Source: Amphibalanus amphitrite
Lineage: Eukaryota; Arthropoda; Thecostraca; Balanomorpha; Balanidae
Assembly: GCF_019059575.1 (NCBI RefSeq)
Contig: NW_024883057.1
Coordinates: 1-64,000, forward strand
Direction: 5' to 3'
DNA length: 64,000 nucleotides
Below are positions 1 to 64,000 of this stretch, in pieces. A program made the position numbers and the translations under genes. Position 1 is the first letter of the stretch, and every line of letters begins with the position of its first letter. The notes under the pieces were generated by a model. That model saw nothing but the letters and a program-made list of their open reading frames with translations, searched no databases and was not told the origin of the DNA.

Positions 1-385
1 GGTTTCTCAGGTCCGTTTTTTGACAAGGCTCTTATTGACTCAGGTGCGAGCCCTTTGCCATCAGCAGGGTGCCCTTCAAGCCTTTTGAGGGCCGTTTAAC
101 GTCTCTTGAGTTCCCATTGAGGCCTTCTAAGGGCCCTTGAGCAGTCGAGGGGCCTTTGAGGCCTTTTGAGGGCCTCTTGACGTTAGCTGAGGACCGTTGG
201 ACGCCAGCTGAGAATCGTGTTTTTGGCCTTCTGATGGCCATTAGACCCAATGGATGACCCTCTGACACCAACTGGGGCCCTCTGACACCAGCTAAGGGCA
301 CTTTAAGTTGACGCTAGCTCAGGGCCCTCTGGCATTAGCTGGGGGGCTCTCTGACGCTAGCTCAATGCCCTTTGACGCTCTTTAA
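1..385. repeat. 21-bp minisatellite, first block
   Basis: Degenerate tandem repeats of about 21 bp built on 'TGAGGGCCCTTTGAGGCC'-like units. Because 21 is a multiple of three, both strands show spurious open frames with a 7-residue period; I read these as non-coding. The array resumes at 893 after a transposon insertion, and a short piece recurs near 2,425-2,460. Confidence 0.75.
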
Positions 386-888
386 AGGGACTATCCCACC
401 TTTAACATGGGGTTTGAGTTGAGATAGCCAAGTTGCGGCGAGGTTCAGAAACCACTATCTATCTAGGTTGCAACCCCCGCGGCCTCTTGGTGTTGAAGAA
501 ATTCGTTCCCTTCATTTGAAAATGGGCCTTGTACAAGGCCCTATCTTCAACATGGAGCGACCGTTAGTGTGACGTCACCTCGTTTAGTCATTCTGATTTA
601 AATGGGTTTGTTCGTTGAAAAATCGCTTAAAACTTGGTCTGAACTTTGTTGTGGTGCCTACAGAGTAAAAAGAATCAGCTTTATGATAGTAATGTGGCCT
701 GGGGAAGGAGGTAATTTTGGGCTGTGACGTCACATATTTGAAAGTTTGTGTTTGGAATATGGGAAGCCTAAGATCTTTAATGAAAAATAAATGCCAGAAC
801 CGTGTTCCTGGTCATCCAATCTATAAAGTCGGGCACACCGCACAATTTAACTGGTTTTAAAAACATTTTAGAAGGTGGGATAGTCCCT
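386..888. mobile_element. TTAA-target non-autonomous DNA element, copy 1
   Basis: Terminal inverted repeats AGGGACTATCCCACCTT (left) and AAGGTGGGATAGTCCCT (right) are flanked on both sides by TTAA (382-385 and 889-892), the expected target duplication of piggyBac or Kolobok elements. It interrupts the 21-bp minisatellite. No transposase frame is seen, so it is MITE-like. Superfamily assignment rests only on TSD and TIR. Confidence 0.75.
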
Positions 889-892
889 TTAA

Positions 893-1384
893 GGCCTTCT
901 GAGGGCCCTTGAGGTCTTCTAAGGGCCCCTTGAGGTTTTCTAAGGGCCCCTTGAGGCTTTTTGAGGGCCGCTTGACGCCAGCTGAGGACCGTTTGAGACC
1001 TCCTGATGGCCATTTGGCGCCAGCTGGGGGCGATCTGGCACCAGCTGGGGGCCCTCTGTCACCAGCAAAGGACTCTTTAGAGCCTTCGGAGAGCCATTTG
1101 ACGCAAGGGCATGGCCCTCTGACGCCAGCTCAGGGACCTTTGACACCCTTTAAGGCCTTCTGACGTCCGTTTGACGTTAGCTGAGGGCCCTTTGAGGCTA
1201 TCTGAGGGCCCTTTAAGGCCATCTGAGAGTCCTTTGAGGTCATCTGAGGGCTCCTTAAAGCCATCTGAGGGCCCTTTGACACCATCTAAGGGCCCTTTGA
1301 CACCAGATGAGGGCCCTATGACGCTAACTGAGGGCCCTTCGAGGCCATCTGAGGGCCTTTTGAGACCATCTGAGGGCCCTTTAA
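893..1384. repeat. 21-bp minisatellite, second block
   Basis: Continuation of the 21-bp array on the far side of the 386-888 insertion. The most regular part is about 1,170-1,385, with units such as 'CCATCTGAGGGCCCTTTGA'. It ends at the TTAA where the next element begins. Confidence 0.75.
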
Positions 1385-1862
1385 AGGGACCCTCCCACCT
1401 TAACATTAGATTTGAGTTGAGATAGCCAAAATGGGGTCCCTGGCTCACAATTACCGGTTTCGGCACTCACAACATCGAGAAATGCCTTAAATCGGAAATA
1501 TTGAATTTCAAAATTGCAGCATTTTGATTCAGAGGGGCTAATGCTTAGAAATACCCCTCTGAATGTGTGACGTCAGCGCAAATATCTAACGATTTTTAAA
1601 TGTTTGACTAAAACGTTTTGTAGCACGCGGTGGTATATGCTATTTGCGCGCAACATCTGCCGCAAACGCCGCACTTCTAAAATAAAGTCGCTAGAAACAG
1701 CGGAGATCCCAATAAAAGTAAACAAAAGTAAAAGTCTAATATCTTGAAAACCGGTGAATATTTTTCGGTGAAATTTGGTAGATATTCGTTTTCGCTCTTT
1801 CTGAACCGAGCGACATCACTTTCATGCCAGTTCATAAACTTTTTTGAAGGTGGGAGGGTCTA
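1385..1862. mobile_element. TTAA-target DNA element, copy 2
   Basis: Starts TTAA|AGGGACCCTCCCACCTT and ends at AAGGTGGGAGGGTC; the right terminus is damaged and lacks TTAA. Internal sequence, including 'ACCGGTTTCGGCACTCACAA' and a TGACGTCA at 1,568, recurs at 2,746-2,955, 8,432-8,543 and 11,169-11,288. This copy therefore serves as an empty-site reference for insertions in the later copy. Confidence 0.65.
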
Positions 1863-2484
1863 CAAAGCCCACAAGTCTTGAACATTAAATATGAATAGGA
1901 ACAGCTTTGTTTCGCACAGATTTCGCACATGGCGGGATGGCGCCATTCCGTCCAACTCATACAGCCTCAGAAATTACAACAACACACTCAACTTACGGAA
2001 TATACGTCAAACAAATCTTATTTACGACGACACGAGCCAATGCTAACAACGCTTGCCAGTTGCGCTAGAGATATTGGAGTGGAGACGTCAGAGAAAAAAA
2101 AGTCTTTAGATTTCTCCCATTTCCCCACGTAACGTTGAACGGCCGTTGCGGCCTTATCTGGTATGCGACGGCCTTATCTGGCATAAAAATATCTCTAGAA
2201 GTCTCTAGCTAGTGTTAAGCCTATGGACTTATAGGGAAATGTATCCGAGTACTTGGTACTGCCTCCTCCAGGTACTGGCTGGCAGACGGATCAACTCTGG
2301 AGGCCCACCATTTGGAAATTAGGCAATTTTGAGACGAATGACTTCGGATTGGGGCCTCAGCCACCTTCTTCTACACGTTTCACTGAGTAACTCCGAAATT
2401 TCGGAAAAAAAACCCTGATAATACCTTTAAGGCCATTTGAGGGCCCTTTGTACACGGTCTTCGGTGGTCTAAGGATTAGTTAGA
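1863..2484. other. Non-coding sequence with minisatellite scrap
   Basis: No supported gene. Contains a short stretch of the 21-bp minisatellite near 2,425-2,460 and otherwise unassigned moderately AT-rich sequence. Confidence 0.5.
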
Positions 2485-2580
2485 GGCCCATTTGAGGCGG
2501 CCTTCGGCCGCCTCAAATGGGCCCCTTCCTTCGAGTTGGGCCCCCCAACTCGAATGGGGGGCACGGGCCCGTGTGCCCCC
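2485..2580. repeat. Three tandem perfect or near-perfect hairpins
   Basis: Hairpin 1 is 2,485-2,502 against 2,506-2,523: 18-bp perfect arms starting GGCCCATTTGAGG with loop TTC. Hairpin 2 is 2,530-2,540 against 2,544-2,554: 11-bp arms TTCGAGTTGGG with loop CCC. Hairpin 3 centres on the 12-bp palindrome CACGGGCCCGTG (2,562-2,573) between G and C runs. They lie end to end. Confidence 0.85.
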
Positions 2581-2620
2581 CCCCCCTTGTGTGCGCCCTT
2601 GGTGGCCATGGCCTGAAAAT

Positions 2621-2955
2621 ACCGGTTTGGGCACTCACAACATCGAAAAATGCTTTAATTCGGAGATATGGAATTTCCAACTTGCAGTTTTCGGATTCTA
2701 AGGGGCTAATGCATTGGTATGCCCCCTTAGAATTTGTGACGTCGCTCACAATTACCGGTTTCGGCACTCACAACATCGAGAAATGCCTTAAATGGGAAAT
2801 ATTGAATTTCAAAATTGCAGCATTTTGATTCAGAGGGGCTAATGCATAGGAATACCCCTCTGAATGTGTGACGTCAGCGCAGATATCTAACGATTTTTAA
2901 TTGACTAAAACGTTTTGTAGCACGCGGTGGTATATGCTGCTTTGCGCGCAACAAG
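2621..2955. mobile_element. Left part of interrupted TTAA element, copy 3
   Basis: Homologous to 1,440-1,660 of copy 2, with an internal duplication of the 'ACCGGTTTCGGCACTCACAA' segment (2,621 and 2,754). It is interrupted at 2,955 by the large TIR elements and continues at 8,432-8,543 and 11,169-11,288, ending GGGTCCCT|TTAA at 11,288. The left terminus was not identified. Confidence 0.6.
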
Positions 2956-5479
2956 GCATATTTACGTCTGGACAACGAGTTGCGTTGGAGAGGCCGAAAA
3001 TAGTGGCGATTTCAGGACCGCAAGAATGGACCGTCACGGGAATGATTCTTTTTGAAACCGCGCACTGTTTTCAGCCGAAATTTAATAGTTAGTACAAAAT
3101 ATTTTGTAATTGCATTTCCACTAAGAGTGAATGCGATCAGCGTTAAGTTTTACTGCTATTGCATTTTGTGAAGAAGCATATAGTGCTGTTATGTTGCATT
3201 TTTTGCGCGTTTGTTACAAAATATGTAGCGAATAAGCGTCAGTGTAATTTTCATCATATCATATAGCCTTGATCATATGATATAGCCTTGAATTCATCAG
3301 TGCCATTGAGGGAAAGCTATGCTAATTGCTCTTGTCCATCCACTAAAATTTATAAAATATTTTGCGTTGTGTATTCCAAAAGGAGAGGGAACTGTTTCAT
3401 TTGTGCCTTCATGTCAGAATTGAAGGTGGATCATTAAATTTTCAACGCAGTGTACAAACAAGCATTTGGTCGTTCTCGTATATAAGCAGTTGCTAAGAAA
3501 AGGTTGATCAATCCTGAAGTTCAGTCATCGTACCTCAACTTGGCAGCAAGATTCCCCAAGGACAGAGGATATATTGTATACCTGTCCTGTTAAAACATTT
3601 TTGTGCCTGCAAAGGCTTAAGTTATCTGTGGTGTGTTCGGAGTTAGGCTATATGGCCGTTTTGCTGTATGTTTATGTGGAGATTGAATATAACTGTGACC
3701 CTGTGCTTGTTTGTATACTTACTACAGTCAAACAGGGAACCAGCACATTCACATAGCATACTCACATAGCACCTAACTCATGGCTTTGTCCTGCAGGATT
3801 TGTACTTGTTCATGTCTCAAGCATTAATAAAGCACTAAAGTAGCTTAGTTAGGTATCATTTCCCACATTTTTCTGAGCATCTAACATGACATACAGCAGT
3901 GCAGAGCAGCTTCAGAGAATGCACATCACACTTTAAATGCACAGACTCGCACCAGCCACCCAATGAGCCAGTTCCTCAGTTGACTGTTTCCCTGGATGCA
4001 GCTTGGCAAGGTGAGCTAACTGTTGGCAAGTTGAAGGTTAGCAGGTAATATTGAGTTATGGTGAGTCCTACCTACAACTGGGTGCACTGCTGTACTGCTA
4101 TGCAGGTCTTGGCGGTTGCAAATATGTGTGATGATTGATGTTAGGTCAGCTGTTAGGCTAGTCAGGTATGCGCACTGCTCAGGTCACATTTTTATGGACA
4201 CTTTGCAAATTAAAACCTAACCTAAGCTAACCCAACTAAACCTACGCAACTACTGACTATAGGAATCAAGCACCTACCTACTTGTGCTTACATCTCATAA
4301 TACCATGTCAAAGTAAAGTTCCTTGGAGGAAGATTACCCTCAGTACTTTTTATCCCAGCCTTGTGAAGAAAACTAATACTTCTAAGTTCTGAGTCACTTC
4401 TGGCCATCCACAGAAAGAAGCACCGTGAGCTTTGCCATTGTATATTGGACCAACAGTCACTATCACAAATGACTATGAACACACACAATCACATCGTTGC
4501 ATGGATTGTCACCTTGACAATTTTACTAAAATCCTTTTTTCAAACAATACATTAATGATTAACATCAAAATCAACATAACATGGATTTAGTGATCCAAGC
4601 TTTCTCCTCCAGTAGCAACGGAATGATCACATGTTTCATTTGCCACACTGAGTACCTGATGCACATTACCAACTGCATAGCATCTAACTTCTAAGCATAG
4701 TTAAGCTGCCCGAGTCCATCCATTCTAGATTTTTCACTTGATAGTTAGCACTAATCTATCTTGCTGTTGTAAGTTATCATTCAATATTCATACCAATACA
4801 TCAATATGCGCTCATCAGTCAACATTTTCTAGCATGATACTCAATACTGCTCAGCGTGCTCTTCAGTATTGATCCAAGATCTCATGCAATATTATAGCTT
4901 GTTTTCGGCCAATAAGCTCTTTTAATTTTACTTTTTCTTGCTGATATGTGAGCCCGATCAACTTGCGTTTATCAACCAAAATTTCATAACTTCAAGTTGA
5001 AGTTCAACTTGATATTGATATTGATATTGCTCAGGACTCCGGCAGGACCTCTGTCAGCCTCCTGGATACATGGAATTGTTTTCAGTCAACATGTTTCTTA
5101 AATATGATATAAGTCGATCTTAAGGGATTCAAAACATCCAACAAAACGACGTACAAGAGTACGGAAACCACTAGATAAACTTGAAAGGGCCTTGGAACAG
5201 AGCCAAGTGGTGCTCCATTTGTTTGTTTACAATGATTGTAGTGGTGATGTATTTTTAGGACTCTGACGGTCGGCTTATAAAAAAATGAAACGTTTTTACA
5301 AAAGTTGTAGGGCAAGTAATATTTATCTGAAAGAACTAAAATATTCAAAAGCCAAACACTATGAAATACATGAATCAGAGCGAAAAATTAACCCAATAAT
5401 CCAGCCTAATTACCGGCTCCTAAAACTGCTACAAAATCAGCACTTTTCCCCGCAACTCGTTGTCCAGACGTAAATATGC
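2956..5479 (+). mobile_element. 2.5-kb TIR element, copy 1
   Basis: Begins GCATATTTACGTCTGGACAA and ends with the inverse complement; the TIR is 29 bp and perfect. There is no transposase-like frame, so it is non-autonomous. It shares its whole length with copies at 5,816-8,431 and 8,544-11,168 but lacks the roughly 130-bp internal duplication those carry. Left flank CGCAACAAG (2,947-2,955) matches the right flank of copy 2, not of this copy. The superfamily is unknown; a 9-bp TSD would fit Mutator-like elements. Confidence 0.8.
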
Positions 5480-5815
5480 GAGACCGCAGCCTTCTGTGAC
5501 AGCTGCGCCGGTATCGTCACCTGTCCCAGGGTATATTGAATTAGGGGGTATGTCCAAGTTTAGTATGCATGATCTCCAGTTATACAAATTATTGTAATTA
5601 AGGATTAATATCTACATTACAATTTTTTTAAATTTAGAGAACGTATATCTCGCTTTTTTCTTTTGATTGGAATAATACGATAATTTTAAATAAAAACTTT
5701 GGCCCTAGTTGGAAGCGAAGATTCTGGTATCAAATTCCAGTAGTATATTCGATATGGTGACAAGCTGGCAGGATTCAGAAGTTGCGCATCTGAGTCAATT
5801 TCGAATTGTTTGCCT
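5480..5815. other. Spacer between TIR copies 1 and 2
   Basis: 336 bp of AT-rich sequence unrelated to the TIR element or to the interrupted host repeat. No coding potential is seen. It may be cargo of a composite element (see findings). Confidence 0.5.
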
Positions 5816-8431
5816 GCATATTTACGTCTGGACAACGAGTTGCGTTGGAGAGGCCGGAAATAGTGGCGATTTCAGGACCGCAAGAATGGACCGCCATTGG
5901 AATGATTCTTTTTTAAATCGTGCACTGTTTTCGGCCGGAATTTAATAGTTACTACAAAATATTTTGTAATTACGTTTCCACCAAGAATGAATGCCATCAG
6001 GGCTAAATTTTTAATACTATTGCATTTTGTCAAGAAGCATATAGTGCTGTTATATTGCAGTTTTAGCGCGTTTGTTACAAAATATGAAGCGAATAAGCGT
6101 CAGTGTAATTCATCAACAGTGCCAGCTACTAAGCTATACTAATTGCTCTTGTCCATCCACTAAAATTTATTAAATATTTTGCTTTGTGTATTCCAAAGGA
6201 AGAGGGAACTATTTCATTTGTGCCTTCATGTCAGAATTGAAGGTGGATCATTAAATTTTCAACGCAGTTTACAAACAAGCATTTGGTCTTTCTCGTTTAT
6301 AAGCAGTGGCAAAGAAAAGGTTGATCAATCCTGAAGTTCAGTCATCGTACCTCAACTTGGCAGCAAGATCCCCCAAGGACAGAGGATATATTGTATACAT
6401 GTCCTGTAAATCAAACCAAACAAGCATTTGGTCTTTCTCGTATATACCTAAGCAGTGGCTAAGAAAAGGTTGATCAATCCTGAAGTTCAGTCATCATACC
6501 TCAACTTGGCAGCAAGATCCCCCAAGGACAGAGGATATATTGTAAACCTGTCCTGTTAATCAAAACATTTTTGTGCCTTCAAAGGCTTAAGTTATCTGTG
6601 GTGTGTTCGGAGTAAGGCTATATGGCCGTTTTTGTTGTATGTTTATGTGGAGATTGAATATAACTGTGACCCTGTGCTTGTTTGCATACTTACGGTCAAA
6701 CAGGGAACAGCACATTCACATAACATACTCACCTAGCAGTTAGCACCTAACTCATAGCTGTACCCTGCAGGATCTGTACTTGTTCATGTCTCGAGCATTA
6801 ACAAAGCACTAAAGTAGCTTAGTAATCATTTCCCACATTTTCTGAGCATCTAACATGACATACAGCAGTGCAGAGCAGCTTCAGAGAAGAAACACTTTAA
6901 ATGCACAGTCTCACACCAGCCACCCAATGAGCCAGTTCCTCAGTTGACTGTTTCCCTGGACACAGCGTGGCAATGTGAGCTTACTTTTGGCAAGTTGGAG
7001 GTTAGCAGGTACGATTGAGTTAGGGTGAGTACCTACCTATAACTGGGTGCCACTGCCATGCAGGTCTTGGGTAGGCTGCAAATATGTGTGATGATTGAGG
7101 TTAGGTCAGCTGTCAGGTTAGTCAGGTTCAGGTATGCTCATTGCTCAGGTCACATTTTTATGGACATTTGGCAAATTAAAAAACTAACAATCTGATCTTA
7201 GGTAAACATACACAACTACTGACTATAGGAAGTAGGAACTGAGCACCTACCTACTTGTGCCTACATCTCATACCATGTCAAAGTGGAGTTCCTTGGTGGA
7301 AGATTACCCTCAGTACTGTTTATCCCAGCCCTGTGAAGAAAACTAATACTTCTAAGCTTTGAGTCACTGCTGGCCATCCACAGGAAGAAACGCTGAGACT
7401 GAGAGCTTTGTCATTGTATATTGGACCAATAATGACTATCACGAATGACTATGAACACATAATATGATCACATTGTTGCATGGATTGTCACATTGACAAT
7501 TTTACTACAATCCTTTTTTCAAGAAATACAGTTATGATGATTAACATCAAAATCAACATAAAGTGGATTTAGTGATCCAAGCTTTCTCCTCCAGTAGCAA
7601 TGGAATGATCGCCTGTTTCATTTGCCAGACACTGAGTACCTGATGCACATTACAATCTGCATAGCATTTAAGCATAGTAAAACTGCCCAAGTCCATTCAT
7701 TCTAGATTTTAACTTGACAGTTAGCACTAATTTATCTTGCTGTTGTAAGTTATCATTCAATATTCATACCAATACATCAATATGCGCTCATCAGTCAACA
7801 TTTTCTGGCACGATCCTGCTCAGCGTGCTCTTCAGTATTGCTCCAAGGTCTGCAATATTATAGCTTGTTTTTGGACAATACCTAAGCTCTTTTAATTTTA
7901 CTTTTTCTTGCTGATATATGAGCCCGATCAACTTGCGTTTATCAACCAAAATTTCATAATTTGTTCAACTTGATATTGATATTGCTCAGTAGTCAGGACC
8001 TCTGTCAGCCTCCTGGATACTTCAGATTGTTTTCAGTCAACATGCTTCTTAAATATGATATAAGTCAATCTTAAGGGATTCAAAACATCCAACAAAACGA
8101 CGTACAAGAGCAAGAAAACCACCAGATAAACTAAAAAATGGCCTTGGAACAGAGCCAAGTGGTGCTCCATTTGTTTGTTTACATTGATTGTAGTGCTGAT
8201 GTATTTTTAGGACTCTGAACGTCGGCTTATAAAAAAATGAAACGTTTTTACAAAAGTTGTAAGGCAAGTAATATTTATCTGAAAGAACTAAAATATTCAA
8301 AAGCCAAACACTATGAAATACATGAATCGGAACGAAAAAGTAACCCAAAAATCCAGCCTAATCACCGGCTCCTAAAACTGCAACACAATCGGCACTTTTC
8401 CCCGCAACTCGTTGTCCAGACGTAAATATGC
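5816..8431 (+). mobile_element. 2.6-kb TIR element, copy 2
   Basis: Same 29-bp TIRs and same orientation as copy 1. It contains a direct internal duplication at about 6,270-6,410 and 6,415-6,550 (the 'TTGATCAATCCTGAAGTTCA' region) that is present once in copy 1. Right flank CGCAACAAG (8,432-8,440) equals the left flank of copy 1. Confidence 0.8.
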
Positions 8432-8543
8432 CGCAACAAGTGCCGCACTTTCAGCTGCCAAACTATTGCTTCCAAATAAAGTCGCTAGGAACAGCGGAGA
8501 TCCCAAAAAGTAAACAAAAGTAAAAGTCTAATATCTTGAAAAC
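8432..8543. mobile_element. Fragment of interrupted TTAA element
   Basis: 112 bp matching about 1,655-1,765 of the TTAA element copy 2 (CCGCACTT, AATAAAGTCGCTAG, then ATATCTTGAAAAC). It lies between TIR copies 2 and 3 and forms the spacer of the large palindrome. Confidence 0.65.
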
Positions 8544-11168
8544 GCATATTTACGTCTGGACAACGAGTTGCGGGGAAAAGTGCTGATTGTGTTGCAGTTT
8601 TAGGAGCCGGTGATTAGGCTGGATTTTTGGGTTACTTTTTCGTTCCGATTCATGTATTTCATAGTGTTTGGCTTTTGAATCTTTTAGTTCTTTCAGATAA
8701 ATATTACTTGTCTTACAACTTTTGTAAAAACGTTTCATTTTTTTATAAGCCGACGTTCAGAGTCCTAAAAATACATCAGCACTACAATCATTGTAAACAA
8801 ACAAATGGAGCACCACTTGGCTCTGTTCCAAGGCCATTTTTTAGTTTATCTGGTGGTTTTATTGCTCTTGTACGTCGTTTTGTTGGATGTTTTGAATCCC
8901 TGAAGATTGACTCATATCATATTTAAGAAGCATGTTGACTGAAAACAATCTGAAGTATCCAGGAGGCTGACAGAGGTCCTGACTACTGAGCAATATCAAT
9001 ATCAAGTTGAACAAGTCAAGAAATTTTGGTTGATAAACGCAAGTTGATCGGGCTCATATATCAGCAAGAAAAAGTAAAATTAAAAGAGCTTATTGTCCAA
9101 AAAATAAGCTATAATATTGCAGACCTTGGAGCAATACTGAAGAGCACGCTGAGCAGGATCATGCCAGAAAATGTTGACTGATGAGCGCATATTGATGTAT
9201 TGGTATGAATATTGAATTATAACTTACAACAGCAAGATAAATTAGTGCTAACTATCAAGTTAGAATCTAGAATGAATGGACTTGGGCAGTTTTACTATGC
9301 TTAGATGCTATGCAGAAATGTGCATCAGGTACTCAGTGTCTGGCAAATGAAACATGCGATCATTCCATTGCTACTGGAGGAGAAAGCTTGGATCACTAAA
9401 TCCACTTTATGTTGATTATGATGTTAATCATCATCACTGTATTTCTTGAAAAAAGGATTGTAGTAAAATTGTCAATGTGACAATCCATGCAACAATGTGA
9501 TCATATTATGTGTTCATAGTCATTCGTGATAGTCATTATTGGTCCAATATACAATGGCAAAGCTCTCAGTCTCAGCGTTTCTTCCTGTGGATGGCCAGCA
9601 GTGACTCAGAGCTTAGAAGTATTAGTTTTCTTCACAGGGCTGGGATAAAAAGTAGGTACTGAGGGTAATCTTCCACCAAGGAACTCTACTTTGACATGGT
9701 ATGAGATGTAGGCACAAGTAGTTAGGTGCTCAGTTCCTATAGTCAGTACTCAGTAGTTGTGTATGTTTAGTCGGGTTAGCTTAGATCAGATTGTTAGTTT
9801 TTTAATTTGTCAAATGTCCATAAAAATGTGACCTGAGCAATGAGCATACCTGAACCTGACTAACCTGACAGCTGACCTAACCTCAATCATCACACATATT
9901 TGCAGCCTACCCAAGACCTGCATGGCAGTAGCACCCAGTTATAGGTAGGTACTCACCCTAACTCAATCTTACCTGCTAACCTTCAACTTGCCAAAAGTTA
10001 GCTCACATTGCCAAGCTGTGTCCAGGGAAACAGTCAACTGAGGAACTGGCTCATTGGGTGGCTGGTGTGAGTCTGTGCATTTAAAGTGTTTCTTCTCTGA
10101 AGCTGCTCTGCACTTCTGTATGTCATGTTAGATGCTCAGGAAATGTGGGAAATGATTACTAAGCTACTTTAGTGCTTTGTTAATGCTCGAGACATGAACA
10201 AGTACAGATCCTGCAGGGTATAGCTATGAGTTAGGTGCTAGGTGAGTATGTTATGTGAATGTGCTGTTCCCTGTTTGACCGTAAGTATACAAACAGGCAC
10301 AGGGTCACAGTTATATTCAATCTCCACATAAACATACAACAAAAACGGCCATATAGCCTAACTCCTAACACACCACAGGTAACTTAAGCCTTTGAAGGTA
10401 CAAAAATGTTTTGATTAACAGGACAGGTTTACAATATATCCTCCGTCCTCGGGGGATCTTGCTGCCAAGTTGAGGTATGATGACTGAACTTCAGGATTGA
10501 TCAACCTTTTCTTAGCCACTGCTTATATACGAGAAAGACCAAATGCTTGTTTGTTTTGATTTACAGGACATGTATACAATATATCCTCTGTCCTTGGGGG
10601 ATCTTGCTGCGAAGTTGAGGTACGATGACTGAACTTCAGGATTGATCAACCTTTTCTTAGCCACTGCTTATAAACGAGAAAGACCAAATGCTTGTTTGTA
10701 AACTGCCTTGAAAATTTAATGATCCACCTTCAATTCTGACATGAAGGCACAAATGAAATGGTTCCCTCTCCTTTTGGAATACACAAAGCAAAATATTTAA
10801 TAAATTTTAGTGGATGGACAAGAGCAATTAGCATAGCTTTCCCTCAAGTTAACTTCTGGCACTGTTGATGATGAATTACACTGACGCTTATTCGCTTCAT
10901 ATTTTGTAACAAACGCGCTAAAACTGCAATATCACAGCACTATATGCTTCTTGACAAAATGCAATGATATTGAAAATTTAGCCCTGATGGCATTCGTTCT
11001 TGGTGGAAACGTAATTACAAAATATTTTGTAGTAACTATTAAATTCCGGCCGAAAACAGTGCACGGTTTAAAAAAGAATCATTGCAATGACGGTCCATTC
11101 TTGCGGTCCTGAAATCGCCACTATTTCCGGCCTCTCCAACGCAACTCGTTGTCCAGACGTAAATATGC
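8544..11168 (-). mobile_element. 2.6-kb TIR element, copy 3 (inverted)
   Basis: Inverted relative to copies 1 and 2, bounded by the same 29-bp TIRs, and sharing the internal duplication of copy 2. With copy 2 it forms a palindrome of about 2.6 kb per arm with a 112-bp spacer. No transposase frame. A clear target duplication was not found: left flank CTTGAAAAC, right flank AGACTCGG. Confidence 0.8.
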
Positions 11169-11288
11169 AGACTCGGTGAATATTTTTCGGTGAAATTTGG
11201 TAGATATTCGTTTTCGCTCTTTCTTAACCGAGCGACATCACTTTCATGCCAATTCATAAACTTTTTTGAAGGTGGGGGGAGGGTCCCT
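11169..11288. mobile_element. Right end of interrupted TTAA element
   Basis: Matches about 1,765-1,862 of copy 2 (CGGTGAATATTTTTCGG onwards) and ends GGAGGGTCCCT, followed by TTAA (11,289-11,292). This fixes the right terminus of the element into which the large TIR copies inserted. Confidence 0.65.
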
Positions 11289-11292
11289 TTAA

Positions 11293-12740
11293 TCACCACG
11301 CATTTGGAATATGGATCGCTCTCAAATGTAAATGCAAATACAAAAATACAACAGGCACCAAGCGCAACCAAGCGCATCAATCAAAGAATAGTTCTGTTCC
11401 TATGACGTCATTTGCCTTGCTCTGCGATTTTAGTTAGACTTCTGTGTATCATTTGAGAGGTCGTCCTTGAAATGCGCTCTGGCGCCAGTCGGCGGCAATC
11501 CTTCGTCCGGGTTGGTGCGCTCGCGCCCTCGGTGTGTATGGTTTTTTGTTCATTTCAAGATTTGTATTTTCTTTAAATACATTTGTGACCATAATATTGT
11601 TGACGAAATTTTCAAACTCACATTTTCCATATGTTTTGAATGTTCCAGATGCTGTGACCAGCCTGCATTATCAATTTTGGTGAGTTGAAGCTTCATAAGT
11701 CAGGCGAATGCGGAATCATTTTATAAAATGTTTATGATACATTATCTTCTTCGTTTTCAAAATAATTATTTTATCATATTGATCTGTTAACATCAATGAA
11801 TACAACAAGGCACAAATCATAAATGTTTGGGAGTCACCACAGCTGTTGCGTGTTATAACCCTCAAAGCTGCAGTAACAATTATTGGCCAATTTCAATTCT
11901 TATAGGTACTTTTCATAAAAATTCAATGGATTAGGACAATTTGACAAATTGTCCTTTTGTATCATAGTTTCCTTTCTTTTTGTGTCCTTTTTTATCCAAG
12001 CATTGATGTGTCAGTGTGGAATCACTATCGAAGCTTAGAAGGATGTGTTCTTTCCTTTCACGTTGTATTTTGTGAGTTTCTCCATTTTTAGAGAGTGCAA
12101 ATGCAGTTATAGCCATCCTTTTTACAGATGGTGAAATAATGCAGGTACTTGTTGCAGTCTTCGCTCACTTTATTGCATTTAGGATTGCTGCTTAGTGCTT
12201 CCACTCCTGCATTTTTGCTTGCTGTTGCCTCATTTTTTCTTTTGTATTTCAGTTGTCATATATTCTTCTGTGTATCGCCTATTTCATCATTCTTAGTTTG
12301 GTTCCTTCCAGCAGCCAGCATTTAACCTTAAACTCACTTCTCATAATTGTGCTCTTTTAGATCCTCACCAGAGTAGATGCTCACCATAGTGGAAGGTATT
12401 AGTGCCATTTTGTGCAAGTGAAATAGACTGAACCAATGAAAAAAAATAATACCTACTTCTTATGATTTCATGCAGACCTTTGAATATTCATCTCAAGCAC
12501 ATCCCCATTTCAGCATTCCATGTGTTTGTCATTGATGTATGCATGTGACTCTAGTTGGATCTCTTTAAGTGGTTTGGCTTCAAGTGCATTACCTATTTAC
12601 CTACTGATCATGCATTTTAGCCAGCAAAAAGGGCATCTGGTGATCTTTAAATGCATCAGTATTTTCAAATTCCTTGACTGTACATTGTACATTCTTTCAA
12701 TGTTAGCTCGGACATTCACCAGGATGCACGATTGTTGCAG
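11293..12740. other. Upstream region of Keap1
   Basis: No supported coding exon. A CpG-rich patch at about 11,465-11,540 follows a TGACGTCA at 11,403 and could hold a promoter or untranslated first exon. This is a guess from composition only. The rest is AT-rich. A splice acceptor (TTGTTGCAG) ends at 12,740, two bases before the start codon, which implies an upstream 5'UTR exon. Confidence 0.35.
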
Positions 12741-12742
12741 CA

Positions 12743-13015
12743 ATGAGTGATCGCGGCGACGGAGATGGCCAGGCCACTGGCTCCACAGAGGCTGCTAAGC
12801 CTTGTCACGGCAACTGCTTCAAGCCGAAGAAGTCGGTGGAAAGCAAGTGCACCCGAGAGATGCACTTCAAAATGCCCAAATATCTCACCGACGCATTTAA
12901 GACCATGTTCAAAATGCGCGGTGACGGTCTACTGACGGATGTCATTCTGGAACTGGAGAGTGAGGAGGTTCGGGCGCACAAACTCGTGCTGGCGGCGGCC
13001 AGTCCCTATTTCAAG
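12743..13015 (+). CDS. Keap1: Keap1 exon with start codon (aa 1-91)
   Basis: ATG at 12743 follows acceptor TTGCAG|CA. It encodes a Cys/Lys-rich leader and the first half of the BTB domain, up to LAAASPYFK. Donor AAG|GTGAAT, phase 0. A shorter frame from 12,747 is a shadow. Confidence 0.9.
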
Positions 13016-16000
13016 GTGAATATACCCACACATATGTAAAGTACATTTAACAATGGTTTGTGATAGTTGGATTTCAACATGACTTCCCAGTTTTCATAGA
13101 TATATGAATGCGCTGTGGAGCGTAAATGTTTCCAGGCTGTACCAATTCCCGTCCTATCTGTGTAGCTATATACGCAGAGCCATTTCTACACTCGGGTCCG
13201 TATTACGGCTTTGACTACGACCTCATTCGTTTTCAGGCGATGTTCACGAGTGGTCTGCGCGAGAGCTCGATGAGCTCGATCAAGCTGCAGGGCGTGTGCT
13301 CGTACACGTTCAGCCGGCTGCTGCTGTTCGCCTACACGGGCGAGATCACGGTGAACGAGCAGACGGTGTGCGCGCTGCTGCCGGCCGCCACCATGTTCCA
13401 GGTGGGCGAACAGATCGGTACACTGAATGGCAAGACCTGTTCTAGCCAGTGTCCTAAAATTGTATTTTGGCTGGGGTGTCAGAGGGAAAATTCCTCTTTG
13501 AAATGGAGAATGAGAGTGGAAAATCACCAGTCTGATAAGGTCCAAAAAGAGAGGAAGTTTCAGGATCAATAGCATTAATTTCTATACAAGTTTGGTAAAG
13601 TGTAGGATGTAAAACGACCAGCCATGCAAATGTTTTTCTTGGTAAAATTTAGAGTGTAAAAATGCCATTAAAAACTAGAGATGAGAGTGCAAAATGATTT
13701 GTATGTGAATGTCATTTCCCACTCAAATCAACAAATTTTGGGACACTATGGGCACACTGGGTAAAAGGCCGATTCGCTGGGTGACATCAAACAATAGCTA
13801 CATCATATCACCCACTCGGCACATTTTTTCATAGCGTGTGAAATTACATATGCTTGTTACTGAAGGTGGAAGGCGTTATCATATGAATCAGCTGCCTCTT
13901 TAGCCTATATGGCATCCCGTGGTTGAGAACAACTGTCACTGGCCGGGACGTCGGCGTTTGGCGGTCATGGCTGCGCTGTTGTGTAGCGCCGGTGACGTCA
14001 TGTGTTTCGCCGGCCCAGCAAAATCTGTTGCCGCGGTCAGTCGATCCTGCCAGGCGCCCGCTGTGGAGCCGGCCGCGATAAGCCGCCGCCCCGACTCCGA
14101 TGGATATCCCTTAGTCATTGTTACATGGATGTTGTGTTTTGCTGCGCACTTTGACTTGCTATGGTGGCGTGGGCGGACTTTGCCAGTAGTGATGCAAAGC
14201 TAAGGGCCAGCATATCTCTTAGAGAAACTTGATGAAGTGTCTGGAGAGCGCATCCTCATCTTTTCAGTACCTGTGACTGCCTGTTGGTTTACGGCAACTG
14301 ATTGTGTATTTCTTCTTCGCATTATTGCAAGTACCTCACTCATATTTGCTCATGTATGGACGTTTTACGGTTTATATGCGTTTTCGCTCGTTTTTTTTCC
14401 TATCGAGGGTGTTCGTGTTATTCCACTAACTGTATGTCCCACTGTTGTGTCTCCAGATGCAGCACGTGATTGAAGTGTGCTGCAACTTCCTCAAGAACCA
14501 GCTGGAGCCGAGCAACGCCATCGGTATCGCGACATTCGCCGAGCAGCACGGCTGTATGGAGCTGCTGCACACGGCCACGCAGTTTATCGAGCAGCATTTT
14601 ACACAGGTAGGGAACGGCGCCGGCAGGCTAAGGGTAGGCCTCTCCGACGCACAATCACTAATCACTGGCGGCTGTATGACTTGTCTGGCTCCGGCGCCGG
14701 CCTGACCGTCCCGCCTCGATTTCAGATCGCCCAGGAGGAGGAGTTTCTGATGCTGAACCCGTCTCAGCTCATCAAGCTGATCCACCGCGACGAGCTGAAT
14801 GTGTTTGACGAGCGGGACGTGTACAAGGCCGTGCTGCAGTGGGTCATGTATGACGAGAAGACCCGCCGGCCCAAACTCGAGTGCATCATGAAGTCGGTGC
14901 GGTGCGAGCTGCTGCCGGCGCGCTACCTCAAGGACGAGCTGGAGAACCAGCCTCTGCTGCGCGGACACGACCCGTGCCGCGAGTACCTCGTCCGCCTGCT
15001 CAAAGGTGGGTCCCCCGCCGCCGGGGTAAAACGGAAACGTATGGGTTTCAAGGGTGGGTGAGACCGAGAGGGATGTTCTCTCGTGTCGTGCGTCCGTCCG
15101 GGTGACTACTTAGGAATGCACTGTAGGAAAACATTTCCGCCGGTTTGTGACAACACTCGTCCCAGCATGACTTAGCACAATTGTTTTTGTGTTGACGACT
15201 TGGATACCAACACTTTCAAAGCCTCCATATCCGCCGCTAAGCGGCGTAAACATGCAGTGGAGGTTCATGATTGTTTAGTAGGTTTTTTTCCGTACAATGA
15301 CGTAATTAGACGGCTTATGCATCCAGCCTTGGTTCCTTTAAAAATCGAGCAGCACAATGCAACCATCGTCATATTGGCCGGAACTTGGATGAAAAGGAAG
15401 TATTGAACAGCATGCTTCCTTTTCGAGAATGCGGTTTTTGGAAATCAGTCGTTCAGCAAGTCATAACGCAGAGCAGGATAGTCAGACGTTGATTGATGAG
15501 TATCACGTAGGCGGTTAGAGCCAACGAAAACGTAATCGTTTTTCATGCATACACAGTTTAATGCTAAAAGCCTGAGTGCTTCCCGCCTCATCCCAGTAAT
15601 GCGCCACCCGTCCGCTATGCCATCATCCAGACTGCGCCGCTGGTCATTGTTGAATGGCCGCTGTTCCTGGGCCGGTGCGGACGCTGTATCCTGTACCGGG
15701 GGCCGGGGCGGACGCTGTATCCTGTACCGGGGGCCGGGGTAGCCGCTGTATCCTGCACCGGGGGCCCGGGCAGACGCTGTATCCTGTACCGGGGGCCGGG
15801 GCGGACGCTGTATCCTGTACCGGGGGCCGGGGTAGCCGCTGTATCCTGTACCGGGGGCCGGGGTAGCCGCTGTATCCTGTACCGGGGGCCGGGGCGGACG
15901 CTGTGCCCGGGTCGAGCTGGGCGCGCCGTGCACCTCCGCTCGGCAGGACGCCGCCCGACTGCGCGCCGCCTGTTGATCGGCCTTGTGACTGCCATGGCCG

Positions 16001-19000
16001 TCAGACGCCGGCGGCGGCCGGCCGTATCACCGACCCGCCACGCCCCTCAGCAGGGGGGGGGGGGGGGCGTGCTGAGAGCAGCGTGGACTCGGCGCTTGGA
16101 CCGCTTCTCTGGGGAAAATCAACAGTGACTGTATTTGCTAAAGATATTGAAGGCTGATTTCTGAAGGTTTCAGAGATGTCGAAGCGGTTGCCGATTTTTC
16201 TCTCAGATTTCGAGTGCCACTCAAACACGCTATTCGAGTGCCTGATATTGGCAGTAGGTGTTATATTGATTGCTGGGCTGCTGCCTAAGATTTTTGCTGA
16301 CGTGTGGGTGGACAGCAAGGAATGGGGCCGCCGGCCAATGCAAAGTCATGTCCTCGTCATTGCCGGCTCGGCTGTATGGACGAGCCACAGTACACGTCCG
16401 GGGCTCGATATCGCTACACAGTTTGCTTTGAATCTACCGTGGGTGATACCACAGGCTAGCGAGAGCTGTATTTTGGGAGGCGCAGTCCGGTAATTGAGCG
16501 CTATAGATGGCAGCGCGGCCCGGATACCGTTACAGCGCGCGCCACGCTCCAAGGCCGTCCTCACCGTGACGGCTGTCCGTCAAACCGACAAAGCCGGCGT
16601 CAGGGCTGTGGCGGCCGGCCGCGTGGCCAGTATTTGCCTTTAAATTGGACTCATTGTCCCACGTTTTGAGAGCAGCGAACCGTTGTTTCTCGACGATTAC
16701 ATTTCCGGAGCTATTCGCAGTCTCCCTTGTCTTAGGCTGGACGAAAATGTGAACAGGAAGGCGTGGACATTGGCCAGGATATGCTGTGACTGGTGGTATC
16801 GAGTATCGACAGACGGAGAGCGAAGACAACGGCGACGGCTAGTTTGCTCACGGCGACTAGGCAATATGCTCGTGATGCCTGTGCGTTAATCTGGGGACAA
16901 AATTTGGGTCTGCAGGTAAAGCTGGGTCTTCTGTTATCTATTCTGGGGATTGGGGAGTTTTATCTCCCCTACAACTCAAGGTTTTCTGAGTTCGCCAGTA
17001 ACCAGTTCCTGGCTCTCGTATCTCTGGCTTCCAGGAGGCTGTCGTTGAGGGTGCGTTTGGAACTGCCCTGGGCGGTGGACAGCACCCGTCTTATTGTGAA
17101 AGGTCTCCATACGATACGGAATGTGGCCATGCCGGATAGACCGCTGACCAGACCGGCCCGGCGGGGGCTGACAGCTGTCCGACCTGCGCTGGGATCTGTG
17201 ACCGACCCCGAACGGGGGGGGGGGGAGGGAAGGCACCGCCACTGACGGTTTAGTGAGGATGAGGACACCTGACTGGTTATTAGGGGTGATAGCGCTGTGC
17301 CTTAGTACCTATTCACACACAGTAGTTTGGCTGGATGACTTGCAGATCCGTGTTCTCAGCTGCGTGTGAGGTGAGCCGGCTGTGATGAAGTGTTACGCGA
17401 CTGCCACGTTGGTACCGTGTGACACTCCTCCCTCCTCGTCCAACCACCGACCTCGTTCAAAGGCCGCTGGGTACACGCGCACCCGGCGACTGGCCCGGCG
17501 GGGTCCGGCGGCAGGACACCCTTCCCCGGGCCGGCCGCCCCGTCCCCCGCCTGTTCTGTGTCCGTATGTGACAGCCGGGGACAGGTAACGCGTCTGGGAG
17601 GTGAACAGGCCGGACCGGGGAGGTAGGCGCGTGCGGAGCGCTTGCTGGTGGGGAGTAAAGTGCACCGTCATGCCGGTGGGCTGTGGTAGCGAGGGTGGAT
17701 GGGTGGGCCGCGTTTCGAAGGGTTTCTACTCAATGGTTCATTCAAATTTATCTCGTGTCACTATGGCTGTGGATTGAAGTGGCATGTCAGCATGTTTTAC
17801 CTGAGGTAAGCTTGAATAAGAAAAGGTGTTGCAATATTTATAGCAGCTCTAACTATGGCGAAGGGGGAGGGGAGGGGGAGGCGAGTAATCCATGCGATGA
17901 AGTGTATTACGTGAATGAAGTGAAATGTGAACATTCGAAATGATTTTGGTATTCTAAACTAGGCTGTCGACATTGACCGGCGCGGGCTGCGATATACCGC
18001 GATAGGCTAACTATCCTCTGGTCGACACGTGTCCGCTGCGATAACACGGCCAGCTACCTCACTCTGCTCTCATCCGTACGAGGCAAGTGGCTCATTAGCG
18101 TCCGACACATATCGCGGTCCGGCGGCGTGACTTGCTGTTCTGCTCTGAGCGCCGAGCGGCCGACTGCTGACCGCCCAGCGGCCGACTGCTGACCGCCGAC
18201 CTTCGCTGCCCGCGTCCCAGTGCCGGCGCGGCAACTCCTGATGCAACTGGCCTCCGCCGCTCGGTCTGTGTGTGCTATGGGCGCGGCAGTGTGATCCGCT
18301 CAACGCCGCTGTGGTCAGCTGACGAAATAAAACACGGACGGCCCGCGTCTCCGGGGCCACGGAGCGGCTGGGAGGGCACAGAGCGAGCGAGCTGGGCTGG
18401 CCGGTGGTCTGTTGTTCTGCCGGCACTCGACCGAGTTCGGTGGGTGCGGTCTAGTATTCGCGTGCTGTATACTACGTTTGCGGGCGCCTTGACGTCGGGA
18501 ATATTATCTACCTGAGTCAGCCAAGGCCAGGCGTCATTGCCGTAGGTACTTAAGAACTCTTTCGCTGCGTAGAAATGGTAACTGGATGTATTATATAAGT
18601 CCCTCCAGCCTGTGGATGTGGCGGTATGTTTGTTGCGTGTCCGGTGGACTGTGGAGTGGAGGTGCCGGTCCGGTGCCGTCCACCCGGCCCGGCCCCCGCC
18701 CGGCAGCACGGGGCGCCGGCCAGCCCCCGGACCGGCACCGGCACCGTTGCATCATCTGACGACGCCAGGACATGTGCACCATGCAAATCCAGACCGGCTT
18801 AGCATGCATCAGATTCGGTGAGAATGGCGTACTTTGCGAGCTTGCGGACCGGCGACTTCCTGCACTGTTTGGGTGATTCCGGACCATTTATAATTCCGGG
18901 GCCCCTAAGCCCAATCATCATTTTGAATGCGTTCTAAGGGATGTGGCTATGTTGCTTGCAGGGGCGTCGCCACGGATTTTTGAGTGGGGGGGTCGGGTTT

Positions 19001-22000
19001 CCGGTCTTCGTCTTGATGGGTAGGGGTGTTTTTAGCCACACTCCCGGTTTTTTTCGTGTGCCTGGAGAAAAACCTCGGCGCGCAGCGCCGCGAAAGCAGC
19101 GGTATATCTTATTGTACATCAATTTTGCATCGTGCATAAAAATCAAGCAGAGGTCACCTGAGGTCAGGTCACAATGTCATGTCAAGTTCAGTTTTAATGC
19201 CTCTTAAAACTGCAATCTTGTCATTCCTATAGATTATCTCCGGACTCCTATAAGTCTGAAATTTGGTGTAATGAATGGGATTATAAGTGCCAACAGTTCA
19301 TGAATCTGGGATTTTACATCTGAGAAGCGAAGTCAGGTCAAATAGGTGTGTGAACTCACCAATCATGATAAGATATGGGAAAAGGCACGATGCCCTCTGC
19401 TTTGAAAGAATATGCTAAAAACGCTAGATACTTTTGTAGCCATGGCACCTTGTTCATTTTAGAGATAAGGTGCAGCTAATGACCAGTGGTGACTGAAATG
19501 GTCAGTCATTAGGTCATCAAAGGTCTCTAACACATTTTCGACAACTTTTGATGGAGACGTTGTAGAGCGATGACAGCACCTGGAGTGTGTTCAGCTCAGT
19601 AACACAGATCGATCCATATGCAGCAGATTCTTTTCCGGTCAGGTCATGACCTTTACCTGATGTCAAGTTTTCTATTCAAGTTTTTAAGCTCAAATTGTAA
19701 GCCATGCGACGTGTTTCGACGAAACAAAAACGATGGTGATAACATGAATATCATACACATTCACTGAATCATAGGTTGTTACACAACAAATGTTTCGGCA
19801 AAATCCGTCCGTTTAGCTGTTTGGACTCTATTACACAAGCCATAGACCCGAAGTCATATCTGAGGCGAAGTTGGCGAAAGAGCTTTAAAAAGCTAATACG
19901 CTGTGTTGCTGTAGCTCTTATTCGTATTTTGCGGGTCGCATAAGGTAAAACGTTTACCAACGTAACGCATAAGGCATGCTTTCGGCCCCTGATCGAGGTA
20001 GAGTTTCGCGGAAGAGCGAAAATGCTGCCCGTGATGAGAGAAAGCCGATGATGCCCAATTTCAAGGTCTTGGCCGGGTCATCTTAGGTCAACGCCCAAAA
20101 GTAGGAAAAATCTGGCCGCCTGCTAGAACTTAGTGAACCGGCTGTTATCGGGGTCCCGAGTACGAGTTCGATGTTAGTCTTGAACAAAGATGATGACTCC
20201 ATGCATTTTGGGTAGATCGGGTCGGGTCAGGTCAGGTCGACCAGCAGGCTTCCTGCCTGCCATCTAGAGTGGGTGACTGACAACCACCAACGATAGCTTC
20301 GTAACATGTTACATAACCATCATTTATCAAAACTACTTCAAACGGTTCAAACGGGCGCTAAACTCGATATCAGCCCCAAAAACCACACTTGTAAGTAGAA
20401 GCAAATAAAACTCAAAAAAGTTAACCAAGGTCATCCATATTCGAATCAGGGCCATTTTTTAGAATAGTTAGGTGTAAAATTCATTAACTCGAGGTCACTG
20501 GAAGTTTCGTTGCAATATACTCCTTTTTGCGCGTCTTATTAGGAAAGCCCCAGAGCGATCCACCATCTGACCCCATTTCCCCTACGCAGGCAGGTCCGAG
20601 GGTAGCAGGGCTGAGGCTAGCCAGGTACCTCGTAGCAAGGCCCTATATACCCTCGTAGTTACTGATACGTCATCCGACGAATCGACTGCAACCATTATTT
20701 TGACAATCAGACGAACGCTTGGGTCAGTTTTGACGCGCTCGCTCATTTGAGGGATAAAAAGGGACTAAAATCATATTGTCATGCTGATGTTCTAGCCCGG
20801 CGGCCGCTGGGCCTCCGCGCCACCCGCCGGCCGCTGGGGGGGGGGGGGCATATATGTAGTTGCCCCCCCTTTACTTCTGCGACGATATCGTCGCAACGCG
20901 AGGAGATAGAGAAACGAAACTCTGCACACGTCTTCCTGAATACCTAGCCGAGGTTGTGTCCAAATTTGGTGTCGATCCCATTTGAAATGACGTCACAGTG
21001 ACGTCATAAGTGAAATTATAGATTTGCGACTCTCATATTTCTCACGATACATCAGATATATGGGACCGAATATAAAGGGTCGATTATTGGTCAGAGACTA
21101 GATAGAAGTGTAGTTAGATGTTTTAGGATGACATCAGGTGCTGTCTAGTTCATTTACAGTTGAGTTTCATGCTCAGCGTCATCAGAAACGGTCCATATCG
21201 GAAAACGACAAAACTTTATGACGTCACTGTGACGTCATCTTAGGTGCTACAACCACCAAACTTTCCTCAAACATTGCCTAGGTATTCATTTGAAGCTATG
21301 CCAAGTTTCACCTTCGTAGCTCATCAGGTTTCGGAGATATTTCACAAAACGTAAAGGGGGGTGGGGGCAACTTTATGCCCCCCCCCCCCCCCCAGCGGCT
21401 CGTGGGCTAGCCCACAGCTTATTGACCTATAAGCAATAGGGACTAGGGGGCTCTTGAAGCGATTCTGAATCTGACGTTGTATTTGTTGATGTTGCTGACG
21501 CCAACTTCCCTGACATGATAGCTAAAAAAAGCATACTCAGCTTCGCCAAAAGTGGGGGGGTCGACCCCCCCGGTTCTGACGAGTGGGGGGGGGGGGTCGC
21601 GACCCCCCCGACCCCCCCCGTCGGCGACGCCCCTGGTTGCTTGGGCTTTATGAGATGCTGGCCGTCCTACTAAAGCATCCCTCTGTAGGTCAGGCGGTGA
21701 TGTGTGGTCGCGGAAAAAAAAAACACATGCAAAATACATACTGGTCAGCTCCCGTGCTGAAATACCAAAACCTTTAGAATGGTCTTTCAAGTCTGTTGGT
21801 GTGCTTTCAAATTTCTGCGGAATCTGTGATACCTTTCGTCCCCCTCGCTTGTCAATCATTCCGTGTATTTTTACTGTTGCCGGGGAGCGGAGGGTCGGTG
21901 GCGCTGGCTCGCTAGATAGATAGATAGATAGTTTATTGACACTGCACTCTTGATAAAATACACACAATACATAAAATACAAAATTCTATACATAATGCAA

Positions 22001-25000
22001 TACACTAAAAATATACATAAAAAGGATAAAACTCGAGTGAAAACGTGTCCATTAAAATAACAAAATACAATATGAGCACCGCGGACATGGCGAAGCACAA
22101 TCTAAATACATATTATGAATCATACTTTTCAAGAATGTTCTTACATAGCCTTGCGAGATCTAAAGGGTGTGCATCCATAAGGACAGTTAGACCGGAAAAA
22201 TTTAATCTGGGGAAATGTTCTCGAAGTGAATTTGATTCTGGGCAGTCTAAAAGTACATGTTTCTCTGTTTGCACTGACCCGCCCACACAGGGCCCATCCA
22301 GGCGGCGGCGTTCGGGCCGCGCTCTGCTCCCGCCTGCCGTAAACACTTCATTCGGCGAACTCATTCAGCGCTGGGGTACGCACGCTTCATATGATAATGA
22401 GACCCGGTCGGATAAACGTGCAAAGTCCTGTACGGATCGCGAACGAACGGCAAAATCATCTCATGGAAGACTGTCATAGTGTGAGGAATGGAAATTCGTG
22501 TCCAGACTTTGCCTCGTGGCTGACAGTGTTCGCTGTCTAGTTGAGGGGTCGATAGGGAATTGTACCCCATCTTCTACACATGAACTGTTGATGGTGTATA
22601 GGGCTAGTAGGGCTGATATTACTCGCACGGATGGCAATTACCGTGCCATTCCCAGGATTTTGCTTTGTTCCCCGCACCCCACGTCGCCCACTCAGTCAGC
22701 CGCGTCCGGTCTCGCTCTCCGCCTGTCGGTGCGATCAGTGTGGTATCCGCCCGACCGACCAGCCCGAAGGTGCCTAGTCAGCACAGCGGGGTGGGGCTGT
22801 CGGTCCGGTCCACCGGCCGACCTCCCCGGTAACCCCGACTCGGGGGTGAGCTTGGTGCCCTGGGGACACCTCTGTCGTCCCCGGCACCAGACATCCGGCC
22901 CGCCCCGTCGCACCACTCTCCACGTCCGTGACTGGACACGGCCCGAGGGACCGTCGTGACCCCCCGAGGGACCGTCGTGACCCCCCGAGGGACCGTCGTG
23001 ACCCCCCGAGCGACGGGCGGCGGTCGGACCTCGTGGCGCGGAATCTGTAACGTGTGGGCGGCGACCCCGGCTCCGTTACGGACACTGGCCGAGGTCGGCT
23101 GCGTGGTGTGATGAGACACCACGGCGCGAGTAAAACGCTCCGGGGACGAGGGCCACCCGGCGGCTGTCGACTGCGAGAGAAATGACCCAACGGATGGGGT
23201 GGCTCACTGCGAGACGTCGGTAGCCTGATGGCCCAGCGGGATCCCGGTGCAATAAACTGCAAGGTGTTGTAGCCTAATGGCTGAGTGGGGTTCCGGCTGA
23301 GCGTGAGTTAGTGGTTCTGTGTCCGGCTCCGGCTCACGGCGGCGGAGGTGGCCGGAGGTGGTTGGCGGTACCGTCTGACAGACAGACGGACAGACCATGC
23401 GCCGAGGTCGTCTGATGCTGTCCAGGCCTGTCTGCCGCGGACAGGAGGGGACAGTCCCGGACCAAGTCCAGTGGGAGCGGTCAGCGCCGCCGAAATTACA
23501 GTGTTTTCCTGAGTGTGTGGTAATGAGGCAGGTCAGCTGAATCCTACGTGGACCCGCTGGGATGATAGTTGGGACCGGCTTTTGTTACTGGATGCCACAG
23601 TCAGTCAGTTAGCCATCGGGTGAGAGGTTGTACTCGGGCCGCTGTTGTGCTGGTTTCTTCTGGTCCCTGATCGAGTCAGGATGACTGGACACCGACGACA
23701 ACGAGCGACTGATAGGCGGGAAGGCCGGCGCGACAGTGTACCTGCGCGTCCTGAACACGCGGGCTCATGGTGAAACGCGTGCGTAACCTCGTGTCAGGCT
23801 GGTAGAAACAGTACACCGGAAACGAAGGGATGACAGAAAATGCAGGCTGGAGAATTGGCGAGCTACGAATATTAATGGCTGTAGTGCTTACCTACCTACT
23901 AACCCAGTGAGAATTTTATTTATGAATTCGTTCCAATTTACTGTGATGGAAATTACTTCATAATGGCTCATCCCTCTATACCCTGCATACGTGCCAAAAG
24001 TGTACAATGGGATCACAAATGCCTCCTCTTTGGACCACTAGAATAGGTCCGCTGAGCTCGAGTTGCGTATTGTGTTCTATGCTTGATGTTTATTTTGACT
24101 CGCCTCGTAAACATTCGTAATTCACCTTTTGGTCCATTCCCCACGCCATCCTTATAGCTGTACCGAGCCGGAATATTTTCGTCGTCGCGCTTCGCTTGTA
24201 ACAGTGACTCAGCGAAACGATAGGAGCCGTCTTTGTTGGTCTCAGCCCGCTGGTATTTCGCTCCTGCCCTTTTGTCTGCATCCGTTATGTGATTTGACGC
24301 TTTGTATGGGGCTCCGAACGCCGATACCGCAATTGTTTCTTCTACCTTGTAAAGTGTAAACTAAAGCTGTTAGAACAACATCCTTTGGTTTCAAAGTTGA
24401 GTCCGTATTTTTGTCTGTTCTGTCTGTCCGCATTGAAACTCTGTCTTGTGATCATTTTCGGATGAGAGATGCGCGTATGCAATGGGCTGTAAATATCCGC
24501 ACGGCTCAATGCCTCCGGCGCTGCTCCTCCCCGCCAATAGGTCAGTCCTCACGGCGGCGGCGTGGCCCGCCACCCCTCCTCCCTGGCGCCAGCTCGCCGT
24601 CAGTTATCACGTGTCTCGCATGTGGCTGGTCTGTCACCCGCCCGCCCGACGGGCCAGCAGACGGGTCTGGACTGGGCTCGCGCTGTCACCTTCTGCGTCG
24701 GTTAGTTTACCCCGAAACTAACAGCTGTGACGGCCTTACCCGCGAAACGATGACTCGCACTCACGGGGATTCCAGACACACTCATTTCTCATCGTGCGAG
24801 GCAAGTCACGGTCAATTAGCATAATGCCACTCGAACAGCGCTCGAGCACATGCGCTCAAGCGTTTGACGCTGGTCGCCTTTCGCCCTGGGAACCCCTGGC
24901 AATGGGCCCGTGCGGCGCAAACGGTCCAGTCAGCACCGTCACCGGGATAATGGGTGTGGGGGTTCCGCCGAGCCGCCGCAGGTAAACAGTGACCACGTGG

Positions 25001-28000
25001 CCACTTCAGGCTGTTTGACAGCACACAAACCAGGAGTGTCAAGCGCTTCTTTAGATGGTGCTTTCCAGTAGTGCTAACAATTGTCAAACTGATAAGCCTA
25101 GCATAACTAGGCGTCTAGCGTAGCTGGACCGAAGATTCGCACACTGTATTTAACTATTTAGAGGTAATAGTTTGCTTCGTAATTGTTTCGCATGGCATCT
25201 GTGTTAGACTGAAGATGAATTATGAGCCGATATGCGAGTTGCGTATGATTTACGGTAATGAGAAACTGTAACGCATCGTGATCTGCAGCTGCACCGACGC
25301 TTGGCTCAACCAGTGGTAGGTAGTGAACGGGATGCGCTGGGCACGACACCCAAGCTCGGCATCTGAGGTCCTCAGCAATGAGTGTGAGGTGTGCATTCAT
25401 GTGTGCACGTTGCGCCTTTGCTGCCTAGTGCCTACGCTCTTGTCAAGTGCAATGACTGGCAGCGTTGAACCAGGAATTGGCCTTCAGGAGCGTGCGGGGA
25501 CCTTCAGGCCAAAAATAGAACTCGGAGACTCAATGGGATGCCATCTATCGTGTTATGCTTAAGAATTATGTCATTTTGAGACAACGAACTACATATCGTA
25601 GACAAGAACGTTTACCTATTTTAAAGCATTCATTTTTTTTCAAGTGTCTACCCTATTGGTCTAGAAAATGAAAATGGTTGCTATGACGTTTAGGGCCGTC
25701 AAGTTCCATTTCCCCATGACGAGAGACGCTTCACCTCCCTCCCCTTCGGCACACCTGACCCCGTAGATAGGTGGGTATCTATTTCACCATCGAGCGAAGG
25801 TTTCTGAGTGCGTGTGACCTGGACCACTCTCCTGACATTCCTTACGGCGCTCAGCATCTTGATCCCGGAATCCTATCGACCGCTATCCAAAGTCCATTCT
25901 CTGCTGAGGCGCTATCGAACTTTGCACGGCCGCCGTACGGTATGGTTTGTCGGCCGTCCGGCGGTCAGTGTGTCGTCACACCGTGGGTACTCTCAGGAAG
26001 CCGATCACGTGCTCTCGGCCCGCTATCTCACGGCTATCTTGCCGTCACGTGGCATCGAACAGCACCGAGCGCCTTTCGTAATTATCACTTTCAATCACAC
26101 GTTATCACATGCCGTAACAGCCGAACATCCTCAATAATTCTTCTTTAATGCGACCTCCTCTGGCTGTTTTCAATCTTTATAGAAACGATGGTTCATTGCA
26201 AAAATAAAAGTCCAATCGGAGCAGCCTTCGCTCCTGTATTTTGTATGATTTTTGCCACGGGTAGGATCCGATCCGCATTTTGTCTTCCTTAGGTATCCTG
26301 CAAACCTTACTTCGGTTTCGATTTTGGCTCATAACAGATGATTCTGATCACCTCAGTCTAACTCTCCACCCCCTCTCTCCCCAGAGATGAGCCTACACAA
26401 GCCGACCGGCACCAAGGAGCGCACACCGAACGCGCCCTGCCTCATATATGTGGCCGGCGGCTACTTCCGCTACAGCCTGGACAAGATGGAGTGCTTCGCG
26501 CCGGCCGACCGGCACTGGCACGAGCTGGCGCCCCTGCCGGACGCCCGCTCGGGGCTCGGCGGCGCCTTCATGGGCGGACTGCTCTACGTGGTCGGCGGAC
26601 GGAAAAACAACACCACAGGTGGGCAGAGGGACGGACCAGTGTGGGACGGGTGTGCGCTGCCGCTGCTTTGGTGGCTGGTGGCGGTGGAGGCCGGGGACGG
26701 AGCGGTGCGGTTCGGCGTATTTTTAGCCGCTAGCTACGTGTGATTGGTTGGTCTGGCTTGGTGCAGTGATCCTGTCCAAAATGGGGAACCCAAACTGGGC
26801 ACATGGTGCGGGATATTAGGAACCAGTAGAATGACACGCGAAGTCAAACCTTGCTGCGAGATAGTTAATTTCACCGGTCGGCGAGGCGAGATCGGGGACC
26901 GTATCGGTTCACCTATGCGCAGTCCTGGAAATAAATCATTGAGTTCGTGGCCGTGAGGTCGCCGATTGAGCCAGCCCCGGCGCGGTGCGTGGTGGGCCCG
27001 GTCAGTCTCTGCAGCCGATGGGTCCAGCTCGGTCAGCTCACTGGACCGACTGCGAACCCGACTGCGAACAGGAACAGTCGACAAACCAGTCGGTCCGGCG
27101 GCGCAGCGCGCGGCCGGCGCGCGATTCTGCTGACTCACGGCGGCCGAGTTCTGCCGAGTCACGGTCGGCGCGCCCGAGCCGCCCGATCGGCTCCCGCGGG
27201 AGGCAGGCAGGAGGGGGTGAGCCAGTGACACCGGGCCGCCGGCTGTTTGGCATGTCGACGGGGTGCAGACGACCTGTTTACATTCGGGGTGGGTCCGGGC
27301 GATACGCGGCCGTGTAGCGGTCGACGCGGGCCACTCCGCCGGGGGCCGAGACAGGCGTGTCGCCCCGCCGGCGCGGCGGAAAGGTCGGGTCGCTGCCGCG
27401 CAGCTGAGTGCGTAGTTCAGCAAACGTCAGAGAAACGCCCACACATATTTGGGCCAGGGACTGGCGGAGCCTATTATCATATGCCCGACATCGGTGTATA
27501 GCGTGGACGGACCGATCAGTGGTTTTATACATGCACCAGACCCCACCGGTCTCGGCCGCCGGGTCGACAGCTGTGCCGCATTTCCCAGGAAGGTGTGACG
27601 CTCAGTTCCTGTTGTGTTACGTCACACTGACATTTGCGACGGATCTGGGAATCGCCGGCCTTCAAACCCGGGCCTCTGATTGGCCGAGTGGCCCGGCTGT
27701 ATGACGTCACGGGGATAACCTCTGCCGGTGGTGTCTGGAGCGACCGTTACTAGCTGGGCTGGTGGTTTGGTAAATTGTTCTGCCCCCCCCCCCCCCCCAT
27801 CCCTCCGCTGCCCGACACATGCGCAATATGTTGTCGTCCTGTCTGTCGTATCTGTGGTATCTCACTGATCTATTGGGAGCGTAGCTATCACATCCTGTCA
27901 TGCTGATGTGAGCCAACGATGCTTTACCCGCACATACCGTCATATCAATATTCACTGCATGCTGCTCAGTAATGCTTTAAATGTCAACATACTAGAGTGC

Positions 28001-31000
28001 TGTTTGACGCGTCCTGCTGCTCTTCTGCTTAATGCTGCTAAAACGCCTGGCTATCGCAGTGGTCGGGAGGGGTGGGAGGTGTAGCCAGTGACGTCACGTT
28101 TTGCTGTGCGCTGCCTTTTCCTGCCGTAACTGTAACAAGATGAAGTGGCTGGAGATGGATGTTCGGGCTGACCTGTAGATTGCTAACGGCGCTGCACTTG
28201 ATTTTGCTATCGGCAGCGGCAGGCAGCAGAGACGAGGGACGCACTGCACTCGTGCCAGGTAATACGGGCACTAACATGCGCTAACCAGCCTGCTGGGTGC
28301 ATGGGCAAACCCGCTGACTTCGCAGCCACCAGGGAATTGGCTTTCTTTGTTTAACGCATGTGTAATGCACAGTGTCCCAAAATTTGCCAGTTTGGGTGGG
28401 AAATGACATCCAAATGGAAATAATTTTCCACTCTCACCTCCAATTTTTTAGAGCAATTTTTCACTCCCAATTTCGCCTGTACGAGCATCTGCATGTAATG
28501 TGTACCTTTGGTGGTGGGCTTTTATACTTCCTCCATATTTTCTTCAATCATCTAGTAAAAACAACTCCCAGTTCCCACATCCTGTAACACTCACATGTAA
28601 ATTGATGATCCCTGTTTTTCACCCTTTTTCATGAAACTCGCATATTTCCACTCTCAGCCCGCTTTACTGTGAAGAATTTCCCCCTCTGACATCCAAGCCA
28701 AAATATAATTTTGGGACACTGGAGTGGTAATGCATGTTTCCGCCGCTTCTCGTCGAAAATGTAAACCCGCATGTGTATCGTCTCTTTTCCCTCCCCTCCC
28801 TCTTACCAGCCACGCACACACAAATCGCCCCAACGCCATTGTGTCCCCTGTATCCAGATACCATCGTGTAATCACTACATCGTTGAACGCCCACCTCCGC
28901 CCCTCTCCCCAGCATCACTGACCCCCCCCCCCCCCCCTCTCCGACCCCCAGGCGTTCAAGACACCAACCGGGTGGACGTCTACAACCCCATCTGCAACAC
29001 GTGGCGCACCTGCCCCGGTATGATGGTGGAGCGCAGTCGACTGGGCGTCGGCGTGCTGGACGGCTACCTGTACGCCGTCGGCGGCTCCAACGGACAGGAG
29101 TGTCTCAGCAGCATAGAGAGGTGCGTGTCGCGCAGGGAGAGGGGTGCGCCGCGGGGGAGGGATGGAGACCGGTGAGGTGTTCACGTACGAGAGTGTTTGA
29201 CGAGCATGTTAGTGGATGTGTTGAGGAATGTGTACACTACAGGATGTGAACTGGAAAATAGTGAAGAGCGGGAAAGACACTGGTGTTTGTAAAGGAAAAC
29301 AAACATGGAGGAAGGAAGCGAGTCTTGCCGTGAGCGTTGGTGTGGGGCGCGGCAGGACAGGACTCCTCCGGTGTCCCCGGCTCGGCCTTCCCACGTCGTG
29401 GCGTCACGGGCCACAGGCGGTCCAAGATACCGGCGGGCGGCGGCCCGCGGCCCTATCGGCGCGGCCCAAACCGCATTGGTGGGATGATGGATGGGAGAGA
29501 TGGCTGCGATATATCGATAAACGCCGCGTCAGGCTGCTGTCCCGCTTTCGAAACTCAATTTATTTCGTTATTTTATTTTTCTATCGAGTGTCCGATAAGA
29601 TGTAGTTTTGTTGGAATCCGGTCCTCGTTTTTGCTGGGGCTGCGTGTTTCTGAAGCCTAGGCTGTATATTGAAGGATGCAAAGTTTCTTTGAAATTATTG
29701 TTTTTAGACCCTCCTCCCCATCAGCAAAGGGGCCTTATTGTAACTGATCCATCTCCTCCCCCCTCCCCTTCATGCAGGAACTGTCCACACCGGGAGTGCT
29801 GACCCCCCCCCCCTCCCGAAGATACTGTCCGGACCTGGAGTACTGATTCCCCTCCCATCGGACCTGGAGTACTGACCCCCCCCCCCCTCCCCACAGGTAC
29901 TGTCCGGACCGGGAGTTCTGGGCGCAGCTGAGGCCGATGGCCACGCCACGCACCGGCCTCGGTGTGGCCGTGGTCAACCGTCTGATGTACGCGCTGGGCG
30001 GCTACGACGGCTGCTGTCGGCTGCGCAGCGCCGAGTGCTACCACCCAGAGGAGGACAGCTGGACGCCCATCCCGCCCATGACGACCCCTCGCAGTGGCGT
30101 AGGTGAGTGCTCCCGGCCACCGCCGGACCGCCGCCGGGCCGCTGATGAAGCATGACTGGCGAACGGCGCCACAGAGCCGCAGCGAACGACTGTTGCCAGG
30201 GCAGGGCAGGACGCTGTTACGGGGCTGCTGCGGCGAGATGGTGGGGTTAGTGAAGATTAATGGATTAGGGGGTCAGTGAGATAAGTCAGCTGGTTTTGAC
30301 CCGGGGCAACCGCATGTGGACTTGTTACCGGGGTATGCGTCTTGGACAGAGCTGTATAGACTACTGTGGCGTATAGTCGCAATGCATTTTCCGTAGTTTT
30401 GGGTAAAGTTAGGTCGATTCCTATTGCAAAAAAGGGTAGAATGTGGGATATTTTGGCAATGTAAACATAAAAAAGGCGAACACGAAAGGGTATGTCTCGG
30501 CAGCCACGGCATTGTTTCGGCTCGGGACTGCCTTTGTGTGGGTGGCGGCCGGCGGAGGTATGCCCGCTGAGCTGGCCCGCGCCGGACGGCCCCGGGGCGG
30601 GTTGCCAGTCATCCCCCGGCGGGCCGGCCCCGCAGCTGGGGCTTCCCTGTGCGAGTGCAGAAAACGCTGACTGTGCCCACGTCGGTGGTTGGCTCACCAC
30701 CGTGATCGGGCGCGCTGGCCGACTTTGAACGCCGAGCTGCGCGGCGGCCGCCGGCAGCTCGCCGTGGGAAGGAGGTGCCGCGACACCGCCGCCGAACCGC
30801 CTCGTGACGCCGCAAACTGATGGCGTCATGAACGGCCGAGCTGGCGACACGAGAACGACGATCGGATCTCGGCGGTTAGGCAGGCTGGTGCGACTAATGG
30901 CCGGTGGTTATGGTGTGAGTTTATCGTGACGTTTCGCGGGAACATTTGGTGACGCTCGGTGGCATTCGGTATTTATTCGCTGCTTGACTCTGCCATGACG

Positions 31001-34000
31001 CCGGGACTGAAAACCGCCACCGCTGGAAGACGCCGTGTACTGGGGGACACTGGCGCGTCCTGTGCCGACTGCACGGTGACGTATGGAGATGGTGCGTCAT
31101 TGAAACTGAGGAAAAGTGTGGTCTTGTCCAACATTTGGCAGTGCACCGCCACTAAGATCGACACGCCAGCGCAACGCCTGGTGATTAGCGAACCATGAGT
31201 TATGCGTGTTCTAAGCTGGACTTATGATTACGGGGCATAATTTACCTCTTACAATATTGGTTTTGGCTCATAGCAAACTATTCAACTCGATGTCCGTGAG
31301 AGCCGGCGACAAAAAGCTGAATTCGTTTTAGTTGATACCCGTGAACAGCATGCTGGAAAACGGTCGTTCGCGACATTACGCTGCCGAAGCGCTGGTGTGC
31401 TAGCTCGCAGCCGTTATCAGTTATCACGGAGATTACGTGCAAGGCTAACTAGTGCCTGTTGGGCCGGGGCTGCGCGTCCGGCCTGCAGCCGTTCCGGGAT
31501 CGCCGCGGCGCCGACCGCGGCGCCCGTGCCCGTGACTTGCACATTCGCCCGCCGTGACGGAGGCTGACCGTGTCACGTGACGCGGCGCTGCGATACGTGA
31601 CGACCGGTACGGCGCGGCCACGTGACGACGGCTGACGAGCCAGTGACGTGACGCAGGGACTGGCTGGCGGCGCTGGACGCCGGCATGACGTGACGTGACG
31701 GATGTCCCGTGTGACGGCCCGCTGACGTCTGCGTTACATTCTGCATAACATGCAGCATCCCGCGGCGGAACAGTATACTCTACCGATACGAATACAGAGG
31801 TGTAATGTGTGGGCCTCTCGCGCGCTGTACATGTATAACGGTACTTTATCTGAAGGGCATTGCAAACGGGTCATGCATGTCATCATCACAGTCACTGGAC
31901 CTTCCCAGTGATGCAGCGGCGCGCCCAGCCGTGTCAGCGTCGAGTGGGCGCTCCTCCCCCTCTCGTCAGGGTCGCCGCCCCCGCCCCGCCCTGACCCAGC
32001 CCTGCCGCCCCCGCCCGCAGGTATCGGCGTGATCGACCGATTCATTTACGTGGTGGGCGGCTACGACGGCTCGCAGCAGCTGCGGACGGTGGAGCGGTAC
32101 GACACGGAGGCGCGCACCTGGCGGATGGTGACGCCCCTGCCGTCAGCAAAGTCGGCCCTCAGCGTCACCGTGGACGAGGGCAAACTCTACGCGTTCGGTA
32201 GGTGGCAGATGGGTGGAGGCCGGTGGAGGTGTTACGAGGGGGCGGGAAAATGTAACTGATGCTCGAAATGTTACGGGGCCCGATGCAGAATGATGGCTGT
32301 GAGTTAATCCTGATTACACTGGTAGTGATGTGAAATATCGATATTAAGCTCATACTGTCCTGAAGGAAGAGTGCTGAATGACACTCATCGCACTTACTCT
32401 GACTACATGGTGAGTTGTGTGCATATGTTGCATTGTTTCCAACTGCGGGCTATCGTTCCGGCCCTGAAACACGCGGCGCCCCGCGTGTGACGGGCATTGC
32501 GGCCTTTCAGGCCCGTTAGTGCGACGAGCCCGGTCTGACACCGAAATGTCAGGGGACTAGCGCACAGTGCCGGCCGGGCCCAGGGCCGCAGAATATTCCG
32601 ATAAACTAACGACCCGGCGGCACAGGGCTCCCCAGCAGGGCAATCAGCTGCTGGTGGGCGGGACTCGGCGACGGCGCGGGGGTGGGAAGGGGGGGGGGGG
32701 TCTCGCGGCTGACTCAGTACAGACGCACTGGGAGTGAAGGCTGGCCTATTGCGCACTGAGGTGCCAACATATTGATCTCAATCTCTTCTGGGAGGTTTTA
32801 TAAAGATTGCTGGCCCGACGGCGAGGTGTCAGCGGCAGCGCCGCCACACTCGTCGCCTAAGCTAAGTGGTCACGCGAGCGGCCACTTGGGGCAGTGATCC
32901 GGCCGGTTAGGTCCCCGGCGGGCGCCCACACGGATAAATAGGCCCTGTGTTGGAGCCGGAGCAGAGTTGGAGGTTGGCCGAGCCTGGCCGGGCCACTCCG
33001 GCCGGCCAAACCCGCCCAGTGAGCGTGACTTTCACCTGGCTTGTTGTGACGCCGTAATCGGCGCCTCTCCGCCCTCTGTCCGGCCGCTCTCTCTCCTCTC
33101 TCCTCTGCCCGGCCGGTGGGGGTGGTGTGATGTGCGTGCTGGGGTGGGAGGGGCGCCGCGCCGGCCGGCAGACCGCTGTACTATGGACTGCGGGAGCCGG
33201 CGACCCTGAGTAGCCGGTCCGCCGCGCCCGGCGGCTGTCGGAAGTGGCGTGAGCTGGAACTGGTCACTCCGGCGGTGGATAGCCGGGCTGAGACCTTCAG
33301 AGGAAACGCACCATATTATTGATTGCGGGAGATAAAGTTGGTGGCATAAAAATTGCAGTCATGGCTTCGCACTCTAATTTTCCTCGCCGAATCGTCAATC
33401 ATCTATTGGCATTGTTCTTACTTCTTAAAATTTATTGTTAACACATAAAAATAATGTCGCCTACTGTATTCTATCCAATTGAATGCAGCCTGTGGAGAGT
33501 GGAACTATCGACCTTTGGCAGCGCCGTCGGCAGTGTATTTGTACCGTGTGGCAATGGCCGTGGACGGCCCGACGGCCTCCTCAGTGTCAAGTGTTTGTCA
33601 TTTCTCCGAGCTCGCCTCATTGCAGAGATAAACTACTAGGCAGGTTCATTGCACCGCTATCGGCCGACCTGCTATCCCATACACACTGATAAACTCTCCG
33701 CGCCGCTGTCCCACTCATGGTAACTGCAGCGGGCCCGTCCGTCAGCATGACAAGGGCGGCAGCGGTTTGTTTTTCGTGATTGTGCTGGTCCACTCACTCG
33801 GGTATGATACACCAATGAGTGCTATGGACTTTGACCGTGCTGAGGACGTTGTGGTGGCTGTTTTTTGTGGTGGCGTCTCTCTGACGGGCCCCATCTGTCC
33901 GCAGGCGGGTTCGACGGCACCCAGTTCGTCAGCACGGTGGAAATGTACGACCCGGCCCGAGACGCATGGAGCGCCTGCGCGCCCATGACCACGGCGCGCT

Positions 34001-34122
34001 CGGGCCACGTCTCGGCGGCGTCTGTGCGGCCTTGTTTCGCGCACACGGACCCCTCGTTACTGGACCGGCACCGTCGGCCCGACTGTGACCAGCTGCAGCA
34101 GCAGCCGCAGCCGCCGCGGTGA
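12743..34122 (+). CDS. Keap1: Keap1, BTB-BACK-Kelch Cul3 adaptor (9 exons)
   Basis: Redox and electrophile sensor. In known orthologues it bridges the Nrf2/CncC activator to Cullin-3 for ubiquitylation and releases it under oxidative stress. Exons 12743-13015, 13237-13401, 14457-14606, 14726-15005, 26385-26618, 28952-29120, 29897-30102, 32021-32197 and 33905-34122 join in frame to 623 aa (human KEAP1 is 624). BTB is about 42-160, BACK about 163-285, six Kelch blades about 308-600. Using a constant 18-residue offset, the human Nrf2-contact residues Y334, S363, R380, N382, R415, R483, S508, Y525, Q530, S555, F577 and S602 are all kept (Y316, S345, R362, N364, R397, R465, S490, Y507, Q512, S537, F559, S584); Y572 is F554. 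A leucine-rich segment (LVRLLKEMSL) matches the human nuclear export signal. Sensor Cys273 and Cys297 correspond to C256 and C280; Cys151 and Cys288 positions are T134 and Q271. The human comparison is from memory. Confidence 0.95.
13237..13401 (+). CDS. Keap1: Keap1 exon 2 (aa 92-146), BTB
   Basis: Acceptor TTTTCAG|GCG, donor CAG|GTGGGC, both phase 0. Encodes AMFTSGLRE through AATMFQ. The Cys151-equivalent position is Thr134, with a cysteine two residues on (C136). Confidence 0.92.
13402..14456. other. Keap1 intron 2
   Basis: Contains a MITE at 13,448-13,747. The remainder shows nothing recognisable apart from a TGACGTCA at 13,993. Confidence 0.7.
13448..13747 (+). mobile_element. MITE, AGTGTCCYAAAATT family, copy A
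   Basis: TIRs AGTGTCCTAAAATT and AATTTTGGGACACT. Both termini match, in inverted orientation, the 28,371-28,720 copy in Keap1 intron 5, including the subterminal 'TGTCAGAGGG' and 'GTGGGAAATGACAT' blocks. The TIR resembles Tc1/mariner-type MITEs; no clear TSD. Confidence 0.75.
14457..14606 (+). CDS. Keap1: Keap1 exon 3 (aa 147-196), BTB end/BACK start
   Basis: Acceptor CTCCAG|ATG, donor CAG|GTAGGG, phase 0. Encodes the QLEPSNAIGIATFAEQ block typical of Keap1-like BTB-BACK proteins. Confidence 0.93.
14726..15005 (+). CDS. Keap1: Keap1 exon 4 (aa 197-290), BACK/IVR
   Basis: Acceptor TTTCAG|ATC; donor AAAG|GTGGGT, phase 1. Encodes the BACK helices and the intervening region. C256 aligns with human Cys273, Q271 with Cys288 and C280 with Cys297. 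Intron 4 (11.4 kb) follows. Confidence 0.94.
15674..15905. repeat. GC-rich minisatellite, ~31-bp unit
   Basis: About eight copies of a unit of 31-32 bp containing TGTATCCTGTACCGGGGGCC, alternating with CGGACGC or TAGCCGC spacers. Open frames across it on both strands are repeat artefacts. Confidence 0.8.
18959..21635. mobile_element. hAT-like non-autonomous element with 8-bp TSD
   Basis: TIRs CAGGGGCGTCGCC and GGCGACGCCCCTG are flanked by the perfect 8-bp direct repeat GTTGCTTG (18,951-18,958 and 21,636-21,643). The 'CAGGGG' end and 8-bp duplication are characteristic of hAT transposons. Length is 2,677 bp; no transposase frame. A second element is nested at about 20,792-21,410. G/C runs of more than 10 lie just inside the right end. 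Confidence 0.85.
20792..21410. mobile_element. Nested G-run TIR element, copy 1
   Basis: Long diverged inverted repeats (about 190 bp per arm). The outer ends read TAGCCCGGCGGCCGCTGGG and, inverted on the right, CTAGCCCACGAGCCGCTGGG, followed inward by a run of 12-16 G and a short 'GCATA...GTTGCCCCC' block. Paired TGACGTCA sites lie in each arm (20,988/20,999 and 21,219/21,230). A related element is at 52,350-53,276. Confidence 0.65.
21916..22570 (-). mobile_element. 5'-truncated LINE 3' fragment
   Basis: On the minus strand, frames at 22,570-22,361 and 22,364-22,113 resemble the C-terminal end of jockey/CR1-type reverse transcriptase proteins. Signs are a degraded 'LARLRIGHTRLTHSY'-like stretch, then a Cys-containing segment ending in KHVLLDCPES. 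The two frames imply a frameshift. A short 3' UTR leads to a (CTAT)n tail at about 21,915-21,930, typical of a LINE 3' end. Confidence 0.55.
22943..23010. repeat. 22-bp tandem repeat
   Basis: Three near-identical units of CGAGGGACCGTCGTGACCCC plus two bases, then a diverged fourth. Confidence 0.8.
26385..26618 (+). CDS. Keap1: Keap1 exon 5 (aa 290-368), Kelch 1
   Basis: Acceptor CCCCAG|AG; donor ACAG|GTGGGC, phase 1. Encodes EMSLHKPT, the export-signal end, then VAGGYFR and VVGGRKNN. These carry pocket residues Y316, S345, R362 and N364. Confidence 0.94.
26619..28951. other. Keap1 intron 5
   Basis: Contains MITE copy B (28,371-28,720), a C-run at about 27,783-27,798 and a C-run at about 28,922-28,937 that forms the pyrimidine tract of the acceptor. 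TGACGTCA occurs at about 27,703 and 28,089. No coding sequence is supported. Confidence 0.65.
28371..28720 (-). mobile_element. MITE, AGTGTCCCAAAATT family, copy B
   Basis: TIRs AGTGTCCCAAAATT and AATTTTGGGACACT, about 350 bp, inverted relative to copy A in intron 2. Subterminal blocks match copy A at both ends. Confidence 0.78.
28952..29120 (+). CDS. Keap1: Keap1 exon 6 (aa 368-424), Kelch 2
   Basis: Acceptor CCCCAG|GCG, donor GAGAG|GTGCGT (phase 2). Encodes VDVYNP, then ERSRLGVGV with pocket residue R397 and AVGGSNG. Confidence 0.93.
29121..29896. other. Keap1 intron 6 with decoy acceptor copies
   Basis: The 3' part (about 29,768-29,896) holds three imperfect copies of the acceptor plus the first ~20 bases of exon 7, separated by C-runs. 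The rest is unremarkable. Confidence 0.75.
29897..30102 (+). CDS. Keap1: Keap1 exon 7 (aa 424-493), Kelch 3
   Basis: Acceptor CCACAG|GTACTG, donor GTAG|GTGAGT (phase 1). Encodes YCPDREFW, NRLMYALGGYDG with R465, and PRSGVG with S490. Confidence 0.93.
30103..32020. other. Keap1 intron 7
   Basis: GC-rich. A cluster of CACGTGAC/TGACGTGACG motifs lies at about 31,570-31,700 (CACGTGA at 31,574, ACGTGACGAC near 31,599 and 31,618, tandem GTGACG near 31,644 and 31,685). TGACGCGGC at 31,578 fits the antioxidant-response core TGACnnnGC. A regulatory role is conjecture. No exon is supported. Confidence 0.5.
32021..32197 (+). CDS. Keap1: Keap1 exon 8 (aa 493-552), Kelch 4-5
   Basis: Acceptor CCGCAG|GTATCG, donor TTCG|GTAGGT (phase 1). 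Encodes VVGGYDGSQQ (Y507, Q512) and SAKSAL (S537). Confidence 0.93.
32198..33904. other. Keap1 intron 8
   Basis: GC-rich, with an 11-12 G run near 32,690. I see no gene or defined repeat. Confidence 0.6.
33905..34122 (+). CDS. Keap1: Keap1 last exon (aa 552-623), Kelch 6
   Basis: Acceptor CCGCAG|GCGGG; TGA at 34120-34122. Encodes GFDGTQF (F554, F559) and ARSG (S584), the closing blade, then a Gln/Pro-rich tail (QLQQQPQPP). Confidence 0.92.
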
Positions 34123-37061
34123 CCCCGGCCCGCCGCCGACCCGAGCGAGCCGCGCGGCCGGCCGGGCTCCGCGCGCCATCTGTGATACGGGCCGACTGAG
34201 GGCGCTGGCTGCCCTGTACGGGACGGACGGGATGTGACGTGTGAGTGGTTGGTGCCGTGAGTGCGGGTCGCTGGTGTGGAGCGCGGCCGCTGGTCGGTGG
34301 CTGGTGATATACGGGTGTACCTGAGCAGTGGCGGCGCGGCCTGTGCAATAGGTGGCGGCTGGCCGCACGGAGAGGAGGGACGGACCGGCCCTGGCGGCCA
34401 CCGTTCTGCGGATCGCTCGGAGCTCAGAGTGGTGGCGGTGAGACCTGCACACGAGTCGCACCGCCGCGCCGTGGCGGCGCCGGGAAGCTGAGGTGATCTG
34501 GTCGGGGCTATCTCGCGAGACCAGAGTGGCCGCTGCCAAAGCTTGTTCAGCTGTTTTCGGGGTGCAGTGCGGCACCGTGCGGGGCGAAGGTATTTCAGCA
34601 GTGTCTAGGCCGATTTTCGATCGTGATTGGTGGTGAATTATGAGATGTTTATAGTTGTTTCATCCACTGGCGGGTAGCCCGGTCTACCCTGCCGTCGTGT
34701 GTGATGGCCGCCGGGCGGCGCACTGTCTCGGTGCTTTCTTTACCTAGTTGGAGAGCGGTACCCTCACCTGCCGCGGGTAGACGCTGTGCAAACGGCGCGG
34801 ATATTCAGAATCAAACGTTACCAGCGTGCCGCCACGGCCGCCGGGCTGTGTCCTGTTCTGTGCCAAATCGGGTGGCACCGGCTGGTGGGGCCGCGCTGAT
34901 CAGCTGTGACGCCGCGGGTCGGCGGTGGACGGGGTCGGACCAATCTCTGGAGTTAGCGTCGGTAAGGTGGCGCAGGCGTGTGCTGTGTGGGCGATATTCG
35001 GCCATGTGACTTGTGTGTCTGCGTGTGAACATTGTGTATGACCGTAATATGTACGCACTTTTATTATAAGAGGGTCAGTGTTATTTCTACACGTTATGTC
35101 ATGACAACTACCGTTTTTGTTATGGACGCCGGACAGTCAGCAATAGGATATGGATGTGATCGATGTGACTAGAGGACACGGGAGCAGGACATGTGGATAG
35201 TTAAAACGTCACAAGCTCACAACTGCTCTTGCCGAAAGGTTATTCGCGATATGGCGCCATTTAGACTTGCAGTAGTATCCGCACTGAAGATTTGCGATTA
35301 ATACTGGCATCCTAAAAGTGGGCATGCCTATTGTCTAGGTCTCCACCTCAATAGAAGCGGCTCCGGCCAACCAACACCCGAGGGCCGTTCATGACGTTCC
35401 GCTGCTGCTGCTCTGTTGCCAACCGATACTAAAACGTTTTACAAATCAAAATAAACTAGGGGGCACGGAGGCAATGACCCGCAGAGGGCGTGCTGACGTC
35501 ATTGGCATCAACCTCGACATCGGCAGCACAGCACAGTGACGGCACGGAAAGCCATGATCTCACCTGACGATTGACAGCTGTTAACCGAGCTATCCGCGTG
35601 TAAAGAGACAGTACCGCATGAGCAATGCTCAGGAAATTCGAGCTGTCTCATCCAAGTTCGACTCTCAGCAAAGCCGTGCGAGTTGCGGGTAATGACTAAA
35701 CTAAATGACAAGTAAACGAGATGCTCCCTAGAAAAAGCAACTAATAATGGTGATGTGTGTTCGCTCGTGGAAACATCCAAACATCCTTGAGCAGGACTAG
35801 AAGTGACTAGAGCAGATATGGGCATGTCGAGCGTCCTGCCTTTGTACTCGAGTTAGGAAAACTAGCCAACATGAAAACAATCTTAACATCTGGACGGCAG
35901 TCTCTCCAGTCATTACATTTGGTCATGATAGGGACGGAATGTATCGTAGCAGCACCACAAGACCACACACACACAGCTGTTGTACGTCGGCGCCATCTGT
36001 GAGATCGGTACCACGCTCTCCGCTGAGATCAACATCTCACACCAATTACTCAACCATGATACACTGCATCGATCATCACTGAAGATGGTGTCAGCGTCTG
36101 TGGAGCTGTCATATTTACCTCTCCATGAATCTTACCATATCCACCACCACCGGCCTCCTTCCCACGGCCATTCGGCAGTCTCAGCACGGTGGGAGTACCC
36201 CGCAGTGTTAGAGGTCGGGTCACTCCAGCGGAGAGTCGAGCTGCCTCCGCCGCCGGCGGCTGCTGGCCTGGAAAACAACCCTACTGTCAGAGACCGGCTG
36301 CTGGCCTGGGAAACAACCCTACTGTCAGAGACCTGCCGCCGGCGGCTGCTGGCCTGGGAAACAACCCTACTGTCAGAGACCTGCCGCCGGCGGCTGCTGG
36401 CCTGGGAAACAACCCTACTGTCAGAGACCGGCTGCTGGCCTGGGAAACAACCCTACTGTCAGAGACCGGCTGCTGGCCTGGGAAATAACTCTACTGTCAG
36501 AGACCTCACCTCGGCCATCATGGGGCGGGGCAGGTGGGCTAACCGGGAAAATACAGATAACTCGGAACTGTGAGTGGAACTCTGCGAGAAAGCATGGGCT
36601 TGTTAAATGCCCAACTTTGGGTAAGGAGGCACTTGGCAGCACTGCCAGCACGCGGCGAACGGGTGAGGGTCTTTGGCACGATTCAGACCGAGTTACGTCA
36701 GTCGTCCTGCGGTCGTGGGCAGGCGCTCTATCGGCCCCCAATATGATGCAACGCTTGCCGAATTTCCATAGCTGAGTCCGTCCCATATCGATAACCGTGC
36801 CTAATAAATGGCATTATCACAGTCACCAATGACACTGCCACGGGCCGGCAGAAGAGGCCCCATTCAGCGCTCAGGGAGGCAGAGAGTCATTGCCCGACCC
36901 AGATCGGCAGCGATAAAACATGCAAGAACGACCAACGTCAATAAACGCTGACCCTACACGATGACACGGCACAATATCCGCACAAACACCCTGATGGTCG
37001 ATCGTTTCACCATCGTTTTTGTTACTACGCCGCCTCAACTGCCCCTCCCCCCCTCTCCCCC
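34123..37061. other. Convergent 3' intergenic region
   Basis: Lies between the stop codons of Keap1 (+) and the DUF4614-like gene (-). An AATAAA at 35,450-35,455 could serve Keap1, giving a 3'UTR of about 1.3 kb. It also contains the 36,250-36,505 minisatellite. A 197-codon open frame around the minisatellite is a repeat artefact. Confidence 0.5.
36250..36505. repeat. 38/48-bp minisatellite
   Basis: Six copies of GGCTGCTGGCCTGGGAAACA plus ACCCTACTGTCAGAGACC. Copies differ by presence of a 10-bp TGCCGCCGGC insert, so spacing alternates between about 38 and 48 bp. Confidence 0.85.
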
Positions 37062-37234
37062 TCAAATCACCTTCAGATCCTCCCTGTGAGTGTAGACCTG
37101 GCGCTGGGTCTCTCGCAGCGTGCGACGGTACATCTCGTGCAGATGCTTCTGCGTGGCGAGGAAGTGGCGCGTCAGGACCACCTGCTGCGTCAGGATGGCC
37201 GCCAGCGCGGCGTCCTCGTCGGCGTCAACAAAAA
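37062..37234 (-). CDS. DUF4614-like gene, last visible exon
   Basis: Minus strand: acceptor CCGCCAG|TTTTTGTTG at 37234, phase 1 continuing. It encodes VFVDADEDAALAAILTQQ through THREDLK. It either reads on two codons to TGA at 37064-37062 (ending KVI) or splices at a GTGATT donor at 37070 to an unseen exon. Human C19orf44 continues beyond this point. Confidence 0.6.
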
Positions 37235-39412
37235 CTGGCGGCAGAGGTGGCGAGCTGGGATGACTGGGCCCGATCGGCCCGGCAACCGGCCCGCAGAGGT
37301 GTGTCGCACTTAGGCACGCCGCGAGCGGCAGGAGACAAAGAGAACCGCCACTGCTGACTCCGAGGATACGGTGTCAAGGGCAATACAGTAACGGTGATGT
37401 GCATGTTGTGTTGATGCCAACAAGCATTTTTATGGCGACGTATGCAGCGTAAAGTTACTTTTTTGCATAAGTGCAAATGTGGGAGGACCTGTCAACGGTG
37501 TCAATCGTCGAGGACAAGATAAAAATTTATATACGCGCGCGAACAATGAAAAAACGAAGTAAGATATCAACAATAACTACTGCAGATCTGTGTAGCCACC
37601 CAGGATCTTCAGCTTTGGCATAATGAAGGAAATACACGCCATCCAGCTCCCCTCCGTCAGTCAGAACTGCAGCTCACCTGAGGCAGTGGAAGCGCCGAGC
37701 CGCGCGGCGTCCGTCACCGCGCCGGCCGCCAGCGCCGCCGGCGGTACCACCACCGTCACCGGGGCCGGCGGCGGCGGCCAGGCCTGGCGGCAGCGGCGGC
37801 AGGCAGCCGAGGAGCGCGCCACCCGCCGCTGGTAGCTGACCACCAGCGACTCGGAGGCGTCCGTCCGCTCCCGTTCCGGCCAGCTCGAGTCGCGCTCTCC
37901 GTAACGGTCGCGGTCTCGGTCCCGGTCCCGGTCTCGGTCTCGGTCCCTCCGCCGTCTCCGCCTCCGTGCTGAAGGAGAGTCGGGGTCGGCCCCCGGCGCC
38001 CTCTCCAGCCCCCGCCTCGAGTTCGTGTGACGCACAGAGCGAGACGGCCGCGACTCCTCACGTCGCTTAGAATCCCGGTTCGCTCGATGATCTCTGCCGT
38101 CTGCGCCGGCGTCTCTCAGACGGGGTCGACTATCCTTTGGACGAGGCTCATCTGGAGAGTGAGTTCCTCTCACAGGGGAACGGTGGTGCTTGGATAAGAC
38201 AGCGTTGGTGTGTTTCGTCTTGTGGTGCCGATTAGGAGAGGAGCGGTCGCTTCTCGCGCTCTTTTCCTTAGTGCGCTTCCGGTGAGATTTGGCCGCTGCT
38301 GGGGTTGATGGCCGTTTCTTCTCGCGATCTCGCGAGCCAGTCTTATCAGCTTCCGCCTTGGGTGTTGATTTGCTGCTTTCGACCGTTGATCTCTCCCAAG
38401 CCACTTCAGCCTGTGATTTTGATTCCGACTCCGATCCTAATTCCGACTCCGACTCCGACTCTGATGCGGTCTTTGAACCAGACTTCGGTGACCGTTCGGG
38501 CCGCTCTCGTTCCGACTGCACTGTCCTCTCTGACGCTGACTTCAGTGTCGACTCGCTCTCGGTGTCCGTGGATCCCTCAGTCCGCGCGGATCCCTCTGAC
38601 GGCCGCTCGGTCTGCACCGACTCCGTAGCCACCGTCCCAGCCGTCGGCTCCGACTCCGTCTGTACAGAGCTGGCCGACGGCACCGTCGGCACGGCGCTCT
38701 CAGCCGCGCTCGGCTCCAGCCGCTCCGAGACCTCACCGCCCGACGGCGAGCGGGCCGGTCCGCGCGCGCCGGCCGCCGACTCGGTGCGGATTGCGCTCGG
38801 GGACGAGGTGTCCTCCGAGGAGCTCGAGTCCTCGTCGCCCGAGATGCCGCTCAGGATGATCTTCTGGTCGAGGATGCTGACCGAAGAGCGGGAGCGCGTC
38901 CGGGCGCGGCCCAGCGACGCGCCGCCGCCGCTGCTGCCCAGGTCCGTCGGCGACTTTATCGGACTGGAGGCGGAGAACTTGCGGCGCAGCATGTCCATTT
39001 TGCTGCCGCGCCGCGGCACTGCTCCAGCTTTCGTCCCTGCTGGTGTGGGAGCCGGTGGTGGCTTCTGGGGTGTTTTCAGGCTCATTTGGTTTATCAGATG
39101 GCTTATATCAGTGTCAGTGTCACTGCTGGCATCTACAGTTGGTATGCTCTGGTCCCTGGTGGCAGCAGGTTTGATAGGTGTGCTGGTAGCTCTTTTGCTT
39201 CCATGTTTAGTTACAGAGGCGGGTTCTCCATGGCTTAGGTCAGGGTGAGCAGCCACAGCAGTGGTGCTCTTTGTAACAGCAGGTGATTTGAGCCATGGTG
39301 AGGAGACAGTGGTAGAAGATACAGCATTTACTAGTGGTTGAGTGCTGGGAGTGTCACTAGCTGCTCTGCTTACAAACTCCTTCCTGGCAGCTCTCAGGTC
39401 TCGCAGGTAATC
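37062..39412 (-). CDS. C19orf44/DUF4614-like protein, 3' exons
   Basis: Two joined minus-strand exons (39412-37678, then 37234-37062 or 37071). The acceptor TTCCTAG|GATTAC opens the first in phase 0. The segment encodes a low-complexity charged protein with DYLRDLRAARKEF, Ser/Glu blocks, a Lys/Arg-rich middle, a (RD)n tract and a final helical segment ILTQQVVLTRHFLATQKHLH. That last segment closely recalls the end of human C19orf44 (DUF4614), recognised from memory and without an alignment. Function of the family is unknown to me. The 5' end of the gene is not found; upstream exons would lie beyond the LINE at 40,070-44,800. Composition alone could also suggest an SR-type nuclear protein. Confidence 0.6.
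37235..37677. other. Intron of DUF4614-like gene
   Basis: Bounded on the minus strand by donor TCAG|GTGAGC (37677) and acceptor CCAG (37235). Nothing else recognised. Confidence 0.6.
37678..39412 (-). CDS. DUF4614-like gene, large exon (578 codons)
   Basis: 1,735 nt, uninterrupted on the minus strand, ending phase 1. Encoded features in order: DYLRDLR helix, Thr/Pro/Ser-rich stretch, SSSSED acidic block, ESESESE repeats, Lys/Arg/Ser-rich block, and an (RD)n run coded by a 6-bp repeat near 37,910-37,950. The opposite strand is also open for about 320 codons because of the biased composition; I reject that frame. Confidence 0.7.
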
Positions 39413-40069
39413 CTAGGAACAAACAGTAACATCACTGAAGAGTTTAACAAATGAGATCTGAATCTTACAAACTAACAGTTTGACAATTGACACTTGACAG
39501 CAGTTGTGCAATTTCAAAAATAACTTAGTCACAAAACGAGCAAAGTTGAGAAAGGCAGCAAATATAAGCAGCCCTACACTCCATTTTAATGCACAAGTTG
39601 TGGAATGTTTATCTAAAGTAAAAGTAAATTATCATTATATGTGTAATGTGACCAATAAATTGTAAAATTCTGACTTAGGTTACACCTTACCTGCACACTT
39701 GTCATGTCTCCACTTTTAAAATCAAAATGCTCCTTTCAAGGCATAACAAAAACTTCAAAATTTCACCATCTTAGGTCCAGATAGGTTGAAAATATTTCAC
39801 TTTTGCATTGGCTCATCGCTACTAAACCCCCAAGGCCGCTAAACCCCTAAAAGAATCACCCCACACCATTTATAGGTATCTTGCCCACACCCAAATTCAC
39901 TTCAATGTATTTTGTATCGCTTGCGCAATATACGAGCCCAAAATCATCAAGGTTTTTATCTTCAGTCTGAAGATAAAGTTAGAGCAACAAAGCAGAAGAA
40001 AGCCACCAAAATCATAATTCTGTGGAATTGAATAAATTTGTATGTGCATAAATGTTGAATTATTATCGC
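39413..40069. other. Intron or flank between DUF4614-like exon and LINE
   Basis: AT-rich, no coding signal. Lies just upstream, in the minus sense, of the 39412 acceptor. Confidence 0.55.
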
Positions 40070-40162
40070 TATTACCTTACCTTACCTTACACTATCGGGA
40101 ATTTTGAAAGGCAACTCGCCTGTAGGTCCCGCTCTCGTCGAGCTCGTGACTGGTGGTCATCT

Positions 40163-43036
40163 CTAGTCGTGAGTAGGAGTCAGGTACATCAGATTGGCCC
40201 AATGCTTGTCAAGTCTGGATTTGAAGGCATTGAGGGATGGGGCCTGGACAACTGTTGCAGGGAGGGAGTTCCAGTCGTTGAGCGCTCGAATAGTGAATAG
40301 TTGTCTTCTGGCTCGTGACTTGGCATGTGGTTTGTACAGCTTCCAGGGATGGCCACGGTTGGACCTCGTGGACGCAGGCTTGACAAACTTGTCCGAGTCG
40401 ATATCGATCTCGTTATGCAGCAGCTGGTACATTCCAATCATGTCACCACGGCGTCTTCGGTGGAGCAGTGAAGGAAGCTTCAGGCATTTCAGTCTCTCAG
40501 TATATGGTTTGCTCCTGATGCCGGACACTAATCGAGTAGCGCGCCGCTGGACTCGCTCCACAAGCTTGATGTCTGCACGATTGAACGGGCCCCATATGAG
40601 GTTGCCGTATTCAAGGTGGGGCCTGACAAATGCCTTGAACAAAATCGGCAGAGTGATCTCGTCCAGATTCGAGAATGACCTCTGGATCAGAGACAGAATC
40701 TGTGAAGCCTTTGATACAGCCGAGGAAGCCTGCCTCCTGAACTTCAGCTCGGGATCGATGATGACACCCAGATCTCTCTCAGCTGAGGTGGAGGCGAGGC
40801 AGACACCGTTCATAGAGTAGGAGTGACCAGAGTTCTTGGCCCCGACGTTCAAGGACGCACACTTGCTCTGGTTGAACGCAAGCTGCCACTTCTTGGACCA
40901 GGTGGTGAGAGCATCAATGTCGAGCTGGAGCAGGGATGCATCACTGGGAGTATCAATGCTGCGGTACAACTTCGTGTCATCAGCAAAAATCTTGATGCAG
41001 GACCTCACCGCGTCGGGGATGTCGTTGATATATACAAGGAACAGAAGGGGCCCTAGTACAGAACCCTGTGGCACCCCGCTGGTGACAGGAGACCAGGTGG
41101 ATTGACAACCTTGCACGACGACTCGTTGTTGCCGATTGGATAGAAATGACCTTATCCACTCAAGGAGGTGTCCAGTCACACCGTATGCTCTCAGTTTGAC
41201 GAGTAGGCGTTCGTGAGGGACGGAATCGAAAGCTTTTCTGAAGTCCAGATATATGACGTCGACCGGGCTCCCGTCTTCAATCGCACGGCTCCAGTCATCC
41301 AAGACTTCCAGTAGCTGAGTCGTGCAGGATCGGTGTGGGCGAAAACCATGCTGGTGACGCGACAACAGTCCATTCGAGGTGAGGTATGCCATCAATTGGT
41401 CCCTTATCAGCGACTCCATGACCTTGCACGTCACTGCAGTTAGGCTAATTGGACGATAGTTCTCTGGTCGTCTTCTGTCTCCTTTTTTGAAGATGGGCAC
41501 AACTGTGGCAAGTGTCCAGTCGTGGGGAACACATCCTTCATCTAATGACTTGCGGTAGATGGAAGCGAGAGGAGCACTGATGGAGTTGGCCGACTCAGAT
41601 AGAACTCTTGGGTGGATGTCGTCGGGGCCAGGAGAGCTCGTGGTCTTCAGGGATGCCAGCTTCTGTCGGACCATTTCTGGAGAGATGGACACATCGCTGA
41701 TGTTGAGTGAGGTTTGCTGCCGGGCGAGATCGGGAACTTCCTGTTCCTCAGTAGTGAAGACACTGGAGAAGTAGTCATTCAAGATGTCGGCTTTTGCTGA
41801 GTCGTCACTGACTGACCTGCCTTCGGGGTCAAGAATATCTCCGATGCCCGTCCTCACTTTCAGGCGTGAATTCGTGTACTGCCAGAAGGCCTTTGGATTG
41901 GTTTTGATCTTGGCCGCCAGTTGGAGCTCAAAGTTTCTTCGCAAGCTTCTGGTGAGGCTCCTGAGCTCGTTTCGGCAGCGTGCAAATCTGGCATGATCAA
42001 TGGGGTCTTTGGTTGCCGTGTACTGGCGCCACAGGGTTACTTTCTTCTTTTTGAGCTGGTTGGCCTTCCCGTTGATGTATAGATTCTTCTTCCTCTGTCC
42101 TGCCCTAGCAGTGGGAACAGAGGCCTTGACAGCCCCAGCAACTGAGTGTTTGAAGAAGTTGTAGCTTTGGTCCACATTCAACTGGGCCAACACACCCCAG
42201 TTAACATCGCTCAGCAGTGCATTCAGGGTGGGAAAGTTGGCACGCCTGAAATCTAGCTTCGGGATGTCAGATTTCCCTGGGCCAGCATAACAATTCAGGT
42301 CAAACTTCAGCAGAACGTGATCGCTGTTTCCTAGACCAGGCATGTAGTTTAAATTGGAGACCAGTCCTGCTTCATTGGTGAGAATCAAGTCCAGCACGTT
42401 ACAGGCTTCACCTTGTCTATATCTGGTTGGTTTGGAGACATGCTGCTCGAGGAGGCAGTCGTTGAAAGTTTGCACCAGTAAGTGAGAGTAATGGTTGTCA
42501 GGAGCGGTTGAGAAGCCACTATCCCAGTCGACATCAGGCACATTAAAGTCCCCAGCAATAAGCAGATGGGATGGATTCAGTGAACACACCTGTTCAAGAA
42601 GGTCTGCAAGCTCATGCATGCTTTGGAGATTGTTTCCTGAAGGACTTCGGTAGATGCACCCAACAAGCAAGATGTCAGAGTTCATCAGTTCAAACCTCAC
42701 CCACAATTGCTCCTCGAAGTTGTGGCCACTAAATTCAACTTGAACAGCCTGTAGATTGTTTCTCACATAGATACAAACACCCCTTTTTCCACTAGAGCCG
42801 AGATTGGGTTGGTCAGGCTCAAAGTTACAATGTAGAGTGAAGCCAGGGATAGACAAGATGGCTGGAGAAATAGGATGAACTTGTGCTTTCGGGATGACCT
42901 CGGTGAGCAAGATTACATCAGGTTCGTTACCAGCGATGAGCATGCAAAGGTCGTCCTTCTTGTTAGGGAACTGGTCAGTGTTCGTATAAATTACTTTCAG
43001 CCCCGTTTTGCCATGTTCCTTGAGGTGGGAGGCTAG
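40163..43036 (-). CDS. LINE ORF2: AP endonuclease plus reverse transcriptase
   Basis: 957 codons, TAG at 40165-40163. The N-terminal endonuclease core starts about 12 codons after the ORF1 stop (LKVIYTNTDQF, with the conserved Asn), then LLTEV, GCIYRSP, LIAGDFN, LDLILTN and SDH. RT motifs are LDFRKAFDSVPH (A), GVPQGSVLGPLLF (B) and FADDTKL (C). The first ATG (42943) lies inside the endonuclease core, downstream of the YTN motif. The frame is open back to the ORF1 TGA and is the same frame as ORF1, so independent initiation would lose a conserved part. Role: nicks target DNA and copies the element RNA by target-primed reverse transcription. Confidence 0.92.
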   Translation of the reverse strand, partial: LASHLKEHGKTGLKVIYTNTDQFPNKKDDLCMLIAGNEPDVILLTEVIPKAQVHPISPAILSIPGFTLHCNFEPDQPNLGSSGKRGVCIYVRNNLQAVQVEFSGHNFEEQLWVRFELMNSDILLVGCIYRSPSGNNLQSMHELADLLEQVCSLNPSHLLIAGDFNVPDVDWDSGFSTAPDNHYSHLLVQTFNDCLLEQHVSKPTRYRQGEACNVLDLILTNEAGLVSNLNYMPGLGNSDHVLLKFDLNCYAGPGKSDIPKLDFRRANFPTLNALLSDVNWGVLAQLNVDQSYNFFKHSVAGAVKASVPTARAGQRKKNLYINGKANQLKKKKVTLWRQYTATKDPIDHARFARCRNELRSLTRSLRRNFELQLAAKIKTNPKAFWQYTNSRLKVRTGIGDILDPEGRSVSDDSAKADILNDYFSSVFTTEEQEVPDLARQQTSLNISDVSISPEMVRQKLASLKTTSSPGPDDIHPRVLSESANSISAPLASIYRKSLDEGCVPHDWTLATVVPIFKKGDRRRPENYRPISLTAVTCKVMESLIRDQLMAYLTSNGLLSRHQHGFRPHRSCTTQLLEVLDDWSRAIEDGSPVDVIYLDFRKAFDSVPHERLLVKLRAYGVTGHLLEWIRSFLSNRQQRVVVQGCQSTWSPVTSGVPQGSVLGPLLFLVYINDIPDAVRSCIKIFADDTKLYRSIDTPSDASLLQLDIDALTTWSKKWQLAFNQSKCASLNVGAKNSGHSYSMNGVCLASTSAERDLGVIIDPELKFRRQASSAVSKASQILSLIQRSFSNLDEITLPILFKAFVRPHLEYGNLIWGPFNRADIKLVERVQRRATRLVSGIRSKPYTERLKCLKLPSLLHRRRRGDMIGMYQLLHNEIDIDSDKFVKPASTRSNRGHPWKLYKPHAKSRARRQLFTIRALNDWNSLPATVVQAPSLNAFKSRLDKHWANLMYLTPTHD

Positions 43037-44605
43037 TCATTTTTGACCGCCTCTCTGGTGAGTGCTGGTTGGTCTAGCACTCGGAGTTGGATTGAGAGCA
43101 TCGGCTGAGACTGAAGCAGACTCCTGGTTGGCTCCAGATTCCTGTACAGGGAGAGTTCCTTCCTGGCCAACAACAGTGCGTGGCCCTGGAGCAGGAGCTT
43201 GGGGTGGCACTGAGTTGAGATTTGGTTGCGGAGCAGATGAACGAGCTGTTCCCTCGGGAGCAGATGCGCGAGCTGCTCCATCATCTCTCTGGATAATTCT
43301 GCCTCTTCTGATAGTGAGGTTTGTTTCGCCAGCTCTTCTACGGGCAGCAAGTTCATCTCTTAGCTTCTTTCCCAGTTCCCGTTCTTTCTGGGTCATGTCT
43401 GGGTTGATAAAGATGTCGCTGAACTCATCCGAGCTCCTTAGTTGGGGGGACATCTTAAGTATGTCATACTTGGAGGACAAGCTGTCAAGTGTGACTATAA
43501 GAAGTCGTGGTCTATCAGGGAGTTTCTTTCCAACTCGGAATGTTTTCACAGGAGTGACAGACAACTTGAAAGCATTCTTTATCATGGATGTGAACAGGGC
43601 AGCATCTCCCTCAGACCTTTCCTTAAAAGAGTCACCCAGGGACTCCTTCAGATTGTGAACAACCACGTTTAACTTCCGCTTCTCTTTGTCGAGGAAGTCA
43701 TCAAATACAGATGAGATATCCTGGACAGTTTTCCCAGATGCACCTGTGGTCTGAGCTTCACCCTTACCATTGTTGGCTGGAAGGGATGCCACCCTTTCTG
43801 ACACCTTTTGGGCAACTTCTTCACATGTACCTTTCAAAATTTCTGCATATGTTTTTTTCTCTTCACTGTAGGTTTTTAGGCTTTGTTCTAGCTGTTTACT
43901 TTGCTCCATGTGAGTTTTTTCCTGGTCCTTGAGGAAGTTCTCGACAAACTCCATGTGCTTACGTACATCCGTGTCAAGGTTGTGAACTTTTGTTTCGAGA
44001 CAGTCTACCTTCTTGGACTCATCCTTCTTTTTGATGTTGTACTTGCATTCGGCACAGAGCCATGAGAGAATCTTGTACTTGTCCAGAGCTCGGATTGCTG
44101 GGACTTCGATTCCCTGACATGTATCGTGGAACCACCCGGAGCAGCAGTCACATTGGACCCCCTCCTGGCTATCAAGAACTGGATTCCCACAATCCATGTT
44201 TAGGGGCCCACCTTTGCAGATTGTTGATTCACTCCCAGTGTCACTAGATGTTCTAGAACAGCCTCCCCAGAGTCGGTAAGCGTTCTCATCGAGCTTCTGA
44301 ATGTTTCGTTTGCACTTACTAGCAGCTGAAAGGGTTTTCTCACCTTTTTCTGGGGTTAGATCCTCATCTCCGCTCCTCTGCTGTTCCACACCACCGTCTT
44401 TCGACTCAGATACCGCTTTCTTTCCACTTTTCTTACCGTCGAAACTCGTTGAGACACTTCTCGACGAACCTGGCGCGGGCTCCGGCGGGGCAGCGTGGGG
44501 GCGGCCATCTTCCCCTACAGCCGTCGTAGTTGGAACAGCTGATTGTCCGTTTGAACCGAGTCGTCTGCCCCGACGTTTCAAAATTGGAGACCGTTCCAGT
44601 GTCAT
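43037..44605 (-). CDS. LINE ORF1: PHD-type zinc finger, coiled coil
   Basis: ATG at 44605 (GTG three bases upstream is not used), stop TGA 43039-43037. About 522 aa. The N-terminal third is basic. A Cys/His cluster (CDCCSGWFHDTC ... WLCAEC) has PHD-finger spacing, as in ORF1 of several CR1-clade elements. It is followed by a Lys/Glu-rich coiled coil and an RRM-like region (RKLNVVVHNL ... RPRLLIVTLDS), then a Pro/Ala/Ser tail. Expected role: RNA-binding chaperone of the RNP. The stop is immediately followed by CTAG (see findings). Confidence 0.85.
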   Translation of the reverse strand: MTLERSPILKRRGRRLGSNGQSAVPTTTAVGEDGRPHAAPPEPAPGSSRSVSTSFDGKKSGKKAVSESKDGGVEQQRSGDEDLTPEKGEKTLSAASKCKRNIQKLDENAYRLWGGCSRTSSDTGSESTICKGGPLNMDCGNPVLDSQEGVQCDCCSGWFHDTCQGIEVPAIRALDKYKILSWLCAECKYNIKKKDESKKVDCLETKVHNLDTDVRKHMEFVENFLKDQEKTHMEQSKQLEQSLKTYSEEKKTYAEILKGTCEEVAQKVSERVASLPANNGKGEAQTTGASGKTVQDISSVFDDFLDKEKRKLNVVVHNLKESLGDSFKERSEGDAALFTSMIKNAFKLSVTPVKTFRVGKKLPDRPRLLIVTLDSLSSKYDILKMSPQLRSSDEFSDIFINPDMTQKERELGKKLRDELAARRRAGETNLTIRRGRIIQRDDGAARASAPEGTARSSAPQPNLNSVPPQAPAPGPRTVVGQEGTLPVQESGANQESASVSADALNPTPSARPTSTHQRGGQK

Positions 44606-44830
44606 CACACTTGTTTTCGTTGATTTGGCGGAAGGTTTAGGACCAAAAAGTAAGGATTAACAGGATATATTTCATAAAGGTCTTTGGTATCGCAGTTAAT
44701 GTTCAAGGTCACTCGGTGTTGACAGGCTAGGAGCGCAGCGGCAGGTGATCCGGGGCGAGAGCTCGACGAGAAGCGTCCGACCCCGCCGAAAGCGCGAGCA
44801 AGACTCCAAGACTGTTAGGGCTATTACACA

Positions 44831-45800
44831 AAAGAAATGATGTAAAATCGAAATATATCTATTTATTTAAATCTTGTAATTTAACCTAGGTTCCCTCAGG
44901 TTCCTTCAATTTGAGGGATTTCCCTTTAAAATTTGATGACGTCATTACTTTTAAATAAAAAAAAATATTTACAGTTCAATCTTATTTTTCACAATATTTT
45001 ACAAAATTTGAAGTAAAATGTAAGCATATTTCAATTTTATAAATAAATATGAAGCAAGATGAGATATTTTACAAAACAGCTGCGCCAGAAACTTTATTGA
45101 CGTCATTATAATCAGAAATGAGCTATTTATTTTGATTTTAGTATCTGCCATTAGATCGTCTTTATTGCGCTATATCTGTATACTCATGTAAAACGAAGCT
45201 GCCATTTGCCATTCGATAATTAAGAATTTGGAGGCGAAGCAGGTTGAGATATGTTTTGACAATATTTTTTTCAGCTTTGTGGCGGAGTTATAAGCAACTC
45301 ACGAATCTCAGCATCCTTATCTTTGTAGCGGTGCTTGGAAGAATTTTGTGAAGTTCGGTGCTCCAAGTCCAAGGCCATTTCGGGCTGCAGAACTTGAACT
45401 CAAACTGATCGTCAAATTTGGTGTGCAGAACAAAAGGGACAACTCAAAGGTTTGTGCGATGCTTTCTGTTAGGGCTAGGCTACCAACTGGATTTAGGAAA
45501 GGTTAATTTCAATAAAGACTCGAGTCATTACTCATTCCCACAGGCCACAGCCCATTCTGCAATGCCAATGCATGGCCATTTATACGAGATCTCGTCATGA
45601 TTTTTCTCGCTTTATTTCTCTTCAGTGATTGCTTGTTCTAATGGTGCAGAATCCAGATTTGGCGGTAGATATTTACTTTTGGACTGACACACTTTTAACG
45701 GTAAATTTTACACATTCTTCTATTGTTAACATCCTAAATCCAGATAGGTATGCTAATAACATGTCATCAAAATGTTAAAGAAACATAACCAAGCCTTACC
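44831..45800. other. AT-rich intergenic sequence
   Basis: No coding sequence supported. TGACGTCA occurs at about 44,938 and 45,099. Confidence 0.5.
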
Positions 45801-46008
45801 GGTAGTCGTAAAGCAGGCGTCACACTTCTGTGTAGATAGCTCAAGGTAGTGTGACAGGCTGTGGCCTTGAGACTGGTGCTAGTGTCACCGCAATATACCA
45901 TGTCACGGACGTACTTCCAGCCATATACACGGAAATGTGATGCCTGCGCCCTGCTTTACGACTACCGCCTTACCTACCTAACCTGCCATACTTCAGTATG
46001 GCAGGTTA
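45801..46008. mobile_element. Small inverted-repeat element plus hairpin
   Basis: Arms GTAGTCGTAAAGCAGG (45,802-45,817) and CCTGCTTTACGACTAC (45,950-45,965) bound about 165 bp, MITE-like. Just outside, TAACCTGCCATACT and its complement (45,979-45,992 and 45,995-46,008) form a 14-bp hairpin with loop TC. Confidence 0.6.
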
Positions 46009-46280
46009 TACCGTTACTCACATTTTCTTTTTTAAATAAATTTAGTCCGAATGTCTGAATGGGCGGTTTTGAGGAATCAGAGTCAGCACTAAGCATAGCT
46101 TGTTATGCTGACCCTGACCCCACCACCCGATCACGCAATTCCAGTTGTATGGCAGAATTTTGTCCAAACGTTTAACGTGCCCTCATGACTGGACACAGTC
46201 CCCTCCGCTCACTCACGTTACCTGGCTTCTGCGCGGCCCCTGCCACAGACACGCACGCCATTACATGTAGGAGCTAAATG

Positions 46281-46366
46281 CGGCCGCCCGCACCGGGGCT
46301 TGAACCGGGCTGTCACTTCCGGCTAAGCGTCGAATTCCGGTGCTATAATCCACTCGGCCACGGAGA
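46281..46366 (-). other. tRNA-like sequence (tRNA-derived SINE head or pseudo-tRNA)
   Basis: On the minus strand, an A-box-like TGGCCGAGTGG (46,360-46,350) and a B-box-like GGTTCAAGCCC (46,306-46,296) sit at tRNA-like spacing, with serine-tRNA-type A-box wording. I could not fold a proper 7-nt anticodon loop, so a functional tRNA is unlikely. Confidence 0.45.
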
Positions 46367-46386
46367 GGACATGAATAGATTGCAAG

Positions 46387-46496
46387 CAATGGTAAGTCAA
46401 ATATTTTTAGGTGAGTGGTTGTGCATCAGCCTTCAGGCCTTCAGCCTGAAACCAGCTACACAACAATTTAACCTAAAAATATTTGACTTACCATTG
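46387..46496. repeat. Fold-back element with 26-bp perfect arms
   Basis: Left arm 46,387-46,412 (starting CAATGGTAAGTCAAAT) is the exact reverse complement of 46,471-46,496. The 58-bp loop carries a further hairpin TTCAGGC/GCCTGAA. It begins shortly after the tRNA-like sequence, so the two could be one element. Confidence 0.85.
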
Positions 46497-49425
46497 TCTG
46501 TAATCTCCCCTAAGGTGTCAGTATTGCCTTTGGTACTGCACTGCTTCGCCACGAGGAATTTTATGTTACTCTACATATTGCATTAGTGCTTTTAAATTTG
46601 TTTGTGCCATGAATAGATATCTCATATCAGATATGAAATCAGGTCAAAGGATATCATGTGATTTGCTTATTACTTGGGGACTGCACCAAAAGTAAATGGG
46701 TTACCAGTCCTAAAGTGAATAAATGGCTAAATATTTACCATTGAAACTGCTGGTGCACAGGCTAATTATTGAAACTTGTCCCCCAATCAGTTCAGAAGTT
46801 GAAGCTGTCCATGGAAAGAGGCCCCTTTCAAAGGGCCTGTGGCTTCCTTACTTTCACTTTTAAGGCTAATGCTAATCACAAATACATGCATTTGCCCCCC
46901 TCCCCCAAGGTTCAGGGTGGTATGGAACAGGAAAGGGATGGTGCAGCCCAACCCAGGTTTCCACACTGTTGGCAGCCATTGGCAAGTTGCACTGTTGTGG
47001 GGCACGGGCGGACGCGGTAGGGTGAGAGGAATGAGCATGGCTGATGGGAGGGATTCAGGATGTGGACTAACCCATTGTGCAGGGCCAATGGGATGGCTTG
47101 AACTTGAAGACCACAGCTCCACAGCTTCAAGCAGTCATATAATACACTGCAAATGATTTTCAAGCTGCAGTCAAATAATATACTGTATACGGTTTACCGA
47201 ACATGATGTACCGGACCGTTCGACGCAGCTATATAACAAGTTGCGTCGAAAAAAAATTGAGGTTTTTGCACTATGCAGCGTTGGTAAACAAGATGCGCTC
47301 AGTTCATGTAAAGGTTTGGTGTTGTCGCTCGGTGGTAGGGCGAGATGCGCATGGCTGATGATAGGCCTGGAGGAACGCTACTTGGCCGCGGCTCAAGTAG
47401 TCAAATCATGGTGCTGAAAATGCATGCGATGAGCCCACATTTTGCTATTTATATTTTTATTTTTGTAAGTGGGGTCTTACTTAACAGGTTTTCAAGCCAT
47501 TTAGCTAAATGGCTGTGTCGACACCATTGGAGTAACCATGGTATGTCGTACCTACCATAAAAGCCCTGGATGAATCGCTAGGGGCAGGCCGCAGGGACGG
47601 ATATGGTTGTTGTATTGGCGTGACATGCTTTTTGTTCGAATTCGGATCGGAATGCGCCGGTCTAGTTACTAAAGACCACGTGAGTGGTTGTCTTGAGATT
47701 AGAAGGCGGTGCAATGGCCCAACATATGGGGGGGCGCACCTTGTCCCGTTGTGATCGGCCGCTCAGCCGACAGGATAGCTGTGACGAGGCGCAGTGTAAA
47801 TATTTGATGTGGCTCGCTGCACGAGCGACCTTGCGGTGCCCTTGTGACTCGCCATGCGACAGGAAATACCCCACGCCTCGGCTCTCGTGCTCGGAAACTG
47901 GACAGAATCGGCCAGTGTCGTGATGCGTGACGGTGTCGATCGCAGTGAGCATCTTCAGCTCACCAGTGTCGAGATCCGTGTCGCGGGCGGCAATGGCTGG
48001 CTACTTCTCAGGAAGCCGGCGCTCATGGAACCACCGATACCCAATATCTCACCACCAGCTGGAAGAGTCAGTTGCCTGCATTGCATCACGACTCACGAGT
48101 AATAAAATCATGCACTTTTATAATATTATTGTTTGAGTTCGTAGGCAGCTTACACAACATTATGGTGCCCACATGCAGTATCAAAGTGGCAGCTAGTGCT
48201 GGCGTGCTTACGATAGAACCAAGCACGCACACATTAATTGGAACAAAAGAGTGACTTCATATGCCATTACACTCGTCTCTAGTGTAGTATCCAGACTCGT
48301 GATTTCCTGTTTCAGCCTTACAATGTGTAGTTTTCAGTCTGCGTGTGTGGTTGCTTCTCTCGCAGTGGAATATTTTTAATTTGTTTTATTCTCGTAAATG
48401 TCGTTCCCAGACGGATGCGTTCCCCCAGGTGCGTTATTTTCAGGCACGCGGTGCGCGGTTTTCAGGCTGGGCCATGCTGGAGGACATTTTCGTCAGCGTC
48501 CGCTCGCTCCCCTCGCAGTGGTCGGAGGCGTGGAGCTCCTGGTGGTGGGCGGCGCTCCGTTCCGCCGGCGCCAGCTGTAAGACCAGCTGCCAGCCGCTGC
48601 CGCACTTTTGTCGGCCTATTTTCGGCGCTGTCGCTGTTTTGGTGTTATGCGTTCACGAGCACGCCGAGGCTTCGTTATATTCAGCTTAAATATCAAGTTT
48701 TTGGATTATTAGATGCAAATATATTATTTCCCGCTTGTCTGTTTTTCAGTTTCAGAGGGTTGTTGGCATCCACTTGTCCACATGGACATTGTTGAGCGAT
48801 TTGTTCCTGATGCATGCATCTTATGCATGATCTGATTACGAGCTGTCAGCACGCAGAGCAGTTATCTACAAGCACAAAATATGCACGAGTGTTGCACGGA
48901 CTATGACAACATCCACAGCGTGCTGTCTTTATCTCATTTGGTCCCTGTGAAACCCTCCATTCCCATTCTCATCTAGCAACAGAGTGGTGTTTTGGCCGGT
49001 CGCCAGCCGTCGTGTTTAGCGCCCTTCTGCTGACTGGGCAATGGGCGCCGTTCAATGTCCGAGCACGCACCGGCTGAGCTCGGCTGCATTGCACTTGGTC
49101 GGCCGGCCCTCTGCCAACTCAGTCTCCGCCGCGACTGTCGGACGGAGGTCCGCAGTTCGTGTGCACCCCAAGGATGGTCCCTTATTGCTCACTTATTTTT
49201 ATTTTGAAAAAAAAAAACATGTTCAACGGCATAGCAGGATCAGTAATCGTCGATTGGTTCTCCCATGGTTTTGGTTATCTGCTGACAAGAGAAAGATGCA
49301 GCATGTGAAATAAAAATGTTTTCTAGGCATTGAGCGCTGGCAGATGTTTCGCTGTGCTGATTCTGCGCGGCCGTCGTCAATGTGTGTTCAATGTGTGTTA
49401 TATTTTCCCTCTGTGCTTTACGTTG
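46497..49425. other. Intergenic region upstream of LIMK
   Basis: No exon could be proven. GC/CpG-rich patches at about 48,400-48,670 and 49,000-49,170 are candidates for the LIMK promoter or a 5'UTR exon; the second contains TCAGTC at 49,119, an arthropod initiator-like motif. These are guesses. Since LIMK exon 1 begins at a splice acceptor, an upstream exon must exist. Confidence 0.4.
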
Positions 49426-49429
49426 TCTG

Positions 49430-49719
49430 GGCCCGCAGGCGGTATCCTGTGCCCCGTGTCCCTCCGTGTATGACCAGTGTCTGTGTCTCGGCCCGCAGGC
49501 GGTATGCTGTGCCGGTGTCTGTCTGCCCCGTGTCCCCCCGTGTCTGACGATTGCCCCGGCCCGCAGGCGGTCTGCTGTGCCGGTGTCTGTCTGCCCCGTG
49601 TCCCCCCGTGTCTGACCGTTGTTTCGGCCCGCAGGCGGCATGCTCTGCTCGGGCGCTGGGGCTGCTCTGTCTGTCCCGTGTCCCCCCGTATCTGACGATT
49701 GCCCCGGCCCGTAGGCGGC

Positions 49720-49740
<21 letters not shown>
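49430..49740 (+). repeat. Tandem copies of LIMK exon 1 acceptor
   Basis: Five copies of GGCCCGCAGGCGG, starting at 49,430, 49,490, 49,558, 49,626 and 49,706 (units 60, 68, 68 and 80 bp). Each reproduces the acceptor and the first bases of exon 1; the last is the presumed functional one (CCCGTAG|GCGGCATG). The fourth copy also carries the ATG. Confidence 0.85.
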
Positions 49741-63114
<13,374 letters not shown>

Positions 63115-64000
63115 GGGACCGACGGCGGGCCGGGGGACGGGAGGGGCGCCCGGTGGGACGGAGGGGACCCCTGGCGGTGGCCGAGCGTTGCTGACCACTG
63201 GAATGGAGAGGGCGCTGCCGTCTGCGGAGGGACCGGCCGCGGGGCCGAGTCTGCCTTACACAGGCGGTGGGCTCCTAGAGTTAGCTTTGTCCTGCCGATG
63301 TTGCAGGATCTGGTCACATCAGCTGCTGTTAGGACTCTTGCGACTAGGGGTGAGATGTAGTCTGGGCACTGCTGCTCTGGCCTTGCTGCGTTACACCCTC
63401 CTACTGATCTGTCACACCATTCTCTCAGTATATGGAATCTCATAATTCCTTTTAGAGGCTTAAACTTGGCATTGTGCCTTACTGAATCAGTAGCCTAGCT
63501 GAATCTATCTCACCAAGTTTCTCTGTTTTCTAATAGTCTAAGGCCTAAGCTAACCCTTTCAGCACATTCCTTATCACCATTTCCAGTTAGGATGTATTTA
63601 ACGTACCTTGCCGCTCAGTTTCGCTCCCAACGAGCTTTGCTGTTGTCACCGTCGTAAAGCTGTTGTGGCCTTTCATTCCCATCTGGAATAGCTGAGGGGC
63701 GACTACGTTGTCGCTGTCGGGCTCTACCCAGCCGTGGCGTTCCTCACTCCCCTCGGAATAGCGGTGAAGCTAGTGAGCTGCCCTGCTGCCGTTTGAGGCG
63801 TGCTCTCAGTGGCGCAGACCAAAGAGAGGTGCACAGAAATAGGCTGTTTCCTAGTTGAAACGCGGGGTAAGTTAAGCGGAAATGTCTGAGCTGATCGTGG
63901 AAGCTAAGTGAATGTTGAATCATTTGATGTCTTAGAACGATCATGCTTTGTCGCCGATTTTGTTTTGTTTCCGTTTGTTTTATTTTAAGGATTTTGGGAT
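63115..64000 (+). other. LIMK 3' UTR and downstream
   Basis: No further exon recognised. I found no AATAAA before the window end, so the polyadenylation site may lie outside. Confidence 0.5.

Follow-up and report, generated by a model that had tools for sequence, protein, structure and literature searches.

The window, a 64,000-nucleotide stretch of the genome of the barnacle Amphibalanus amphitrite, carries two genes that an earlier note had named as Keap1 and LIMK, and both names held on closer analysis (Table 1). The LIMK model is open through all 13 coding exons and served as our frame of reference. Its product has kinase and LIM matches in Pfam together with a weak PDZ match, and exon 9 aligns to LIMK1 (PDB 3s95) without gaps over all 86 residues, reaching a donor that is itself arrayed. 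The kelch exons of Keap1 match kelch repeats, with Keap1 chains ranking below designed kelch proteins among the matches. Between the two genes lies a non-LTR retrotransposon, the 3' side of which gave 40 scored matches in the assembly when a 301-base query was used. Four minisatellites in the window have no recognised exon border.

Table 1 Genes, junction arrays and other repeats in the window. The score is that of the junction test, followed by the number of shuffles out of 100 that matched it.
Feature	Position	Strand	Content	Score (shuffles)
Keap1 gene, predicted exons	13237..34030	+	kelch matches; 3' end approximate	
Keap1 5' exons, predicted	13237-15025	+	BTB/BACK judged by eye	
Keap1 kelch exons	start at 26386, 28953, 29897, 32021, 33905	+		
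Keap1 acceptor array	29752..29926	+	C-rich tract + acceptor + ~25 exon bases; real acceptor 29896/29897 preceded by 2 copies and a truncated third (read by eye)	21 (0)
LIMK gene	49715..63113	+	13 coding exons	
LIMK exon 1 acceptor array	49403..49752	+	4 copies of acceptor + ~20 exon bases, upstream of real acceptor 49714/49715	26 (0)
LIMK exon 3 acceptor array	51620..52143	+	CTGAC tract + acceptor + ~30 exon bases, in 7 units that end with the real exon at 52095	30 (0)
LIMK exon 3 donor	52209..52325	+	real donor after 52225 and 2 degenerate copies	21 (0)
LIMK exon 4 acceptor	53816..53992	+	degenerate copies upstream of real acceptor 54000/54001	11 (2)
LIMK exon 5 acceptor array	54297..54665	+	four GGATGAGTCT units, one of them the real exon (acceptor 54624/54625), plus an older degenerate unit	25 (0)
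LIMK exon 9 donor array	56604..56770	+	58-bp units, three with the real donor (after 56638) counted	28 (0)
LIMK exon 13 acceptor	62606..62853	+	two degenerate copies upstream of acceptor 62816/62817	14 (0)
Non-LTR retrotransposon	40163-44656	-	ORF of 957 aa encoding endonuclease and reverse transcriptase, next to one of 539 aa whose PHD-finger match narrowly misses the cut-off	
Element near LIMK exon 3	52349-52893		93% match to C507, inverted and elsewhere	
Insertion in LIMK exon 10-11 intron	57176-58538		~1.36 kb without a C507 counterpart; inverted flanking copies ending in AACTTTTGAGACACCCTGTA	
Minisatellites without recognised exon border	309-1382, 15669-15904, 22942-23014, 36257-36505		units of 21, 31, 21 and 38 bp	

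Copies of splice junctions in LIMK and Keap1

The window was chosen because copies of splice junctions had been noticed there. Each junction was represented by a 30-mer (20 exon and 10 intron bases), which was compared with as much as 400 bp of the neighbouring intron and with 100 dinucleotide shuffles. Eight junctions had been named as copied in the earlier note, and seven of these had scores that no shuffle matched; the exon 4 acceptor of LIMK was the weakest (Table 1). TRF arrays in the window were found at 29830, 49489, 51701-52125, 53919 and 56606. In a placement test restricted to these two genes, six of seven arrays (merged by hand) touched a junction, compared with 2.4 expected (P = 0.008). 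The further claim that exon interiors are unrepeated was borne out by the absence of copies from all 56 exon middles when these were compared with their flanking introns.

The copies differed in how well they resembled working sites. At the LIMK exon 1 acceptor, all four copies had an AG and all four fell within the score range of real acceptors. Four copies were recognised at the exon 3 acceptor under the splice-scoring criterion, all with an AG, and none reached the real-acceptor cut-off, at which the real exon 3 acceptor itself sits. Under this stricter criterion no copies were returned at the exon 3 donor or the exon 4 acceptor.

Arrays in other genes

The sample outside the window comprised twelve 10-kb stretches, chosen arbitrarily, and the remainder of the contig. 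Coding-potential scans of the sampled stretches identified a DYRK-like kinase gene (PF00069), RPL9 (PF00347), ELP5 (PF10483), an unnamed gene (one exon, weak PDCD10_N match) and one GALNT-like exon (PF00535). Finer gene names were assigned by eye, and for RPL9 additionally by its best PDB match, 4v6w (119 bits, compared with 97 for the next), which we take to be a Drosophila entry.

The longest array was associated with ELP5, whose third listed exon ends inside the first of 23 CAGGTGAG units (a count that includes the real donor), mostly 57 bp apart; the last acceptor of this gene had one copy in the junction test. In the DYRK-like gene, the real donor is followed by an array of five copies, and an acceptor copy is also present; in the unnamed gene a donor is doubled. 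In total, 5/33 junctions in the five non-window genes passed the test, spread over three of the five. Junction copies were thus present in five of the seven genes examined and at both kinds of border, namely at acceptors of LIMK (exons 1, 3, 5 and 13), Keap1, the DYRK-like gene and ELP5, and at donors of LIMK (exons 3 and 9), the DYRK-like gene, ELP5 and the unnamed gene. Their units comprise the splice site with roughly 15-50 exon bases and are roughly 25-95 bp long, and the copies lie in the intron, to which the search was confined.

In the last intron of RPL9 (L017:4023-4577), ~62-bp units with acceptor-like ends (TCTCTGTACAG) adjoin the real acceptor. The exon part at this acceptor is barely, or not clearly, repeated (score 11, reached by 10/100 shuffles), and the array is possibly a decayed member of the class of repeats known from lancelets as mirages (see Discussion).

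Junctions compared with other positions

Across 64 junctions in six genes, 12 scored beyond all shuffles and 14 were reached by at most one shuffle. The total count covers 73 junctions in seven genes, two of which had been picked for the feature, and 12 of these junctions had copies at a score of at least 14. Included in the 73 are seven additional Keap1 junctions, among which donor 15025 is probably misplaced and 14605 is one base off; none of the seven had copies.

Tandem repeats are abundant in this genome, with 89 clusters that make up 10.6% of the 198 kb scanned, and 6.7% of 4594 positions outside genes had a local copy at an equal score threshold. Relative to these positions, the excess at the 73 junctions was 2.2- to 2.5-fold (P = 0.003-0.007), and the non-window genes alone gave P = 0.09. 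Introns beside arrayed junctions are richer in GC (0.57 versus 0.50). However, GC content is insufficient alone to account for the excess, as 12 of 66 junctions had copies compared with a GC-matched expectation of 4.86 (P = 0.003).

Inside introns, the frequency of copies depended on whether the junction arrays themselves were counted. With these included, 186/1670 positions (34/354 in the other count) had copies, which is not far below the junction rate. The matches are mostly the junction arrays, and 15 of the 16 deep-intron ones in the 354-position count fall in the ELP5 intron. Outside junction arrays, just 19/1450 intron positions had copies. Counted by array, over six gene spans including those of the window, 11 of 14 touched a junction compared with 4.6 expected (P = 0.001). 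The three off junctions were two pieces in LIMK, close to exons 4 and 13, together with a coding repeat, an EHRRS-rich segment within an exon of the unnamed gene (L023:6731-6834) and the sole exonic array of the 14.

Measured against intron-only repeats, in a comparison of repeat families over 29.1 kb of introns, the excess at junctions was larger than that over positions outside genes. Families that include a junction numbered 12 at a score of at least 14 and nine at a score of at least 20, compared with ten and two intron-only families, the latter merged by eye from 18 pieces and with the junction arrays left out by hand-set limits. The expected junction share is ~0.12 for 60-bp units. With units of 45-75 bp and persistence at junctions up to three-fold longer, P ranged from 2e-8 to 0.04. 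Of the non-window families, 5/7 include a junction at the lower threshold (P = 0.0002-0.07) and 3/4 at the higher (P = 0.004-0.14).

We therefore regard clustering on junctions as supported, with the caveat that two genes had been picked for it and that the independent sample is small. The earlier note had called this clustering hard to explain as random minisatellite growth. That claim stands for the placement of arrays and for the family counts (nine versus two), and is weaker in relation to positions outside genes, where the excess is modest and the non-window genes fall short of significance. An ordinary minisatellite indifferent to gene structure is rejected when all genes are used; the non-window genes alone gave the family values above (P = 0.0002-0.14) and P = 0.09. 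A chance origin, in which some arrays of a minisatellite-rich genome land on junctions and their exon copies are easily noticed, draws on the high rate of copies outside genes, the extent of the repeat clusters, that last P value and the selection of two of the seven genes for the feature. It is at odds with the scarcity of copies in introns outside junction arrays, with the number of arrays on junctions and with a family share far above ~0.12, and we consider it unlikely.

A second LIMK haplotype

A DNA search identified a contig, C507, as a second LIMK haplotype, collinear with 50.2-61.3 kb of the window save for inserted elements. The longest three blocks are 85, 88 and 95% identical between the two, and shorter ones fall to ~72-82%. 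The ten exons compared are 96-100% identical and gapless with unchanged AG/GT sites, and from this exon identity we infer that C507 is probably allelic rather than a recent paralogue. Very high allelic diversity has been reported for the barnacle Balanus improvisus (PMC8270832), which would fit the divergence of the LIMK haplotypes.

Two further differences between the haplotypes lie outside the junction arrays. The segment in the exon 10-11 intron that has no counterpart in C507 is a polymorphic transposon-like insertion, and that near exon 3 is an element that was inverted or inserted separately (Table 1).

In this comparison, which covers LIMK only, the arrays differed in copy number and also in the variant that had been amplified. 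Read by eye, the exon 3 acceptor has seven units in the window and five in C507, and the exon 9 donor three and seven, respectively, one of the seven being partial. Copies of the exon 3 donor and of the exon 4 and exon 5 acceptors were common to both haplotypes, the exon 3 donor scoring in both and the acceptor-like copies at exon 4 being visible in both. In one array, that of the exon 3 acceptor, copies near the exon bear the exon base and acceptor of their own haplotype, which indicates that the real junction participates in the turnover. One duplication was captured as a difference between haplotypes: the exon 5 donor of C507 has a 31-bp duplication (GCAG/GTGGGAG...) that is absent from the window haplotype. 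GCAG occurs at the start of this unit and again immediately past it, also in the window haplotype.

In the assembly the two haplotypes appear to be kept apart as separate contigs, a situation prone to false duplications, and the earlier note had itself raised the possibility that the copies are artefacts. Errors of duplication or polishing at the edges of exons would, however, have to produce copies diverged by many substitutions, older copies common to both haplotypes (at the exon 3 donor and the acceptors of exons 4 and 5), and a second contig with the same LIMK exons, other copy numbers and a 31-bp donor duplication of its own. An artefact is thus extremely unlikely.

The same comparison bears on whether spare splice sites are selected as a cushion against splice-site mutation in a very polymorphic species. 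The high divergence of the LIMK haplotypes and the diversity reported for B. improvisus supply the premise of this idea. Nevertheless, the real site was never replaced by a spare, ten exons having identical sites in both haplotypes. The expected advantage of such redundancy is only about the mutation rate, and we hold this explanation to be very unlikely.

Strength and decay of the copied sites

In 10 of the 12 arrays examined, 49 copies were scored; the AG or GT was preserved in 47 of them, and 41 lie in the score range of real sites. Elsewhere in introns this range was reached by 57/1341 AG and 85/1798 GT dinucleotides (4-5%). ELP5 contributes 25 of the 49 copies; without it, 23/24 keep AG or GT and 17/24 are in the real-site range. 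Some decoys at LIMK exons 1 and 5 and at ELP5 outscore the real site, so strength alone would not select the right one at LIMK exon 1 or ELP5. In five arrays read by eye (ELP5, DYRK-like, LIMK exons 3 and 9, Keap1), use of a decoy would lead to an in-frame stop.

Similarity to the real junction tended to drop with distance from the exon, with rho = -0.63 at LIMK exon 1 and -0.89 at LIMK exon 3 (four copies each), -0.71 at the DYRK-like donor (five copies) and -0.19 at ELP5 (25 copies). Such a trend would be as expected if selection holds the exon-adjacent unit and the other copies decay outward. Identity across copies was 0.80-1.00 in the splice core and 0.65-1.00 in the exon part (11 of 13 arrays yielding copies). 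This conservation of the core is not a decisive sign of decoy use, as the core excess is only slight and similarity-based copy finding is biased towards intact cores.

That bias also bears on selected decoy or poison splicing, in which copies would be kept for nonsense-mediated decay or as a splicing buffer. The preservation of AG and GT, the strength of the copies relative to other intronic dinucleotides, the decoys that outscore real sites and the predicted stops are what such a role would call for. In addition to the favouring of intact cores by the search, the identity of cores exceeds that of the exon part only by a little, and both the number and the presence of copies vary between the LIMK haplotypes. 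Selected decoys therefore seem improbable as an explanation of the arrays.

Discussion

Repeats of this type have been described in lancelets, where minisatellite-like repeats at exon-intron borders, termed mirages, are reported from Adh3, troponin C, BflGb6, BflGb9 and PGBD5 (PMC3087553, PMC3902484). According to these reports, the globin gene BflGb6 has six and three units on its two haplotypes, length at Adh3 is somatically unstable, and splicing is left undisturbed, with regularly spliced cDNA (PMC3087553, PMC3902484). Four features of mirages were found here: a unit that spans the border, occurrence at acceptors and donors, and, for LIMK only, copy number that varies between haplotypes and homogenisation within a haplotype, the last in one array. 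As in lancelets, units contain the splice site and many copies retain intact signals. Unlike the lancelet cases, the arrays occur in another phylum, several of them lie in one gene, three of five further genes taken from arbitrary stretches also have them, they were counted against intron and exon interiors, and one duplication was caught as a haplotype difference. Regular splicing in the lancelet is reported from cDNA, whereas the barnacle arrays were studied as genomic DNA; for undisturbed splicing here, the identical sites of ten LIMK exons in the two haplotypes give indirect support only. The junction arrays match the known mirage kind, and the new element is a first estimate of their frequency. 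Among the literature matches listed, drawn from the open literature and few subscription journals and represented by titles and the starts of abstracts, no description of junction repeats in an arthropod was found; tandem repeats in a prawn lectin are the topic of PMC7536079.

In human genes that lie in segmental duplications, copy-number-variable minisatellites with units of ~30 bp have also been reported at exon-intron borders (PMC2812944). Those genes are recent paralogues and their repeats are able to alter the transcript, whereas the barnacle genes are conserved and their exon structure is unchanged where compared. A further relative is the model of intron gain through tandem duplication of an AGGT segment, which likewise involves duplication across AG/GT-like borders. 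Steps towards intron gain have been proposed for lancelet mirages (PMC3087553), and the units here bear borders of this form. However, no new exon or intron was found among the ten LIMK exons compared, all of which have an unchanged frame and the same sites in the two haplotypes, and we give this route hardly any weight.

The reading we favour, with a probability of about 0.68, is that the arrays are mirage-type minisatellites, that is, tolerated tandem duplications straddling exon-intron borders, which are born through microhomology and turn over as minisatellites do. Short matches would allow slippage or template switching, from which a unit would arise; such a match flanking a unit was seen once, as GCAG at the exon 5 donor of LIMK in C507. 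The duplication would be tolerated because the exon-adjacent site is intact and is still chosen, and the array would then expand, contract and decay away from the exon. These readings are not fully exclusive, and the probabilities assigned to the alternatives add up, together with that of the favoured one, to slightly more than one.

The preference for junctions calls for something further. At 51 array-free junctions, exact words across the junction that reappeared within 100 bp had a mean maximum length of 4.22, compared with 4.15 at 792 intron sites (P = 0.40). Recurring splice motifs or shared short words were therefore discarded as the cause of the preference, and the microhomology step fails to explain it. 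Among the causes listed in the earlier note, tolerated duplication fits best, and a special role for short shared words is unsupported. In simulations, constraint on the exon copy raised detection only 1.2- to 1.6-fold over six settings, and longer persistence through such constraint was rejected as the sole cause. Given this small gain and the lack of a short-word excess, the preference seems to require some additional bias towards junctions, most likely a mutational one.

A stronger version of the favoured reading would have splice junctions act as genome-wide hotspots of tandem duplication in this lineage, with about one junction in six arrayed and the arrays born there through a process linked to transcription or splicing. 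Introns would then grow from their ends, and the spliceosome would pick among up to about two dozen near-identical sites. We put this forward as a tentative possibility.

Copying of junctions may be common in the genes of A. amphitrite, and a feature known from a few lancelet genes is now found in a distant animal. In genomes of this kind, gene prediction and the removal of haplotigs may err at exon edges. If the pattern is genome-wide, it would offer a natural series of competing near-identical sites (three versus seven, five versus seven and up to 23 units) for the study of spliceosome choice, and a direct view of intron lengthening and of the birth and loss of junction copies.
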